A DNA stretch of 64,000 bases from Ferribacterium limneticum. GTDB lineage: Bacteria; Pseudomonadota; Gammaproteobacteria; Burkholderiales; Rhodocyclaceae. The stretch is from positions 3,098,001 to 3,162,000 of the forward strand of contig NZ_CP075190.1 in assembly GCF_020510585.1 (NCBI RefSeq). Direction: 5' to 3'. The stretch's first letter is position 1, and every line of letters starts with the position of its first letter. This document shows, one piece after another, positions 1 through 64,000 of this stretch. The notes beneath the pieces were generated by a model. The model saw only the letters and a program-made list of their open reading frames with translations. It did no database searches and was not told the origin of the DNA. The position numbers were made by a program, and so were the translations under genes.

Positions 1-625
1 TGCGGGTCTGCTTGACGATAGGAACGATCTGCGACTTGAAGTAGCCGGCATCGATGGCAGCAGCAGCGCGGCGCTGCGATTCGACAGCGAAGGCATCCTG
101 ATCTTCGCGGGTGAAGCCATGCTTGGTCGCCAGGTTTTCAGCCGTGATGCCCATGTGGCCAACGCCGAACGGGTCGGTCAGCACGGCAACCATGGAGTCG
201 ATGGCCTTGGTGTCACCCATGCGGGCGCCGGAACGCAGCGACGGCATCAGGTAAGCAGCCTTAGACATGACTTCAACGCCGCCACCGATACCGTAGTCGG
301 CATCGTTCAGCATGATGTTCTGGGCGGTGGTGACAATGCCTTGCAGACCGGAGGCGCACAGGCGGCTCACTTGCATGGCGACGGAATCCATCGACAGACC
401 AGCCTGAATCGAGGCAACGCGGGAAACGTAAGCGTAGCGGGAATCAGTCGGCATCGTGGTGCCGACGGTAACGTAATTGATGGCTTGCGGATCAACACCG
501 GAGCGGGCAATCGCTTCCTTCATGACAATGCCGGCGAGTTCCGTGCTTTCAAAATCAGCCAGGGAACCACCAAAAGCGCCGATGGGGGAACGAACTGCGC
601 TTAGAACGACGACATCTCTGCTCAT
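1..625 (-). CDS. Acetyl-CoA acetyltransferase (thiolase), C-terminus cut by window edge
   Basis: Thiolase that condenses or cleaves acyl-CoA, forming acetoacetyl-CoA from two acetyl-CoA or the reverse. About 208 N-terminal residues are visible. The nucleophilic cysteine lies in RLCASGLQG (about residue 90), and GGGVEVMS matches the thiolase GG(A/V)E(S/N)MS motif. The start is ATG at 623-625, with ACAGGAGA just upstream on the minus strand. The active-site His and second Cys lie beyond the left edge, so biosynthetic (phaA-type) and degradative roles cannot be told apart. Confidence 0.93.
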
Positions 626-647
626 GTAAATCTCCTGTAAGAATTAT

Positions 648-1571
648 TCAGCCCACCAAGGTGGCAAGCCCTAACAAAAACAGCAACAACATCCACAACA
701 CAGTAGCTCGCCAGACGAGGCCGACGGCACTCTGCATGAAATCCACATCGGCCGGATCACCCAGCCCCAGTTCGGCCCGATCGGACACCTCGACGCCATC
801 GGCCACCGGCCGGCCCAACTGGACACCCAGCGCACCAGCACCGGCGGCGAGGACGATGCCAAGGTCGCGGTCCGGCCATTGCGCCGGCTGGGTACGCCAG
901 CAATAAACCGCGTCCTCGAAGTCACCGACAATGGCGAATGCGGCAGCCGTAGTCCGGGAGGGCAACCAGTCGATCATACCGAAAACCAGCCGCGAGAATG
1001 CGGAAAAATTGGTTTGCTCGGCCATGTTTTTGGCATTCCAGCGGTCGCGAACAATGGCCGACAGGCGGTAGAGCAAGGCACCGCAAGGACCGGGCAGCAA
1101 AACGAACCAGAGCACGACGGCGAAGACGTGGCGATGCGAGGCAGCCAGCGCGCCCTCGATGGAGAGACGGGTGATATCTTCAGAGCCAAGGCCGTAGGTC
1201 GAAATGCCTTGCCACTCGGCAAGCAACTGGCGAGCCCGCTCAAGGTCGCCGAGGCGCAGGGCCAACTGAATTTCCGTGTAGTGATGGCTGAACTGGCGGA
1301 AGCCCATGGTCAGGTAAAGCACGCCAACGTTGAGTGCCCAGCCTAGCAGCGGGTTCAGTGAATAGAGCAGGCCGTAGGCGACGGCAAGCAGCGCCACCGG
1401 CAGCAGGACAGCCAGGCACCAGGCCAGCACGCCGTGCCGATAGGCGCCGGCATTGAAGCGGGATTCGATGAAATCAGCCCATGCGCCGAGAGGCTCGGCG
1501 ACTATGCGGCGATAATCAAGAGGTTGCAGTTGCTCGAGGAGGAAAACTGCGATGAGCGAGAGAAGACTCAT
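648..1571 (-). CDS. CobD/CbiB-like integral membrane protein
   Basis: A 307-residue membrane protein resembling the CobD/CbiB (AmpE-related) family, whose classical members attach aminopropanol to cobyric acid in cobalamin synthesis. Hydrophobic segments are visible near residues 48-70, 78-92, 148-170 and at the extreme C-terminus. The C-terminal third contains the acidic GDPADVDF region typical of CbiB-like proteins. No other cobalamin gene is nearby, and betaproteobacteria carry such a divergent paralogue outside cob clusters, so a direct role in B12 synthesis is not assured. Start ATG at 1569-1571. It lies 22 bases upstream of the thiolase in the same direction. Confidence 0.75.
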   Translation of the reverse strand: MSLLSLIAVFLLEQLQPLDYRRIVAEPLGAWADFIESRFNAGAYRHGVLAWCLAVLLPVALLAVAYGLLYSLNPLLGWALNVGVLYLTMGFRQFSHHYTEIQLALRLGDLERARQLLAEWQGISTYGLGSEDITRLSIEGALAASHRHVFAVVLWFVLLPGPCGALLYRLSAIVRDRWNAKNMAEQTNFSAFSRLVFGMIDWLPSRTTAAAFAIVGDFEDAVYCWRTQPAQWPDRDLGIVLAAGAGALGVQLGRPVADGVEVSDRAELGLGDPADVDFMQSAVGLVWRATVLWMLLLFLLGLATLVG

Positions 1572-1635
1572 GGGGTGCCGATGATTGCCGTATTCGGCTT
1601 ATTTTCATGTAGTAAAGTGCCACGATACCACAAGC

Positions 1636-2232
1636 TCAAGTACTGTGGAGAAGGCCAAGACGCTCGCTCAGCGAACGGATCATGCCGGCAGTGGCGCCCC
1701 AGATGAAATAGTCGCCGTAGGGCATGGCAAAGTAATTGCGCAGCGCACCGCGGTAATGCAACGAATGCTGTTGATGATTGGCCGGATCGAGCAGGAAGGC
1801 GAGCGGCACTTCGAAGACCTCGGCTACCTCGAACGGGTCGGGCCGCAAGTCGAACGGGGGCAGGACCAACGCGACAACGGGTGTGACGCGAAAGCCCGTT
1901 CCGGTCCTGTATTCAGGCAGGAAGCCGAGAATTTCGATGCGTTCGCGTGGCAGACCGATTTCTTCCTCGGTTTCACGCAAGGCGGTGTGCGATGGCGAAA
2001 GATCCTCGGCCTCGACCCGCCCACCGGGAAAGCTGATCTGCCCGGCATGATCCCGGAGATGCGCCGTCCGCTGCGTAAGCAGCACCGTCTGCCCGCCGTC
2101 GCGCAGAACGATCGGAAACAACACCGCGGCCGGGATTAGCGACTGGTCATCGACACCATCTTCCTGGACAAAATGCCCACTCAGCGGTTCGGATAACAGG
2201 CTGGCGCGCAAGCGCTCCAGATCAAGCGTCAT
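1636..2232 (-). CDS. Nudix hydrolase, CoA pyrophosphatase family
   Basis: Predicted 198-residue Nudix enzyme of the YeaB/NudL CoA-pyrophosphatase type, hydrolysing CoA to 3',5'-ADP and phosphopantetheine. The Nudix box is clear at about residues 69-91, beginning GGRVEAED and ending RETEEEIGL. The preceding LLTQRTAHLRDHAGQISFPG matches the family signature that distinguishes CoA pyrophosphatases from other Nudix proteins. Its ATG overlaps the stop of the upstream small gene by four bases, so the two are probably translationally coupled in an operon with the protease-like gene. Confidence 0.9.
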   Translation of the reverse strand: MTLDLERLRASLLSEPLSGHFVQEDGVDDQSLIPAAVLFPIVLRDGGQTVLLTQRTAHLRDHAGQISFPGGRVEAEDLSPSHTALRETEEEIGLPRERIEILGFLPEYRTGTGFRVTPVVALVLPPFDLRPDPFEVAEVFEVPLAFLLDPANHQQHSLHYRGALRNYFAMPYGDYFIWGATAGMIRSLSERLGLLHST

Positions 2233-2486
2233 GCGGCCTTGGAATCTTCCTCGATTTCAGCGTTGACCGCAGACAGCGCATCCTGAAGGGTTTCTTCGGA
2301 AAGGTCGTTGATGGTAGTTGCGACCAGATCGGCCGACTCGATCGCACCGACCGGCAAGCGCTTGCTGTCCATGCTGGCAATCATCACTGCCGATGCGCCG
2401 GCCACACGCAACAGCGCCTGCCGTTCGCCCATGAGCATTTCCAGTTCATCACGTAACAAGGCTATTTCCTGATCTTTTTGGGGCAT
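2229..2486 (-). CDS. Small protein of unknown function, coiled-coil N-terminus
   Basis: An 85-residue soluble protein that I do not recognise. The first 25 residues (QEIALLRDELEMLMGERQAL) have heptad spacing consistent with a short coiled coil. The rest is acidic with alternating small hydrophobics and ends in EEDSKAA. The start is supported by TAGGAGAG 5-8 bases upstream of the ATG. It sits between the protease-like gene (upstream, 11 bases) and the Nudix gene (downstream, 4-base overlap), so it is real and co-transcribed. No function can be assigned. Confidence 0.7.
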   Translation of the reverse strand: MPQKDQEIALLRDELEMLMGERQALLRVAGASAVMIASMDSKRLPVGAIESADLVATTINDLSEETLQDALSAVNAEIEEDSKAA

Positions 2487-2497
2487 TTTTCTCTCTC

Positions 2498-3136
2498 CTA
2501 GAATCTTTTTTTCAGTGTCATGGTACTGCCATCGCGCAGCATTTCCATGCGGTTCAGAAAACTCATGCCGAGCAGGGCGATCGGCATTTCAGTCGGTAAC
2601 ACTACCGCCTCCACGTTATGCAGGGTAACGCCGCCAATTCTGACCGTATCCAACGGTATGCGCGTGACGACCACAGTTCCGTTCGCCGTGCTCGTCAGGC
2701 CACGCTGCCCCTGCCGGAGGTCCAGACCGATGCGCCGGGCATCGTTCGGGCCAAGTGCAATCGAGGTAGCTCCCGTATCGACGACGAAGCGCACAGAGGT
2801 GCCATTGACCGTCCCAGTTGCGTAAAAATGGCCTTGAACGTCGGCCGTCATAACGATCTTGTCCGATCCGTCGCCACCGGAAACGCCGATAGCATGCTGG
2901 CCGACGCGCAGGGGGCGTTTTTTGCCGCCAATCTCGACAATCACCTGATCATCCTGAACGGAGAGCAGCTTGACCCCATCGACCGTCTTGCCAACCGGTA
3001 CCGTCTGCGGCTCGCCGCCGTTGATCATGAGCATTGCCTTGCTGCCCATGATTCCGGCCAACCCGACATCCTGTGCCATTCCTGCAGCCGGCAGCAGCAA
3101 CGCCAACAGCGCAAGCAGCGTAAAATGACGCTTCAC
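2498..3136 (-). CDS. Retropepsin-like aspartic protease family protein (clan AA), secreted
   Basis: Exported protein with a retropepsin-like fold. The motif VVDTGATSIALG is the DTGA active-site triad of the clan AA family found in proteobacteria, and the C-terminal LLGMSFL supplies the second psi-loop element. A signal peptide is visible when translation begins at the GTG at 3134-3136: VKRHF, then a run of leucines and alanines, then AAGMA before QDVG. A longer in-frame ATG at 3158-3160 adds eight residues in front of that signal and would overlap the divergent amidotransferase start. GGAATTCGGAAAA before the GTG favours the shorter form. Proteolysis itself is not shown for most of this family. 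Confidence 0.82.
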   Translation of the reverse strand: MKRHFTLLALLALLLPAAGMAQDVGLAGIMGSKAMLMINGGEPQTVPVGKTVDGVKLLSVQDDQVIVEIGGKKRPLRVGQHAIGVSGGDGSDKIVMTADVQGHFYATGTVNGTSVRFVVDTGATSIALGPNDARRIGLDLRQGQRGLTSTANGTVVVTRIPLDTVRIGGVTLHNVEAVVLPTEMPIALLGMSFLNRMEMLRDGSTMTLKKRF

Positions 3137-3158
3137 TTTTCCGAATTCCAACGCTGCC

Positions 3159-3872
3159 ATGCACCCTGTCGCCATCTTTCGCCACTCCCCCACTGAAGGT
3201 CCGGGCTATTTTGCCATATTCCTTGAACAGCAAGGCATTCCATGGAAGCTGATTGCCCTCGACGAAGGGGCCGCAGTGCCAGCAACCATCGATGGTTTTT
3301 CGGGTCTTTGTTTCATGGGCGGTCCGATGAGCGTCAACGATCCGCTGCCGTGGATCGAACCTGTCTGCGCACTGATTCGCGAAGCCGCGGGAAAAAATGT
3401 GCCAGTCATTGGCCATTGCCTCGGCGGACAATTGATGAGCAAGGCGCTCGGTGGTCAGGTCACGCGCAATCCCGTCAAGGAGATCGGCTGGAGCGGTGCA
3501 CATGGCGAGGACAATGCCATCGCCCGCCACTGGCTGGGTGATTTCGCCGGCAAGAGCGGCACGGTTTTCCAGTGGCACGGCGAGACATTCAGCATCCCGA
3601 CCGGCGCCACCCGCTTGCTGGCCAATGGCTATTGCGCCAACCAGATGTTCGTGCTCGGTCCGCACCTCGGCATGCAATGCCACGTCGAAATGACGCCGGA
3701 AATGATTGCCACGTGGTGCGAGCAGTGGGCCGACGAGGCGATTGCCGTCGCCGACCTGCCCAGCGCGCAAACGCCGGACGCCATGCTGGCTGAAATTCCG
3801 GCAAAGCTGCCCGTCATGCGCCAGCTCTCGGAACGGCTTTACTCGGTGTGGATCAAGGGTCTGGCCCGCTAA
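3159..3872 (+). CDS. Class I glutamine amidotransferase-like protein
   Basis: A 237-residue stand-alone GATase1 domain of the GMP-synthase glutaminase-like family. The nucleophile elbow GHCLGGQ sits near residue 88, and the oxyanion strand FMGGPMS is upstream. The family normally has His-Glu near the end of the domain; here HVEMTPE around residue 173 is the likely pair. The substrate cannot be deduced; related proteins may hydrolyse gamma-glutamyl compounds. Its ATG overlaps the alternative ATG of the divergent protease gene, so the two genes share almost no intergenic DNA. A strong hairpin terminator follows the stop. Confidence 0.85.
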   Translation: MHPVAIFRHSPTEGPGYFAIFLEQQGIPWKLIALDEGAAVPATIDGFSGLCFMGGPMSVNDPLPWIEPVCALIREAAGKNVPVIGHCLGGQLMSKALGGQVTRNPVKEIGWSGAHGEDNAIARHWLGDFAGKSGTVFQWHGETFSIPTGATRLLANGYCANQMFVLGPHLGMQCHVEMTPEMIATWCEQWADEAIAVADLPSAQTPDAMLAEIPAKLPVMRQLSERLYSVWIKGLAR

Positions 3873-3883
3873 ATCCGCCCAAG

Positions 3884-3921
3884 AAAAAACCGGGCTGCTC
3901 GCACAGCCCGGTTTCATTTTT
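3884..3921. terminator. Bidirectional rho-independent terminator
   Basis: ACCGGGCTG at 3889-3897 pairs with CAGCCCGGT at 3904-3912 around a 6-base loop. There is a run of A on the left and TTTCATTTTT on the right. It lies between the convergent amidotransferase and yajQ operons, so it can end transcripts from both strands. Confidence 0.88.
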
Positions 3922-3969
3922 GCCCGTTTTTTACGGTAGACCGTAGCAAGCCCGGTTGACCGTGGAAGC
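3911..3969 (-). repeat. Dispersed repeat, long copy 1
   Basis: Read on the minus strand this is CTTCCACGGTCAACCGGG, then CTTGCTACGGTCTACCG, then an A-run and GGGCAAAAATGAAACC. It aligns over its whole 59-base length with the copy at 29409-29467, with roughly nine differences. It starts four bases past the yajQ stop and overlaps the right end of the terminator. Confidence 0.85.
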
Positions 3970-3973
3970 GTGC

Positions 3974-4468
3974 TTAGTCCCGGAAATTGCCGTACTTGAT
4001 CGGAAAGTCGGTAATCGACTTGGTAATCAGCGCGATGCAGCCCTGCAGGTCGTCCCGCTTGGCGCCCGTGACACGCACGGTTTCGCCCTGAATCGCGGCC
4101 TGGACCTTGAGTTTGCCATCCTTGACCAGCTTGACGATCTTCTTGGCAAGATCGCTGTCGATCCCGTCCTTGATCTTCATTTCCTGCTTCACCTTGTTGC
4201 CAGAGACACTGACGATTTTCTGGTGATCAAGACGCTTGACACTTTCCTTCTCCTTCTTTTCCATGGCCGGGAAAAGCAGGTCCTTGATCTGGTCAAGCTG
4301 GAAGTCCGAATCGCCCCACAGGGTAATGACCTTGTCCTTCTCGTTGAGCTCGACCTTGGCGGTGGTGCCCTTGAAGTCGTAGCGATTGTCGATCTGACGC
4401 GAGGTGACGTCGATGGCGTTCTTCAACGCCACCATGTCCGCTTCGGAGGTGAAGTCAAAGCTCGGCAT
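3974..4468 (-). CDS. yajQ: YajQ family cyclic di-GMP-binding protein
   Basis: A 164-residue protein of the YajQ/UPF0234 family; members bind nucleotides or cyclic di-GMP, and in Xanthomonas one acts as a transcriptional co-regulator. The diagnostic N-terminus MPSFDFTSEADMVALKNAID is intact, and two similar alpha-beta modules follow. The start is ATG at 4466-4468, since the seven residues upstream (MSLWVII) are not part of the family. It is the last gene of the arg-DUF2788-ppnP operon, five bases after ppnP. The role of this copy in signalling is inferred. Confidence 0.93.
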   Translation of the reverse strand: MPSFDFTSEADMVALKNAIDVTSRQIDNRYDFKGTTAKVELNEKDKVITLWGDSDFQLDQIKDLLFPAMEKKEKESVKRLDHQKIVSVSGNKVKQEMKIKDGIDSDLAKKIVKLVKDGKLKVQAAIQGETVRVTGAKRDDLQGCIALITKSITDFPIKYGNFRD

Positions 4469-4473
4469 GATGA

Positions 4474-4791
4474 TTACCCAAAGTGACAAATGTAGTGATA
4501 GGACTCGCCGTCAGCCACCGAAATTTCGAAGCTGGAGTTGCCCGGCACGTTGAAAGACTGGCCATCGCCATAGGTCTTCCACTCGCTCTCGCCCTTGAGC
4601 TTGACGCGGCACGAACCGCCGACGCCTTCCATGATTTCCGGCGCGCCAGTATTGAAGGTCAGGCTGGACGGCAGGATCACGCCCACCGTTTTCTTCGTGC
4701 CATCGGCCAGCACCACGGTGTGGCTGACGCACTTGCCGTCGAAATAAACATTGGCCTTTTTGACCACGGAAACGTTGTCGTATTGCGACAT
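4474..4791 (-). CDS. ppnP: Pyrimidine/purine nucleoside phosphorylase PpnP
   Basis: A 105-residue cupin-fold protein of the PpnP (YaiE, DUF1255) family, which phosphorolyses nucleosides to base plus ribose-1-phosphate. Family landmarks are [13 protein letters not shown], the KKTVGVILP strand, and the C-terminal [12 protein letters not shown] with a closing YHYICHF. Length is normal. Its ATG directly abuts the stop of the DUF2788 gene, and yajQ follows by five bases, so all three are co-transcribed with the arginine genes. Confidence 0.92.
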
Positions 4792-5016
4792 TTACATACC
4801 CCAGATTTTCTGAATGACTGATTTGGCGATGAAGCCGACCATGCCGAATGCCAGCACGAAGAAAAGCACAAAGGTGCCCGTCTTGCCAGCCTTCGACTTG
4901 TAGGCGATCTCGCCAATGATGAATAACATGAAGAGGATGAAGGCGCCAACACCCCAGGTCGAGAAGAAATCTGCGATCTGTTCTTCGTTCAGCCCGAATA
5001 CGGTGCCCCCATCCAT
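4792..5016 (-). CDS. DUF2788 family small membrane protein
   Basis: A 74-residue protein with two hydrophobic segments (about residues 20-37 and 48-65) separated by a basic loop, EIAYKSKAGKTG. This fits the DUF2788 family, which is widespread in beta- and gammaproteobacteria and has no known function. It starts three bases after the argG stop and abuts ppnP. Topology suggests a two-span inner-membrane hairpin. Confidence 0.85.
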   Translation of the reverse strand: MDGGTVFGLNEEQIADFFSTWGVGAFILFMLFIIGEIAYKSKAGKTGTFVLFFVLAFGMVGFIAKSVIQKIWGM

Positions 5017-5019
5017 CGA

Positions 5020-6531
5020 TTAACCCTTCTTCTTCGCAGCCGGCTTCTTGGCCGCTGGCTTGACTGGTGCCTTAACAGCCTTGGCGACCACTGCCTTGGC
5101 AGCTACCGGCTTGACCAGCGGCTTGGCAGCCGTCTTGACCACGGGCTTCGCGGCAGGTTTTGCTACAACCTTCTTGGCAACAGGCTTGGCAGCCGGTTTA
5201 ACGGCGGTCTTTGCTGACGATTTGACAGCAGCCTTTGCAGTAGGTTTAGCCGCCGGCTTCGCCGTCTCAACTTTCTTGGCAGCAGCTTTCTTCACCGGCT
5301 TGCCCGCCTTCTTCGCAGCCAGATTGGCAGCGATGCGCATGCGCAAGGCATTGAGCTTGATGAAACCACCCGCATCACGCTGATCGTAGGCACCAGCATC
5401 GTCCTCGAAGGTGGCGATGGTCGAATCGAACAGCGAATCGGTTGCCGAATCACGACCGACGACGATAACGTTACCCTTGTACAGCTTCAGGCGAACCACG
5501 CCATTGACGCTGCCTTGCGTGTGGTCTATCAGCACCTGTAGCGCCTTGCGCTCCGGACTCCACCAGTAGCCGTTGTACACCAGGCTGGCGTAGCGCGGCA
5601 TCAGGTCGTCCTTGAGGTGGGCGACTTCGCGGTCGAGCGTCACTGATTCGATGGCGCGGTGGGCGCGCAACAGGATCGTTCCGCCTGGGGTTTCGTAGCA
5701 GCCACGCGATTTCATGCCAACGTAACGGTTCTCGACTAGGTCAAGACGGCCAATACCGTGCTTGCCGCCGATTTCATTCAGCGTACCCAGCACTTCGTGC
5801 GCCTTCATCTTCTTGCCGTTGATGGCGACGACATCACCCTTGGCAAACTCGAGGTCAAGGTACTCTGCCTTGCTCGGAGCCTTTTCCGGCGACACAGTCC
5901 ACCGCCACATCGACTCCTCGGCTTCGGCCGCCGGGTTTTCGAGATGGCGACCTTCGTAGGAAATGTGCAGCAGGTTGGCGTCCATCGAATACGGCGAGCC
6001 GCCCTTCTTGTGCTTCATGTCGATTTCGATGCCATGCTTCTCGGCATAGGCCATCAGCTTCTCACGCGACATCAGATCCCACTCGCGCCACGGTGCAATG
6101 ACCTTGATACCCGGCTTCAGCGCATAGGCACCGAGCTCGAAACGCACCTGGTCGTTACCCTTGCCGGTCGCGCCATGACAGATTGCATCGGCACCGGTTT
6201 CATTGACGATCTCGATCAGACGCTTGGCGATGAGCGGACGGGCGATCGAGGTACCGAGCAGGTACTCGCCTTCATAGACAGTATTGGCGCGGAACATCGG
6301 GAAGACGAAGTCGCGGACAAACTCCTCGCGCACGTCGTCGATATAAATGTTCTTCGGCTTGATGCCGGCCTTCAACGCCTTGACGCGCGCCGGCTCCAGC
6401 TCCTCACCCTGGCCGAGGTCAGCGGTGAAGGTGACGACTTCACACTTGTACACATCCTGCAACCACTTGAGGATGACCGAGGTATCCAGACCACCCGAAT
6501 AGGCCAGCACAACCTTCTTGATGTCGCTCAT
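5020..6531 (-). CDS. argG: Argininosuccinate synthase with histone H1-like C-terminal tail
   Basis: Joins citrulline and aspartate in an ATP-dependent step to argininosuccinate, the penultimate step of arginine synthesis. The ATP-binding AYSGGLDTS lies at residues 10-18, and [13 protein letters not shown] is conserved. The enzyme proper ends near [21 protein letters not shown] (about residue 408), the usual family length. About 95 further residues follow in frame, built almost only of Lys, Ala, Pro and Val in [14 protein letters not shown] repeats, with no stop or frameshift between. That tail resembles bacterial histone H1-like (AlgP/Hc1-type) C-termini. argF lies 32 bases upstream. Confidence 0.97.
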
Positions 6532-6563
6532 TTCCGTTCCCTTGTATCGATTAACCGCGCCGC

Positions 6564-7484
6564 TCAGCCTTGAATCCGGCCCAACAGCAAATATTCCATC
6601 AACGCCTTCTGCACATGCAGACGGTTCTCTGCCTCATCCCAAACCACTGATTGCGGCCCGTCGATCACCTCGGCGGTGACCTCCTCGCCGCGATGCGCAG
6701 GCAGGCAGTGCATGAACAATGCGTCCTTGCCGGCAACGCGCATCATGTCACCATCGACGCACCAGTCAGCAAAAGCCTTGATCCGTTCTTCGTTTTCAGC
6801 CTCGAAGCCCATCGACGTCCAGACGTCAGTGGTCACCAGATCGGCGCCCCGACAGGCATCCATCGGGTCAGCAAAGACCTTGAAACGCGCCGGATCAATC
6901 TTGCCGACCAGATCAGCATTGATTTCGTAACCCGGCGGCGTGGACACATGGACCTTGAAATCGAGGACCTCGGCAGCCTGCAACCAGGTATTGCACATAT
7001 TGTTGGCATCGCCAACCCAGGCGACAGTCTTGCCCTGAATGCAGCCGCGATGCTCGATGAAGGTATAGATGTCAGCCAGGATCTGGCAGGGGTGATATTC
7101 GTTGGTCAGCCCATTGATTACCGGCACACGGGAGTTGGCGGCAAATCGCTCGATGATGTCCTGCTCGAAGGTGCGGATCATCACGATGTCGCTCATCCGC
7201 GAAATGACCTGCGCTGCATCCTCGACCGGCTCGCCACGGCCCAGTTGCGAATCACGTGTATTCAGGTAGATAGCTGAGCCACCCAACTGCTGCATGCCCG
7301 CCTCGAAGGACAGTCGCGTCCGCGTACTGGCCTTCTCGAAAATCATCACCAGCGTCCGGTCGGAAAGTGGCCAGTACTTCTGGTAAGACTTGAACTGGTT
7401 CTTGATCCAGCGCGTCCGCTCGAAAACAGTCTCAAGTTCGTCGCGCGTGAAATCCTTGAACTGCAGAAAGTGTTTGATCGCCAT
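6564..7484 (-). CDS. argF: Ornithine carbamoyltransferase
   Basis: Transfers the carbamoyl group to ornithine to give citrulline. The carbamoyl-phosphate loop STRTR is at about residues 53-57, HPCQ at 131-134 binds carbamoyl phosphate, and the ornithine-binding [11 protein letters not shown] lies near residues 261-271. The 306-residue length is typical of anabolic enzymes. The start codon lies three bases after the argD stop, giving the order argD-argF-argG. Confidence 0.98.
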
Positions 7485-7487
7485 GAT

Positions 7488-8660
7488 TTAGGCCGCCAAA
7501 AAATCCTTGATGAGAGGGGCGCACCGGTCAACCAGTTCCCGGGCATCATTTTCACTAAAAATCAGTGGCGGCAGGAAGCGAATAACCTTGTCGGCCGTCA
7601 CGTTGATCAACAGCCCCGCAGCCAATGCCTTACCGACCAGTTCTCCACAAGGACGGTCGAGTTCGATGCCGATCATCAAGCCATGGCCTCGAATCTCAAC
7701 AAGCCCAGCCGTACCGGCAAGCGCCTCGGCCATCAACGAGCGAATCAATGCGCCGATACGTTCGGCGTTAGCCATCAAACCTTCCGCTTCGATAGTTTCA
7801 ATCGTCGTCAGTGCGGCAGTGGAAACCAGCGGATTGCCGCCAAAAGTTGAACCGTGATTTCCCGGACCGAACAGGCCGGCCGCCTTGCCACCAGCCATAC
7901 AGGCACCAATCGGCACCCCGGAACCCAACCCCTTGGCCAGCGTCGCAATATCAGGCTGAATGCCGGCATGCTGATAACCGAACCACTTCCCGGTGCGCGC
8001 CATGCCGCACTGCACTTCGTCACAGATCAGCAACCAGCCATGCTCGTCGCACAACTGGCGCAACGCCTTCTGATATTCAGGTGAAGCCAGGTGAATACCC
8101 CCCTCACCCTGAATAATTTCCAGCATGACCGCAACAATATTTTGGTTATGCTCGGCAACCGCCTTGATCGCCGCCAAATCATCATAGGGAACGCGAACAA
8201 AACCCGAAACCAGCGGCTCGAAACCAGCCTGCGCCTTGCGATTACCCGTTGCCGAAAGGGTCGCCATCGTCCGCCCATGGAAAGCCTTTTCCATGACGAT
8301 CACGGTTGGATTCTCAATTCCCTTTTTGTGGCCATAGAAGCGAGCCAGTTTGATCGCTGCCTCATTGGCTTCGGCGCCGGAGTTGGAGAAAAAAATCTCC
8401 TGCATACCGGAAATCTCCGCGAGCTTGTCGGCCAGCAACTCCTGCTCGCGAATTCGATAAAGATTGGACGTGTGCAACATGCGCCCAGCCTGCTCGGCAA
8501 TAGCCGACACCAGCTTGGGATGTGCATGACCGAGCGTGGAAACGGCAATCCCGGACAACGCATCCAGGTATTCCTTGCCCTCGGTATCTGTAATCCGGCA
8601 ACCCTGGCCATGACTGAAAGCCACTGGCAACCGGGCATAGGTATTCATGACATGCGACAT
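7488..8660 (-). CDS. argD: Acetylornithine aminotransferase
   Basis: PLP-dependent class III aminotransferase converting N-acetylglutamate semialdehyde to N-acetylornithine. Landmarks are the cofactor-binding FFSNSGAEANEAAIK, the ICDEVQCGMARTGK aspartate strand, and the PLP lysine in TLAKGLGSGVPIGA. I place the start at the ATG at 8658-8660 (MSHVMNTYARLPV), because homologues begin near MNTYARLPV and the longer open frame upstream adds unrelated residues. First gene of the argD-argF-argG operon. ArgD-type enzymes often also serve lysine or succinylornithine pathways. Confidence 0.95.
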   Translation of the reverse strand: MSHVMNTYARLPVAFSHGQGCRITDTEGKEYLDALSGIAVSTLGHAHPKLVSAIAEQAGRMLHTSNLYRIREQELLADKLAEISGMQEIFFSNSGAEANEAAIKLARFYGHKKGIENPTVIVMEKAFHGRTMATLSATGNRKAQAGFEPLVSGFVRVPYDDLAAIKAVAEHNQNIVAVMLEIIQGEGGIHLASPEYQKALRQLCDEHGWLLICDEVQCGMARTGKWFGYQHAGIQPDIATLAKGLGSGVPIGACMAGGKAAGLFGPGNHGSTFGGNPLVSTAALTTIETIEAEGLMANAERIGALIRSLMAEALAGTAGLVEIRGHGLMIGIELDRPCGELVGKALAAGLLINVTADKVIRFLPPLIFSENDARELVDRCAPLIKDFLAA

Positions 8661-8903
8661 GAGGCAACCCCAAAAAACGAAAACGGCGGTCATCGCCGCC
8701 GGAATGATCGCCACTCAACGGGCGAGCACCCCGCAAGAGCAACAGAGGCCTGAATTTTAGGTCAAAAGCAAGACCTTGTATAGAACGGCAAAAACACCCG
8801 CACACGCCAGCCCGGCGGCCATGCGCCATAATTATGGAAAGGCTTCGGGCTTCTGCTAGAATTCGCCAACGCAAGGTCGCATCGCCCAACGCAGACTAGA
8901 ACA

Positions 8904-9197
8904 ATGACAACTACAGACTCGACCACATTCATCATTGTTGGCCTCACCAAGCAAGGCAAAAAATTTCGTCCCAGTGACTGGGCAGAACGCCTGTGTGGCG
9001 TCATGTCCGCCTTCGGCGCCGAACGCAAGATGAAATACTCACCCTACGTTGGCCCGGGAGACTACAACGGCGAAAAAGCCGTCTTCGTCGACGGTCGCCT
9101 CGGCGAAATAGAACCGATGGCCTACCGCTTCATGCTCAACTTCGCCCAAGACAACGACCTGCAGATCATTGACGGCGTTTGCTCGCTGGAAAAATAA
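8904..9197 (+). CDS. DUF3579 family protein
   Basis: A 97-residue soluble protein matching the betaproteobacterial DUF3579 family (KFRPSDWAERLCG, a central MKYSPYV and GEKAVFVD). In that class it is habitually encoded divergently from argD or beside argF, as here. Function is unknown. TAGAAT at 8857-8862 is a plausible -10 box with a poor -35. A bidirectional terminator shared with rpsT follows the stop. Confidence 0.87.
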   Translation: MTTTDSTTFIIVGLTKQGKKFRPSDWAERLCGVMSAFGAERKMKYSPYVGPGDYNGEKAVFVDGRLGEIEPMAYRFMLNFAQDNDLQIIDGVCSLEK

Positions 9198-9224
9198 AGC
9201 GACCAACCGAAACGAAACCACAAA

Positions 9225-9256
9225 AACAAAAAGGCGCCCAAAGGCGCCATTTTTGT
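9225..9256. terminator. Bidirectional terminator between DUF3579 gene and rpsT
   Basis: GGCGCC at 9233-9238 pairs with GGCGCC at 9243-9248, with an A-run to the left and TTTTTGTTT to the right. The genes on either side converge. Confidence 0.88.
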
Positions 9257-9272
9257 TTGAGCCTCTAACCGA

Positions 9273-9542
9273 TCAGGCAGCAGCAAGTGCCTTGATCTGA
9301 GCAGACAGACGGCTCTTGGTGCGGGAAGCCTTGTTCTTGTGAACAATCTTCTTGTCCGCGATGCGATCGAGAACCGCAACGGATTGCTGGAAGACGCCTT
9401 GAGCGGCGGCTTTATCACCAGCTTCGATCGCCTGACGAACACGCTTGATCGCGGTACGCAGGGTCGAACGCAGGCTGGCGTTATGGGAACGCTGCCCGTC
9501 AGCTTGACGGGCGCGCTTGCGTGCTTGTGCGCTGTTTGCCAT
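9273..9542 (-). CDS. rpsT: 30S ribosomal protein S20
   Basis: An 89-residue, strongly basic protein with the S20 N-terminus [13 protein letters not shown] and the conserved [20 protein letters not shown]. It binds 16S rRNA during early 30S assembly. Single gene with its own promoter. In other proteobacteria rpsT often lies near ribF-ileS; here the pilus block separates it from them. Confidence 0.98.
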
Positions 9543-9575
9543 AGGAGGAATCTCTACAAGTCAGTAAAACCATAG

Positions 9576-9604
9576 ATTATCTTACAAAAATAACGCCACA
9601 GCAA
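9576..9604 (-). promoter_or_regulatory. Predicted sigma-70 promoter of rpsT
   Basis: On the minus strand TTGCTG (9599-9604) and GATAAT (9576-9581) are separated by 17 bases. This places the transcript start about 27 bases upstream of the rpsT ATG. Confidence 0.65.
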
Positions 9605-9653
9605 GCAATTATTCCTGATCTCAACTCAAAGAACCACCACTACGCAATTGGCA

Positions 9654-10313
9654 CTATAAAAGCTCTTTTTTACTAACGACCTCAGGAACATCTTCAGGCT
9701 GCTGAACAGGTAAAAATTCAAATTCAACCTCAATTCGCTTCATGGACTTGACAGCCCGACCATTGAGCAATGCAGGTCGAAAGGCTGCTGCCAAGAAGGT
9801 GTCTCGAGCCACCGTCTCCATGATCGGCGACAGCGTATGCCCATCCGGAACAACATCCCTAACAATTCCCAATTCATCGATAAATATTGTAAACACGGCA
9901 CTCTTAACCCCCATTACCGGGAGACCAGGAGGCCACGGGATTTGTATATCAGTTAGGGGCTGAGCAGAAACAGAAAGACGCTCATTGGTCAAAAACTCAT
10001 CAGACCCTGGCACCGCCCCTCGCTCACCGTGCTGCTCTCTGGGGGACGGTTTCTGGGTCGCTTCAGGCTGATCAAGGATATTTGAGACATGGGCCTCATC
10101 ATCCTTCACCAAGGAAATTTCTGGCGCCTGACGAGTGTCCAGAAAGACCATCAGATGATCACCCCGGGCAGCAGCCGCAGGCCATTTGGATGTCGGTAGT
10201 AACCATGTATTTCCCCAGCAATACCCTAGTGCAAAACCATGCACAAGAATCGATGCTGCGAACGCTACTGTCAGCCTACCCCGCCCGCTCATGGCGGGGC
10301 TGAACAAAGACAT
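9654..10313 (-). CDS. TonB-domain protein at the end of the pilus operon
   Basis: About 219 residues: a short N-terminus, one hydrophobic span (LTVAFAASILVHGFALGYCW), a Pro/Glu-containing linker, and a C-terminal segment from about residue 140. That segment (AVFTIFIDELGIVRDVV, then AAFRPALLNGRAVKSMKRIEVEFEF) has the TonB C-terminal pattern. It is anchored in the inner membrane and reaches the periplasm. It starts just before or overlapping the pilY1 stop: ATG at 10311-10313 or GTG at 10335-10337. No ExbB/ExbD or receptor gene is near, so it may have been recruited to the pilus machinery; that is speculation. Confidence 0.75.
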   Translation of the reverse strand: MSLFSPAMSGRGRLTVAFAASILVHGFALGYCWGNTWLLPTSKWPAAAARGDHLMVFLDTRQAPEISLVKDDEAHVSNILDQPEATQKPSPREQHGERGAVPGSDEFLTNERLSVSAQPLTDIQIPWPPGLPVMGVKSAVFTIFIDELGIVRDVVPDGHTLSPIMETVARDTFLAAAFRPALLNGRAVKSMKRIEVEFEFLPVQQPEDVPEVVSKKELL

Positions 10314-10315
10314 GG

Positions 10316-13300
10316 TTAGTCGATAAGCTCTCGCCACGATGTCCGACGTGAAGACGCTCCAGCAGAACCACCACCAGGGCCAGCAGACTTCGGCGTTGTG
10401 ACGCCGCTGCTATCCTTGACAAGAACCTTGGCTGAACCATCCGAAGTAGTTACGACCGTCAAGCCAACAATCAAATACTGATTGCTAAATGCCTCTCCAG
10501 TTCCAGAGCCGCTCAGTAAATTGATCGTATAGAGGCGAGATGCGCCACCCGATACGCAAGCATCTCCGTTTGGCAAGGCCGATCCGGCAAAAAGGGTATT
10601 TCCAGCCAAGGCCAGAGGAGTAACGATCCGCTCCCCCGAAGTAGGCAAATCAAACCACCACCCGTTTTTGGCCGTCCAGTCTACTGAATTCGTCGACGAA
10701 CCCACCGTCGCCCCATCAGCTGCAACCGTATATGTCTGCTGAACCATGGTCGAATTGGTGCGTATATCGCCCCACCCCGAGTTGGTTAGCGTTTCCTTGA
10801 ATGCTGCCACTGTCTGCGTGGTCGTATCGGTAATATCCCCAGTCCCCATATAACGCCCTGTACCTACGATAACGACCGGGTTGCCATTCACCTCTTTCAA
10901 TCTGGGTGGAATGGTAATCGGCTGCGCCGTTCCCGTACCTGTGGCGAAGCTTGCCAGCAATTGCGCCGACTGATGCGGAAGCACGAGGTTATCGATGTCA
11001 AAGCGCCAGAGGTTGCCCAACAGGTCACCCCCGTAATAACGCAACGCAGTATTGTTCGAACTATCGGCAATCCACGCGTTGATCTTGGCCAAACCACTAG
11101 GACTTCCAGAAGAACCGGCACCCGTCGAGATATCGAGCAACAAACTGCCGGAACCCGCATCGACCACAAACAGATGCCCTTGCCCATCGCCAGTCGTATT
11201 GTTGTAACCAGAGGTAAGTGCGACAACCCACGTACCATCTGCCCGTTTGGCAATGATCGGATTTCCGTAACTTAGACCCAAATTAGTATCAGTAAACTCC
11301 CAGAGCAAGACGGGGCTTTCCGGCGCAGTGATATCAAGCGCGTAATATCCTTTGCCCCCGCCGTTCAACCCCCCGACAAGAATTGTCTTCCACGCACCGC
11401 CGACATAGACATCACCGATGACAGGGGTGCCATCGACAAAATAGGTATGTCGCGATCCATAGGAACTATCTGCCAATTTGTAGAGATTGGACATCACAGC
11501 CGACGGAATGAATGCCCAAGCCTCTTTTCCTGCATTGACACCGGATGCATAAAACGCATGCAACATGCCATCGTTCGCACCAACATAAATCATATGGGTT
11601 CGCGACGCGCTATCAGACTTGAATGCCGCGTAACCTGTATCCGTGTAGCCAAACAGCGGAGGCCCCACATAAACAGGCGTACTGGAAACGATATCGCCCA
11701 GCACATGACTGCGCGAACGATATAGCGAGCCTTCCTTGGTGCGATCGCCCCGCAGGAAGTCCACCAGATTCGTACCATCGTTTGCCAAACCCAGATTTGT
11801 CGTATTCAAACTCGAACATTGTGATGCGACCACTGTCTTGCTGCACAAACCATCAAAATAGCTCTTTTGCCCAGCCGTGAGATTGCCATATGCAAAACTG
11901 GTCAATGTCCCGCTCTTGTTGAAATATATCTGGCGACTGGCAGCACTGGTCACGTCAAGCAAGGCCTGCGCCGACCATTCGGACGTTGAGGAAATGACAG
12001 CTGTCGCCGCATCAATCTGGAAAGACTTTACGTCACCAACCCAGCTCGATGTCGTATAGCTCGCCTGATAAACATAGTTGTTCGCCCCCGCCACCAACTC
12101 CAGGGTATTGGTACTGGCAGCGGAAGCTGCGCCGGCCTTTTCCTGAATTGAAGTCACGACACCATTGATCGCATTCTTCAGCTCGTCGGCATTAAGCGCC
12201 GAGTAGTATTGACCACGCCCATCAACTGCCGCATGCCACAGGTCGTCAATATTGACGGCACCAGCACCGTCATACGGGACCGGCCAAGTAGCAGCACCGC
12301 TTGTCAGGTCTTTATATGCTCCCGAGGTCTGCGTCAGGTAATTTTTGTCGTAAACCAAGGTACCACTGACCCCCAAACCGATGGTGTAAGTAGTCATATG
12401 TTGCCAAGTCGCGGCATCCCGGTCAGCCCCCTTCAGGCTGTTCTCACATACATCGCGACTGGTCCCGGAGGTAGTCGACGTACAGTTCCCCAAGGCGCTC
12501 GTGCGCAAATCGGTGGTGTAATAATACTCAGCAACGTCAGCCAAAGAGTTCGTACTTCCTCCGACAATCCCATCGGTAAAAGTCACACTACTGTAAGTTG
12601 TTGAGTTGGCTAGTGCGGCAGCAGTAGAGCCATTTACGACATAACTCCCGGACTCACAACTTGTGCTTGTAGTTCCGTTAACCCAGGTTGTTCCGGAGTC
12701 AGTTGACGTTTGTGGAGTAACCGCAACGGAATACGTTGTGGCACTGCATCCACGACGACCTAAACGACCGATGCTATACTGAGTCCGCCCCTGAATGGTT
12801 CCAGCCGTAGCCCCATCGTGCATGGGGCGAACCTCCGAAGCATCCTGATTGCCCACCAAGGTAGTTCCATCGAACTTGAGAGGTGCATAGCTAGACGTTT
12901 CGATATTGGCGTTCCAATAACCGTCCGTTGACAGAATGGCGTAGTTACGCTGACAGGAATACTCCATTGGATCATAGGTCTGACCGGATATTTTCTTGGC
13001 AAAATATCGTCCAACCTTGCTCAACGAGGCACGTAATGGCGTCCAGTCGCTTGCCGACTCTGCGTAAAGACTACTGTAGAAATTTGATTTCTGTGTTGTA
13101 TCGAACATCTTTACATCACGGAAATTATTCGTACCATCGGAAATCCCGGTATCCCTGATCGAGGTAAACCCGATTCTGTAGCCAGTGTCCAACGGCGAAA
13201 AAGCTCTACCTACTGCGGTGCGCATCAAGAGAATACGTTTGCGGTAATAGGTGTACCAGTTCGCATAATTAGTGGCATCGGCAGAGGCTGCACTAACTTT

Positions 13301-14095
13301 GACCAGACTAAATACACTACTCGCCCCACCGGTCGAAGCCGTGCATTCCGAATAGAACGTTGTCGATGTATCAAGGCTCCCAGCTGAGCCTGTATATTTC
13401 CAGCTCATCGCAGGCTGGCTACCGGTGTAGACGAAATAATGCGCAAATTTCCATGACGAACTGGATGTGGAACCAGACGCCGAAGAGACATTGAGCACCA
13501 AAGTACCTGCCGAGCCAGTCGATCTGCTCCAGGAGGTGACAGTGCCTGTAACTTTACGAGAGCTACCCGACGTAAGAGTGATCGTTTCTCCGACCACGAA
13601 GGTATTCGCCGTCAGGTAAATCGTAGAAGAATTGATGTTAAAGGTCAGGCTTCCAACAGCCGGCATTACATTAGAAGACAGCCCCAAGATGGTACTGCCA
13701 GCCCTGGCAAGATCTGTTGTCGAACTTCCAGAAACATAACCATCATCCGGAGCCGCATCAAAACTGGAATCGGCATACTGAGTGCCTGTTGAGTCGAGCG
13801 GGGGCTTATAGGTGTAGTTCGGGTTATAGGCCAAACCATTGCACTGCGAAGCCCTGAAACCGTACAACCCGCTGTCCCACATGTCATCCGGCATGTAGTC
13901 GCCATCCATACTCCCCGAGCTGTCTAGGATGAACATAATGTTCGGTTTGGCCGTTATGTTGTCTTTTGTTATCAACGGCTCATTGGCGATATCAGTACTG
14001 GCAGCATCAACCAACATAGAAGCCAGCAAGCCTGTCGAGCAAACCGCAACAAACCGAAGCATGGCCATCAGGCGGGGGGATTTGAGCGATGTCAT
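10316..14095 (-). CDS. pilY1: PilY1-like type IV pilus tip adhesin/assembly protein
   Basis: A 1259-residue exported protein. After a signal peptide (about residues 10-33), the segment MFILDSSGSMDGDYMPDDMW carries the DxSGS metal-site motif of a von Willebrand A-like domain. The C-terminal third holds the PilY1 beta-propeller: SHVLGDIVSSTPVYVG opens it, followed by repeated YVGANDGMLHAF, GLNGGGKGYYALDI and LLGNLWRFDID strands. The last contains the Asp-rich calcium-binding type of loop. The ATG at 14093-14095 is chosen because TTGGAG precedes it and the signal peptide follows; the frame extends upstream without homology. The role is pilus biogenesis, adhesion and twitching control. Confidence 0.93.
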   Translation of the reverse strand: MTSLKSPRLMAMLRFVAVCSTGLLASMLVDAASTDIANEPLITKDNITAKPNIMFILDSSGSMDGDYMPDDMWDSGLYGFRASQCNGLAYNPNYTYKPPLDSTGTQYADSSFDAAPDDGYVSGSSTTDLARAGSTILGLSSNVMPAVGSLTFNINSSTIYLTANTFVVGETITLTSGSSRKVTGTVTSWSRSTGSAGTLVLNVSSASGSTSSSSWKFAHYFVYTGSQPAMSWKYTGSAGSLDTSTTFYSECTASTGGASSVFSLVKVSAASADATNYANWYTYYRKRILLMRTAVGRAFSPLDTGYRIGFTSIRDTGISDGTNNFRDVKMFDTTQKSNFYSSLYAESASDWTPLRASLSKVGRYFAKKISGQTYDPMEYSCQRNYAILSTDGYWNANIETSSYAPLKFDGTTLVGNQDASEVRPMHDGATAGTIQGRTQYSIGRLGRRGCSATTYSVAVTPQTSTDSGTTWVNGTTSTSCESGSYVVNGSTAAALANSTTYSSVTFTDGIVGGSTNSLADVAEYYYTTDLRTSALGNCTSTTSGTSRDVCENSLKGADRDAATWQHMTTYTIGLGVSGTLVYDKNYLTQTSGAYKDLTSGAATWPVPYDGAGAVNIDDLWHAAVDGRGQYYSALNADELKNAINGVVTSIQEKAGAASAASTNTLELVAGANNYVYQASYTTSSWVGDVKSFQIDAATAVISSTSEWSAQALLDVTSAASRQIYFNKSGTLTSFAYGNLTAGQKSYFDGLCSKTVVASQCSSLNTTNLGLANDGTNLVDFLRGDRTKEGSLYRSRSHVLGDIVSSTPVYVGPPLFGYTDTGYAAFKSDSASRTHMIYVGANDGMLHAFYASGVNAGKEAWAFIPSAVMSNLYKLADSSYGSRHTYFVDGTPVIGDVYVGGAWKTILVGGLNGGGKGYYALDITAPESPVLLWEFTDTNLGLSYGNPIIAKRADGTWVVALTSGYNNTTGDGQGHLFVVDAGSGSLLLDISTGAGSSGSPSGLAKINAWIADSSNNTALRYYGGDLLGNLWRFDIDNLVLPHQSAQLLASFATGTGTAQPITIPPRLKEVNGNPVVIVGTGRYMGTGDITDTTTQTVAAFKETLTNSGWGDIRTNSTMVQQTYTVAADGATVGSSTNSVDWTAKNGWWFDLPTSGERIVTPLALAGNTLFAGSALPNGDACVSGGASRLYTINLLSGSGTGEAFSNQYLIVGLTVVTTSDGSAKVLVKDSSGVTTPKSAGPGGGSAGASSRRTSWRELID

Positions 14096-14120
14096 AACAA
14101 CTCCAATTTGAGGGTATCCC

Positions 14121-14789
14121 TCAGAAATGCACAATAGTCTCGGTATAGCTGGTCGTATTCCTGGCACCTGAAACACGGACGACAATGCGGACGTAGGGCA
14201 AAACAGTGCTCTTGCTGACACCAGTCCCGGCGCTGTAATCACGCACTTCATTTGTGCCAGAAGTAGTCGACGCCTTTAGCGGACGAGCGCAATTTATGCC
14301 GGCACTTAGTGAAGAACCAGTCGTATCGCAGAGCCTGAAAGCGACGTAGCTTGCTGTATTGCCATTGATCTTCCCGGCAAGCGTAACCGGCTGCAACGCA
14401 CAACTTGCATAGCTTCCGGAAATTTGCTCGCCACAGTAAGTATTAGTCCATTTCACCAATTTTCTTGTATTGGAAGCAAGTTGCGCCCCTGTCACATCTA
14501 CCAATTCATCGGTACTCGCGTAGTAGCCGATGTCAGCCAAATCATCATCCAACCCAGCAGAATTGCCATTAACCTTGGAATAAAGTGTTGCAATGACTTG
14601 GCGTGTCGCCTGATCTGCAGCCGCTGTCGCCTCTTGCTGGAAACTCAGATTGCCCGCTACCGTAGAGCTCATACTGACTGAACGCATAAGTCCAATACTT
14701 GCAATGGCCAAGGCTGCCAGGGCGAGCATGGCATATAACAGTGACAAGCCACGTTGGTGCTTGCCAGAACGGAGGCTCAGGAGTTCCAC
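14121..14789 (-). CDS. pilX: PilX-like minor pilin
   Basis: A 222-residue prepilin-like protein. The leader ends HQRG, and the mature part begins LSLLYAMLALAALAIASIG. Position 5 of the mature helix is Tyr rather than the Glu found in most pilins, as in GspK/PilX-type tip components. The N-terminal helix ends in an EATAAADQATRQVIATL segment typical of PilX. It overlaps the end of pilW by 13 bases and precedes pilY1, the canonical order. Confidence 0.88.
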   Translation of the reverse strand: MELLSLRSGKHQRGLSLLYAMLALAALAIASIGLMRSVSMSSTVAGNLSFQQEATAAADQATRQVIATLYSKVNGNSAGLDDDLADIGYYASTDELVDVTGAQLASNTRKLVKWTNTYCGEQISGSYASCALQPVTLAGKINGNTASYVAFRLCDTTGSSLSAGINCARPLKASTTSGTNEVRDYSAGTGVSKSTVLPYVRIVVRVSGARNTTSYTETIVHF

Positions 14790-15829
14790 AGCATATTCCT
14801 CAAAGGAATGAGGGTGTCATACACCTTGTATCGATAATGCTTCCAGTTCGTCAGGTTATCCACTTTGATCTGAACGCATTTTCCGCCGCTGCCACTGGCA
14901 CAAGTGACTGCTCCAGATACCGCAATCGCCGCACCGACATCCCACTCAGGGAGACTTGAAGTGACCTCTTCCCTCTCGTATTCCATGCTACGAGAAACAA
15001 GTGCAATCCGAACTGCAATCACTTGCTGCCAACCGGCTGCAGTATTTGGCGTCGTGGTATCGTAGGTATCAATAACTTTGTCCCCGTTCGTATCCTTGCC
15101 GTACAAGGCTTGCAGATTGACAATTTCAGGGGCAATATCCTGCGCAGCTCCACCGAACTCAGTCATCTGCAATACGTTTTGCGCATTGACAGCATAGGAT
15201 CTTGATCGGAGAGTGCTCCCCAAGTTCAAGATATAGCTATTCGCGTCATACCCAGCGGTCGGAGCATTGGCACTAAAGTCTGCATGATCTACCGTCGTCG
15301 CTGTGACTGCTGTCGCCTTAAACAAAGTGCACCCCTGAGCACCGCTCCACACCTCAGGAACCGCCACAAGGTAATCGTTTACAGAAACTGAAAACGACCC
15401 CTTGACCACAAAAGAAGTTCCGGCTTGCAGATGCACTTCCGTTACATCCAGAGGCACTGCGGCACCACGCCGACTACTAGAGAAGACACCAAGGACATCC
15501 GGTGCACCGCTGGCACCATCTGTGATAACAATGGGTGCCAGCGGCATGTTCACAGCGCTACTGCCGTAGCTGCCTTTGACCGTGCAACCCAAAGCAGCCG
15601 GATTGCTCCCCAATCCATACCCAGCCTGCCTCAACTCCCGCTGAATAGCATGAAGACTCACCGAGCCGCTCACTTGGGCATCGCCACCGGAGACTGCCGC
15701 TCGCCTTTGTCCTTCTGCCAATGACAGTACCTGCGTGATCGCCAGTGTCGTCAACAAGCCGATAAACAGGCCGACCATCAGTTCGATGAGCAACAAGCCT
15801 CGTTGATATTTAGCGCTCATGTTAGGCAT
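14777..15829 (-). CDS. pilW: PilW-like minor pilin
   Basis: A 350-residue prepilin with a short leader ending QRG and a mature helix LLLIELMVGLFIGLLTTLA that keeps Glu5. LSLAEGQRRAAVSGGDAQ and SLHAIQRELRQAGYGLG are characteristic of PilW. The size is normal for the largest minor pilin, which bridges PilX/PilY1 to the others at the pilus tip. It overlaps pilV by eight bases. Confidence 0.92.
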   Translation of the reverse strand: MPNMSAKYQRGLLLIELMVGLFIGLLTTLAITQVLSLAEGQRRAAVSGGDAQVSGSVSLHAIQRELRQAGYGLGSNPAALGCTVKGSYGSSAVNMPLAPIVITDGASGAPDVLGVFSSSRRGAAVPLDVTEVHLQAGTSFVVKGSFSVSVNDYLVAVPEVWSGAQGCTLFKATAVTATTVDHADFSANAPTAGYDANSYILNLGSTLRSRSYAVNAQNVLQMTEFGGAAQDIAPEIVNLQALYGKDTNGDKVIDTYDTTTPNTAAGWQQVIAVRIALVSRSMEYEREEVTSSLPEWDVGAAIAVSGAVTCASGSGGKCVQIKVDNLTNWKHYRYKVYDTLIPLRNMLWNS

Positions 15830-16280
15830 CCGTTTTAACGATGCTTGTTGCCGTCACGTACTGATGCGCATCCCCACCCGGCATTGTCCAACTCACCGTG
15901 ATGGAGACATCACCAGTAGCAGCATTGACGATGACAGTTGACGAGCCTGAAGGTAAATTAACGGCGACCTTGTTTGACCAATCTGCGCACTTCGCGTAAC
16001 CATTGCAACTCCCGCTGGCATACTGAGAAAGATTTGGGATATCTACCCACATCTCGCCAATCAACTGACTCGCCAGATAGGCTGCATCTGCCCGAATTTT
16101 CGAACTCGTCTGCTCTCTGGTCATCGCCGCCTGAACGCCCACCAGCCCTAGTATCCCCAAGGCAAAAACCATAATGGCAACCATTGCCTCCAGAATGGCG
16201 AAACCCTGCTGCAATCGGCTCGAAATCCGAGACAAATATTGTTTGGGTGCATGAGTTGAAATTTGCGAGTGCGAAAACAT
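15822..16280 (-). CDS. pilV: PilV-like minor pilin
   Basis: A 152-residue prepilin. The leader is long (about 25 residues) and ends LQQG; the mature helix FAILEAMVAIMVFALGILGLVG is the PilV/GspI pattern with Glu5. The ATG at 16278-16280 is preceded by TTGGAGTG. Cysteines in the body could form a disulfide. It sits between fimT and pilW with a 13-base gap and an 8-base overlap. Confidence 0.92.
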   Translation of the reverse strand: MFSHSQISTHAPKQYLSRISSRLQQGFAILEAMVAIMVFALGILGLVGVQAAMTREQTSSKIRADAAYLASQLIGEMWVDIPNLSQYASGSCNGYAKCADWSNKVAVNLPSGSSTVIVNAATGDVSITVSWTMPGGDAHQYVTATSIVKTDA

Positions 16281-16293
16281 AATCACTCCAAGA

Positions 16294-16911
16294 CTACAGT
16301 TTGCAGGCACGAGCGTCGGTACTCGCAACAGCAGGATCACACATACGAAACGCCCCGATCCCGGTAATTTCAATGCGGAGGCTGCGATACCTCGTGCTAC
16401 TTACAGACGGCCCAACATCTATCCTGGCTATATGATCCGCAGTATTGGTAACACTGCCTACACCATTAAACGTAACCGTAGTAGCGCTCGTCGAGCCATC
16501 TGACTGAACAGCAGCGACCGCAACACCACTCACGCCATCGCCGATCGGGTGAGTACTGACGATCATTGGGGCTGTAGTGGTTGAAGGCTGAGAACTGCAA
16601 CTACCAGCAGGAGATCGAACACTAACCACCCAAGAACCGCTTGTATCAGACAGCGCACAACTATCATCAAGAGCCGACGGATTCCCTGAAGCGTTTGTCA
16701 CCAGCCAGAAACTCACGCTTTGATTACGTCGAGCCGCCTCCTGCCGCGCCTGTTGCAAGCCATTCAGCAAGGCATCTGTGGCATTACGAATGCGAAGGTT
16801 GACCATCCAGTCCTTCAAACTAGGGGAAACCAGTCCCATCAGAGCCGCCATTATCGCAACGACAACCATGAGTTCAACAAGCGAAAAACCTCTGGATTTC
16901 ATGGCAGACAT
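16294..16911 (-). CDS. GspH/FimT family pseudopilin
   Basis: About 205 residues. The leader ends KSRG and the mature N-terminus is FSLVELMVVVAIMAALMGL. It is followed by the ARQEAARRNQSVSFWL segment that marks GspH/FimT/FimU minor pilins. Possible starts are ATG at 16909-16911 (overlapping the pilE stop), ATG at 16900-16902 or a TTG further upstream; none has a strong ribosome site, so coupling to pilE is likely. Role: minor pilin priming pilus assembly. Confidence 0.9.
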   Translation of the reverse strand: MSAMKSRGFSLVELMVVVAIMAALMGLVSPSLKDWMVNLRIRNATDALLNGLQQARQEAARRNQSVSFWLVTNASGNPSALDDSCALSDTSGSWVVSVRSPAGSCSSQPSTTTAPMIVSTHPIGDGVSGVAVAAVQSDGSTSATTVTFNGVGSVTNTADHIARIDVGPSVSSTRYRSLRIEITGIGAFRMCDPAVASTDARACKL

Positions 16912-17393
16912 TAGCAAGATGACGCTCTTTGCCAGCAACTTGCAGTCGACGCGCTACCGGCGTATTTGGTGGTTTTCTTGTTGCCACCTTCATCGACGGT
17001 ATAGTCATAACCGGTTGTAAGATTTCCGCTACCCGTAGCCGTCAAAGTAAAGCCCTGATCGGTATTGGTCAGCACACAAGAAAAGGTAAAATATTTTCTA
17101 TCCGGTGGCGAAAATCCATTCCAACTATTGGCGGAAGCTGCACTAGCGCAGGTAGCAACACCATAATTCTTGTTGTCCTGGTAATACTGCTCCATCTTGA
17201 CTCGATAGTCAGAGAGCGAGGTAAAAGCCTCCTGCAACTGCCCTTTTCGAATGTATTCGTTATAAGCGGGCAATGCAATTGAGGCCAGAATGCCAATAAT
17301 CGCAACTACCACGAGCAGTTCAATCAATGTAAAGCCATTGACCGAAAGTCGCGGAGAATAAATTCCGATGAGTTTTTCTTGGGAATGCCGCAC
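16911..17393 (-). CDS. pilE: Type IV pilin, PilE-like
   Basis: A 160-residue pilin with a 20-residue leader ending SVNG, then FTLIELLVVVAIIGILASIALPAY. This fits PilD processing, N-methyl-Phe and Glu5. EYIRKGQLQEAFTSLSDYRVKMEQYYQDN is the PilE minor-pilin signature. Two Cys near the C-terminus (SCWQRASSC) and two in the body could form the D-region disulfide. First gene of the pilus operon. The P. aeruginosa minor pilin cluster instead ends with pilE, beside the same ispH neighbour. Confidence 0.93.
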   Translation of the reverse strand: MRHSQEKLIGIYSPRLSVNGFTLIELLVVVAIIGILASIALPAYNEYIRKGQLQEAFTSLSDYRVKMEQYYQDNKNYGVATCASAASANSWNGFSPPDRKYFTFSCVLTNTDQGFTLTATGSGNLTTGYDYTVDEGGNKKTTKYAGSASTASCWQRASSC

Positions 17394-17509
17394 GTCGCTT
17401 CTCCATCCATAGAATTACAACAACTCTCACAGCGTCACTATAGGACAACTGTTTTTCCTAATGGAGGATCATACGACGAACGGTTATGTTTGAACTGTGG
17501 GTGGTGAAA

Positions 17510-18436
17510 TCATGCCCCCATCAAGCCTTTGGGCAAGGAAAAGGACACTCCTTCTTCTGCCCCGGCCAATTCCGTGACGGCAGAGTCAGTCAGTTGCCTG
17601 ACTCTATCGACAACCCGCCTGACCAGTATTTCCGGAGCAGATGCGCCAGCCGTAATTCCAATGTAATTTTTCCCAATGAACCACTCCGGAGATATCTCGC
17701 CAGGTCCATCAATCAGGAAGGCATCACGACCACGAGATATAGCCACCTCCTTCAGTCGTCTTGAATTCGAGCTATTCGTGCTACCCACGACAATCACCAG
17801 ATCACAATGTTCGGCCAAAACCTTGACGGCATCCTGACGGTTTTGGGTGGCGTAGCAGATATCATCCTTCTTCGGACCCTGGATTTCTGGAAAGCGGGCC
17901 TTCAGGGCGTCGATGACGATTGTCGCATCATCGACCGATAGCGTGGTCTGTGTGACGAAGGAGAGATTGCCTGGGTTGATGACTTGCAAACAGGAAACAT
18001 CCTCAACCGTTTCGACCAGATACATACCGCCAGTGCTCTGCCCCATTGTCCCTTCGACTTCCGGATGCCCCTTGTGACCAATCATGATCACTTCGCGGGT
18101 CTGATTGCGCATCTTGCCGACTTCGACGTGCACCTTGGTGACCAGCGGGCAGGTGGCGTCGAAAACTTTCAAGCCGCGTTCTTCGGCTTCGATACGAACC
18201 GCCTTGGAAACACCGTGGGCGCTAAAGATAACAGTACTGCCGGATGGAACCTCGCTCAATTCCTCGATAAACACAGCCCCCTTGGAACGCAGGTCATCAC
18301 AGACGAATTTGTTGTGCACGACTTCGTGACGGACGTAGATCGGCGCACCGAATTTTTCAAGAGCTCGCTCGACGATGGCGATGGCACGTTCGACGCCGGC
18401 GCAGAAACCACGGGGATTGGCGAGGATGATTTCCAT
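17510..18436 (-). CDS. ispH: 4-hydroxy-3-methylbut-2-enyl diphosphate reductase
   Basis: Last enzyme of the MEP pathway, making IPP and DMAPP with a [4Fe-4S] cluster. The three cluster cysteines are in [10 protein letters not shown] (residue 12), [11 protein letters not shown] (about 96) and CYATQNRQ (about 194). The catalytic Glu lies in the [12 protein letters not shown] region. Normal length at 308 residues. The ATG overlaps the fkpB stop by one base (TAATG). dxs and ispA of the same isoprenoid route lie further along the window. Confidence 0.98.
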
Positions 18437-18867
18437 TACATGATTCCGATAATTTCCACCTCGAAGCGGATCGTTTTTCCGGCCATCGGGTGATTGAAGT
18501 CGAACAAGGCGTGCGTGGCATCGAGCTCGCGCAGGAAGCCGGCGAAGGTGCCGCCATTCGGGGCGGTGAATTCGACGACGGAATTCTCCTTGAGTTCCAT
18601 GTCGGCCGGCAATCCGCTGCGCGCGATGCGCTCGACCAGGCGGTCATTGTGTTGGCCGAAGGCCTGGGCCGGTTCGAGTTCGAAGACGAATCGTTCATGT
18701 GCCGGCAGGCCAATCAGCACTGACTCAAGATTTTCAGCCAGTTGGCCGCTGCCCATTTGCAGGGTGGCCGGGCTCATGTCGAAGGTGGACAGGAACTCTT
18801 CACCATCCAGCGCATTGATTCGGTAGTGCAGGGTCAAGAAACTGTCGGAGCGGACTGCGTTGGTCAT
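18436..18867 (-). CDS. fkpB: FKBP-type peptidyl-prolyl isomerase, SlpA/FkpB type
   Basis: A 143-residue cytoplasmic prolyl isomerase and chaperone. [26 protein letters not shown] matches the FKBP core, and the inserted flap [16 protein letters not shown] is the SlpA/SlyD IF-domain region. It lies between lspA and ispH with coupled starts, the conserved proteobacterial order ileS-lspA-fkpB-ispH. Confidence 0.95.
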
Positions 18868-19346
18868 CAGGAAATCTCTTTTTTATTGGCTGCGGTCAAC
18901 TGCTCGATAACGAGCAAAACTGCACCGATGGTGATGGCGGAATCGGCGACGTTGAAGGCTGGCCAGTAGTAGCCGGCGACATGCCATTGAACAAAATCGA
19001 CCACGGCGCCAAAGCGAACACGGTCGATCACGTTGCCCAGTGCGCCGCCCATAACCAGCGTCAGAGCCAGCGACAGCAATTTTTGTTGAGGGTGCTGGCG
19101 AAGCATGAAGGCGATCCAGCCAGAAACACCGAGCGCCAAGACCGTGAACAGCCAGCGCTGCCAGCCAGGCTGGTCGGCCAGAAAGCTGAAGGCAGCACCG
19201 GGGTTAAAAGTCAGCACCCAATTCCAGAACGAGGTGACGTAGATCGTTTCACCGAAACCGATGTTCTCGAGGACCAGCCACTTGCTGAGCTGGTCGAGAA
19301 CAACGATCAGCCCGGCCAGCGCGTACCAGCGCCCGGCACTAGGCAT
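18867..19346 (-). CDS. lspA: Lipoprotein signal peptidase (signal peptidase II)
   Basis: A 159-residue inner-membrane aspartyl protease with four hydrophobic spans that removes lipoprotein signal peptides. Catalytic aspartates are in [14 protein letters not shown] and [20 protein letters not shown] and [10 protein letters not shown] are also conserved. The ATG at 19344-19346 overlaps the ileS stop by eight bases. The open frame continues upstream inside ileS but without family similarity. Confidence 0.97.
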
Positions 19347-22137
19347 GCGCACGTGCCTCACCGTCACCGTGCAGGTTGCTGACGCATCGGCCACACAGCC
19401 CCGGATGCTCGGTGTGGGAGCCGACATCCTCGCGAACGTGCCAGCAACGCTCGCACTTGGCGTGGTCGAGCGGCGTGGCGATGACCTGTTCGTTTTCATC
19501 ACGGATTGCCACGGTCGACGAGCAAATAAGCACAAATTTCAAATCGTCGCCCAGCGAGGCCAAGGCGTCGAACTTCTCGCCAGCACAGTGGATTTCAACG
19601 GCTGCCTGTAGTGCCGAGCCGATCTTGCCGGCTTCTCGCTGCTCTTCGAGCGCCTTGGTCACGTCGGCGCGAGCCGTGCGGATCAGCGCCCACTTGGCGA
19701 GCAGATCTCCCTCGCCGGCCTGCACCGGCAGTTCGTGCCATTGCTGGAACATAACGGAATCATCAGCCTTGCCGGTCAGCACTTGCCAGACCTCTTCGGC
19801 TGTAAAGGCGGTGATTGGTGCCAGCAAGCAAACGAAGGCCTGCGTGATGTGCCACAGAGCGGACTGCGCGGAGCGACGAGCCACCGACTTCGGCGCCGTC
19901 GTGTACAAACGGTCCTTGAGAATATCGAGGTAAAAGCCACCGAGATCTTCCGAGCAGAACGTCTGCAGGGCCTGGACGACGCGGTGGAATTCGTACTTGT
20001 CGTAGTCGGCCCGACAGTTTTCCTGCAATTCGCGGGTCAGGGCCAGTGCGTAGCGGTCGATTTCCAGCCACTGATCGACCGGCAGCATGTCGGCGTTGGC
20101 GTCAAAATCGGAGACGTTGGCAAGCAGGAAGCGCAGCGTGTTGCGGATGCGACGGTAGCCTTCGACAACGCGCTTGAGGATTTCGTCGGATATCGTCAAT
20201 TCGCCGGAATAATCGGTCGATGCCGTCCACAGGCGCAGGATGTCGGCGCCCATCTTGTCGGACACCTGCTGCGGCGCGATGACGTTGCCCTTGGACTTGG
20301 ACATCTTGTGTCCCTTGCCGTCGACGACGAATCCGTGCGTTAGCAGCGCCTTGTACGGGGCGCGACCGTCGATGGCACAACCGGAGAGCAGCGAGGACTG
20401 GAACCAGCCGCGATGCTGGTCGGAGCCTTCGAGATAAAGATCGGCCGGATAGCTGAGGTCGGCCGCATGCGAGCCGCGCATGACGTGCCAGTGCGTTGTC
20501 CCTGAATCGAACCACACATCGAGCGTATCCTTCATCTTGACGTACTGGTCTGCGTCGGCGCCCAACAATTCGGCTGCATCGAGGCTGAACCACGCTTCGA
20601 TACCGGACTTCTCGACACGCTGCGCGACCAGTTCGATCAACTCAGCCGTACGCGGGTGCGGCTGGCCGGTTTCCTTGTGCAGGAAAAACGGAATCGGCAC
20701 GCCCCAGTTGCGCTGACGCGACACGCACCAGTCGGGGCGAGTCTTCATCATCGCCTCCAGACGAGCGCGGCCCCAGGCTGGAAAGAACTGGGTTTCATCA
20801 ACGGCGCGTTCGGCGATCCAGCGCAGCGTCGAAGCATCTTCGCTGGTCTTGTGGTCCATGCCGATGAACCATTGCGTCGTGGCGCGGAAGATGATTGGCG
20901 TCTTGTGGCGCCAGCAGTGTGGGTAGCTGTGTTTGATTTTCTCGTTTTTTAACAGTCGACCGTGGGATTCAAGCTCCTGCAGCACCAGCGGGTTGGCTTC
21001 CCAGACCGTCTTGCCGGCCAGTTCGCCAACCGACAGCGCCGGCGTCGTGCTGATGAAACGGCCATCGTTGCCGACCGGGTTGTTCACCGGCAGGCCGTAT
21101 TTCTTGCCGATGTTGTAGTCATCCACGCCATGTGCCGGCGCGGTGTGGACCAGACCGGTACCGGCCTCGGTAGTCACGTGCGTACCGCAAATGATCGCCA
21201 CGTCGCGCTTCTGGAACGGGTGCTTGAGCAGTATCTGGTCGAGCTTGTCGCCGGTCGTCGAAGCAATCACCGTCCCCGCCAGTTCGTAGCGCTGGAGTGC
21301 CGACTCGGCCAGTTCGCGGACCAGGATCAAGGCCCCCTTCTCGGTTTCGATCAGGTCATAGGTCAGGTCCGGATGCACACTGACTGCTTCGTTGGCCGGC
21401 AGCGTCCATGGCGTCGTTGTCCAGATCACCGCAAAGGCCGGGCCACTCAAATGCGTCAGGCCAAAGGCTTTGGCCAACTTTTCGGCATGGTTATCATGCA
21501 CTTCGAAAGCCACGTCGATGGCCGGCGAGTTCTTGTCCTCGTACTCGACTTCGGCCTCGGCCAGCGCCGAACCGCAGTCCAGACACCAGTTGACCGGCTT
21601 CAGGCCCTGGTAGAGGTAACCCTGCTCAAGAATCTTGCCCAGGGCGCGGATTTCACCGGCCTCGGCCGAGAAATTCATCGTCAGGTAGGGATTGCCCCAG
21701 TCACCCAGTACGCCGAGACGAATGAAATCCTTCTTCTGGCGCTCGACCTGCTCGGCCGCGTAGGCCCGCGACAATTCACGCACCTTGTCAGCGGGAATGT
21801 TCTTGCCATGCTGCTTTTCGATCTGATGCTCGATGGGCAGGCCGTGACAATCCCAGCCCGGCACGTAGGGCGCATCGAAGCCGGACAGCGTTTTCGAACG
21901 GACGATGATGTCCTTCAACACCTTGTTGACCGCATGACCGATATGAATGTCGCCGTTGGCATAGGGCGGGCCATCGTGCAGCACGAAACGCGGACGCCCG
22001 GCACTGATCTCGCGGATGCGCTGGTAGAGTTTCTTCTCCTGCCACTGGGCTACCCATTGCGGTTCGCGCTTGGGCAGATCGCCGCGCATCGGGAAAGCCG
22101 TATCCGGCAGGTTCAGGGTGTCTTTGTAATCAGCCAT
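19339..22137 (-). CDS. ileS: Isoleucyl-tRNA synthetase
   Basis: Class Ia aminoacyl-tRNA synthetase of 932 residues. HIGH is in [19 protein letters not shown] in [11 protein letters not shown], and the editing-domain [13 protein letters not shown] is intact. The C-terminal zinc site ([12 protein letters not shown], then LCGRCVSNL) marks the bacterial IleS1 type. It sits nine bases after ribF in the ribF-ileS-lspA-fkpB-ispH string. Confidence 0.99.
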
Positions 22138-22146
22138 TTTGCGTGC

Positions 22147-23067
22147 TCACAACTCGAAAAAAGCCCGGGCAGCCGTGGCATCCGCCACGATCTGCGCCTT
22201 GAGGGCGTCAATATTGGGAAAACGTTGTTCGTCGCGCAACTTATGAACGAAACGCACCGAGATGTGCGCCCCATAAATATCACGATCGAAATCGAAGAGA
22301 TGAACTTCCAGCAAGGGCCGCGTACCGCCCACCGTTGGCCGAACGCCAAGATTGGCGACGCCGGAAAGTGGCTCGTCGCCCAAGCCACTGACCTCAACGG
22401 CAAAGACGCCGGTCATTGGCAGCGGATTGTGCTTGATGCGCAGATTGGCCGTCGCGAAACCGATCTGGCGGCCGAGCTTTTGGCCATGCGACACCTGGCC
22501 GTCAATGATATAAGGACGCCCCAGTAGGCGCGCCGCATGTTCCATGTCACCGGCCAGCAACGCCCGACGGACAGCCGAACTCGATACACGCTCGCCATCG
22601 GCCAGCACGCTGCCCATCGCCTCGACAGCAAAGCCGAAAGCCCGGCCAGCGTTCTGCAACAGGGCAAAATCGCCGGTACGACCACGACCAAAGCGAAAAT
22701 CGTCGCCAATGATCAAGTGTTGTACCTGACAACCACGCACCAGCACCTGCTCGACGAACTCGTCGGCCGAGAGGGCGGCAAAAGCCGCATTGAACGGACA
22801 AATAACGACCTGCCGCGCACCGCATTCACCGAGCAACTCAAGTTTTTCGCGTAGCGTGGTCAGGCGGGCGGGAGCGGAATCCGGCGCGAAAAACTCGCGA
22901 GGATGCGGCTCGAAGGTCAGTACCGTGGGCGCCAGCTCGCGCTGCTCGGCCACATAAGCCAGACGTTTTACCAGCGCGGCATGCCCGAGGTGGACGCCAT
23001 CGAAATTGCCGATGGCGAGCACAACAGGAGCAGGAACGGGACGCGAATAACCGCGAAAAACGCGCAT
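22147..23067 (-). CDS. ribF: Bifunctional riboflavin kinase / FAD synthetase
   Basis: Makes FMN and then FAD. The N-terminal nucleotidyltransferase has AIGNFDGVHLGHAAL and FEPHPREFF; the linker IIGDDFRFGRGRTGD and SSSAVR follow. The C-terminal kinase has LGRPYIIDGQVSHGQKLGR, GFATANL and the acidic LLEVHLFDFD. 306 residues is the normal length. First gene of the ileS operon. Confidence 0.98.
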   Translation of the reverse strand: MRVFRGYSRPVPAPVVLAIGNFDGVHLGHAALVKRLAYVAEQRELAPTVLTFEPHPREFFAPDSAPARLTTLREKLELLGECGARQVVICPFNAAFAALSADEFVEQVLVRGCQVQHLIIGDDFRFGRGRTGDFALLQNAGRAFGFAVEAMGSVLADGERVSSSAVRRALLAGDMEHAARLLGRPYIIDGQVSHGQKLGRQIGFATANLRIKHNPLPMTGVFAVEVSGLGDEPLSGVANLGVRPTVGGTRPLLEVHLFDFDRDIYGAHISVRFVHKLRDEQRFPNIDALKAQIVADATAARAFFEL

Positions 23068-23225
23068 AAGTAAATTGGCAGGAAAAACGTTGAATTATAA
23101 CGATTTAAGCCACCCTTCGGATACCGGCAGATTGCGTTGCATCAGCCAGCGCCCGGCGCCCGCCAAAACCGCTGCGACTCCTTTTCGCTATAATCAACGA
23201 GTTTAACGAAATCACCTCCTATTTC

Positions 23226-24263
23226 ATGCTCGAACTGATCAGCCATGTAGTCAGAATTTCGGCGCGACGCGACCGCACCGAGATCAACTCGGCCATGGTT
23301 GACACCTTGATCGGCCTTTTTCACCCGCAAAACCTGACCATTTACCGCTGCTACGTGGGAAACAAAAAGGCGATGGTTTTCGCCTGTGCCGGCTATGGCC
23401 CGAACGGCCAGTTCCTGCGTAATGCCTACCTGCCGGACCACCGCTACTGCCAGCCGATCGAGCGCGATCCGCTGCTCAACCGTTGCCGCAAGGAGCTCTC
23501 GGCAGTTATCGACTTCCTCGACGATGGCTCGCACCGCATCGTATTCCCCGTCATGCGCCTGAACGAGCCGATCTACCTGATCGAACTCACGCTCACCAAC
23601 GAGTTCTCGGCCGACCACCGCGTGACGTTGATGGGTCTGATCGAATACTTTGGCAACCACATTGCGCTGCTCGATTATGGTGAAGCCGACACCCTGACTG
23701 GTCTGGCCAGCCGCAAGACCTTTGACAAGCACCTCTTTGAACTGCTCGGCAAGGCAGCCAGCGACGAAATGCTCAGCGGCCCGGAGAGCCGTCGGCGCGG
23801 CACACCCGGTAGCCGCCACTGGTTGGCCGTCTGCGATATCGACCACTTCAAGGCGGTGAATGACAACTTCGGCCACCTGATCGGCGATGAAGTGCTGATC
23901 ATGATGGCTCAAGAAATGCGCCAGTCCTTCCGTTTCGATGACCAGTTGTTCCGTTTTGGTGGCGAGGAATTCATCGCCCTGCTGCAGCCGACTGAAGAGC
24001 AATTCGCCCTGGCGACGCTGGAACGCTTCCGTACGAATGTCGAAAAACAGCTATTCAGCCGGGTCGGACACATCACCGTCAGCATTGGCTTCAGCGCCTT
24101 GATGCCCAACGATACCCCAACCGATGCCATCGACCGGGCCGACGAGGCGCTGTATTTCGCCAAGCGCCATGGCCGAAACCGGGTTGACTGCTACGAGAAG
24201 CTGGTTGCCTCAGGCGACGTGGCCGCCAAGGAAATCGCCAAGGGCGAAGTCGAGTTGTTTTAA
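23226..24263 (+). CDS. Diguanylate cyclase with GGDEF (GGEEF) domain
   Basis: A 345-residue soluble protein. Residues about 1-155 form an uncharacterised GAF-like sensory region, and the GGDEF domain runs from DTLTGLASRKTF. The active-site loop is FRFGGEEFIAL, and DIDHFKAVNDNFGH is conserved, so it should make cyclic di-GMP. No RxxD inhibitory site is obvious five residues before GGEEF. Its TAA overlaps the amiC stop by three bases on the opposite strand. TATAAT at 23188-23193 is a possible -10 box. A GGDEF cyclase, YajQ and a PilZ-like protein occur in the same window. Confidence 0.93.
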   Translation: MLELISHVVRISARRDRTEINSAMVDTLIGLFHPQNLTIYRCYVGNKKAMVFACAGYGPNGQFLRNAYLPDHRYCQPIERDPLLNRCRKELSAVIDFLDDGSHRIVFPVMRLNEPIYLIELTLTNEFSADHRVTLMGLIEYFGNHIALLDYGEADTLTGLASRKTFDKHLFELLGKAASDEMLSGPESRRRGTPGSRHWLAVCDIDHFKAVNDNFGHLIGDEVLIMMAQEMRQSFRFDDQLFRFGGEEFIALLQPTEEQFALATLERFRTNVEKQLFSRVGHITVSIGFSALMPNDTPTDAIDRADEALYFAKRHGRNRVDCYEKLVASGDVAAKEIAKGEVELF

Positions 24264-25606
24264 CCGAGCAAGGCCAGCTTGGCCTTCGGCCCAGGCGGAT
24301 GCTTGATGAAGTATTGCCGGATACCGCGGACAATCGCCCCGGCCAGTTTTTCCTGATAGGCGTCGTCGTTAAGCCTGGCTTCTTCTTCCGGATTGGAGAT
24401 GAATGCCGTTTCGATCAGCGCTGACGGAATGTCCGGCGCCTTGAGCACGGCAAAGCCGGCTTGCTCGACGTGGGCCTTGTGCAGCGTATTGATCGAACCC
24501 AGCTCGCCGAGCAGGTATTTGCCCAGTTTCAGGCTGTCGTTGATCGTGCCGGTCTGCGATAGATCGAGCAGCGTGCGGGCGAGAAACAGATCCTTGCTGC
24601 CGAGATTGACGCCGCCGATGAGGTCGGCCTGGTTTTCCTTCTGGGCCAGCAGGCGGGCCTGCGTGCTCGAGGCCCCCTTTTCGGAGAGCACGAAGACTGA
24701 TGAACCGCGCGCATCGGGCTTGATCCAGGCATCAGCGTGAATCGACAGGAAGAGGTCGGACTGGATGCGCCGAGCCTTCTGGACGCGCATTTGCAGCGGC
24801 ACGAAGAAATCGGAATCGCGGGTCAGTACGGCGCGCATGTTCGGCTCGGCGTCGATGCGCGCCTTTAGGCGACGGGCGACTTCCAGCGTGACGGTCTTTT
24901 CGTAGGTGCCGGCCTTGCCGATGGCACCGGGATCTTCGCCACCATGGCCGGGATCGAGCGTGATGGTGACCAAGCGGTCGACAATCGGCTTGCCAGATTT
25001 CTTGCTGGTCTGGATTTCCGGCGCTTCAATCGGTTTTTCGGGCTTCTTCGTGGCGCTTTCATCCGGCCGCTTGTCGGCAATCTGGAAATCCTGCTCGTTC
25101 TTGAGCGGCTCGACGCCATCCTTACGGCCTTCGAGCAACGCCATCATCGGATCGGGCGGATTGACCGGGTAGACGTCAAGAACCAAGCGACGGCCGTATT
25201 CACCAGCCGGTTCGAGCGTGAACACCTGCGGATTGACTTTGCCCTTGAGTTCCATGACCAGACGCACAACGCCCGGCTTGAAACGGCCGGCGCGCAGCAG
25301 CTTGATGTTCGGGTCGTCGGTCGTCAGCTTGCGGGCGAGGCTGTCGAGAACGCTGTTGAATTCGACACCTTCGATGTCGACAACGAGGCGATCAGGATTT
25401 TCAACAGTGAAATGGGAGAATTTGAGCGGGGCGTCGGTTTCGAGCGTGACGCGGGTGTAATCGGCGGCCGGCCAGATGCGCACGGCGAGAATGGATGGCA
25501 GCTTGGCTGCGGCGCCAGCCAGTGGCGTAACGGAAAGGATCAGCGAGGCGCCAGCGAAGCGGAGGAGCTGGCGGCGGCCATGGCTGGGACGAGCGTGTTC
25601 AGACAT
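24260..25606 (-). CDS. amiC: N-acetylmuramoyl-L-alanine amidase (AmiC-like)
   Basis: A 448-residue periplasmic septum-splitting amidase. It has an N-terminal signal with an RRQLLRFAGA twin-arginine-like stretch, then an AMIN domain (about residues 40-150), a charged linker, and an Amidase_3 catalytic domain. That domain has ITLDPGHGGEDPGAIG (zinc His and Glu), LSIHADAW, and GFAVLKAPDIPSALIETAFISN with the catalytic Glu. The start at 25604-25606 is chosen because the signal peptide begins there; the gene is nested 67 bases into the end of tsaE. Confidence 0.93.
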   Translation of the reverse strand: MSEHARPSHGRRQLLRFAGASLILSVTPLAGAAAKLPSILAVRIWPAADYTRVTLETDAPLKFSHFTVENPDRLVVDIEGVEFNSVLDSLARKLTTDDPNIKLLRAGRFKPGVVRLVMELKGKVNPQVFTLEPAGEYGRRLVLDVYPVNPPDPMMALLEGRKDGVEPLKNEQDFQIADKRPDESATKKPEKPIEAPEIQTSKKSGKPIVDRLVTITLDPGHGGEDPGAIGKAGTYEKTVTLEVARRLKARIDAEPNMRAVLTRDSDFFVPLQMRVQKARRIQSDLFLSIHADAWIKPDARGSSVFVLSEKGASSTQARLLAQKENQADLIGGVNLGSKDLFLARTLLDLSQTGTINDSLKLGKYLLGELGSINTLHKAHVEQAGFAVLKAPDIPSALIETAFISNPEEEARLNDDAYQEKLAGAIVRGIRQYFIKHPPGPKAKLALLG

Positions 25607-26055
25607 GCCTGCCCTTTCGGTGAATCTGCCACGGCTTCGAGGATACGCCCGACACCTGCATGATGAATACGCAACCGCAAGTCTGGCGACGGAACGCAGC
25701 CAGCAGCCCGTTCCGGCCATTCGACCAGACAGATCGCAGTGTCGTTAAAGTATTCATCAAAGCCCGCATCGAGAAACTCCTCTGGGGACTCGAAACGATA
25801 AAAATCAAAGTGATATAAGTATAAGCTCGAAACTACGTAAACTTCAACCAGTGAATAGGTAGGACTTTTGACCGCGCCGGTGTGACCAAGTGCCCGAATC
25901 ATGGCGCGCGACAGGGTGGTTTTGCCCGCCCCGAGATCGCCTTCAAGGAAAACGACCATCCCCGGTTGCAGCAATGGCGCCAGCATTTCGCCCAGGCGCT
26001 GGGTGGCCGCCTCGTCGGGCAATTCGAAAACGGCGGTAACATCGGGGCTATGCAC
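25540..26055 (-). CDS. tsaE: tRNA threonylcarbamoyladenosine biosynthesis ATPase TsaE
   Basis: ATPase partner of TsaB/TsaD for the t6A37 modification of tRNA. The P-loop GDLGAGKTTLSRAMIRALG is near residue 40, and SPTYSLVEVY, HFDFYRF and LVEWPERA are family motifs. Start GTG at 26053-26055 (VHSPDVTAVFEL) has GGAG eight bases upstream and faces the queG ATG directly, so the two divergent genes overlap by six bases. At 171 residues it is slightly longer than usual because the C-terminus runs into amiC. Confidence 0.92.
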   Translation of the reverse strand: MHSPDVTAVFELPDEAATQRLGEMLAPLLQPGMVVFLEGDLGAGKTTLSRAMIRALGHTGAVKSPTYSLVEVYVVSSLYLYHFDFYRFESPEEFLDAGFDEYFNDTAICLVEWPERAAGCVPSPDLRLRIHHAGVGRILEAVADSPKGQACLNTLVPAMAAASSSASLAPR

Positions 26056-27096
26056 GATCAGGACTCCACGGTGGATTACGCGGCGCTCAAGGAAAAAATC
26101 CGCGAGGCCGGCAAGGAACTCGGCTTTGCTGCCGTTGGCGTGGCACGGGCCGAACCCGGCCCCGCCGTCGAAAAGATGCGGGAATGGCTGGCGGCCGGCT
26201 GCCACGGCGAGATGGATTATATGGCCCGCCATGCCGAATTGCGTGCCGACCCGCAGCAACTGCATCCGGGAACGATCACCGTGATCAGTGCGGCGATCGA
26301 CTACCTGCCGCATACCAAAACAGCCGACCAGCCAGACCAGGCGGCGATTTCTCGCTACGCCCAGGGGCGCGATTACCACAAGCTGATTCGCACCCGGCTA
26401 CAGAAACTAGCCGATGCCATTACCGACCTGACCGGGCCGTTCGGCTACCGCGTCTTTTCCGATTCGGCACCGGTCATGGAAGTCGAATTCGCCCGTCAGG
26501 CCGGCCTTGGCTGGCGCGGCAAGCACACGCTGCTGCTCTCCAAGCAAGGCTCCTGGCGCTTTCTCGGCGACATCTACACCGACCTCCCGCTACCGCCCGA
26601 TGAACCTGTCGATGAGCACTGCGGCACCTGCACGGCCTGCCTCAACGCCTGCCCGACCGGGGCCATTGTTGCGCCATATCAGGTCGATGCCCGGCGCTGC
26701 ATCAGCTACCTGACCATCGAACTGGCCGGCCCGATTCCCGAAGAATTCCGCCCGTTGATCGGCAACCGGATTTACGGCTGCGACGACTGCCAGCTGTGCT
26801 GCCCGTGGAACCGCTTTGCCCAGCTCGGCGACCCGGAGTTTTCGCCGCGCCACGGGCTCGATACGGCGACGCTGATCGAGCTGTTCAACTGGACGGAAGC
26901 GGAATTCAACCAGCGGCTGGCCGGCAATCCGATCCGCCGCATCGGGCATGAGCGCTGGCTGCGCAATATCGCCGTGGCGCTCGGCAACGGAGCTGCCACG
27001 GTCAACCGGAAAAAAGCGCTAAAAATGAAATTGGACCATCCATCGGCGCTGGTCCGCGAGCACGTCGAATGGGCGCTTACTCGGCTGGAACCTTGA
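26050..27096 (+). CDS. queG: Epoxyqueuosine reductase
   Basis: Reduces epoxyqueuosine to queuosine in tRNA using cobalamin and two [4Fe-4S] clusters. The cluster cysteines are in CGTCTACLNACPTGAI and CDDCQLCCPWN; RCISYLTIEL and the central FSDSAPVMEVEFARQAGLGW are family marks. Start ATG at 26050-26052 gives 348 residues. Near the 3' end, codons for ATVNRKKALKMK coincide with a copy of the dispersed repeat. B12 dependence makes the CbiB-like gene at 648-1571 of interest, though the two are unlinked. Confidence 0.97.
   Translation: MHDQDSTVDYAALKEKIREAGKELGFAAVGVARAEPGPAVEKMREWLAAGCHGEMDYMARHAELRADPQQLHPGTITVISAAIDYLPHTKTADQPDQAAISRYAQGRDYHKLIRTRLQKLADAITDLTGPFGYRVFSDSAPVMEVEFARQAGLGWRGKHTLLLSKQGSWRFLGDIYTDLPLPPDEPVDEHCGTCTACLNACPTGAIVAPYQVDARRCISYLTIELAGPIPEEFRPLIGNRIYGCDDCQLCCPWNRFAQLGDPEFSPRHGLDTATLIELFNWTEAEFNQRLAGNPIRRIGHERWLRNIAVALGNGAATVNRKKALKMKLDHPSALVREHVEWALTRLEP
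26995..27035 (+). repeat. Dispersed repeat copy inside queG
   Basis: GCCACGGTCAACCGG, AAAAAAGCGCT and AAAAATGAAATTGG follow the repeat consensus and are translated as part of QueG. It is one of the closest matches to the intergenic copy at 34559. Confidence 0.7.
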
Positions 27097-27250
27097 GACT
27101 GGCCGGCGCTTCGACAGGCGCGTCAGCAACAGGTTTTGCCGCTTCGACGGGCACCGCTGGCGGCTGGAGCGTCCAGCCGAGAAAGGCGCCAGACGCCGTG
27201 GTGATGGCGACCAGCGCGAGAAGGATGAGGCCGGTCTTCGGGCTTTCCAT
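27077..27250 (-). CDS. Possible small single-span membrane protein
   Basis: A 57-residue frame, ATG at 27248-27250 to TAA at 27077-27079, beginning MESPKTGLILLALVAITTA. It has one hydrophobic span followed by a Pro/Ala/Val-rich periplasmic-type tail ending KVPAE. It follows sseA by 18 bases on the same strand and overlaps the 3' end of queG. No clear ribosome site; I do not recognise a family. The coherent membrane-anchor composition and codon choice make it more than chance, but it could be spurious. Confidence 0.45.
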   Translation of the reverse strand: MESPKTGLILLALVAITTASGAFLGWTLQPPAVPVEAAKPVADAPVEAPASLKVPAE

Positions 27251-27268
27251 GTTCACTTGGCGATAAGC

Positions 27269-28108
27269 TCAGCGCGCCACCGGGCGTCCCGCGTCGGCGC
27301 ACCACTCGCTCCACGAGCCGGCATAGAGGCGCGAACCAGGCAGGCCGGCGATTTCCATGGCGACCATGTTGAGGCAGGCGGAAACGCCCGAGCCACATTG
27401 ATGGACAACCAGATCGGGCGGCGAACCAGCCAGGATGGCCAGCCATTCGGCGCGCAGTTCGGCGGCCGGCTTGAAACGGCCGTCGGGCAGCAGGTTGTCC
27501 TTGAAGAAACGATTGACCGCACCGGGGATGTGGCCGCCGACCGGATCGATGGTTTCGTTCTCGCCGCGGAAACGGTCGGGGCCGCGCCCGTCAACCAGAC
27601 GCATGTGCGGTGTTTCGATGCGCTCCAGTACGTAGTCGGCTTCAACCAGATGATCCTGCGCCAAGGGGATGAAAACGCGCGGCGCCAAGGTCGGCACGAC
27701 CTTGGTCAGCGCACCACCGGCCGCCTGCCAGGCCTGCAAACCGCCATCAAGCAAGGCCACGCTGTCATGACCCAACCAGCGCAGCAGCCACCACAGACGC
27801 CCGGCAATCATGCCTTGGGCGTCGTCGTAGACCACGACTTGCGTCGTCGCCCCAATGCCGATTTCGCCCAGCCGTTGCGCCAGTTTTTCCGGATCGGGCA
27901 GCGGATGGCGGCCATTGCAGCCGGTCATCGACCCAGAGAGGTCGCGGTCACAATGCAGGAAGACAGCGCCGGGAATGTGGCTCTCGGCGTAAACGCGCTC
28001 GCCGTAGCCGGTATCGGCCAGCTGGTGGCGGACATCGACGACCAGCCAGGCTGGGTCGTCGATATGCGCCTGCAGCGTCGCGACATCGACCAGCGTGGTA
28101 AAACTCAT
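27269..28108 (-). CDS. sseA: Sulfurtransferase, mercaptopyruvate/thiosulfate type
   Basis: A 279-residue two-domain rhodanese. The active-site loop in the C-terminal domain is CGSGVSACLN, the CGSGV form typical of 3-mercaptopyruvate sulfurtransferases rather than the CRKGV of thiosulfate enzymes. DVRHQLADTGYGERVY in the first domain and LVDGRGPDRFRGENE in the second are conserved. Its ATG overlaps the stop of the STAS-like gene by four bases. Confidence 0.93.
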   Translation of the reverse strand: MSFTTLVDVATLQAHIDDPAWLVVDVRHQLADTGYGERVYAESHIPGAVFLHCDRDLSGSMTGCNGRHPLPDPEKLAQRLGEIGIGATTQVVVYDDAQGMIAGRLWWLLRWLGHDSVALLDGGLQAWQAAGGALTKVVPTLAPRVFIPLAQDHLVEADYVLERIETPHMRLVDGRGPDRFRGENETIDPVGGHIPGAVNRFFKDNLLPDGRFKPAAELRAEWLAILAGSPPDLVVHQCGSGVSACLNMVAMEIAGLPGSRLYAGSWSEWCADAGRPVAR

Positions 28109-28458
28109 GCCGGCGTCGCCTCCAGCCAGGACTTGGCTTCGTCAGCATTGTCGAAGACTTCGACGTCAGCTTTGACGAAGGTCTGCGACAGCCAGGCACT
28201 CCACGTTACCCACTGGCTGTCGGTAACGACGGCGACACGCTTGAAGTCGTTGGCATGGGCGCGCGAGAACTTGATCTCCTCCCAGGCCACATCGAGCGTC
28301 AAGCCGGCCATCTGGGTCAGGTCGAAGCAGAGATCAACCGGGCCTTCAAACTGGACCTTGAAATTGACGACTTCTTCAAACTCCTTGTAATCGGCCAAAG
28401 TGAATTCGCCGAACACGGCCACGCTGACACGGCTCGGTTGGTGGTCGATGACGATCAT
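28105..28458 (-). CDS. STAS/SpoIIAA-like protein
   Basis: A 117-residue soluble protein of the SpoIIAA-like (STAS/SEC14) fold. It begins with beta-strand VSVAVFGEFTLADYKEFEEVV, has the FDLTQMAGLTLDVAWEEIKF segment, and ends in VEVFDNADEAKSWL, the usual ending of this family. Role unknown; members may bind lipids or act as protein switches. It is coupled by a four-base overlap to sseA. Confidence 0.82.
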   Translation of the reverse strand: MIVIDHQPSRVSVAVFGEFTLADYKEFEEVVNFKVQFEGPVDLCFDLTQMAGLTLDVAWEEIKFSRAHANDFKRVAVVTDSQWVTWSAWLSQTFVKADVEVFDNADEAKSWLEATPA

Positions 28459-28494
28459 GATTTTGCTCCGTTGTTGGTTTTGTCTGAAGAAAGT

Positions 28495-29346
28495 TTAATC
28501 CTGTTCGACCGGGCTGGCGCGGGAAAAGTGCGTGGCTGCGATGCCGGACAGAATAATCAGGCCGATCGCCGCCCACGCCGAGGCATCGAGCACCTCGCCC
28601 CAGAAGGCCATGCCGAACAGGCTGGAAAAGATCACTGTGCTGTAAGCCAGCGCCGCCGACATCAGCGTTTTGCCGCGCGTGTAGGCACGCGTCATGGCCA
28701 GTTGGGCGGCCGTGGCGAAGCTGGCGACACCGAGCAGAAGCAGGCCACTCTTCAGGTCGACGGCATGGATGTCGCTGAACAGCAGCCAGCTGCCGGCGCC
28801 GACCGACGAGACCAGTGAAAAATAGAACACCGTGCGCATTTCCGGCTCGCCGCGCGCCCCGAGTTCGCGCACGCTGAAATAGGCCATGCCGGCCATGACG
28901 CCGGAACCGAGGCCGATCAGGCCGCCGACCAGCTGGTCGGCATGCATGGTTGGTTTGAGCAGCAGCACCACGCCGACCAGCCCCAAGACCAGCGCGCCCA
29001 TGATGCCCTTGCGCAGCTGCATGCCGGCAAAGCCGAGGTAAAGCGCCAGGAAGATGGCCGAGGTGTAGTTGAGCGTCACGGCCGTCGCCAGCGGCAGCAG
29101 CGTAATGGCGTAGAAATAGGCGAACAGGGCGACGAAGCCGACGGCGCCACGCGTCACCTGCCAGCGCAAATGCGGCGTGGCGAGCGGCACGCCGTTCAGG
29201 CGAACCAGCCCGAACATCAGGATCAGCGAGATGAAGCTGCGGTAAAAGGTGATCTCCACGGCCGAATGAGTCTGCGCGGCAAACTTGACGCAGACGCCCA
29301 TGCAGGCGAACAGGAAACTGGCGGCGATCATCCACAGGGATTGCAT
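28495..29346 (-). CDS. DMT superfamily transporter (EamA family)
   Basis: A 283-residue inner-membrane protein with about ten hydrophobic spans arranged as two EamA repeats (about residues 3-135 and 145-275). Typical elements are SFLFACMGVCVKFA, EITFYRSFISLI and the second-half SALAYSTVIFSSLFGMAFWGE. Substrate is unknown; family members export metabolites or amino acids. A terminator hairpin for the upstream Rieske gene lies just before its start. Confidence 0.92.
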   Translation of the reverse strand: MQSLWMIAASFLFACMGVCVKFAAQTHSAVEITFYRSFISLILMFGLVRLNGVPLATPHLRWQVTRGAVGFVALFAYFYAITLLPLATAVTLNYTSAIFLALYLGFAGMQLRKGIMGALVLGLVGVVLLLKPTMHADQLVGGLIGLGSGVMAGMAYFSVRELGARGEPEMRTVFYFSLVSSVGAGSWLLFSDIHAVDLKSGLLLLGVASFATAAQLAMTRAYTRGKTLMSAALAYSTVIFSSLFGMAFWGEVLDASAWAAIGLIILSGIAATHFSRASPVEQD

Positions 29347-29360
29347 GAAACAGGGGCTCT

Positions 29361-29398
29361 AAAAAAGGGAAAGGCGGCGGATTTTACCCCGCCGCCTT
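29361..29398 (-). terminator. Terminator downstream of the Rieske oxygenase gene
   Basis: A perfect 10-base stem, AAGGCGGCGG at 29371-29380 with CCGCCGCCTT at 29389-29398, has an 8-base loop. On the minus strand it is followed by TCCCTTTTTT, so it fits an intrinsic terminator in that direction. Confidence 0.75.
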
Positions 29399-29408
29399 AG
29401 AAACCAGC

Positions 29409-29467
29409 CTTCCACGGCCAACCGGGCTTGCTACGGTCAACCGTAAAAAAGGTCGAAAATTGAAATG
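29409..29467 (+). repeat. Dispersed repeat, long copy 2
   Basis: CTTCCACGGCCAACCGGG, CTTGCTACGGTCAACCG, then an A-run and GGTCGAAAATTGAAATG. Near-identical to 3911-3969 over 59 bases. It ends one base before the stop codon of the Rieske gene, so it fills most of the spacer to the terminator. It contains ACGGTCAACCGT, a 12-base near-palindrome. Confidence 0.85.
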
Positions 29468-30601
29468 TCAGCGCGTCTCGATGGCCGACTGCATGATCCG
29501 CCGATAGAACTCGTGGAAGTGCTGCATGCCGTCCTCCATCGGGCTTTGATACGGCCCGACTTCGCTCCGCCCTTCCTTCATGAGCGCGTAGCGACCGCGG
29601 TCCATGCGCTCACCGATGTCGTCGTCCTCGATGGCCGTTTCCATGTAGGCGGCGCGTTCGGCTTCAATGAAATCGCGCTCGAAATCGACGATATCCTCCG
29701 GGTAGTAGAACTCGACGACATTGAGCGTCTTGTTCACACCTTGCGGAATCAGCGTCGACACGACCAGCACGTGCGGATACCACTCGACCATGATGTTCGG
29801 GAAGTAGGTCAGCCAGATGGCGCCATGCTCGGGCGTCTTGCCTTCCGTCCCGTAAATATCGAGGACCGCCTTCTGCCAGCGCTCGTAAGCCCTGGAACCG
29901 GATTTCTGCAGCGAGGTGATGCCAACGCGCTGCACCGAATACCAGTCGCCGAATTGCCAGGTCAGGTCGTCGCAGGTGACGAAATTGCCAAGGCCCGGGT
30001 GGTAAGGAGCAACGTGGTAATCCTCCAGATAGACCTCAATGAAGGTCTTCCAGTTGTAATTGCACTCGTGCATCTCGACGTGATCGAGCTTGTAGCCGGT
30101 GAAATCGAGCTCCGGCGCGACTTTCATGCCGGCCAGATCGGCATTGGCCGAACGCGGCCCCTTGAAGAGCAGACCGTTCCAGCTTTCCAGCCTGGCCTTG
30201 TTCAGGTTGAGACAGGGATTTTGCGGAAAATGCGGCGCACCGATCAGGACGCCGCCCTGGTCGTAAGTCCACCGGTGAATCGGGCAGACGATCGGCCCGT
30301 TCAGCGTGCCCGAACCCTGCAGCATGATCGCCTGACGATGGCGGCAGACGTTCGACATCTGCCAGTTGCCGGCATTCGGTCCTTCGTTGCCGCCGTTGAG
30401 CAGCATCTGGCCGTGGTCCTTCCACTCGAGCGAACGGTAATCCCCCGCGTTCGGCACCATGAGCTGGTGACCGACATAGCCCGGACCGGCATCGAAGATG
30501 AGCTTTTTCTCCAGCTCAAAAATCTTCTCGTCGAAATACCAGTCCACCGGCAGTTGGGAAACTGCAGGGGCCAACCGGGACAGAGTCGCCAAGTCGGACA
30601 T
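29468..30601 (-). CDS. Rieske [2Fe-2S] aromatic ring-hydroxylating oxygenase, alpha-subunit type
   Basis: A 377-residue oxygenase. The Rieske site is CRHRQ (about residue 85) with CPIHRWTYD about 17 residues later. The mononuclear iron site is in EVYLEDYHVAPYHPGL, with a later Asp expected as third ligand. Start ATG at 30599-30601 with CTGGAGGC upstream. No beta subunit, ferredoxin or reductase gene is adjacent, so it probably uses a general electron donor. Substrate unknown; it could be a demethylase or hydroxylase of the choline/carnitine-monooxygenase-like group. Confidence 0.9.
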   Translation of the reverse strand: MSDLATLSRLAPAVSQLPVDWYFDEKIFELEKKLIFDAGPGYVGHQLMVPNAGDYRSLEWKDHGQMLLNGGNEGPNAGNWQMSNVCRHRQAIMLQGSGTLNGPIVCPIHRWTYDQGGVLIGAPHFPQNPCLNLNKARLESWNGLLFKGPRSANADLAGMKVAPELDFTGYKLDHVEMHECNYNWKTFIEVYLEDYHVAPYHPGLGNFVTCDDLTWQFGDWYSVQRVGITSLQKSGSRAYERWQKAVLDIYGTEGKTPEHGAIWLTYFPNIMVEWYPHVLVVSTLIPQGVNKTLNVVEFYYPEDIVDFERDFIEAERAAYMETAIEDDDIGERMDRGRYALMKEGRSEVGPYQSPMEDGMQHFHEFYRRIMQSAIETR

Positions 30602-30707
30602 TCCAAGCCTCCAGCGGGGGTTAAAAAGGGGTAGGTATTTTACCCCGATATTTGACCGAGCGCCCCTTGATGGAGTATTTTCGCGTGTTTCCTTGATCGC
30701 CTCAAAC

Positions 30708-30947
30708 ATGGCCACAAAGCCCATCGCCGACATGAAATTCGAGACGGCCCTCGCCGAACTCGAAAACATCGTTTCCAGCATGGAAGGCGGCAAACTCGAG
30801 CTCGAAGCCTCCATCGCCGCCTACAAGCGCGGCATGGAACTGATGAAGCACTGCCAGGCCCAGCTCGCCAACGCCGAAGAGCAAATCCGCATCCTCGAAA
30901 ACGGCGAATTCAAGGACGTCGACCGCAAGACGCTGGAGGCGCAATGA
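30708..30947 (+). CDS. xseB: Exodeoxyribonuclease VII small subunit
   Basis: A 79-residue helical protein with the XseB pattern FETALAELENIVSSMEGGKLELE and YKRGMELMKHCQAQLANAE. It partners XseA (not in this window) in degrading single-stranded DNA. The ATG at 30708-30710 is preferred over an upstream frame extension. It overlaps ispA by four bases, as in many proteobacteria (xseB-ispA-dxs). Confidence 0.96.
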   Translation: MATKPIADMKFETALAELENIVSSMEGGKLELEASIAAYKRGMELMKHCQAQLANAEEQIRILENGEFKDVDRKTLEAQ

Positions 30948-31837
30948 GCGCCATCCCGTTTGCCGAATGGATGGCCGTCACCCAGGACCGCGCCGAAACC
31001 GCCCTCGCCCGCTTCCTGCCGGGCAGTGACAGCATCCCCGCCCGCCTGCACGACGCCATGCGCTACGCCTCGCTGGGTGGGGGCAAACGCGTCCGCCCGC
31101 TGCTCGCCCACGCCGCCGGCCAGTTGACCGGCGCCACGCCGGAAACGCTCGACATCGTCGCCAGCGCCGTTGAAATGATCCACGCCTATTCGCTGGTCCA
31201 TGACGACCTGCCGTGCATGGACGACGACGTCCTGCGCCGCGGCCGGCCGACCTGCCACGTCGAATTCGACGAACCGACCGCCCTGCTCGTCGGCGACAGC
31301 CTGCAAACCGTGGCCTTTGAACTGCTCGCCAGCCAGCCCATCGGCGAGCCGAAACAGCAACTCGAGATGATCGCCCTGCTCGCCCACGCCAGCGGTTCGC
31401 GCGGCATGGCCGGCGGTCAGGCCATTGACCTCGCCTCGGTCGGCAAGCCCTTGAACCAGCCCGAGCTGGAACTCATGCACGCCCTGAAGACCGGCGCCCT
31501 GATCCGCGCCGCCGTGCTCCTCGGCGCCCTGGCCGGCCAGCCGCTGTTGGCCGAGGAGCGCACCAACCTCGACCGCTTCGCCAAACGTGCCGGCCTGCTC
31601 TTTCAGGTCGTCGACGACATCCTCGACTGCACGGCAAGCACCGCCACCCTCGGCAAGACCGCCGGCAAGGACGAAGCCGCCGACAAACCAACCTACGTCA
31701 GCCTGCTCGGTCTCGAAGCCGCTCGCGCCTACGCCGACGAACTGCGCAGCGACGCTCTCGACGCCCTCTCCATTTTCGGCGAACGGGCAGCTCGCCTGAC
31801 CCAGCTGGCCGACTTCATCTGCCATCGGCAATTCTAA
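30944..31837 (+). CDS. ispA: Farnesyl diphosphate synthase (short-chain polyprenyl synthase)
   Basis: Condenses IPP with DMAPP and GPP to farnesyl diphosphate. The first Asp-rich motif is DDLPCMDDD (about residues 83-91) and the second is DDILD (about 222-226). GGKRVRPLL is the IPP-binding stretch. 297 residues is normal. Its TAA overlaps the dxs ATG (TAATG). Confidence 0.97.
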
Positions 31838-33693
31838 TGACCGCTTCCCGCCTGCTTGAAAGCATCAACAGCCCGGCCGACCTGCGCCGCCTGGACCGCA
31901 AGCAGTTGCCGCAACTGGCGACCGAGCTGCGCGCCTTCCTCATCGACTCCGTCTCGAAAACCGGCGGCCACCTGTCGTCCAACCTCGGCACCGTCGAGCT
32001 GACCATCGCCCTGCACGCCATCTTCAACACGCCAGAAGACCGGCTGGTCTGGGACGTCGGCCACCAGTGCTACGCCCACAAGGTACTGACCGGCCGCCGC
32101 GAAGGCATGAGCACGCTGCGCATGCATGGCGGCGTTTCCGGCTTCCCGAAACGCGCCGAGAGCCAGTACGACACCTTCGGCGTCGGCCATTCGTCGACCT
32201 CCATCTCCGCCGCGCTCGGCATGGCGCTGGCCGCCAAGCACAAGGGCGAAGACCGCAAAACCATCGCCATCATCGGCGACGGCGCGATGTCGGCCGGCAT
32301 GGCCTTCGAAGCCATGAACAATGTCGGCGTCGCCGACACCGACATGCTGGTCATCCTCAATGACAACGAAATGTCGATCTCGCCGCCGGTCGGCGCGCTC
32401 AACAACATCCTGACCCGCCTGACCTCGAGCAAGACCTACAACGCTGCCCGCGAAGCCGGCCGCCACATGCTCGGCTTCGCCCCGCCGCTACTCGAACTGG
32501 CGCGCCGCGCCGAAGAGCACGTCAAGGGCATGATCGCCCCGGGCACGCTGTTCGAGGAATTCGGCTTCCACTACTACGGCCCGATCGACGGCCACGACCT
32601 CGACGCCCTGATCCCGACGCTGGAAAACCTCAAGAAGCTCAAGGGCCCGAAGTTCCTGCACGTCATCACGAAGAAGGGCCAAGGCTACAAGCTGGCCGAA
32701 AACGACCCGATTCTTTACCACGGCGTCGGCAAGTTCGCCGCCTGCGATGGCATCCAGTCGGCCAAGGGGCCGGCCAAGCTGACCTACACGCAGGTTTTCG
32801 GCGACTGGCTGTGCGACATGGCCAAGGCCGACTCACGCCTTGTCGCCATCACCCCAGCCATGCGCGAGGGTTCGGGCATGGTGCGCTTTTCGGCCGAATT
32901 CGCCGACCGCTACTTCGATGTCGGCATCGCCGAACAGCACGCCGTGACCTTCGCCGCCGGCCTGGCCTGCGAAGGCCTGAAACCGGTCGTCGCCATCTAC
33001 TCGACCTTCCTGCAGCGTGGTTACGACCAACTGGTGCATGACGTTGCCCTGCAGAACCTGCCGGTCGTTTTCGCGGTCGACCGAGGCGGTTTGGTCGGCG
33101 CTGACGGCCCGACGCACCACGGCACATTCGACCTCTCCTTCGTCACCTGCATCCCGAACATGGTCGTCATGGCCCCTGCCGATGAAGCCGAATGCCGCCA
33201 GATGCTGTCCACCGCCTATGGGCTGGATTGCCCGAGCATGGTCCGTTATCCGCGCGGCGGCGGGACCGGGAAAATACCGCACTGCAGTCTCGACACCTTG
33301 CCCGTCGGCAAGGGCGAAATTCGCCGCCAGGGCAAGGCTGTCGCCCTGCTCGCCTTTGGCAGCCTGGTGCCTGCCGCTGTCGCCGCTGGCGAGGAACTCG
33401 ACGCCACCGTGGCCAATATGCGCTTCGTCAAACCGCTCGACGTCGAGCTGATTGTCGAACTCGCCGGGAACCATTCGCTGCTTGTCAGCGTCGAAGAGAA
33501 CGCTGTGATCGGCGGCGCCGGCTCGGAAATCGAGCGGGTTCTGGCGGAACGCGGACTGAATGTGCCGGTGCTTCGCCTTGGCCTGCCCGACCGCTTCATC
33601 GATCACGGCGAACAAGGACAATTGCTGGCCGAACTCGGCCTCGACAAGGACGGCATCGTACGTGCAGTACGGACCCGGACCACCCCACAATAA
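31837..33693 (+). CDS. dxs: 1-deoxy-D-xylulose-5-phosphate synthase
   Basis: First enzyme of the MEP isoprenoid pathway, thiamine-diphosphate dependent. [16 protein letters not shown] is the ThDP/Mg motif, [14 protein letters not shown] and [15 protein letters not shown] are conserved (catalytic Glu in the latter), and the transketolase C-terminal domain is complete. 618 residues. Coupled to ispA; ispH of the same pathway is at 17.5-18.4 kb. Confidence 0.98.
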
Positions 33694-33711
33694 TTCATTG
33701 AAGAACAGCCC

Positions 33712-34530
33712 ATGAACGCCCCGAACACCCCTATCCCCGATGTCCAGAATTCGGCCGACACGCGCCACATAGCGATCAACAAGGTTGGCATCAAATCGAT
33801 CCGCCACCCGATCAAGGTCCAGGACAAATCGACCGGCGTCCAGCACACCATCGCCATGTTCAACATGTACGTCGGCCTGCCGCACAACTTCAAGGGCACC
33901 CACATGTCGCGCTTTGTGGAGATCCTGAACAGCCACGAGCGTGAAATCTCGGTCGAAAATTTCCCGGTCATGCTGCGCGACATGGTCGCCAAGCTCGAAG
34001 CCGAAACCGGCCATATCGAGATGAACTTCCCCTACTTCATCAACAAGACCGCCCCGATCTCCGGCGTGCAGAGCCTGATGGACTACGACGTCACCTTCAT
34101 CGGCGACATTTGCAATGGCGAGATCGTCACCTCGACCAAGGTCGTCGTGCCGGTGACCAGCCTGTGCCCGTGCTCCAAGAAAATCTCCGAGTACGGCGCC
34201 CACAACCAGCGCTCGCACGTTACCGTCACGGCCCGCACCAACGACTTCGTCTGGATCGAGGAAATCGTCCAGCTCGTTGAAGAGGAAGCCTCCTGCGAAC
34301 TGTTCGGCCTGCTCAAGCGCCCGGACGAGAAATACGTCACCGAGCGCGCCTACGACAATCCCAAGTTCGTCGAAGACATGGTCCGCGATGTCGCTGCCCG
34401 CCTCAACGCCGAGCCGCGTGTCGATGCCTACGTGGTTGAATCCGAGAATTTCGAGTCGATCCACAACCATTCGGCTTACGCCCTGATCGAGAACGACAAG
34501 AAAAATCCTGGCACACACTGCGCGAGCTGA
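33712..34530 (+). CDS. folE2: GTP cyclohydrolase FolE2 (type IB)
   Basis: Converts GTP to dihydroneopterin triphosphate for folate and queuosine. The zinc-independent type IB signature is seen in [21 protein letters not shown], with the active-site Cys, and in [10 protein letters not shown]. 272 residues. It follows dxs by 18 bases. queG (queuosine) lies about 7 kb away. A repeat copy and a terminator follow the stop. Confidence 0.96.
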
Positions 34531-34558
34531 TTTGGGACAATGGAGGTCACAAATGTGA

Positions 34559-34598
34559 CTTCCACGGTCAACCGGAAATTTTGACCAAAAATGAAATC
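34559..34598 (+). repeat. Dispersed repeat copy between folE2 and its terminator
   Basis: CTTCCACGGTCAACCGG, AAATTTTGACC and AAAAATGAAATC. It is a single-unit copy sharing the 5' flank CTTCCACGG of the long copies. It starts 28 bases after the folE2 stop. Confidence 0.8.
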
Positions 34599-34601
34599 AA
34601 T

Positions 34602-34628
34602 AAAAAAGGGCGCCGAGGCGCCCTTTTT
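34602..34628. terminator. Bidirectional terminator between folE2 and rplS
   Basis: GGGCGCC at 34608-34614 pairs with GGCGCCC at 34617-34623. A six-base A run lies before it and TTTTT after it. It serves both converging operons. Confidence 0.9.
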
Positions 34629-34645
34629 CAATCCGGAAAAATCGC

Positions 34646-35026
34646 TTAAGCAGCAGCGACCGGCTTTTCCTTGCGGACCAGCTTTTCCTTGATCCGTGCC
34701 GACTTGCCAGAACGCTCGCGCAGGTAGTACAGCTTGGCGCGGCGGACATCACCACGACGCTTCACTTCAACGGAAGCGACCAGCGGCGAATAGGTCTGGA
34801 AAGTACGCTCGACGCCTTCACCGGACGAGATCTTGCGCACGGTGAATGCAGAGTTCAGGCCGCGGTTACGCTTGGCGATAACAACGCCTTCGTAAGCCTG
34901 CAGACGCTCGCGGTTACCTTCCTTGACCTTCACTTGCACGACGATGGTGTCGCCCGGTGCGAAGTCAGGAATAGTCTTGTCCAGACGAGCAATTTCTTCT
35001 TTTTCCAACTGTTCAATCAGGTTCAT
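34646..35026 (-). CDS. rplS: 50S ribosomal protein L19
   Basis: A 126-residue L19 with the conserved [34 protein letters not shown] and the basic [19 protein letters not shown]. It lies at the 30S-50S interface. Last gene of the rpsP-rimM-trmD-rplS operon. The C-terminal [10 protein letters not shown] is a short lineage extension. Confidence 0.98.
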
Positions 35027-35051
35027 GTGAGATCCTTTAATTTATAAACAC

Positions 35052-35816
35052 TTACTCACCGCATTGCTCCTCTCCGGAAATTTCCGTGAGTAGTTGCGTT
35101 TCTTCCGCAGTCAAACTGCGGTGCGCCAGTAAATCCGGCCGGCGCTTCCGGGTTCGGGCCAGCGACTGTTTAAGCCGCCAGCGTCGAATCTTTTTGTGGT
35201 CTCCTGAAAGCAGAACCGCTGGCACCGCCTCGCCCTCGTAAATTTCCGGGCGGGTGTAGTGCGGACAATCCAGCAAACCACCGACAAACGAATCTTCCGC
35301 CGCCGAAGCGGCATCTCCGAGCACTCCCGGCAACTGGCGGACAACGGCATCAATCAAGGCCATCGCCGGCAACTCGCCACCGGAGAGCACAAAATCTCCG
35401 ATCGAAATTTCTTCATCGACACAGCGCTCGATCAGCCGCTCGTCAATCCCTTCATAGCGACCACAAAGAAGGATCAGCCCTTCATCGCCGGTCGCCAACT
35501 GCATCACCCGTTCGTGGGTGAGCGGCGCCCCCTGCGGCGAGAGGTAGATAACCCGGCTCTTGGCCAGCCCAACCTCACGCTGCTGCGCCTTGGCCGCAGC
35601 AATCGCCTTCTCCAGCGGCCCCGGCTGCATCAGCATGCCCGGCCCGCCGCCGAAAGGACGATCATCGACCCGTCGCCAGGTGTTCTCGGCGAAATCCCGA
35701 GGATTCCAGCCTTGCCACACCCAGCGCTGCTCTTCCAGCGCCCGACGGGTAATGCCACTTTCCGTTACCGCCGCAAACATCTCCGGAAAGAGGGTAATGC
35801 AGTCAAACCGGATCAC
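35052..35816 (-). CDS. trmD: tRNA (guanine-37-N1)-methyltransferase
   Basis: SPOUT-class methyltransferase modifying G37 of tRNAs that read CNN codons. [39 protein letters not shown] and [13 protein letters not shown] give the trefoil-knot SAM site. The start is GTG at 35814-35816 overlapping the rimM TGA (GTGA); homologues begin at the residue after it. Length is 254 residues. Confidence 0.97.
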
Positions 35817-36325
35817 CAGTCGCTGCCCCACTCCACTCGAATCTGCCCGGCTTCCTTCTCGACAGTCAGCACCACAGCCGAAACAAACGGCAAAAGGCGC
35901 TCGATCTGGTCATCGCCCATGACGCGCAAAACGGCATTGGCCCCGGTTTCGATCAGCCCGACCACCTTGCCGAGCCGCTCATCAGCGGTATTGATGACAT
36001 CCAGACCGATCAGATCGGTCCAGTAAAACTCATTCTTTTCAGTCGTGGGCAACGCTTCGCGCGGCGCCCCGACCAAAATACCCTTCATCGCTTCAGCGGC
36101 AGAACGATCAGCAACGCCATCCAACAGCACCACCACACCGTTACCGTGGGCTTTTATGCTTTTCAGCCTGCATTCGCGCCACCGCTCGCCTTCTCTGGCA
36201 ATCCACCAGACGGGCATTTCAGCCCAGGCCAGCGGATCATCCCCGAAGGGGTACAACCAAAGCCAGCCCTGAACACCGTAAGGGTCGGCCAGCCGACCCA
36301 GTACGACGATATCGCTGCTGGTCAA
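35813..36325 (-). CDS. rimM: 16S rRNA processing/ribosome maturation protein RimM
   Basis: A 170-residue two-domain protein assisting 30S head assembly. [21 protein letters not shown] is the N-terminal barrel motif, and [14 protein letters not shown] starts the PRC-barrel. The apparent start is TTG at 36323-36325, with no strong ribosome site, so translation is probably coupled to rpsP nine bases upstream. Confidence 0.95.
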
Positions 36326-36334
36326 AACAAGAAC

Positions 36335-36589
36335 TTAGGCGGCTTGCTGGGCAGCGTGCTGCTTGACCAGACGGGCAACGGTCGGCGACAGCTGGGCGCC
36401 ATTGCTCTGCCAGTAGGCCAGACGATCGACGGAAATACGCAGCGATTCTGCATTGCCGGAAGCAACCGGGTTGTAGAAGCCGACACGCTCAACGAAACGG
36501 CCGTCACGACGATTGCGGGAATCGGTAACAACCATGTTGTAGAACGGGCGCTTCTTGGCGCCACCACGGGCAAGACGGATAACAACCAT
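36335..36589 (-). CDS. rpsP: 30S ribosomal protein S16
   Basis: An 84-residue S16: [31 protein letters not shown] and the [17 protein letters not shown] segment are diagnostic. It leads the rpsP-rimM-trmD-rplS operon and has a good promoter 36-63 bases upstream. Confidence 0.98.
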
Positions 36590-36624
36590 TGGAATACTTT
36601 CGTTAGCTGGAAAAAAGACCCGGA

Positions 36625-36652
36625 ATTATAGCGCTTTATCAAGGAAAAACAA
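36625..36652 (-). promoter_or_regulatory. Predicted sigma-70 promoter of the rpsP operon
   Basis: On the minus strand TTGTTT (36647-36652) and a perfect TATAAT (36625-36630) are 16 bases apart. The predicted transcript starts about 29 bases before the rpsP ATG. Confidence 0.75.
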
Positions 36653-36754
36653 GCCACTTAGGAATTGGAAAATACTGCCGGATAGCGGATCACTGTTCGT
36701 AGACGGCGGCGCACCAATGGCTAAAACGTAAATTTTTGTTATTCTGCGCAAGCT

Positions 36755-38263
36755 ATGACCACCTCACCGGACTACCTTTCGCCAGCCGCCCCCGACGCCA
36801 ATATCAAGAGCATTCTTGAATGGCTGGCCCTGGCACATGGAAGAACCGGCTCTGACGACGCCGATCAACTCTATCGCCAGCTTCTGCTGCTGCGCGAGGC
36901 CCCCGTTCCCAATTCGCAGCGTCTGAAATTGCTCGACTTGCTCTTCGGCCAGGCCGAACGCGTCGCCAACGGCGAATTGCCGCGATTAAATGAGGTATCC
37001 CTGCCCATTTCCCGCAAGCAGCGGCAGCGCGTCCGCATTCTGCTCGATGTGCTCGAAACCCTGACGCAGGATTATTTCAACACCCTGGCTGAACTGTTCG
37101 ACCCGGAAGGGCCAAGTTCGTCGCGCGTGCCCCATACGTCGCTGCGGCGGGCAATGCAGACGATAGGCTGGCAGGCACGGATTACCCATTTGATTGCGGC
37201 GCCCCCGTCGCCCGGCCTCTGGCAACTGCTGCATTCGGCATTTTTCACGGCACGACGCCTTGGCCTCGAAGAATTCCCCGGGCCACAAGGGACACCGAGC
37301 ATTCGTCAGATTTATACCGGCATTCTGCTGGCCGCCGTGGCACAGCCTGCTTCATTCTCGCCGGCAGAGCTCGAATTCATCAGCAAGTTCATCAGCGACT
37401 GCACCCCGTCCATTGATCTTCTTGAAAGCCCCCCGCTCGACAGCGGTGGCATTTTCTGGGTCGATCTCGACAAGGACTTTCCGGCCCACGCGCTGATCCG
37501 GCGCATCCCGACGCCGGATGCCCGGGTGCTTTATTTTTCCTGCCACACCATCGCCGACGTTGCCCTGAAACAACGCACCGCGCTCCTCCAGGGGATTCCC
37601 GCCCAGACACTGGGCCTGCCGCCATTCGCCGACACCAGCGCCGGTCCAAGCACACTGCTGCGCCTGAACCGGCTCTGGGGCAATCCCAGCAAGCGACGCT
37701 TCTCGCGGCGGCGCCAGTCCTATCGCGCCAACCTCTGCTCCGGCCTCGGCAACCTCTGGCAACTGATGAAGTCTCAGCAAACGCCAACAGACCTCAGCGA
37801 GTGGATGGTCACCAATGAAAGCCCCGATGGCTTCTCGTTGATGCACATGTCCGGGCAAACCCAGTACCTGCGAGTTGGCGACATTGTTGCGCTGCAGGCC
37901 CTGGGCGACTACTCCGAGGCGACACCAACATGGCACGTCTGCATTATCCGCTGGGCCGTCTCGGAGAACCCGGAACACATTGAACTGGGTTTGCAGATAC
38001 TGGCCCCCCGGGCTACCGCCGTGGAAATCACCCATACCTATGCCCTCGAATCCAGCAATACTGCCGCGCTGATTCTCCCCGCCACGCCACCACTGCGGCC
38101 AACCCAGTCGCTCGTGGTCCCGGCTGGCCTGTTAAGAGAAAATACCCGGCGAATCATCGTCTTGATCGAGGCCGACAATCTGGAAGTTCGCGAAGTTCAG
38201 GCCACCAGTCTCGACGAACAAACCAGCGCCATCGAAATTTTCAGCGTCTTGCCGGACGATTGA
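36755..38263 (+). CDS. Unknown 502-residue protein with a PilZ-like C-terminal region
   Basis: A soluble, mostly helical protein that I cannot assign. Near residues 310-375 there is RRFSRRRQSYRA, then about 37 residues later NESPDGFSL, and then YLRVGDIVAL. This spacing resembles the RxxxR and (D/N)xSxxG motifs of cyclic-di-GMP-binding PilZ domains. The N-terminal 300 residues show no recognisable motif. It is transcribed divergently from rpsP and its end overlaps the convergent yihY-like gene by 23 bases. A c-di-GMP effector role is inference only. Confidence 0.7.
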   Translation: MTTSPDYLSPAAPDANIKSILEWLALAHGRTGSDDADQLYRQLLLLREAPVPNSQRLKLLDLLFGQAERVANGELPRLNEVSLPISRKQRQRVRILLDVLETLTQDYFNTLAELFDPEGPSSSRVPHTSLRRAMQTIGWQARITHLIAAPPSPGLWQLLHSAFFTARRLGLEEFPGPQGTPSIRQIYTGILLAAVAQPASFSPAELEFISKFISDCTPSIDLLESPPLDSGGIFWVDLDKDFPAHALIRRIPTPDARVLYFSCHTIADVALKQRTALLQGIPAQTLGLPPFADTSAGPSTLLRLNRLWGNPSKRRFSRRRQSYRANLCSGLGNLWQLMKSQQTPTDLSEWMVTNESPDGFSLMHMSGQTQYLRVGDIVALQALGDYSEATPTWHVCIIRWAVSENPEHIELGLQILAPRATAVEITHTYALESSNTAALILPATPPLRPTQSLVVPAGLLRENTRRIIVLIEADNLEVREVQATSLDEQTSAIEIFSVLPDD

Positions 38264-39074
38264 TGCTGGCGGCAATCAAGCCGCCAAACAGGACGACTGC
38301 CCACGACAAGTGGAGCCAGACGAGGAATACGGGAAAGACAGCAAAGGCCCCGTAGATGCTTTTCAGCATGGCCGAACTGACCAGGAAGATTTCAAACACC
38401 TTTTGCATGACCGAGAAGGCCAGCGTGGCGAAAATGCCGCCGGTCAATGCCGCGCGCCGTGACACCGGGGCATTCGGCACCGCGTAATAAAGAAACGAGA
38501 AAAACAGGCCAAGCAGCACGACGGCCACCGCTTTCAGGGCAAAGCGACGAAACCAGACCGGCTCGTCGAACCAGCCCAGCGATGCCGTCACGGCAAACGA
38601 CATCGCACCGGCCACCGCTCCCAGAACGAACGGCCAGACGGCCATCACGAAAGCATACAAGCGCAAACGGGCCAGCACAGGGCGCGGCTGAACCTGCCAC
38701 AGATGATTGAACGCCCGCTCAATGGTGTTCATCAACAAAAATGCAGTGACGCTAAGCATGGCAATGCCGGCCAGCGTCAAGCGCTGCGCCTTGTGCGAAA
38801 ATTTGCCGATATTTCCGGCAATGGCGCCGGCCGCGCCGGGTGGCAGCAAGGCCTCGCGAATCAAAAGATCAAGACGCTCCGCCAGCAGATCGAGATAGGG
38901 AACAGCGCCGGCAACCGACAGCACAACCGCCACCAGCGGCACCAGCGCCATCAAGGTCGTAAACGCCAGAGCAGAGCTGGTCTGCATCATGTTCTCGCTA
39001 TGAAAGCGCCGAAAGATGCCCATGCTCCTGGGCGGCTTGAGGCGGCCGCGACGAGATCGGGAGTGGTTTTGCAT
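38241..39074 (-). CDS. YihY/BrkB family inner-membrane protein
   Basis: A 277-residue membrane protein with six hydrophobic spans, of the YihY (virulence factor BrkB) family. FHSENMMQTSSALAFTTLMALVPLVAV is the diagnostic N-terminus, and WLHLSWAVVLFGGLIAA closes it. The family was once labelled ribonuclease BN, wrongly; function is unknown. Start ATG at 39072-39074, since the longer frame adds residues unlike the family. Confidence 0.9.
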   Translation of the reverse strand: MQNHSRSRRGRLKPPRSMGIFRRFHSENMMQTSSALAFTTLMALVPLVAVVLSVAGAVPYLDLLAERLDLLIREALLPPGAAGAIAGNIGKFSHKAQRLTLAGIAMLSVTAFLLMNTIERAFNHLWQVQPRPVLARLRLYAFVMAVWPFVLGAVAGAMSFAVTASLGWFDEPVWFRRFALKAVAVVLLGLFFSFLYYAVPNAPVSRRAALTGGIFATLAFSVMQKVFEIFLVSSAMLKSIYGAFAVFPVFLVWLHLSWAVVLFGGLIAASINRPARR

Positions 39075-39095
39075 GGGGCCGTATAATAGCCGACC

Positions 39096-39686
39096 ATGCA
39101 AGACATCCTCGTCCTCTATTACAGCCACCGTGGTTCGGTCCGCGCGCTGGCTGAACGCATCGCCGCCGGTATTGAATCCGTCCCCGGCATGCAGGCCCGC
39201 CTGCGCACCGTCCCCCGCGTTTCAACCGTCTGTGAAGCCACCGAGCCGGATGTTCCATACTCCGGCGCACCTTACGTCGAACCGGCTGACCTCGAAGAGT
39301 GCGCGGGCCTGGCGCTGGGTAGCCCGGTTCGCTTCGGCAACATGGCAGCCCCCATGAAATACTTCTGGGACGGCACCATCGCTGGCTGGCTAAACGGCAC
39401 GCTGGCTGGCAAACCCGCCTGCGTCTTTACTTCCAGCGGCAGCCAGCACGGCGGCAACGAAAGTACCTTGCTGTCGATGATGCTGCCCCTACTGCACCAC
39501 GGCATGCTGATCATGGGCCTGCCCTTTACCGAACCCAAGCTTTCTTCGACCAGCGCCGGAGGAACGCCCTATGGCCCAAGCCATGTCGCCAGCGCGACTG
39601 GCAACCCTGTGTTGAACGAAGCAGAGAGCCACCTGGCCTTCGTCCAGGGACAACGCATTTCAAATTTAGCCAAAAAACTGAGTTGA
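39096..39686 (+). CDS. WrbA-family NAD(P)H:quinone oxidoreductase
   Basis: A 196-residue flavodoxin-fold protein. The FMN phosphate loop YYSHRGSVRALAERIA is at residues 8-23; GSPVRFGNMAAPMKYFWD and FTSSGSQHGGNESTLL are WrbA marks. It likely does two-electron quinone reduction. Its last codons (NLAKKLS then TGA) lie within a copy of the dispersed repeat, and the stop overlaps the start of the next gene. Confidence 0.94.
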   Translation: MQDILVLYYSHRGSVRALAERIAAGIESVPGMQARLRTVPRVSTVCEATEPDVPYSGAPYVEPADLEECAGLALGSPVRFGNMAAPMKYFWDGTIAGWLNGTLAGKPACVFTSSGSQHGGNESTLLSMMLPLLHHGMLIMGLPFTEPKLSSTSAGGTPYGPSHVASATGNPVLNEAESHLAFVQGQRISNLAKKLS

Positions 39687-39694
39687 CCGTGAGA
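39656..39694 (-). repeat. Dispersed repeat copy across a stop/start junction
   Basis: Minus strand: CTCACGGTCAACTCAG, TTTTTTGGCTAAATTTG, AAATG. Core and 3' part match other copies, but the central CGG-A-run is changed. It supplies the TGA of the WrbA-like gene and the TTG/GTG start of the DUF2069 gene. Confidence 0.6.
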
Positions 39695-40060
39695 TCCACC
39701 ACCCGCTACCAAATTGCTGCCAGCGCCTGCCTCATCGCGCTGATTTTCCTTTGCCTGGCCTGGGAAGGCTGGCTGGCACCACTCAAGCCTGGCGGCTCAT
39801 GGATGGTCTTGAAAGGCGCTTTCCTGCTCATTCCGCTGTTCGGCATCCTGCGCGGCAAGCGCTACACCTACAAGTGGCTGTCGCTGTTCATCCAGTTCTA
39901 CCTGATGGAAGGGCTGCTGCGCGCCACCAGCGACCACGGGCTTATCCAGCAACTGGCCGTGGTCGAGACAGTTCTGGCCACCGCTCTTTTCGTATTTACC
40001 ATCCTCTTCGTCCGCGCCACCCGCGGCCCCAAAGAAGAAAAAGCCGTCCAGCAGAGCTGA
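39683..40060 (+). CDS. DUF2069 family membrane protein
   Basis: About 123-125 residues with four hydrophobic spans, matching the DUF2069 family (LAPLKPGGSWMVLKGAFLLIPLFGILRGKRYTYKW). Function unknown. The start is TTG at 39683 or, more likely, GTG at 39689. The first overlaps the WrbA-like stop, so expression is coupled. A minus-strand terminator for leuA overlaps its end. Confidence 0.85.
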   Translation: MTVRSTTRYQIAASACLIALIFLCLAWEGWLAPLKPGGSWMVLKGAFLLIPLFGILRGKRYTYKWLSLFIQFYLMEGLLRATSDHGLIQQLAVVETVLATALFVFTILFVRATRGPKEEKAVQQS

Positions 40061-40070
40061 AGCGGCTTTT
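40031..40070 (-). terminator. leuA terminator, nested in the end of the DUF2069 gene
   Basis: AAAAGCCG (40039-40046) pairs with CGGCTTTT (40063-40070). On the minus strand the stem is followed by TTTTTCTTCTTT. It lies 22 bases past the leuA stop. Confidence 0.7.
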
Positions 40071-40091
40071 GGCGGGGCGCCTCAGTGGCAA

Positions 40092-41633
40092 TCAGACGTC
40101 GCCCTGAGCCCTCACCTTGTCGAGCGAAGAGTGCAGCTTGTTCAGGGCATTCAAATAAGAGCGAGCGGAAGCGATGACGATATCCGTATCAGCGCCATTG
40201 CCATTAACAACGCGCTCGGCCTTGGTCAGGCGCGTCGTTACCTCACCCTGGGCATCGGTTCCCGTCGTAATCGCGTTGACCGAATAAAGCATCAACTGGG
40301 CACCGCTATTGACGATGCTCTCGATCGCCTTGAAGGTGGCATCGACCGGACCACCGCCCTCGGCTTCACCCTTCTGCTCGACCCCGCCAACGCTGAGGAT
40401 CACCTTGGCATGGGGCATCTCACCTGTTTCAGAGCAGACGTGCGAATAGAGCAGCTTGTAATACTCCTGGTCAGGCGTCACCACCTCATCGGAAACCAAC
40501 GCGTGCAGGTCTTCATCGAAGATTTCATGCTTGCGGTCAGCCAGCTCCTTGAAGCGGGCAAAGGCGGCATTGACGGCCTCGTCGCTCTCCAGTTCGATTC
40601 CTAGTTCCTGCAGACGACTCTTGAAAGCATTGCGGCCCGAGTGCTTGCCGAGAACCAGTTTATTCTGCGACCAGCCCACATCCTGGGCGCGCATGATTTC
40701 GTAGGTTTCGCGATGCTTGAGCACGCCATCCTGATGAATACCTGACTCATGCGCGAAGGCATTGGCCCCAACCACCGCCTTGTTCGGCTGAACCGGATAG
40801 CCGGTAATCTGCGAAATCAACTTGGATGCCGGGACAATCTGCGTCGTATCTATCCGTGTTTCGAGGTCAAAAACGTCCGGACGTGTGCGTACCGCCATGA
40901 CGATTTCTTCAAGTGCCGCATTACCGGCGCGCTCACCCAGACCATTGATCGTACATTCGACCTGGCGCGCCCCGGCCAGCACGGCAGCCAGCGAATTGGA
41001 AACAGCCAGCCCGAGGTCATTGTGGCAGTGCACCGACCACACCACCTTGTCCGCATTCGGTACGCGCTCGATCAACTGGCGCATGGTTTCGGCGTACTGG
41101 AACGGAATGGCGTAGCCAACCGTATCCGGGACATTGATGGTCCTGGCACCGGCCTTAATGACCGCTTCAAAGATGCGGCAAAGAAAGTCAATTTCCGAAC
41201 GCCCGGCATCCTCGGCCGAAAACTCGATATCGTCGGTGTATTGCCGCGCCCAGCCAATCGACTTGACCGCCTGCTCGACGACCTGATCCGGCGTCATGCG
41301 CAACTTCTTCTCCATGTGAATCGGGGAAGTCGCAATGAATGTATGTATCCGGCCTGACTTCGCCTGCTTGATCGCCTCGCCAGCCCGGCTAATGTCATTT
41401 TCGTTGGCACGCGCCAGCGAGCAAATGGTCGAATCCTTGATTGCGTGGGCAATGGCCTGGATGGACTCGAAATCCCCCGGCGAGGCGGCGGCAAAACCAG
41501 CCTCGATGACATCAACCCGCATCTTCTCGAGTTGGCGGGCAACGCGGATTTTCTCTTCCCGCGTCATCGATGCACCCGGGCTTTGTTCACCGTCGCGCAG
41601 GGTCGTATCGAAAATAACCAGATGCTGTTTCAT
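40092..41633 (-). CDS. leuA: 2-isopropylmalate synthase
   Basis: Condenses 2-oxoisovalerate with acetyl-CoA, the first committed leucine step. [16 protein letters not shown] and the metal-binding [17 protein letters not shown] plus [12 protein letters not shown] are intact. The C-terminal LeuA dimer/regulatory domain for leucine feedback is present. 513 residues. Last gene after pssA. Confidence 0.98.
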
Positions 41634-41645
41634 AAGAACTCCGAA

Positions 41646-42398
41646 CTACTGGGCTTTACGCTTGAGCAAGCCGATTGCGGCCTGGACATAGCCCGACAAA
41701 CCATAAACGACGAAGAAGGCGAACAGGGCAATTTCCGGGCTATAGGCAACCAGCGCAAACCCCAGGGCAATCGCCGCAATCACGAAGAAAGGCACACTTT
41801 TCTTGAGATTGATGTCCTTGAAACTGTAGAAGCGGATATTGGAGACCATGGTCACGCCAGCAAACACCGTCAGCACGCAAGCCAGCCAGCGCACATCGCT
41901 GCCAGCCACGCCGGTTTCGATCATGACCCAGACCAGTCCTGCAACCAGCGCTGCGGCAGCCGGTGACGGCAAGCCCTGAAAATAGCGCTTGTCCATCACT
42001 TCCAGCGTCGTATTGAAGCGGGCCAGACGCAAGGCAGCCCCAGCACAATAAATAAAGGCAGCAATCCAGCCCAGACGTCCCATATCACGCAGCGCCCATT
42101 CGTACATCACGAGCGCCGGTGCTGCGCCGAAGCTGACCATGTCGGACAGTGAATCATATTCGGCGCCAAAGGCCGACTGCGTATTGGTCAGGCGCGCCAC
42201 GCGGCCATCCAGCCCATCAAGAACCATGGCAATGAAAATAGCCATCGCCGCCCGCGCAAAGTCACCCTGCATCGCCTGCACGATAGCGAAGAAACCGGCA
42301 AACAGGGCCGCCGTAGTGAACAGATTGGGCAGCAGATAGATACCGCGCCGTTTCACTTCTGGATTGAACAGCGATTTACGGGGTTTGAGTTCGGTCAT
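41646..42398 (-). CDS. pssA: CDP-diacylglycerol-serine O-phosphatidyltransferase
   Basis: Makes phosphatidylserine in the membrane. The CDP-alcohol phosphotransferase motif is DGLDGRVARLTNTQSAFGAEYDSLSD (about residues 61-86). About seven hydrophobic spans. 250 residues. It lies in the ilv-leu string, as in other betaproteobacteria. The decarboxylase gene psd, which usually accompanies it there, is absent from this window. Confidence 0.96.
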   Translation of the reverse strand: MTELKPRKSLFNPEVKRRGIYLLPNLFTTAALFAGFFAIVQAMQGDFARAAMAIFIAMVLDGLDGRVARLTNTQSAFGAEYDSLSDMVSFGAAPALVMYEWALRDMGRLGWIAAFIYCAGAALRLARFNTTLEVMDKRYFQGLPSPAAAALVAGLVWVMIETGVAGSDVRWLACVLTVFAGVTMVSNIRFYSFKDINLKKSVPFFVIAAIALGFALVAYSPEIALFAFFVVYGLSGYVQAAIGLLKRKAQ

Positions 42399-42465
42399 GG
42401 GTCACATATCAGCGGGCAACCTGAAAAGGATACACCCGGAAAGCATCAAAATCCGCAAACGACAA

Positions 42466-42566
42466 GGGCGGTGAGGTCACCCACACCGCCCAAAGCGAAG
42501 ACGAGGCTAGGCGCAAGAGCGCAGACAGTACGTTAGTACGGCAAGCGCTTGCAACGATGCCTCGTC
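42466..42566. repeat. Inverted-repeat-rich spacer between ilvC and pssA
   Basis: Two stems are visible. GGGCGGTG at 42466-42473 pairs with CACCGCCC at 42484-42491. GACGAGGC at 42500-42507 pairs with GCCTCGTC at 42559-42566, enclosing the perfect 12-base palindrome GCAAGCGCTTGC. Neither has a T-run, so these are not classical terminators. They could be an attenuator-like or processing structure, or a small mobile-element remnant. Confidence 0.55.
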
Positions 42567-42584
42567 GAGCCTGCGACCTGCCAA

Positions 42585-43625
<1,041 letters not shown>

Positions 43626-44120
43626 TTAGACTTTAAGAATACGGTCGCCACGACCGATGCCACAGACACCGGTACGGACGGTTTCGAGAATCAGGCCGGC
43701 GTCGAGCGCGGCGATGAAGGAGTCCAGCTTGGAGCTTGCGCCGGTCAATTCGATGACATAGGTCGATTCCGTGACGTCGATGATGCGACCACGGAAAATA
43801 TCGGCCATCCGCTTCATCTCTTCGCGATCCTTGCCGGTGGCGCGAACCTTGATCAGCATCAGTTCGCGCTCGACATGAGCAGCTTCGGAGAGATCGACCA
43901 CCTTGACCACGTCGACCAGCTTGTTGAGCTGTTTCGTGATCTGCTCCAGCACCTCGTCGGAGCCGGAAGTCAGGATGGTCATCCGGGACAGCGAGGGATC
44001 TTCCGTCGGTGCCACGGTCAGCGATTCAATGTTGTAGCCACGGGCAGAGAACAGCCCGGCCACGCGGGAAAGTGCACCCGCTTCGTTTTCAATCAGGATG
44101 GAAATGATGTGTCGCAGCAT
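43626..44120 (-). CDS. ilvH: Acetolactate synthase small (regulatory) subunit
   Basis: A 164-residue ACT-domain protein. ISILIENEAGALSRVAGLFSARGYNIESL is the ACT motif that binds valine for feedback inhibition of IlvI. The ligand-binding residues are all in place. It lies 18 bases after ilvI. Confidence 0.98.
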   Translation of the reverse strand: MLRHIISILIENEAGALSRVAGLFSARGYNIESLTVAPTEDPSLSRMTILTSGSDEVLEQITKQLNKLVDVVKVVDLSEAAHVERELMLIKVRATGKDREEMKRMADIFRGRIIDVTESTYVIELTGASSKLDSFIAALDAGLILETVRTGVCGIGRGDRILKV

Positions 44121-44138
44121 AGTTTTTCCTCTCCCCGC

Positions 44139-45839
44139 TTACAGATCTTCAGCGAGGATCATTTCAGTCAGCCCCTTGCCGGCCGCAACCATCGGGAAGA
44201 CGTTGGCACCCGGATCAATGATGAAGTCCATGAAGACGAGATCATCCTTGTGTTCGGTAAAGGCCTTGCGCAATGCCGGCTCGACGTCTTCCGGCTTTTC
44301 GATCTTCATGCCGACGTGCCCATAGGCTTCCGCCAGCTTGACAAAATCCGGCAGCGAAGTCACGTAGGACTGCGAGTAGCGCTTGGAATAGAACATTTCC
44401 TGCCACTGCCGCACCATACCCAGCATACCGTTGTTGAGGTTGATGATCTTGATCGGGAAACCGTACTGCTTGCAGGTCGACAGTTCCTGAATACACATCT
44501 GGATCGAGCCTTCGCCCGTCACGCAGGCCACCTGCGCATCCGGATTGGCCATCAGCACGCCCATGCCATACGGCAGGCCGACACCCATGGTGCCCAGACC
44601 GCCGGAGTTGATCCAGCGCCGCGGCTTGTCGAACTTGTAGTACTGCGCGGCAAACATCTGGTGCTGGCCAACGTCCGAAGTCACAAAGGCATTGCCCCCC
44701 GTCACTTCGTATAGCTTTTCCATGACGAACTGCGGCATGATGTGCTCAGACTGCTTGTAACGCAGGGAATCACGGCCACGCCATTCGTCGATCTGTTTCC
44801 ACCAGTTGGCGACATCAGGATCGGTCTTGAAACCGCCATCCATCAACTTGACGATTTCTTCCAGCACATCCGGCACATTGCCGACGATGGGCACATCGAC
44901 CTTGACGCGCTTGGAAATCGAGGAAGGATCGATGTCGATATGGATAACGCGACGCTTCTCTTCGCTGAAGTGCTCCGGATTGCCGATCACGCGATCATCA
45001 AAACGGGCGCCGATGGCCAGAATCACGTCGGCGTAGTGCATCGCGTTATTGGCCTCGAATGTGCCATGCATGCCAAGCATGCCAATGAACTGCTTGTCCG
45101 TCGCCGGATAACCACCCAAACCCATCAGGGTATTGGTCACCGGGAAGTTCAGCTTGTGCGCCAGCTTGGTCAGTTGCTCGGCAGCATCGGAGAGAATGAC
45201 CCCGCCGCCGGTATAGATAACCGGACGCTTGGCTTCCTGCAAAATCTGCACGGCCTTCTTGATCTGACCAAGATGCCCCTTGACCACCGGGTTGTACGAA
45301 CGCATCTGGATGGTCTTCGGATAATCAAACTCGCACATCTGGGCGGTAATATCTTTGGGGATATCGACAACCACCGGACCTGGGCGACCGGTCGAGGCAA
45401 TGTGAAATGCCTTCTTGATGGTAACGGCGAGATCCTTGACATCCTTGACCAGGAAATTGTGCTTGACGCAAGGACGGGTGATACCGACCGTGTCGCACTC
45501 TTGGAAAGCATCCTGACCGATGTAGAACGAAGGCACTTGCCCGGTCAACACCACCATCGGAATCGAGTCCATGTAGGCCGTAGCGATACCGGTCACGGTA
45601 TTCGTCACACCGGGTCCAGACGTCACCAGAGCGACGCCAACCCGCTGCGAGGAGCGTGAATAAGCATCCGCTGCGTGAACAGCTGCCTGTTCATGGCGAA
45701 CAAGAATGTGTTTAACCTGATCCTGCTTGAAAAGGGCGTCGTAAATGTGCAGTACGGACCCACCGGGGTAACCGAAAACACAATCGACCTTTTCTTCTTG
45801 CAGGCACCTGATTACAATTTCTGCACCGCTGATCATCAT
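44139..45839 (-). CDS. ilvI: Acetolactate synthase large (catalytic) subunit
   Basis: ThDP- and FAD-dependent enzyme of 566 residues. FGYPGGSVLHIYDAL with VRHEQAAVHAADAYSR (catalytic Glu region), and the Mg/ThDP motif GEGSIQMCIQELSTCKQYGFPIKIINLNN. The ATG at 45837-45839 (MMISGAEIV) is preferred: homologues start there and the upstream frame is unlike them. It heads ilvI-ilvH-ilvC-pssA-leuA. No branched-chain-rich leader peptide was seen in the upstream 117 bases. Confidence 0.97.
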   Translation of the reverse strand: MMISGAEIVIRCLQEEKVDCVFGYPGGSVLHIYDALFKQDQVKHILVRHEQAAVHAADAYSRSSQRVGVALVTSGPGVTNTVTGIATAYMDSIPMVVLTGQVPSFYIGQDAFQECDTVGITRPCVKHNFLVKDVKDLAVTIKKAFHIASTGRPGPVVVDIPKDITAQMCEFDYPKTIQMRSYNPVVKGHLGQIKKAVQILQEAKRPVIYTGGGVILSDAAEQLTKLAHKLNFPVTNTLMGLGGYPATDKQFIGMLGMHGTFEANNAMHYADVILAIGARFDDRVIGNPEHFSEEKRRVIHIDIDPSSISKRVKVDVPIVGNVPDVLEEIVKLMDGGFKTDPDVANWWKQIDEWRGRDSLRYKQSEHIMPQFVMEKLYEVTGGNAFVTSDVGQHQMFAAQYYKFDKPRRWINSGGLGTMGVGLPYGMGVLMANPDAQVACVTGEGSIQMCIQELSTCKQYGFPIKIINLNNGMLGMVRQWQEMFYSKRYSQSYVTSLPDFVKLAEAYGHVGMKIEKPEDVEPALRKAFTEHKDDLVFMDFIIDPGANVFPMVAAGKGLTEMILAEDL

Positions 45840-45923
45840 TCTTGAGCCCAAAAAAGCTATCGCGTAAAAGGGCGTAACCTTAATCGACCGACCATTTTCG
45901 GTCAAGGTTTCCCGGCATTTCCC

Positions 45924-45929
45924 TATAAT
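45924..45929 (+). promoter_or_regulatory. Predicted -10 box of the ECF sigma operon
   Basis: A perfect TATAAT followed by GCTC, with only a weak -35 (TCAAGG at 45902-45907, 16-base spacing). It implies transcription from about 45936, leaving about 20 leader bases before the CTG start. Confidence 0.5.
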
Positions 45930-45956
45930 GCTCAAGAACTTTCGGAAGAGACGACC

Positions 45957-46520
45957 CTGTCATCCCCCCAACAACTTTCCAGTTTTCTTGAATCCGTCGA
46001 GCGCCGCGCCTTCAAACAGGCGATGTTCGCCGTTCACGATGAAGATGCTGCTCTGGACATCGTGCAGGACTCAATGCTCAAGCTGGCGGAAAAGTACGGC
46101 GACCGACCTGACGAAGAGTACCCAATGCTCTTCCAGCGAATCCTGCAGAACACCATTCGCGATTTTTACCGACGCAGCAAGGTTCGCTCGATGTGGACAA
46201 CGCTACTCTCGGCCTTTTCTCCGGACGACGACGAGGACTACGACCCGCTCGAAACGCTGGCCGCCGATGAAGATGATGCCGGTCCGAGAACGCCGGAAAG
46301 CAAGCTACAACAGGCCCAGACGCTCAATCTGATTGATGAGGAAATAAAAAAATTACCTGCACGTCAACGTGAAGCGTTCCTCATGCGTTATTGGGAAGAC
46401 ATGGACGTCGCTGAGACCGCAGCGGCGATGGGCTGCTCAGAAGGCAGCGTGAAAACCCATTGCTCGCGCGCCACTCACGCGCTAGCGGCCGCCCTGTCGG
46501 CAAGAGGTATAAAACTATGA
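45957..46520 (+). CDS. ECF-type RNA polymerase sigma factor
   Basis: Up to 187 residues. Sigma region 2 is EDAALDIVQDSMLKLAEKYGD with FQRILQNTIRDFYRRSKVR. Region 4 is LPARQREAFLMRYWEDMDVAETAAAMGCSEGSVKTHCSRA, a helix-turn-helix. The first ATG (46023) falls inside region 2. The in-frame sequence upstream, SFLESVERRAFKQA, looks like genuine protein, but its only candidate start is CTG at 45957-45959, eight bases after GGAAGAG. I therefore extend to the CTG and mark it uncertain. It heads an operon with DUF3619, DUF3106 and RDD genes. Confidence 0.9.
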   Translation: MSSPQQLSSFLESVERRAFKQAMFAVHDEDAALDIVQDSMLKLAEKYGDRPDEEYPMLFQRILQNTIRDFYRRSKVRSMWTTLLSAFSPDDDEDYDPLETLAADEDDAGPRTPESKLQQAQTLNLIDEEIKKLPARQREAFLMRYWEDMDVAETAAAMGCSEGSVKTHCSRATHALAAALSARGIKL

Positions 46521-46900
46521 ACGAAGAACGTTACGCACATCGAATTCGGCAAACGCTGAACCTCGGATTGAATGATATCCCGCCGGCGGCGTCGCGGAGG
46601 CTGGAAGCCGCTCGTCATCTGGCGTTGGCACGGCAAAAACAGGCCGAGCCGCAATTGGTAACTGCCGGCGCTGGAATTTTGTCATTCCGGACGAGCCCCT
46701 ACATCCCGTATATCAAGCAGATTCTTGCAGTTGCAGCCTTGCTGCTCGGCATGTGGATATCTTTCTATTGGCATAGCGTCCAGTACGTTACTGAACTGGA
46801 AGCGGTAGATAGCGCCCTGCTCTCCGACGACCTTCCTCCCGATGCTTTCCTGGATAACGACTTCTTCGAATGGTTAAAAGACGACTCCTCGGAGGAGTAA
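46517..46900 (+). CDS. DUF3619 family single-span membrane protein, candidate anti-sigma factor
   Basis: 127 residues. It has a basic, helical N-terminus (YAHRIRQTLNLGLNDIPPAASRRLEAARHLALARQ), one hydrophobic span (IKQILAVAALLLGMWISFYW) and an acidic tail. It matches the betaproteobacterial DUF3619 family. Its ATG overlaps the sigma-factor stop by four bases, the arrangement usual for anti-sigma factors. The topology (cytoplasmic N-domain, one span) also fits, but no zinc-binding anti-sigma motif is present, so this is inference. Confidence 0.85.
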   Translation: MNEERYAHRIRQTLNLGLNDIPPAASRRLEAARHLALARQKQAEPQLVTAGAGILSFRTSPYIPYIKQILAVAALLLGMWISFYWHSVQYVTELEAVDSALLSDDLPPDAFLDNDFFEWLKDDSSEE

Positions 46901-47427
46901 TCCTCTGTTTTTGCCTGACTGCCGTCATTGCCATAGAACCGCCAACGACGGCAATCATAGGCACGCCGCCACAACCGGCATGGACACAATTAAACATCCA
47001 GCAAAAGAACATTCTCGCCCCACTCGCCAAGAACTGGGACAGCATGGAGAACATCAGCAAGAAAAAATGGCTGGGCATTGCTGATCGTTACCCGAATATG
47101 AAGTTGGATGAGCAGCAACGCACGCAGGACCGCATGCGGGAATGGGCCAACCTGACGCCAGAACAACGCGCCAAGGTTAGAAGTTCATACAAGGACTTCA
47201 ATCAATTGCCTCCGGAACAAAAACAGGTGGTCAAGCAAAAATGGGATGCCTATACGAACCTGCCGCCCGAACAGCAGCAGCGGCTCCGCGAAAAGAGCAA
47301 GTCGTCCAAGTTGCTGGCACCGCCAACTAACTCTCCGAGCGCGGCAACAACCAGCACTGCCGCCCCATCAACAACGCCACTCGGTTCGTCAAGCCAGCCG
47401 CCAACCGTAGAAAAGACCAAACACTGA
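46870..47427 (+). CDS. DUF3106 family exported protein
   Basis: A 185-residue protein with an N-terminal signal or anchor (GGVILCFCLTAVIAI) and tandem helical repeats: NLTPEQRAKVRSSYKDFNQL then LPPEQKQVVKQKWDAYTNL then LPPEQQQRLREKSK. This is the DUF3106 pattern, a periplasmic helical family of unknown role. The C-terminus is Ser/Thr/Pro-rich and probably disordered. It overlaps the DUF3619 gene by 31 bases and abuts the RDD gene. Confidence 0.88.
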   Translation: MVKRRLLGGVILCFCLTAVIAIEPPTTAIIGTPPQPAWTQLNIQQKNILAPLAKNWDSMENISKKKWLGIADRYPNMKLDEQQRTQDRMREWANLTPEQRAKVRSSYKDFNQLPPEQKQVVKQKWDAYTNLPPEQQQRLREKSKSSKLLAPPTNSPSAATTSTAAPSTTPLGSSSQPPTVEKTKH

Positions 47428-47840
47428 TGCCAACCTCACTCCCCGGCATCAGGCGCCGCTTGGTCTGTATGCTGTACGAAAGTCTTGTCGTTTTTTCGAT
47501 ACTGCTAATTGGCTTTTTACTACCGCAAATTGTTCTATCGGGATTCCATTTCGAGCTATCTCCGCGGATGCTCTGGCTCCACGTTTTGCTGTTGCTACTG
47601 GTCTATTTTGCTTGGTGTTGGCTCAATGGCGGACAGACCCTGCCAATGAAGACATGGAAACTTCGCATAGTTTCCACGGAGGGAGCTGTTCTCCGCCCTT
47701 TGCAGGCTGCCCTTCGCTACTTGGCTGCATGGCCGAGCATTCTTTTGTTCGGTATCGGAATTTTCTGGGCGCTCTTCGACAAGGATGGTCAGTTCCTGCA
47801 CGACAGAATTGCCGGAACGCGAATTGTCAGCGTCAGTTAA
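47427..47840 (+). CDS. RDD family membrane protein
   Basis: A 137-residue protein with three to four hydrophobic spans. The RDD signature is recognisable as R near the start (GIRRRLVCMLYESLVVF) and DKDGQFLHDRIAGTRIV at the end. NGGQTLPMKTWKLRIV is also family-typical. Function is unknown; some members are channels or transporters. Last gene of the sigma operon; it converges on lptG with no spacer. Confidence 0.9.
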   Translation: MPTSLPGIRRRLVCMLYESLVVFSILLIGFLLPQIVLSGFHFELSPRMLWLHVLLLLLVYFAWCWLNGGQTLPMKTWKLRIVSTEGAVLRPLQAALRYLAAWPSILLFGIGIFWALFDKDGQFLHDRIAGTRIVSVS

Positions 47841-48926
47841 TTAACGGCGCTCGACCCACCACAACATACCCATCGCAGCCACCAAAAACAGAGCGGCAGG
47901 CGCGGTAGCGCTGGCAAAAGGTGGCCACGAATTGATCACACCAAGATTCGAGAACAGACCATTCAGGGCATAGAACAGTATGCCCAGCATGACCCCGGCA
48001 AAAATCTTCAGACTGACACCACCAACCCGGTCATGGGAATATCCAAAGGGAAGCGCCAAGGCGACCATGACCAGTGCGGTCAACGGATAGACAAGCTTTT
48101 TCCAGAGAGCAATCTGGTAGCGCTCGGCCTTTTGCTTGTTTTCGACCAGATGCCGGGTGTAGTTGAACAGACCATAGAGCGACATCCGCTCCGGCGCAAT
48201 GGTCAAAATTGCCAATAAATCCGGGGTGACCGCAGAATGCCAGTCAGTTGCGTCGGCTGATTCGACGCGAGAGGTATCGGCATCGAGAATCGTCCTGACC
48301 ACCCCCTTTAGAAGCCATCGGTCAGGCAACTGAAAAGTCGCTTCCTGAGCATCAGTCACCGACTCCAAGGTATTTTCGGTGGTAAATCGATAGATCCGCA
48401 CCCCCTCCAGCTTGGCGTCTGGATTGGCCTTGCGAATATTGATGAAACTGCGCCCATCCTTGATCCACAAACCGCTTTCCAAACCGCTACGGGCAATAAC
48501 CTTGCTCAATGCCTTGGCCTTGATTTCTTGAGCCAACCGCTCACTAAAAGGCACCAGCACCTCGCCAAAAACGAAGGTCAGCAAAGCCAACAGCGCCGCT
48601 GCACGAAACAGGGTCATCAGCAAATCGGACGTCGCCAGGCCAGACGCCCGCAGCACCGTCAGTTCGGAATGTCTGGCCAGCGTAGACAATGCATATAAAG
48701 TGCCGATCAGGGCGGCAATAGGAATCAGCTCATAGACGAGCCCTGGCAACCCAAGCGCCACAAACAAGGCCGCACGCCCTGCTGTGTAGTCAGCCCGCCC
48801 AACGTTTCGCAGTTCATCAACGAAATTGAAAAAACTGAATAGGGCCAAAAATGCCAGCAACACAAGCAAGACTGCGGCGAGGACCTCCCGCATCAGGTAG
48901 CGTTGATGCGTATTGATCTTAAACAC
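47841..48926 (-). CDS. lptG: LPS export ABC transporter permease LptG
   Basis: A 361-residue permease of the LptB2FG complex that extracts LPS from the inner membrane. Six spans flank a periplasmic beta-jellyroll domain. RYLMREVLAAVLLVLLAFLALF and VLRASGLATSDLL (coupling helix) are recognisable. Start GTG at 48924-48926 with GGGGAG upstream; the longer frame upstream reads through the end of lptF and is not LptG-like. Overlaps lptF by eight bases. Confidence 0.96.
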   Translation of the reverse strand: MFKINTHQRYLMREVLAAVLLVLLAFLALFSFFNFVDELRNVGRADYTAGRAALFVALGLPGLVYELIPIAALIGTLYALSTLARHSELTVLRASGLATSDLLMTLFRAAALLALLTFVFGEVLVPFSERLAQEIKAKALSKVIARSGLESGLWIKDGRSFINIRKANPDAKLEGVRIYRFTTENTLESVTDAQEATFQLPDRWLLKGVVRTILDADTSRVESADATDWHSAVTPDLLAILTIAPERMSLYGLFNYTRHLVENKQKAERYQIALWKKLVYPLTALVMVALALPFGYSHDRVGGVSLKIFAGVMLGILFYALNGLFSNLGVINSWPPFASATAPAALFLVAAMGMLWWVERR

Positions 48927-50004
48927 CGGATCTCCCCTGCCATGGCATGCGCACGGCGATACGCCGGTAAAACAGCAGCACCAACGGCACCAGCATAATG
49001 GCGTGGATAACCCAAACGCCGATCCAGAACGACAGCTTTCCCTGAGCAACCCATGCCTGGGCAACCCATAACAGATTGCTGTATATCGCGTAGATAAGCA
49101 CAGCAATCAACATGTTGGCCGAGCGGCCAGCGCGCGGATTGACATAGGAAAGAGGGATGGCCAGCAACGCCAGAATCAGGGCCGAGACGGGAAGCCCGAT
49201 ACGCCAGAGAAGTTCGCCACGTGCCTTGTTGCTATCATCCTTGAGCAATTCAGGCATCGACAGCCGATTGGGCAGAGGCTCAGTAGGTTTGGCTTCACCA
49301 TCCTCGGTACGCACCTTGTATCGCTCGAATTCCATTACCCGAAACTCCGGCGACCCGGGCTCCACTTCGTAACGACGTCCTTTTTCCAGAACGACGAAAC
49401 GGTCGCCATTTTCCGCGAATTCCTGATAACCCTGATCGGACACTACGACGCCCAACTTACCGTCCTGAAAACTAGCGACAAAGATATTTCCGAGCAGCGC
49501 TTCACCCTCATCGAGGGCTTCGACGAAAAAAACGCGCTTTCCGGCCTTGGATTCCTGGAAAACCCCCGGAGACACCTGGGAAACATCGCTACGCGCCGAC
49601 AGAACCTGCCGATACTGGGCAGTATTTAAGTTGGCCCATGGGGAAAGAAAACCGGCCAGCGCGGCGATTACCAACACAAAAGGCAGGGCAAAAACAAGCA
49701 CCGGCCGCAACCAGGCGGTGAGCGACAAGCCGCACGAGAACCAGACAACCATTTCGGAATCACGGTAGGCACGCGTCAAACTGAGCAGAATCGACACAAA
49801 AAGCATCAAACTCAGCACGAGCGGCATGAAATTCAACAAGGCGAAACCGAGCAGCGAGGCTACCGCCTCGGGCACAATGCGCCCACCGACGGCCTCTTTG
49901 AGAAGGCGAATCAACAGTATGGAAGCCAGGATCGCCAGCAGGGCAACACTAATGCCAGCGGCTGCCTGAGCAAATTCGCGCCGGGCGGCACGTTCGAATA
50001 TCAT
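48919..50004 (-). CDS. lptF: LPS export ABC transporter permease LptF
   Basis: A 361-residue partner of LptG. The N-terminus FERAARREFAQAAAGISVALLAILASILLIRLL and MVVWFSCGLSLTAWLRPVL (coupling helix) are characteristic, with a periplasmic domain at about residues 120-270 and three C-terminal spans. It is transcribed divergently from pepA, with 71 bases between them, as in many proteobacteria. Confidence 0.96.
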   Translation of the reverse strand: MIFERAARREFAQAAAGISVALLAILASILLIRLLKEAVGGRIVPEAVASLLGFALLNFMPLVLSLMLFVSILLSLTRAYRDSEMVVWFSCGLSLTAWLRPVLVFALPFVLVIAALAGFLSPWANLNTAQYRQVLSARSDVSQVSPGVFQESKAGKRVFFVEALDEGEALLGNIFVASFQDGKLGVVVSDQGYQEFAENGDRFVVLEKGRRYEVEPGSPEFRVMEFERYKVRTEDGEAKPTEPLPNRLSMPELLKDDSNKARGELLWRIGLPVSALILALLAIPLSYVNPRAGRSANMLIAVLIYAIYSNLLWVAQAWVAQGKLSFWIGVWVIHAIMLVPLVLLFYRRIAVRMPWQGRSGV

Positions 50005-50075
50005 GCTTTGACGAAACCGAAAAAATACGAGGATAATCCCTCGGAAACTGATATTTCCCTGATCAGGAGCAGCTT

Positions 50076-51572
50076 GTGGAATTTAGCATAAAAAGTGGCA
50101 GCCCGGAGAAACAGCGCAGCGCCTGCGTCGTTGTCGGCGTTTTTGAATCGAGGAAACTAACCCTTCCGGCCGAACTGCTCGACAAGGCATCTGGCGGAAA
50201 CATTGCTGACATCGTCCGGCGTGGCGACATGGAAGGCAAGTCTGGCAGCACGTTGTTGCTGCACAACGTGCCGGGTACGCTGTGCGACCGCATTCTGCTC
50301 GTCGGCCTCGGCAAGGAAAAAGACTTTCGCGAGAAGGAGTTTGGCAGCGCCATCAGCGCAGCCGTCAAAGTGCTCAACGAAACCGGCGCTTTCGATGCCT
50401 CCATCTTCCTGACTGAACTCACCGTCAAGAAGCGCAGCATTGGCTGGCGCATTCGCCAGGCAACGTTGGCTGCACTTGATGCAACCTACAAGTTCGAACA
50501 ATTCAAGAGCAAAAAGGAAGATATTCGGCGCCCATTGCGCAAGCTGACGTTCAGTGTCGAAAGACGCAATGAACTGGCGCCGGCGGAAGAAGCGCTGAGC
50601 CAAGGCTTGGCGATTGCCGAAGGGGTCGCCATTACCAAGACTCTCGGCAACCTACCACCAAATATCTGCCACCCAACCTATCTGGCCGAGCAGGCCCAAG
50701 ACATGGCCAAGGAGTTCAAGCTCGACTGCGAAGTTCTGGGTCGCGCCGACATGGAAAAACTGGGCATGCACTCCCTGCTCGCTGTTGCCCATGGTTCGCA
50801 CCAGCCACCCAAACTGATTGTTCTGAACTACAAGGGCGGCAAAGCTGCTGAAAAACCGGTCGTACTGGTGGGCAAGGGCGTCACTTTCGACACGGGCGGC
50901 ATTTCGCTGAAGCCCGGCGCTGAAATGGATGAAATGAAATACGACATGTGCGGGGCCGCCAGTGTGCTCGGCACCATGCACGCCGTTGCCCGGATGGCCT
51001 TGCCGATCAATCTGACCGTCATCGTTCCGGCTACGGAAAACATGCCTGACGGCAAGGCGACGCGCCCCGGTGACATCGTCACGTCGATGTCCGGTCAAAC
51101 CATCGAAATTCTCAACACCGATGCCGAAGGCCGCCTGATCCTTTGCGACGCGCTGACCTATGCCGAGCGTTTCGAACCGGACACGGTGATCGATGTCGCG
51201 ACGCTGACCGGCGCCTGCGTCGTTGCTCTGGGTAGCGTTGCCTCCGGCCTGTTCGCCAACAAGGATGCCCTCGCCCGCGAACTGCTTGATGCCGGCGACG
51301 AAGCACATGATCGCGCCTGGCACATGCCACTGTGGGACGACTATCAGGAACTGCTGAAAAGCCCGTTTGCCGACATGGCCAACATTGGCGGTCGCTGGGG
51401 CGGCGCCATTTCGGCCGCCTGCTTCCTGTCGCGTTTCACCAAGAAATTCGACTGGGCTCACCTCGACATCGCCGGCACCGCCTGGAAGTCTGGTGCCAGC
51501 AAAGGCGCCACCGGCCGGCCCGTTCCCTTGTTGACGCATTACCTGCTGCAACGCGCAGGCAAACTCAATTGA
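50076..51572 (+). CDS. pepA: Leucyl aminopeptidase (cytosol aminopeptidase, M17)
   Basis: A 498-residue hexameric dimetal aminopeptidase that may also bind DNA. VGKGVTFDTGGISLKPG holds the catalytic Lys and first metal ligands; NTDAEGRLILCDAL is the M17 signature with Asp/Glu ligands and the catalytic Arg. The start is GTG at 50076 with CAGGAGC upstream. The final TGA overlaps the TTG start of holC. Confidence 0.98.
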   Translation: MEFSIKSGSPEKQRSACVVVGVFESRKLTLPAELLDKASGGNIADIVRRGDMEGKSGSTLLLHNVPGTLCDRILLVGLGKEKDFREKEFGSAISAAVKVLNETGAFDASIFLTELTVKKRSIGWRIRQATLAALDATYKFEQFKSKKEDIRRPLRKLTFSVERRNELAPAEEALSQGLAIAEGVAITKTLGNLPPNICHPTYLAEQAQDMAKEFKLDCEVLGRADMEKLGMHSLLAVAHGSHQPPKLIVLNYKGGKAAEKPVVLVGKGVTFDTGGISLKPGAEMDEMKYDMCGAASVLGTMHAVARMALPINLTVIVPATENMPDGKATRPGDIVTSMSGQTIEILNTDAEGRLILCDALTYAERFEPDTVIDVATLTGACVVALGSVASGLFANKDALARELLDAGDEAHDRAWHMPLWDDYQELLKSPFADMANIGGRWGGAISAACFLSRFTKKFDWAHLDIAGTAWKSGASKGATGRPVPLLTHYLLQRAGKLN

Positions 51573-51991
51573 CGCAGGTTTTTTTCTATCACGGTGCGGC
51601 GGACAAGATCGCTGCAGCCTGTGCTTTGCTGAGTGGAGCCTACGCCAAGAAAAAGCCGATGCTGGTTTACGCCGTCGATAGTTCCGTCGCCAGCGGCGTC
51701 GACCGCATGCTGTGGACGCATTCAGCGCTCAGTTTTGTGCCGCATTGTCGGGCCGATTCACCACTTGCCGCCGAAACGCCCATCCTGATCACCGACAAGC
51801 TGGAAACAATCGCGCAAGACGAACGTCTGATGAACCTGAGCCAGGAAATCCCACCCGGATTTTCGCGCTTCGAGAGCCTGATCGAAGTCGTTGGTCAGGA
51901 AGAGAGCGACCGCACAGCCGCCAGAGATCGCGTCAAGTTCTACAAGGATCGCGGTTACGAAGTCCGCTACTTCGATCTCAGCGACCGCTAA
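51569..51991 (+). CDS. holC: DNA polymerase III chi subunit
   Basis: A 140-residue protein matching HolC. It begins TQVFFYHGAADKIAAACALLSGAY and contains RMLWTHSALSFVPHC and the PILITDKLE strand. It links the clamp loader to SSB. The start is TTG at 51569-51571, fused to the pepA stop; pepA-holC-valS is a conserved order. Confidence 0.93.
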   Translation: MTQVFFYHGAADKIAAACALLSGAYAKKKPMLVYAVDSSVASGVDRMLWTHSALSFVPHCRADSPLAAETPILITDKLETIAQDERLMNLSQEIPPGFSRFESLIEVVGQEESDRTAARDRVKFYKDRGYEVRYFDLSDR

Positions 51992-52000
51992 GGAACCCGC

Positions 52001-52378
52001 GTGCCCAGCCCCATCATTGCCCGAGCCGATGCCCTGATGCATCGCCGACGCCAGACAGACAGCGAATTGGACGATGTACCGGTGCTCACCGACAGCGTCG
52101 ACGACTTTGACGACATTCCCGTTTTGACCGAAGTTGAGCCGATGCCGGAAATGGAAGCCGTTCCTGAACCGATCGAAGTCGCCGTCGAAGCAGTGGCCGA
52201 CACGCCCCTGCAGATAGCACCGGAAGCACCCTCGACCATCGATCCGGGTTTGCGTGACGAGCTTATTCGCGAACTCACCGGCCGCATTGAGGACCGCATC
52301 AAGGCTGCCCTACCCGAGATTATCAGTTCGACCATCAGGGACTTTCTGGCCGAACAGGAAATGATCGAGAACAGTTAG
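52001..52378 (+). CDS. Small acidic protein, DUF2486-like
   Basis: A 125-residue protein with a GTG start at 52001. It has a repeated motif, DDVPVLTDSVDD then DDIPVLTEV, an acidic Pro/Val-rich middle, and a helical C-terminus (LRDELIRELTGRIEDRIKAALPEIISSTIRDFL). Similar IPVLTE-containing proteins lie between holC and valS in betaproteobacteria. Function unknown; the repeats look like short linear binding motifs. Confidence 0.75.
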   Translation: MPSPIIARADALMHRRRQTDSELDDVPVLTDSVDDFDDIPVLTEVEPMPEMEAVPEPIEVAVEAVADTPLQIAPEAPSTIDPGLRDELIRELTGRIEDRIKAALPEIISSTIRDFLAEQEMIENS

Positions 52379-52421
52379 CCAGTCCCTGATCGCGGCCCTT
52401 CAGGCCGCCACCCAAAACCCC

Positions 52422-53975
52422 ATGAACCCGAGCAATTCATTCGCTTCCGCCTCGACGGCGGCCCCCCGCTTTCCTTACACGCTGCCTGGCGTCATCGTAC
52501 TCGTTGCGATTTACGCCTCGATTCACGCCCTGACCCGCCTGCTCTCGTCAGGCAATCTCGGCGAAGACGACCCGCTCGACAATCTGATCGCCCAGACCCT
52601 CGCACCGGGCTACAACGCCCAGCATGGCCCTCTCTACGACTGGGCACTGTGGCTAGTGCAGCAGGTTTTTGGCAGCGGCCTGCAAGGCTTCCTATTACTC
52701 AAGTACGCCCTGCTGGTCGCCATGGCCGGCTGCCTTTTTCAAATAACGCGAAAAGTCACGCAAAGTGCGCTGTGGGCGTTCATTGCCGTCGAATCAATGG
52801 CCACGGTCTACCAGATTTTTTGGCGTTTTCACGAAGGTTTCACCCATCGCGTCGGCGCCATGGTGCTGGCTGTCGCTACCGTCTGGGCAATCTTTCGCCT
52901 TGTTGATCGGCCGAGTCGTGGCAATTACCTGCTGCTGGCCACGCTGATCGGGCTGGGCTTGCTCACCGAACATATCTACGTCTTTGCCCTGTTCGCCACG
53001 CTGCTGGCCGCCTGGCTGCAAGCGTCCATGCGGAAAACGGTTTTCTCGCTGCCGATGCTGGCAATGCTACCGGTCACCTTGCTGATCGTGACCCCCTACG
53101 CACTCTGGGTTGCAGCCGACCCGCAGCGGGTTATCGCCCTGGGCACAAACCTGCTGCCGGAAATCCCCGCCCACTCACTGCCCGGTATAGCCGCTGGCCT
53201 GCGCGATGCCTTCACGTTTCCGCTGCTCGTCCTGTCGCCCTACATCGTGATCCTGCCGATGGTCTTTCCGGCCATTTTCCGGACCATTTTCAGGCAATCC
53301 CGACTTCGTTCGACCGATCCGCTGATCTTCGACCCAAAGCTGTTTCTGCTCCACATTCTGCTGATCGAACTGAGCGGACTCGTCCTCTTCAACGGCTTGC
53401 TCTATTCGCGCTCGAACTATGCGGTGCACAGCATCCTGCCGATGCTCGTCATCGCCATCCCCTGGCTGACCGAGAAGGCGCGGGAAACCAACCCTAAGCC
53501 ACGCCGCGTGCAAGTCTTCATGGCCGTCCTGCTCGGTTTCACGATCACCGCCTATGCCGTGCGCAGCGGCAACCTGTTCGTCTATGAGCCCTTCTGCTCG
53601 CGCTGCCGCTGGGGCGTCCCCTACACCGAGTTGGCCGAGAAGCTGCGCGAGCAGGGATTTGACCGGGGAACCATCATGGTCAATGACCCTCACGTCGGCG
53701 GCAATCTCCGGCGCTTTTTCCCGGATGCGCGCGTCGTCATGCCCAGCCTGCCTGTTCCGGAAAACCCCGCGGCCAGCAACGGCCAAAAAATCGCCCTCGT
53801 CTGGCCGGTTTCCGACAAGAACGCCGAGATACCGGCCGACTTGCGCACCGCCGCTGGCACAGCCCATGCGCTGGTGCCTCCGGCCATCATCGAGTTGCCC
53901 TGGAAACACCTGTGGAAACCGCTCGGCTACCGGACATCAACCTGGGGCACGGCGATCATGGAAACAACGAACTAG
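52422..53975 (+). CDS. Membrane glycosyltransferase, GT39/ArnT-like
   Basis: A 517-residue polytopic protein with at least ten hydrophobic spans. The first periplasmic loop has GEDDPLDNL, the acidic pair characteristic of ArnT/PMT-type enzymes, followed by QHGPLYDWALWL. The C-terminal periplasmic part (about residues 390-510) includes CSRC and NDPHVGGNLRRFFP. It probably transfers sugar from a lipid-linked donor, but donor and acceptor are unknown. It lies between the acidic protein and valS. Confidence 0.8.
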   Translation: MNPSNSFASASTAAPRFPYTLPGVIVLVAIYASIHALTRLLSSGNLGEDDPLDNLIAQTLAPGYNAQHGPLYDWALWLVQQVFGSGLQGFLLLKYALLVAMAGCLFQITRKVTQSALWAFIAVESMATVYQIFWRFHEGFTHRVGAMVLAVATVWAIFRLVDRPSRGNYLLLATLIGLGLLTEHIYVFALFATLLAAWLQASMRKTVFSLPMLAMLPVTLLIVTPYALWVAADPQRVIALGTNLLPEIPAHSLPGIAAGLRDAFTFPLLVLSPYIVILPMVFPAIFRTIFRQSRLRSTDPLIFDPKLFLLHILLIELSGLVLFNGLLYSRSNYAVHSILPMLVIAIPWLTEKARETNPKPRRVQVFMAVLLGFTITAYAVRSGNLFVYEPFCSRCRWGVPYTELAEKLREQGFDRGTIMVNDPHVGGNLRRFFPDARVVMPSLPVPENPAASNGQKIALVWPVSDKNAEIPADLRTAAGTAHALVPPAIIELPWKHLWKPLGYRTSTWGTAIMETTN

Positions 53976-54037
53976 CGCGAGGGGCACCCCGGCAATCGCG
54001 GGTATAATCATGGGTTTCCCCCTTTTCCGACAAGCCC

Positions 54038-57004
54038 ATGGAACTCGCCAAAGCCTTTGAACCAGCCGATATCGAACGCCGCTGGTACCCCGAGTGGGAA
54101 GCCCAGAATTACTTCGCTGCCGGCGTTGACCGCAGCAAGGCAGCTGACGAAAACTTCTGCATCCTGCTGCCGCCGCCCAACGTGACCGGCACGCTGCACA
54201 TGGGCCACGGCTTCAACCAGACGCTGATGGACGCGCTGACCCGTTACTACCGGATGCGCGGCCACAACACGCTGTGGCAGCCAGGCACCGACCACGCCGG
54301 CATCGCGACGCAGATCGTTGTCGAGCGCCAACTGGACGCCCAGGGCGTTTCCCGCCACGACCTCGGCCGCGAGAAGTTCCTCGAAAAAGTCTGGGAATGG
54401 AAGGAATACTCCGGCAACACCATCACCAAACAGATGCGCCGCATGGGCACCAGCCCGGACTGGAAGCGCGAGCGCTTCACGATGGATGCCGGCCTCAACA
54501 AGGTCGTTACCGAAACTTTCGTCCGCCTGTTCAACGAAGGCCTGATCTACCGCGGCAAGCGCCTGGTGAACTGGGATCCGAAGCTGCACACGGCCGTTTC
54601 CGACCTCGAAGTCGTGCAGGAAGAAGAAGACGGCTTCATGTGGCACATCCGCTATCCGCTGGCTGATGGCTCGGATAGCCTGGTGGTGGCGACGACCCGT
54701 CCGGAAACCATGCTCGGCGACACCGCCGTGATGGTTCATCCGGAAGACGAGCGCTACAAGCACATGATCGGCAAGATGGTGAAATTGCCGCTGACCGATC
54801 GCGAAATCCCGATCATCGCCGACAGCTACGTCGATCTCGAATTCGGTACCGGCTGCGTCAAGGTCACGCCGGCCCACGACTTCAACGACTACGCCGTCGG
54901 CCAGCGCCACGGTCTGCCGATGATTACTGTGTTGGACCTAGACGGCATCGTTCCAAGGGTCGCAACAGTTTATGGATCAGATGGCCGCCTGCGAGACAGC
55001 ATTGATTTGCCGAAGAACCTCATCGGCCTTGATCGTTTTGAAGCGCGCAAGGCCGTTGTCACCGACCTTGAAGCCCTCGGCATTCTGGAAAAGACGGACA
55101 AGCACAAGCTCAAGGTGCCACGCGGCGACCGGACCAATGTCGTCATCGAACCGATGCTCACCGACCAGTGGTTCGTCGCCATGTCGAAGCCGGGAGACGA
55201 CGGCAAGTCGATCACCGAGAAGGCGCTCGACGTCGTCCATTCCGGCGAAATCAAGTTCTACCCGGAAAACTGGGTCAATACCTACAACCAGTGGCTGAAC
55301 AACATTCAGGATTGGTGTATTTCCCGTCAGCTGTGGTGGGGCCACCAGATTCCAGCATGGTACGACGCACTTGGAAATGTTTATGTCGCTCATACCGAAG
55401 AGCAAGCTAGAAATCAGCTTCTGAAAACCATAGCTGAACTCGAGCAAAGAGCAATTACTGAAGAACTAGAAGGTAACGCAGAGGCATCAAGCATAGCCTC
55501 CGATGCTGCAAAAGCTCTGCAACAAAAAGGGCTTCGACGTGACGAAGACGTCCTCGACACCTGGTTCTCCTCCGCCCTGTGGCCGTTCTCGACACTCGAC
55601 TGGACGGGCGACGAGGCCATCGACGCGGCCAATCCGATTTTGCAGCAATATTTGCCGTCGACCGTGCTGGTCACCGGTTTTGACATCATCTTCTTCTGGG
55701 TCGCGCGCATGGTCATGATGACCAAGCAGATCACCGACCAGATCCCGTTCAAGCACGTCTATGTGCATGGCCTGATCCGCGATGGCGAAGGCCAGAAGAT
55801 GTCGAAATCCAAGGGCAATGTGCTCGACCCGATCGACCTTATCGACGGCATCGGCCTCGATGCACTGATCGAAAAGCGGACCACCGGCCTGATGAACCCG
55901 AAGCAAGCCGAGAGCATCGCCAAGAAGACCAAGAAGGAATTCCCGGAAGGCATCGCTTCCTTCGGTACAGACGCCCTGCGCTTCACTTTTGCCAGCCTCG
56001 CCTCGCCCGGCCGCGACATCAAGTTCGACCTCAATCGCTGCGACGGCTACCGCAATTTCTGCAACAAGCTGTGGAACGCCACGCGCTTCGTGCTGATGAA
56101 CGTCGAAGGCCACGACCTAGCCCTCGAACACCAGCAGAACGGCCCGGCCTGCGGCGGTTCAGTCCCGCTCGAATTCAGCTTCGCCGACCGCTGGATCGTC
56201 AGCCAGTTGCAGCGCGTCGAGAAGGAAGTCGAGCAGCACTTCACCGACTACCGTTTCGACCTGGTCGCTCAGGCCATCTACAAATTCATCTGGGACGAGT
56301 TCTGCGACTGGTATCTGGAAATCGCCAAGGTCGAGATCCAGACCGGCAACGACGCCCAGCAGCGCGGCGCCCGCCGGACGCTGGTGCGCACGCTGGAAGC
56401 CGTGCTGCGCCTAGCCCATCCGCTGATCCCGTTCATCACCGAAGAGCTGTGGCAGACCGTGGCGCCGATCGCCGGGCGCAAGACGCACGAGTCGATCATG
56501 CTCGCCGCCTACCCGCGCGCCGAGGAGTACAAGATCGACCCGGTTTCGGAAGCCAAGGTCGAGCGCCTCAAGGCCCTGGCCTACGCGACCCGCAACCTGC
56601 GTGGCGAGATGAATGTCTCGCCCGCCCTGCGCATGCCTTTGCTGGTTGCCGGTGGCGGCGCCGAGATTTCTGAATTTGCCGCCATCCTGCAAGCTCTGGG
56701 TAAGCTCTCCGAGGTACAAATCGTTTCCGACATGCCGGCCGATGCCATGGCACCGGTTGCCGTGGTCGGTGAAACCCGCCTGATGCTCAAGGTGGAAATC
56801 GACGTAGCCGCCGAGCGCGTGCGCCTCGCCAAGGAAATCGAGAAGCTCGAAAAGCTGATTTCGATTGCCCAGGGCAAGCTCGCCAACGAAGGTTTCGTCG
56901 CCCGCGCCCCGGCCGCAGTGATCGATCAGGAAAAACAGCGGGTGGCCGACTTCACGGCGACGCTGGAACAACTCAAGCCCCAACTTGCCAAGCTGGGTAA
57001 CTAA
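54038..57004 (+). CDS. valS: Valyl-tRNA synthetase with a lineage-specific insert
   Basis: A 988-residue class Ia synthetase. HIGH appears as [17 protein letters not shown] as [14 protein letters not shown], and the C-terminal coiled-coil arm ([22 protein letters not shown]) is present. Between [10 protein letters not shown] and [16 protein letters not shown] there are about 51 residues where E. coli-type enzymes have about 21; the extra part is helical and Ala/Glu/Gln-rich. The DNA there (about 55365-55545), and a second stretch at about 54925-55010, uses less GC-rich codons than its flanks. TATAAT at 54003-54008 may be its -10 box. Confidence 0.98.
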
Positions 57005-57015
57005 AAAGGATTTAC

Positions 57016-57495
57016 ATGTCCCAAGACAAACGCGGCATCCTCTCGCAGATCTTCATCGCGTTGATGATCTTTTCGGCGCTGGTAGGCGCCTGGAGCGTCG
57101 CTTTCATGATTTCGTGGCCGAAGGACAAGACCGATGTCTGGAAGCCTGAATTCCGCGTCGTCGCCATCTGCGCCAACAAGGAACCCTGCGGCTTCGCCTA
57201 CAAGGACCTGGCCGACGCCAAGGCCAAGGGCCTGTACACCACGCTGACGCCAAGCGCGCCGGCCGGCGACATCCAGGAAGAAGCCAACTGGCTCAAGTGG
57301 AAGATCGAAAACGGCGTTTTCGAGGTCAAGGCTTCATCCTGGCACTTCCAGACAACGATCCGTTACACGGTCGAGAATGAAGTGCCGATCCTGCTTGACT
57401 ATCAGGATGTCGATGTCCCCAAGGCCTTCTATTACGGCATCGCGGCAGCACTATTCTCGATGCTCGGCCTTTATTTGCGCCGGCTGCGCAGCTGA
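57016..57495 (+). CDS. Membrane-anchored protein of unknown function
   Basis: 159 residues. An N-terminal span (IFIALMIFSALVGAWSVAFMI) and a C-terminal span (AFYYGIAAALFSMLGLYL) enclose a periplasmic-type domain with two Cys (ICANKEPCGFAYKD) that could form a disulfide. It ends LRRLRS on the cytoplasmic side. I do not recognise the family. It follows valS by 11 bases and precedes the inverted pair of dispersed repeats. Confidence 0.75.
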   Translation: MSQDKRGILSQIFIALMIFSALVGAWSVAFMISWPKDKTDVWKPEFRVVAICANKEPCGFAYKDLADAKAKGLYTTLTPSAPAGDIQEEANWLKWKIENGVFEVKASSWHFQTTIRYTVENEVPILLDYQDVDVPKAFYYGIAAALFSMLGLYLRRLRS

Positions 57496-57512
57496 TTGAC
57501 AGCCAGCCCGGC

Positions 57513-57553
57513 ATTCCTGCGGTCAACCGGAAAAAACGGCCAAATTTGAAAAT
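57513..57553 (+). repeat. Dispersed repeat, left arm of an inverted pair
   Basis: ATTCCTGCGGTCAACCGG, AAAAAACGGCC, AAATTTGAAAATC. The bases 57520-57535 are perfectly complementary to 57561-57576, so this copy and the next can form a 16-bp hairpin with a 25-base loop. Confidence 0.8.
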
Positions 57554-59181
57554 CAGGCAATTTTTCCGGTTGACCGTAGCGATACCTGCACCAGCCCCCT
57601 GAGGGCGTTTCCCAGATAGAAACCATCGGCCAGATCTTCCGGCCACAAAACGGCCTCGCGAGCCTGGCCATCAGCCAGCAACGTCGCCCGCAAAACGCCG
57701 GGCAAGGCGCCACTGGCCAGTGGCGGCGTCAGCAAGACACCGTCGCGCACGACAAAGACATTGCTGCGCGCCCCTTCGGCAACTTCGCCACGTTCATTCA
57801 AAAAAACCACGTCGAAAAGTTGCGGATCGCCGTCCAGCGCCTTGAGTGCCGCGTCGTACTGCACCCGGTCCGTGGTCTTGTGGCGACGCAGCGGATAGCC
57901 AGATTCGATGGCCGCGGCGGCCTGCACGGCATGGCGCGTCCCGCTCGGTTCGACGCCCAGCGGGAAGGCTTGGACATCGATGCAGCCATCTTTCGCCAGA
58001 GTCAGCCTCACCCGCCAGGTACCGGCAATGGGCTGTGCAGCCAGCAATTCAGCAACACGTGTTTCGTCACAGGCAAACCCCAGCCATGCCGCCGACCGGC
58101 GCAAACGTTCGAGATGCCCGGCCAGATGCGGATATTGCCCGTCTTCGCGGCGCAGCGTTTCGATCAATAGCAGGCCGGGATCACAGTCGCCCAGAAAACG
58201 GGACTTGAGCAGGCATTCCTGCCACTCGGCTTCCGGCTGCGAATCGGCAACAATGCCACTGCCAACGCCCAGCTTGCCGTGGCCATCGGCGCCCAGTTCC
58301 AGCGTACGAATCGCGACGTTGAGGCGAAAATCGCCATCCGGCGCCAACCAACCGAGCGCCCCGGTGTAAATGCCGCGCTCGGTGTTTTCCAGTTCGGCCG
58401 CAATCTGCATGGCGCGGATTTTCGGCGCCCCGGTAATCGAACCACAGGGAAACAGGGCGCGCAGGATTTCGCCGAAACTCCGCCCGCCGACATCGGCCGA
58501 AACCTCCGACACCATCTGCCAAAGCGTCGGGTATTCCTCGATATCGAACAAGCGGTCGACGACGACGCTGCCCAGGTCAGCGACACGGCCGAGGTCGTTG
58601 CGCAGCAGATCGACGATCATCAGGTTTTCCGCCCGGTCTTTTTCCGAATTGCGCAGTTGCTCAGGCGGCGCGCTACGGGGCGCCGTGCCCTTCATCGGCT
58701 TGGTCAGCAACCGGTCGCTACAGCGTTCGAGAAACAGTTCGGGCGACAGCGAAAGCAAGCCATGCCGGGCATCGCCAACGAATCCGCCGTAGCGAACCGG
58801 CTGCCGCTCGCGCAGTCGGGTATAGAGCGCCAGTGGCGAACCAAACCATTCGAATTTGAGCGGGAAGGTGAAATTGACCTGATAGCAGTCACCTTCAAAA
58901 ATTAGCCGTTTTATCCGGTTGACCGTAAGAACATAGGTTTCTTCATCAATCGCCGGCTGCAAGCCGCCGACACCAGCCACGCCATGGCCAAGCAGCTCCA
59001 ACCAGGCCTGAGCTTCGGCCGAAGGCAGCGAAATCCGTTTCGAGAACCGCCAGAAACGGGCCAGCGGTCGCCCGCCGGGTTGCCAGTCAACCGGCGCCGA
59101 CTTGGGTTCGAGCAGATAGCCCAGTTCATAGTCGAGCGCAACGACTGTCCACTGCGGATCATCCTGCAGCGCCAGCAACAC
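57553..59181 (-). CDS. pabB: Aminodeoxychorismate synthase component I fused to aminodeoxychorismate lyase (PabB-PabC)
   Basis: Makes p-aminobenzoate for folate. The chorismate-binding domain has GDCYQVNFTFPL, KPMKGTAPR, DRAENLMIVDLLRNDLGRV and CGSITGAPKIRAM. After about residue 325 a class IV aminotransferase-like lyase follows, with KTTDRVQYDAALKAL (PLP Lys region), VVFLNERGEVAEGARSNVFV and PLASGALPGVLR. The listed start is the first GTG (59179-59181). In-frame sequence upstream (WRFDGLIDCLEVNDAASLKA) looks like the true N-terminus, but the only start-like codon there is ATA at 59302-59304. The start is therefore unresolved. Confidence 0.92.
   Translation of the reverse strand: MLLALQDDPQWTVVALDYELGYLLEPKSAPVDWQPGGRPLARFWRFSKRISLPSAEAQAWLELLGHGVAGVGGLQPAIDEETYVLTVNRIKRLIFEGDCYQVNFTFPLKFEWFGSPLALYTRLRERQPVRYGGFVGDARHGLLSLSPELFLERCSDRLLTKPMKGTAPRSAPPEQLRNSEKDRAENLMIVDLLRNDLGRVADLGSVVVDRLFDIEEYPTLWQMVSEVSADVGGRSFGEILRALFPCGSITGAPKIRAMQIAAELENTERGIYTGALGWLAPDGDFRLNVAIRTLELGADGHGKLGVGSGIVADSQPEAEWQECLLKSRFLGDCDPGLLLIETLRREDGQYPHLAGHLERLRRSAAWLGFACDETRVAELLAAQPIAGTWRVRLTLAKDGCIDVQAFPLGVEPSGTRHAVQAAAAIESGYPLRRHKTTDRVQYDAALKALDGDPQLFDVVFLNERGEVAEGARSNVFVVRDGVLLTPPLASGALPGVLRATLLADGQAREAVLWPEDLADGFYLGNALRGLVQVSLRSTGKIA
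57556..57582 (-). repeat. Dispersed repeat, right arm of an inverted pair, coding for the PabB/C C-terminus
   Basis: Minus strand: TATCGCTACGGTCAACCGG then AAAAATTGCCTGA. It encodes the last residues (SLRSTGKIA) of the pabB/C fusion. Together with the left arm it lies between two convergent genes and may act as a two-way terminator, although no long T-run follows. Confidence 0.75.
58892..58929 (-). repeat. Dispersed repeat copy inside pabB
   Basis: Minus strand: CTTACGGTCAACCGG, ATAAAACGGCTAATTTTTG, AAGG. It codes for LTVNRIKRLIFEG just before the conserved GDCYQV motif. Translation in queG is similarly TVNRKK. Because the segment fits the PabB alignment, part of the similarity may be chance. 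Confidence 0.5.
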
Positions 59182-59300
59182 GGCTTTCAGCGAGGCCGCA
59201 TCGTTGACCTCAAGGCAATCAATCAGCCCATCGAAGCGCCAAGCGGCGGGTTCGCCAGCCGGCGCCCGCCTGTCCTCGAAAAGTGCGGTGAATTCAGGGT

Positions 59301-59534
59301 TTATTTGCGCTTCAGGTAAAACTCGAAAACGCGATTTTCTTCTTTTTGCTCAACCAGCTCGTTACCGGTCTGCTTGGCAAAAGCCGGAAAATCCTTCAGG
59401 GAACCAGGATCGGTCGCCAGCACGCGCAGAATCTGGCCTGACTCCATCTCGGCAAGCGTCTTCTTGGTACGCAGGATGGGCAACGGGCAGTTCAGCCCCT
59501 TAACGTCGAGATCGCGATTAAATTCCATGTTCAT
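59301..59534 (-). CDS. tusA: TusA-family sulfur carrier protein
   Basis: A 77-residue protein with LDVKGLNCPLPILRTKKTL; the Cys of CPxP accepts persulfide. The C-terminus FPAFAKQTGNELVEQKEENRVFEFYLKR is typical. Roles of relatives include tRNA thiolation, molybdenum cofactor synthesis and sulfur oxidation. moaC and soxYZ lie within 3 kb. It directly precedes the pabB/C fusion, whose true N-terminus may begin inside it. Confidence 0.94.
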   Translation of the reverse strand: MNMEFNRDLDVKGLNCPLPILRTKKTLAEMESGQILRVLATDPGSLKDFPAFAKQTGNELVEQKEENRVFEFYLKRK

Positions 59535-59570
59535 TCGGCCAAATGGATTAGAGGCACGATTTTACCTCGA

Positions 59571-61019
59571 TTAATTACGCTTTTCCTTGAGTTCATCGAT
59601 CAGCCGTTGCTTCATTTCGCGCAAACGCGCGTCGATCGAAGACATCTCGAAGAAATTGGCGTCGCCGGCTTTCTGCGCCTGCTGCAATTGCTCGACCGCC
59701 CCCGCCGTCTGCCCCTGCAAGGCAAAAACCTCGGCCAGCGCCCGATGCTGCATGGCCTTTTTATCCAGGCCGGCGTAGCTTTCGGCGCGCATCTTGTGCA
59801 AGCGGACATCGTCCGGGGTGTTACCCAGGCGCGCCTCAACGAAACGCAGCGCCTCGTCATAACGCCGCGCGCTGAGCAAGGCCGCGCCATAGCCGTAGAG
59901 CAGGCCCTGATTGAGCGGGAAACGCACCATCGCATCGCGATAAATCGTCAGCCCCCCCGCTGCGTCGCCCTGCGCCATCCGGATATCGGCCCGTAAGTGC
60001 TCCAGCATCGGAGCTGAAACCCCGAGGCTACGAATGGTTCCAATCTCCCGCTCAGCCCCCGGCCAATCGCGATTTCGATAGAGCGCGAAGGCCAGGCCAT
60101 AACGAATGGCCGCTTCGGAAGCAAACTTCCGTTCACGCAACAAGCCAGCCATATCCTTCACCGCATCGACCGGCCGCCCCTGCATGGCCCGAACCTTGGC
60201 CCGCACCAGCTGGAAATCGACGCTGTCCGCCACCTGGCGATAAGGCACCGCCTGCTCGCGATTCTGCATGTCGGTCAGACGCTCGCCGGTCAGCGGGTGG
60301 GTGCGCAGGTAAGCCGTCGCGTTGTTCTCGTACAGGCGAACGGACTTTTGCAGGCGTTCGAAAAACACGCCCATGCCGCGCACGTCAAAACCCGCCTTGC
60401 GCAGGATATCGAAACCCTGCCGGTCAGCCTCCCGCTCGAAATCCCGGGAAAAGGCCAGCTGGGCCGAAATCGCCCCGGCCTGTGTTGTCGCAATCGCCGC
60501 ACCGGCCATCTGCCCGCTTGAGCGCGCAGCCAGCAGGGCCAGCGCCATCGCCACCATCGACGCCATGCCAATCTGCTTCGACTGGAACACCTGACGCGCG
60601 ATATGGCGCTGCGTCACATGCGATATTTCATGCCCAAGCACGCCAGCCAGCTCCGATTCCGTCTGGGCGGACACGATCAGCCCGGTATGCACCCCGATGT
60701 AACCGCCGGGCATGGCAAAGGCGTTGATGTTCGGATCGTTGATCGGGAAAAAGTAAAAGCCGAAACCGGGATCATTGCTGACTGCCGCCAGTTGACCACC
60801 CAGTTGATTCAGATAGGCCTCGACATCGGCATCGTCGAGATATGACGGCTCGCGCCAGCGGATTTCATGCATGATCTGCTGGCCAATTTTCTTCTCGGTA
60901 CTCAGCGACAAGTCGTTGCTGGCCGCATCGCCCAACTCCGGCAACTCATCGGCTGCTACGGGCTGCAAAGTCAGCGTGCAGGCGAGAAGGGCGGCGATGA
61001 ATCGTTGGCTCAGGTGCAT
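59571..61019 (-). CDS. M48 family periplasmic metalloprotease with TPR-like C-terminus (BepA-like)
   Basis: 482 residues. Signal peptide at 1-23 (ALLACTLTLQPVAA). The zinc site is LGHEISHVTQRH with the third ligand in FEREADRQGFDILRKAG. A short hydrophobic stretch follows HEISH. The C-terminal 200 residues are helical repeats (YGLAFALYRNRDWPGAERE, YGAALLSARRYDEALRFVEARLG) as in BepA/YfgC. It probably degrades or chaperones outer-membrane proteins, including the LPS translocon subunit LptD. Confidence 0.93.
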   Translation of the reverse strand: MHLSQRFIAALLACTLTLQPVAADELPELGDAASNDLSLSTEKKIGQQIMHEIRWREPSYLDDADVEAYLNQLGGQLAAVSNDPGFGFYFFPINDPNINAFAMPGGYIGVHTGLIVSAQTESELAGVLGHEISHVTQRHIARQVFQSKQIGMASMVAMALALLAARSSGQMAGAAIATTQAGAISAQLAFSRDFEREADRQGFDILRKAGFDVRGMGVFFERLQKSVRLYENNATAYLRTHPLTGERLTDMQNREQAVPYRQVADSVDFQLVRAKVRAMQGRPVDAVKDMAGLLRERKFASEAAIRYGLAFALYRNRDWPGAEREIGTIRSLGVSAPMLEHLRADIRMAQGDAAGGLTIYRDAMVRFPLNQGLLYGYGAALLSARRYDEALRFVEARLGNTPDDVRLHKMRAESYAGLDKKAMQHRALAEVFALQGQTAGAVEQLQQAQKAGDANFFEMSSIDARLREMKQRLIDELKEKRN

Positions 61020-61083
61020 GGTGCTATGATACCGCAGCCCCGATAACCGCCCTTCCGGCGCATCGTAACCAATCGTAACGCCC

Positions 61084-61566
61084 GTGACCCACCAGACTCT
61101 GACTCATTTCGACAACGCCGGCCAGGCCCATATGGTCGACGTCGGCGCCAAGGCCGAAACCGCCCGTGTCGCCCGCGCCGCCGGCAGCATTTTCATGAAG
61201 CCCGAAACCCTGGCGCTGATTCGCGCCGGCTCCGCCAAAAAGGGCGACGTCCTGGGCATCGCCCGCATCGCCGCCATTCAGGCCTCCAAACGCACCGGCG
61301 ACCTCATTCCGCTTTGCCATCCAATCGCCCTGACCCGCGTCACTGCCGACTTTTCCATCGACGAAGCCCAAAATGCAGTTCATTGCGAAGTCGTCGCAGA
61401 ATGTTTCGGGCGAACCGGTGTCGAAATGGAGGCACTGACCGCAACATCGGTTGGTCTGCTGACCATTTACGACATGTGCAAAGCCGTCGACCGTGGCATG
61501 CGCGTCGAAAACATCCGTCTGCTTGAAAAAGCCGGCGGCAAATCTGGCCACTGGGTCGCCGAATAA
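61084..61566 (+). CDS. moaC: Cyclic pyranopterin monophosphate synthase
   Basis: Molybdenum cofactor step 1b. A 160-residue MoaC with [29 protein letters not shown] and [28 protein letters not shown]; the catalytic Lys lies in the final helix region. GTG start at 61084-61086. No other moa gene is in the window. It is followed by soxYZ, 17 bases later, on the same strand. Confidence 0.97.
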
Positions 61567-61582
61567 CTCTCCCGCCAAGATC

Positions 61583-62056
61583 ATGTCCGAACTGCGCAGA
61601 AAATTCCTCAAAGGCGGCGTCTCGGCCGCCCTGTTATCACCTTTGATCGGCAGCGGCCTGCTCATGCCAACCCGCGTCCTGGCCGCCGAGTGGAACAAGA
61701 ACGCCTTCACCGCCCGCAATGTCAATGACGCGCTCAAGGCTTACGGCAGCGCCAATGCCCCCGAATCGCGTGACATCGTGATCAACGCCCCGGAGATCGC
61801 CGAAAACGGTGCAAAGGTGGAAGTCGAGATCACAAGCAATATCGCCAACACCCGCAGCCTGGCCATCTTTGCCGACAAGAACCCGATGCCGCTGTGCTCG
61901 GCCATCGAATTCTCCGGCCCGGTCCTGCCTTACGTGAGAGCCCAGCTCAAAATGGCCGAAACTACGCGCGTCCGGGCCGTGGCTAAAACAACGGATGGGA
62001 AGTCCTACGTTGCCTTTCGCGAGATCAAGGTAACGCTTGGCGGATGTGGAGGCTGA
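61583..62056 (+). CDS. soxY: Thiosulfate-oxidation carrier protein SoxY
   Basis: 157 residues. A twin-arginine signal is visible (LRRKFLKGGVSAALLSPLIG). The mature domain ends in GGCGG, the swinging-arm cysteine on which thiosulfate is carried. Start ATG at 61583-61585; a longer frame upstream overlaps moaC without similarity. soxZ begins three bases after the stop. No soxX, soxA, soxB or soxCD is seen nearby. Confidence 0.96.
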   Translation: MSELRRKFLKGGVSAALLSPLIGSGLLMPTRVLAAEWNKNAFTARNVNDALKAYGSANAPESRDIVINAPEIAENGAKVEVEITSNIANTRSLAIFADKNPMPLCSAIEFSGPVLPYVRAQLKMAETTRVRAVAKTTDGKSYVAFREIKVTLGGCGG

Positions 62057-62058
62057 GC

Positions 62059-62370
62059 ATGGCAGATCAAATCAAGATTCGCGCCCAGAACCAGGGTGAA
62101 GTCACCGACATTCGCATCCTCATGCAGCACCCGATGGAAACCGGGCAGCGCAAGGACGACAAGGGGCAGAGCATTCCAATGCACTTCATCCAGACCTTCA
62201 CGGTCAGCCTGAATGGAAAACCAATTATCGATGGACAACTCAACACATCGATTTCCAGAAACCCGCTATTCACCTTCAAGGCGCGCGGCATCAAGGCAGG
62301 TGACAAGCTGTCGGTGGCCTGGGCGGACAATAGCGGCGACCGGCGTCAGGACGAAATCACTGTCGCCTGA
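62059..62370 (+). CDS. soxZ: Thiosulfate-oxidation complex protein SoxZ
   Basis: A 103-residue Ig-fold partner of SoxY. IKIRAQNQGEVTDIRILMQHPMETGQRKD and SISRNPLFTFKARG are diagnostic. It has no signal peptide of its own and would be exported by Tat bound to SoxY. Start ATG at 62059-62061 with GGAGG at 62048-62052. A terminator follows. Confidence 0.96.
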   Translation: MADQIKIRAQNQGEVTDIRILMQHPMETGQRKDDKGQSIPMHFIQTFTVSLNGKPIIDGQLNTSISRNPLFTFKARGIKAGDKLSVAWADNSGDRRQDEITVA

Positions 62371-62392
62371 ATATTTCCTGATCATGTAAATG

Positions 62393-62426
62393 AAAAAAGC
62401 CCGCCTGAAACCAGACGGGCTTTTTA
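62393..62426. terminator. Terminator between soxZ and the cold-shock gene
   Basis: AAAAAAGCCCGCCTG pairs with CAGACGGGCTTTTT, with one mismatch and a short AAAC loop. It works for both converging genes. Confidence 0.87.
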
Positions 62427-62445
62427 ACGCGCTCTTATCCGAAGC

Positions 62446-62649
62446 TTAGGTGCTCTGGATATTGGAAGCCTGCTTGCCCTTGGGGCCTTGCACGACGTCG
62501 AAGGAAACTTTTTGACCTTCCTTCAGAGTCTTGAAACCATTCATGTTGATGGCGGAGAAATGTGCGAAGAGATCTTCGCTGCCATCATCAGGAGTGATAA
62601 AGCCAAAACCCTTGGAATCATTGAACCACTTGACTGTACCGATTGCCAT
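62446..62649 (-). CDS. CspA-family cold-shock protein
   Basis: A 67-residue single OB-fold RNA chaperone. [17 protein letters not shown] contains RNP1 and DLFAHFSAI contains RNP2. Start ATG at 62647-62649. A predicted promoter about 120 bases upstream leaves a leader of roughly 110 bases, as in temperature-regulated cspA mRNAs. Confidence 0.97.
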
Positions 62650-62768
62650 GTTTGCAACTTTCTTACAAAAGACGAACAAATTTACGGGTCTCCCCGACTC
62701 CCTGTTTGAACTCAGTGACCCGGTGCATTACAGCAACCTCGATACAGCTAGAAGCCAAACACGATTGC

Positions 62769-62797
62769 TTTCTACGCCAGTTGAATTTTATCGTCAA
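62769..62797 (-). promoter_or_regulatory. Predicted promoter of the cold-shock gene with long leader
   Basis: On the minus strand TTGACG (62792-62797) and TAGAAA (62769-62774) are 17 bases apart. The 110-base 5' leader to 62650 may fold; I see no exact cold-box match. The 271 bases between this gene and clpS otherwise contain nothing recognisable. Confidence 0.55.
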
Positions 62798-62921
62798 CAA
62801 GTTTCGATGCGGCGCCGCAGCAAATCAGGGCATGACAAATCTCGGCCCTGATCTGGAAATCAACCAATTCGCCCCAATGTTTTATATTGCGGATTAAGAC
62901 GGACTGTATAAAATCGAGCGC

Positions 62922-63230
62922 ATGGCGACAAAGGCACAGGAAGGCGGACAACTAGCGGCACAGCGCAGCAAGCTGGGTCCGCCGAAGATGTACAAGGTAC
63001 TGTTGTTGAACGACGATTACACGCCCATGGATTTTGTAATCACCGTGCTGCAACGTTTTTTTTCTCTGGATACTGAACAAGCAACGCAAATCATGCTCAA
63101 AGTTCATAACGAGGGTCGTGGCGTCTGCGGAGTTTTCCCGCGGGACATCGCTGCAACCAAAGTTGAACAGGTCATTGCATTCGCACGCCAGCACCAACAC
63201 CCGCTTGCCTGCATCATGGAGGAAAATTGA
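62922..63230 (+). CDS. clpS: ATP-dependent Clp protease adaptor ClpS
   Basis: A 102-residue N-end-rule adaptor. [28 protein letters not shown] and [24 protein letters not shown] form the N-degron pocket; the flexible N-terminus is typical. Its TGA overlaps the clpA ATG. Confidence 0.98.
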
Positions 63231-64000
63231 TGATTGCCCAGGAACTCGAAGTCAGCCTGCACATGGCCTTCGTCGAGGCGCGTCAAAAACGCCACGAGTT
63301 CATTACCGTCGAACATCTGCTGCTGGCGCTGATCGACAACCCTTCTGCGGCCGAGGCCTTGCGCTCATGTGGCGCCAAGACCGACACGCTGCGCAAGGAT
63401 CTGACCAATTTCATCGACGAGCACACGCCGACCGTTTCCGGCGAGGACGACATTGACACCCAGCCAACGCTCGGTTTCCAGCGCGTCATCCAGCGCGCCA
63501 TCCTGCACGTCCAGTCTTCGGGCAAGAAGGAAGTCAACGGCGCCAACGTGCTCGTTGCCATCTACGGCGAGAAGGATTCGCACGCCGTCTATTTCCTGCA
63601 AAAGCAGGGTGTGACGCGGCTCGACGTAGTGAATTACATCTCGCACGGCATCAGCAAGGTGCCGCAGCAAGCCAAGGCCGCGCCAGAAGGCGAAGTTGAA
63701 ACCGACGGCGAAAAAGCTGAAGCCGGGCCGCTTGAGCAATACACGATCAACCTCAACGCGCTGGCACTGCAGGGCAAGATCGACCCGCTGATCGGCCGCG
63801 ACAAGGAACTGGAGCGTGTCATCCAGACCCTGTGCCGGCGCCGCAAGAACAACCCGCTGCTGGTCGGCGAAGCCGGCGTTGGCAAGACGGCCATTGCCGA
63901 AGGACTGGCCCGCAAGGTCGTTGAAGGCGAGGTACCGGAAATCCTCGCCAAGGCCAATGTCTATTCGCTGGACATGGGTTCGTTGCTGGCCGGCACCAAG
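63230..64000 (+). CDS. clpA: ATP-dependent Clp protease ATPase ClpA, cut by window end
   Basis: The first 257 residues of ClpA. The N-domain is LEVSLHMAFVEARQKRHEFITVEHLLLAL, then the linker, then the D1 Walker A in VGEAGVGKTAIAEGLA. It unfolds substrates for ClpP, with ClpS as specificity factor. The protein continues past 64000. Confidence 0.98.
   Translation, partial: MIAQELEVSLHMAFVEARQKRHEFITVEHLLLALIDNPSAAEALRSCGAKTDTLRKDLTNFIDEHTPTVSGEDDIDTQPTLGFQRVIQRAILHVQSSGKKEVNGANVLVAIYGEKDSHAVYFLQKQGVTRLDVVNYISHGISKVPQQAKAAPEGEVETDGEKAEAGPLEQYTINLNALALQGKIDPLIGRDKELERVIQTLCRRRKNNPLLVGEAGVGKTAIAEGLARKVVEGEVPEILAKANVYSLDMGSLLAGTK

Follow-up and report, generated by a model that had tools for sequence, protein, structure and literature searches.

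What is the short repeat that recurs, in spacers and in genes alike, along a 64,000-nt stretch of Ferribacterium limneticum contig NZ_CP075190.1 (positions 3,098,001–3,162,000; assembly GCF_020510585.1; GTDB genus Azonexus), hereafter the window? An earlier note described eight copies there and considered a REP-like mobile repeat, a nucleoid-protein or transcription-factor site, and an RNA 3′-end processing signal. We consider it quite probable, judging from the sequence, that the repeat is instead a putative DNA uptake signal sequence representing a new system in Rhodocyclales. This reading rests on the abundance, consensus and architecture of the repeat, the substitution origin of its alignable genic copies, and its dialects, together with its scarcity in low-GC DNA and the presence of ComEC and minor pilins.

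Abundance and architecture of the repeat

The exact 11-mer CGGTCAACCGG occurred 491 times in the genome of the window (G000), compared to 27 times for the reversed pattern, and the family therefore withstood the comparison with expected frequency proposed in the earlier note. A PWM learned from 464 kb of G000, with 120 kb kept aside as a held-out test, identified 109 and 36 places in the two sets, respectively, at the ≥14-bit threshold used for place counts, and none in the reversed-pattern control of either set. The density is ~0.25 sites per kb, the total an estimated ~1,000 sites across the 4.42-Mb genome, and the scores form a continuum from 58 down to 10 bits. The dispersed family is thus real, and all eight segments reported earlier were recovered with 39–54 bits; eight was too low a count, the window containing seven more sites, mostly weaker (Table 1). 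The core ACGGTCAACC was found 85 times in 844 kb of G000 (reversed control, 3), while its one-mismatch forms numbered 105 versus 98 in the control, making near-misses scarce. Two dialect B genomes (see below) carried 69 and 56 exact cores, with one-mismatch forms at 85 versus 30 and 75 versus 25 in their controls.

The unit is ~40 bp long and directional, ATTGCCAC-GGTCAACCGG-AAAAAW-nGGCC-AAAATTGAAAT, in which two AT tracts, about a helical turn apart, lie downstream of a core. Conservation spans roughly −8 to +31 relative to the core, with abrupt limits, confirming the shared spacing between the core and the AT part. The AT tracts occupy +10 to +15 and +21 to +26 in the dialect of G000 (A), and +13/+14 and +22 to +25 in dialect B; position −2 in dialect A is A in 73% and G in 19% of sites. 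The core, CGGT-CA-ACCG, is near-palindromic and the AT tracts flank it on one side alone, in agreement with the directional unit of spacers and genes originally described. The A-rich run of that description is present, although it is really an A/T tract (AAAAAA, AAATTT, AATTTT and similar). Likewise, the segments at 3911 and 29409 are real but composite, each consisting of a 5′ partial unit (core only) and a full unit 19 bp downstream. The partial copy at 29407 carries GGCCAACC and does not match the composite pattern exactly.

Table 1 Repeat sites and minor-pilin genes of the window
Feature	Position	Strand	Score	Location and remarks
Weak site, additional	2237..2277	−	22.2 bits	
Full site, second core of composite	3911..3951	−	44.0 bits	
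5′ partial unit of the 3911 composite	3930..3970	−	16.7 bits	exact composite-pattern match
Rest of apparent minor-pilin operon	10316..16373	−	PilY1 PF05567 132.7 bits; PilW PF16074 63.3 bits	
Candidate receptor, GspH/FimT-like minor pilin	16294..16938	−	PF12019 35.4 bits (cut-off 21)	plus N_methyl
Candidate receptor, type IV minor pilin ComP_DUS	16911..17393	−	PF16732 47.5 bits (cut-off 27.3)	plus N_methyl
Site, additional	19504..19544	+	42.6 bits	in gene 19339-22137; absent from the earlier note
Site, additional	20930..20970	−	32.0 bits	in gene 19339-22137
Site	26991..27031	+	50.6 bits	in queG-like gene 25882-27096, ~30 codons before its end
5′ partial unit, first core of composite	29407..29447	+	12.1 bits	19 bp upstream of second core
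Full site, second core of composite	29426..29466	+	48.9 bits	3′ end of Rieske oxygenase gene (29468-30814, −)
Site	34557..34597	+	53.4 bits	relatives aligned; spacer 3′ of folE2, ahead of terminator-like hairpin
Site	39657..39697	−	39.0 bits	overlaps 3′ end of gene 39096-39686
Site, additional	48200..48240	−	30.8 bits	intragenic
Weak site, additional	52796..52836	+	16.6 bits	intragenic
Weaker site, additional	55632..55672	−	24.2 bits	in gene 54038-57004
Site, arm of inverted pair	57512..57552	+	53.7 bits	between convergent genes
Site, other arm of inverted pair	57544..57584	−	46.1 bits	overlaps 3′ end of pabB-like gene
Site	58893..58933	−	39.6 bits	in pabB-like gene 57553-59181
Weak site, additional	62193..62233	+	14.2 bits	intragenic

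Genomic distribution and dialects

A census of 146 sites in 584 kb of G000 placed 88 (60%) within called genes, in both orientations, and 41 of the 52 same-strand genic sites shared one codon phase, a strong bias. Among the spacer sites, 28/57 were at most 60 nt from a stop codon, and the density was highest in convergent spacers (0.96 per kb, compared to 0.19 per kb in genes). Of the eight segments in the earlier note, those at 3911, 29409, 34559, 39656, 57513 and 57556 do lie close to a stop codon, at distances of up to 30 nt, but those at 26995 and 58892 do not. The exact 11-mer was split 240/251 between the strands, and no replication strand polarity was detected for the 146 sites (p 0.61). 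In unselected stretches, 9 sites were found in 120 kb below 58% GC versus 135 in 460 kb above, a composition-based proxy for acquired DNA for which the GC-rich core is a confounder. Inverted pairs were not enriched: the 130 sites scoring ≥20 bits included three such pairs within 120 bp, where ~3.5 neighbours of any orientation are expected.

When the same consensus was sought in related genomes, as the earlier note had proposed, strong enrichment was restricted to one genus, GTDB Azonexus (G206 and G247 below are genomes of this genus; G203, G236, G240 and G244 are relatives). More than 30 copies of ACGGTCAACCGGAAAW occurred in 10/60 genus genomes and none in 29/60; TGCGGTCGACCG was counted 462 times in G247, 276 times in G206 and 14 times in G000. 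Members of the genus differ in the core, having dialect A (CGGTCAACCGG, in the clade of G000), dialect B (TGCGGTCGAC, in others, at 0.5–0.7 places per kb) or neither. The place counts per 200 kb were 138 and 103 in two dialect B genomes, compared to 8 and 0 in the controls. The inner core GCGG is present in dialect B and absent from dialect A of the window.

This distribution bears on the rival that survives best, a nucleoid-associated or chromosome-structuring protein that would bind the near-palindromic core, with sites maintained for chromosome folding. The core would suit a dimer, sites occur on either strand throughout the genome without polarity, and the frequent near-misses of dialect B resemble those of intracellular-protein sites. 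We nevertheless regard this explanation as improbable: the unit is directional with one-sided AT tracts, core near-misses are scarce in G000, and a switch of the whole set of sites between dialects within a genus, together with low-GC scarcity, would be odd for a housekeeping function and is expected for uptake signals. Of the three earlier guesses, a transcription-factor or nucleoid-protein site comes nearest because binding by a protein is very likely; a DNA-uptake receptor, which the earlier note did not list, fits better because of the dialects, the strong consensus in G000, the low-GC scarcity and the lack of strand polarity.

Origin of the copies

To distinguish substitution from insertion, 51 sites in 184 kb were compared with relatives, including the site-poor G236 and G244; gap counts cover the alignable sites alone, many sites having defied alignment. 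Genic sites were ungapped in 10/17 cases in G236 and 9/11 in G244, and in 14 of these 19 alignments the sequence of the relative scored below 14 bits. Gaps of at least 20 nt were absent from the alignable genic sites in G236 (0/17) and G244 (0/10) and occurred at 1/27 in G240. Within the window, the 26991 site was kept without gaps in G240, and the corresponding ungapped stretch of G244 scored −3.2. The 48200 site was ungapped in three relatives with dropping scores (G240 28.0, G236 17.3, G244 3.4), as was the 55632 site (21.2, 16.2 and −20.5, respectively). The 58893 site was ungapped in G240 (35.8) and G244 (9.6) with small gaps in G236, and the 39657 site aligned without gaps both in G240, where it is kept (36.1), and in G203, where it is lost (−0.1), with small gaps in G236 and G244. 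Judging from these alignments, the alignable gene-located copies arose by substitution, not insertion. Gaps were more frequent at genic sites than in windows drawn at random from genes (7/17 versus 46/599 in G236; 5/26 versus 43/787 in G240), perhaps because many of the sites occupy variable gene ends. In the published H. influenzae test, 24% of protein alignments had gaps (PMC1626085, section 7).

Among spacer copies, gaps of at least 20 nt occurred at 3/10 sites (G236/G244), and insertion may therefore apply to some of them. The 29426 site is a single unit in several relatives and is missing, with a shorter spacer, from G236 and G244. The composite subfamily appears copied: one 21-base pattern occupies 15 places in G000 and is also found in 7 other genomes, and 16/20 composite loci read contain a short inverted repeat with changing letters.

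REP/BIME elements with RAYT transposases are short, dispersed, partly palindromic and frequent in spacers. A REP/MITE-like repeat spread by a RAYT-type transposase, possibly domesticated later, would account for the composite subfamily and the gapped spacer sites. As the origin of the family, it is very unlikely: the alignable genic copies of the Azonexus repeat bear no mark of insertion, same-strand genic sites concentrate in one codon phase, the scores are continuous, and the single unit tested has no unusual fold. With no gap of at least 20 nt at these sites in either site-poor relative, the earlier mobile-repeat guess fails for genic copies, for which REP insertion is largely refuted. A transcription terminator or mRNA 3′-end signal, also guessed at earlier, is hardly credible: it would explain the enrichment by stop codons and in convergent spacers and the folding of the 57512/57544 inverted pair (−41 kcal/mol, z −6.46), but most sites are intragenic in both orientations, inverted pairs are few, and no unusual RNA fold was found in one single unit and two composites (z −0.71, 0.26 and −0.81).

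Candidate uptake machinery

ComEC was present in 12/12 genus genomes tested, including G000 and motif-less species; in the dialect B genome G206 the match was divided between two contigs, and one of the two parts contains an internal TAG. The window itself codes for two candidate receptors within an apparent minor-pilin operon, which also encodes a small protein that matches N_methyl weakly (19.2 bits, below the cut-off of 21.2). The ComP_DUS family was found in 23/23 tested genomes of the genus, motif-bearing and motif-less alike, and the name ComP was absent among 19 PDB matches of the 16911-17393 pilin. The GspH/FimT-like pilin was found in 14/14 genomes tested, motif-less members included. 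ComEC, GspH/FimT and ComP-family pilins were equally frequent in motif-less members, and therefore no gene co-occurring with the motif was found among them.

For a putative uptake signal we infer competence, receptor binding, uptake bias, kinking and a history of drift, as follows. A type IV pilus/competence receptor would bind the core (GGTCRAC plus flanking bases). Bending or kinking of the duplex on entry into the outer-membrane pore would be eased by the pair of AT tracts downstream of the core, ~one helical turn apart. Self-type DNA would be preferentially imported and then recombined. Sites would build up by substitution at permissive spots (gene ends, spacers, tolerant codons) because fragments with better sites would be imported and recombined more often, and Azonexus members would have drifted to separate dialects.

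Discussion

Uptake sequences are described for two families, Pasteurellaceae and Neisseriaceae, in the literature sampled here. If our reading is correct, Azonexus adds a third group, in which species with dialect A, B or neither would serve as independent replicates for old questions: the identity of the receptor, shifts of specificity, and whether selection or drive underlies uptake sequences. Motif-bearing Azonexus are predicted to be naturally transformable with inbuilt kin recognition, which would provide a design rule for transforming DNA aimed at them. The motif may also confound promoter and terminator annotation in Azonexus genomes.

The Neisseriaceae DUS (GCCGTCTGAA and dialects) is described in portions of PMC2397512 and PMC3630211 as abundant genome-wide, biased to the core genome and absent from acquired DNA. 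The Azonexus repeat shares the genome-wide abundance, the dialects and the bacterial class and, by the low-GC proxy, also resembles the DUS in its core-genome bias and its rarity in acquired DNA. The sequences are unrelated, however: the DUS is continuous, up to ~13 nt and without AT tracts (excerpts of PMC12616744), whereas the Azonexus consensus lacks the 5′-CTG-3′ of the DUS core and has AT tracts.

The Pasteurellaceae USS (Hin AAGTGCGGT, Apl ACAAGCGGT) likewise combines a core with two downstream AT segments about a helical turn apart. Inverted pairs are common, though not necessary, in USS/DUS; in Azonexus they are not enriched. The USS is very abundant, 60–65% in coding sequence, of substitution origin and divided into dialects (parts of PMC1626085 and PMC12616744), and the Azonexus repeat resembles it in abundance, genic share (~60%), substitution origin of genic copies and dialects. 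USS/DUS are also known to serve secondarily as terminators (PMC12616744, in part). The Azonexus repeat belongs to another class, Betaproteobacteria, and is less dense than the ~1 per kb given for USS/DUS in excerpts of PMC1626085. Its core runs on into RAC(CGG), its first AT tract starts several bases farther from the core, and its consensus of ~40 bp exceeds the up to 32 nt of the USS in the text sampled. Dialect A of the window has ACGG in place of the USS inner core GCGG. The extended Hin-USS given in excerpts of PMC12616744, AAAGTGCGGTCAATTTT, has TGCGGTC in common with dialect B; with the A-at-+4 variant of that dialect it shares TGCGGTCAA. One could speculate, although we consider it unlikely, that self-DNA recognition has a third lineage in Azonexus, with two dialects and perhaps another nearby. 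Its inner core TGCGGTC(A), matching the Pasteurellaceae USS, would then reflect one shared mode of receptor-DNA recognition, through common ancestry, transfer or strong convergence via a homologous minor pilin, in which case Azonexus could expose the still-unproven USS receptor.

Abundance and architecture of the repeat

We read the dispersed repeat of F. limneticum as a putative DNA uptake signal sequence, an interpretation that we consider quite probable from the sequence evidence. The eight segments grouped in the earlier note were confirmed at their positions as members of one family, and a matrix scan added seven more sites in the window, mostly weaker. In the complete genome (G000; 4,419,140 bases, one contig, in which the window spans 3,098,001–3,162,000), the exact 11-mer CGGTCAACCGG occurred 491 times, divided 240 and 251 between the strands, compared to 27 times for the reversed pattern. 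A 41-column matrix learned from the window and 20 evenly spaced 20-kb stretches of the genome (464 kb) found 122 matches of at least 12 bits in this sequence, compared to one in the reversed control and one in a first-order Markov sequence. These first site counts were made in the same 464 kb that were used to learn the matrix, and L071–L076 served as held-out sequence. At 14 bits or more, 109 distinct places in the learning sequence and 36 in the held-out 120 kb, with none in the reversed control of either, extrapolated to ~1,000 sites per genome.

The matrix consensus, GATTGCCACGGTCAACCGGAAAAATTGGCCAAAATTGAAAT, was conserved from about −8 to +31 (zero being the first G of GGTC) with a sharp cut beyond. 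Downstream of the core, the unit has two A/T tracts, at +10 to +15 and at +21 to +26, with a GC-rich spacer between them and GAAAT after the second. In a composite subfamily, the core is followed 19 bp on by either another core or a short inverted repeat, and then by the AT tracts. Two composites lie in the window (Table) and others were found at L238–L257; the composite pattern CGGTCAACCGGGYTTRCTACG had 15 matches in G000 and was present in eight of the 60 genus genomes in all.

Table. Coordinates of features in the window and in two genomes
Feature	Location	Strand	Details
Composite unit	window 3911-3969
Composite unit	window 29409-29467
Apparent minor-pilin operon	window 10316-17393	-	ComP_DUS-family pilin, GspH/FimT-like pilin (16294-16938), weak N_methyl protein, PilW, PilY1; adjoins ispH/lytB, an FKBP gene and lspA
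ComP_DUS-family pilin	window 16911-17393	-	47.5 bits (cut-off 27.3)
cspA thermoregulator	window 62393-62751	-	sole RNA-family match in the window, 91.1 bits
Low-GC region (L258-L263, L034)	G000:C1:680001-820000		at least 140 kb, one site; proteins scanned include ring-hydroxylating oxygenases, P450, thiolase, RND and ABC efflux
Tandem repeat in G244	G244:C1:1239238-1243686		ACGGTCAGC/ACGGTCGGC, 618-base period, apparently unrelated to the motif

Dialects of the motif

Among 199 genomes of the family, strong enrichment of CGGTCAACCGG was confined to the genus of the window, which we infer to be GTDB Azonexus, a genus that takes in Dechloromonas species. Besides G000, the 11-mer exceeded its control in genus members G177 (97 vs 20) and G147 (37 vs 21), showed no enrichment in the remaining genus members of the sample, G062 (33 vs 34) and G112 (18 vs 29), and outside the genus reached at most 17 copies (control 22). 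The pattern ACGGTCAACCGGAAAW occurred more than 30 times in 10 of 60 genus genomes (147–362 copies in eight of them, 63 in G201 and 33 in G203) and was absent from 29; its control gave no match.

Other members carried TGCGGTCGACCG in its place (462 copies in G247, 276 in G206, 237 in G208 and 135 in G238, compared to 14 in G000), counts in which one place can appear on both strands owing to the palindromic core. Matrices derived de novo for this second form (dialect B, as opposed to the ACGG form, dialect A, of the clade of the window) returned TTGCGGTCGAC as the core and placed the A/T tracts at +13/+14 and +22 to +25. Per 200 kb they gave 157 matches for G247, compared to 8 and 7 in the controls, and 152 for G206, compared to 3 and 9, both strands of palindromic cores included. 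At a fixed threshold, G247 had 138 distinct places and G206 had 103 (8 and 0 in the reversed controls), or 0.69 and 0.52 per kb. Five genus members drawn contained 95–728 copies of TGCGGTCRAC (controls 16–34), elsewhere in the family there were at most 81, and some other genera showed a modest excess, for example G106 with 72 vs 12.

ACGGTCRGC with the same flanks, seen in L112, is possibly a third dialect. The genome of origin (G256, MAG AG28, 2.9 Mb) held 492 copies vs 202 in the control, and the other genomes tested held 195–413 vs 228–330, the 413 of G244 including a tandem repeat (Table). Neither main dialect was found in G214, G225, G226, G237, G241 or G244.

Origin of the sites

The earlier note had suggested a mobile repeat. 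We aligned 184 kb of G000 containing 51 sites with 200 kb of G240, a motif-bearing relative in the same genus, and with 100 kb each of the site-poor relatives G236 and G244, which had 10 and 3 motif matches per 100 kb, respectively. Among aligned genic sites, 18 of 26 were kept at 14 bits or more in G240, three were ungapped below 14 bits and five were gapped. The corresponding numbers of kept sites, ungapped sites with a weak or absent motif, and gapped sites were 4, 6 and 7 of 17 for G236, and 1, 8 and 2 of 11 for G244. Individual sites lost their score without any gap: site 26991 fell from 50.4 to −3.2 bits in G244, site 86572 from 48.9 to −4.8 and −8.1 bits in relatives, and site 168024 from 39.0 to −12.8 bits in G240.

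Insertion of a 40-bp unit would leave a gap of at least 20 nt in such alignments. Under slightly different alignment settings, gaps of this size were seen at one of 27 genic sites against G240 and at none of 17 and 10 against G236 and G244, respectively; for spacer sites the numbers were 0 of 6, 1 of 6 and 2 of 4 in the same order. Speaking against substitution, genic sites had gaps at a higher rate than genic windows drawn at random (46 of 599 for G236, 43 of 787 for G240), perhaps because many of them are found near variable ends of genes. The mostly ungapped alignments and the rarity of long gaps led us to reject the mobile-repeat explanation for the alignable genic copies, and they indicate that these sites arose by substitution, not insertion. 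In a similar test at the protein level on the uptake signal sequence (USS) of H. influenzae, Redfield and others (PMC1626085) found gaps in 24% of alignments and concluded substitution.

The composite subfamily may have been copied rather than mutated in place. Its middle keeps TACG...CGTA with changing letters (TACGTGAAACGTA, TACGCAAAGCGTA, TACGGTCTACCGTA and others) in 16 of the 20 loci examined.

Distribution of the sites in the genome

At a threshold of 14 bits, 584 kb of G000 contained 146 sites without overlaps; called genes held 88 of these (0.19 per kb). Tandem spacers had 32 sites (0.55 per kb), divergent spacers 10 (0.60) and convergent spacers 15 (0.96), and one site lay at an edge; these gene and spacer densities are approximate, since the gene calls were home-made and missed genes, including most of the pilin operon at 9.6–17.4 kb. 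Of the 57 spacer sites, 28 were found no more than 60 nt from a stop and 11 equally close to a start. Nearly all sites below 30 bits (38 of 40) were genic, and one codon phase held 41 of the 52 same-strand genic sites, so that the motif is read as peptides such as ATVNRKKALKMK.

The earlier note had also proposed an RNA 3′-end processing signal. An unusual RNA fold was present at the inverted pair 57512/57544 and absent in one single unit and two composites; these normal folds, together with the 88 of 146 sites in called genes, argue against an RNA 3′-end signal as the primary function, which we rejected. An RNA-family search of the window at the gathering threshold returned nothing at the repeats; its sole match is listed in the Table. 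A strand-biased signal of the KOPS or Chi kind was ruled out by the lack of replichore polarity (p 0.61). Inverted pairs were not enriched (the 130 sites scoring 20 bits or more formed three of them within 120 bp), and site spacing was a little more even than random (CV 0.75, 44 intervals, 184 kb).

Low-GC DNA

Across 580 kb of unselected sequence in 5-kb bins, bins below 58% GC (120 kb) contained 9 sites and the other bins (460 kb) 135, in a test based on composition for a motif whose core is GC-rich and which as a whole is AT-rich. Two regions, 680–820 kb and 1900–2020 kb, had been picked for their few listed plus-strand copies and were left out of this count; with them included, the bins below 58% GC (325 kb) had 18 sites and the others (515 kb) 152. 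The first (Table) is perhaps an acquired degradation island; L034 and L261 showed degradation, efflux and similar genes and no mobile genes among the proteins scanned. The second was not devoid of the motif, with 19 sites in 120 kb. L035, with 40.9% GC and a phage-type integrase, had no sites. L043 (GC 0.578; signalling and TonB-receptor genes) also had none and yet is not obviously foreign, with no mobile hallmark among five proteins scanned, indicating that few sites do not always mean acquired DNA.

Competence genes and candidate receptors

ComEC was present in all 12 genus genomes tested. In G200 and G206 it falls into two pieces, and that of G206 contains an internal TAG. The window encodes an apparent minor-pilin operon with a ComP_DUS-family pilin (Table). 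This protein matched type IV pilins in general in the PDB (best, PilA at 1.4e-13), and none of its 19 matches was named ComP. PF16732 was matched in 23 of 23 and PF12019 in 14 of 14 genus members tested, which makes these pilins candidates and not evidence. By presence or absence, the ComEC, GspH/FimT and ComP_DUS families did not separate motif-bearing from motif-less genomes.

Comparison with known uptake sequences

Our search of the open literature found no report of the motif and no paper on uptake sequences in Rhodocyclales or Rhodocyclaceae or on uptake sequences together with natural transformation in Dechloromonas; GGTCAACCGG is found in 29 papers, and its occurrences among the matches listed look like chance.

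PMC1626085 describes an excess of exact copies as a peculiarity of USS and of the DNA uptake sequence (DUS) of Neisseriaceae. In 844 kb of G000, ACGGTCAACC was found in 85 exact copies (reversed control 3), and its one-mismatch neighbors totaled 105 vs 98 in the control. The consensus of dialect B was weaker, with 69 and 56 exact copies of TGCGGTCGAC and one-mismatch counts of 85 vs 30 and 75 vs 25 in the control. These common near-misses in dialect B make us slightly less confident in the uptake-signal reading.

In the USS of H. influenzae and A. pleuropneumoniae, a 9-nt core is followed by two AT-rich segments spaced by roughly one helical turn; the USS forms dialects by subclade and lies to 65% in coding sequence (PMC1626085). 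Both its inner core GCGG and its AT tracts are important for uptake (PMC7811141). The Azonexus motif resembles a USS in most features that can be tested in sequence, inverted pairs excepted. The extended H. influenzae form, given as AAAGTGCGGTCAATTTT in PMC12616744, has TGCGGTC in common with dialect B and, with the A-at-+4 form of that dialect, TGCGGTCAA; dialect A has ACGG instead. The Azonexus motif thus belongs to neither of the two sequence families described, USS and DUS.
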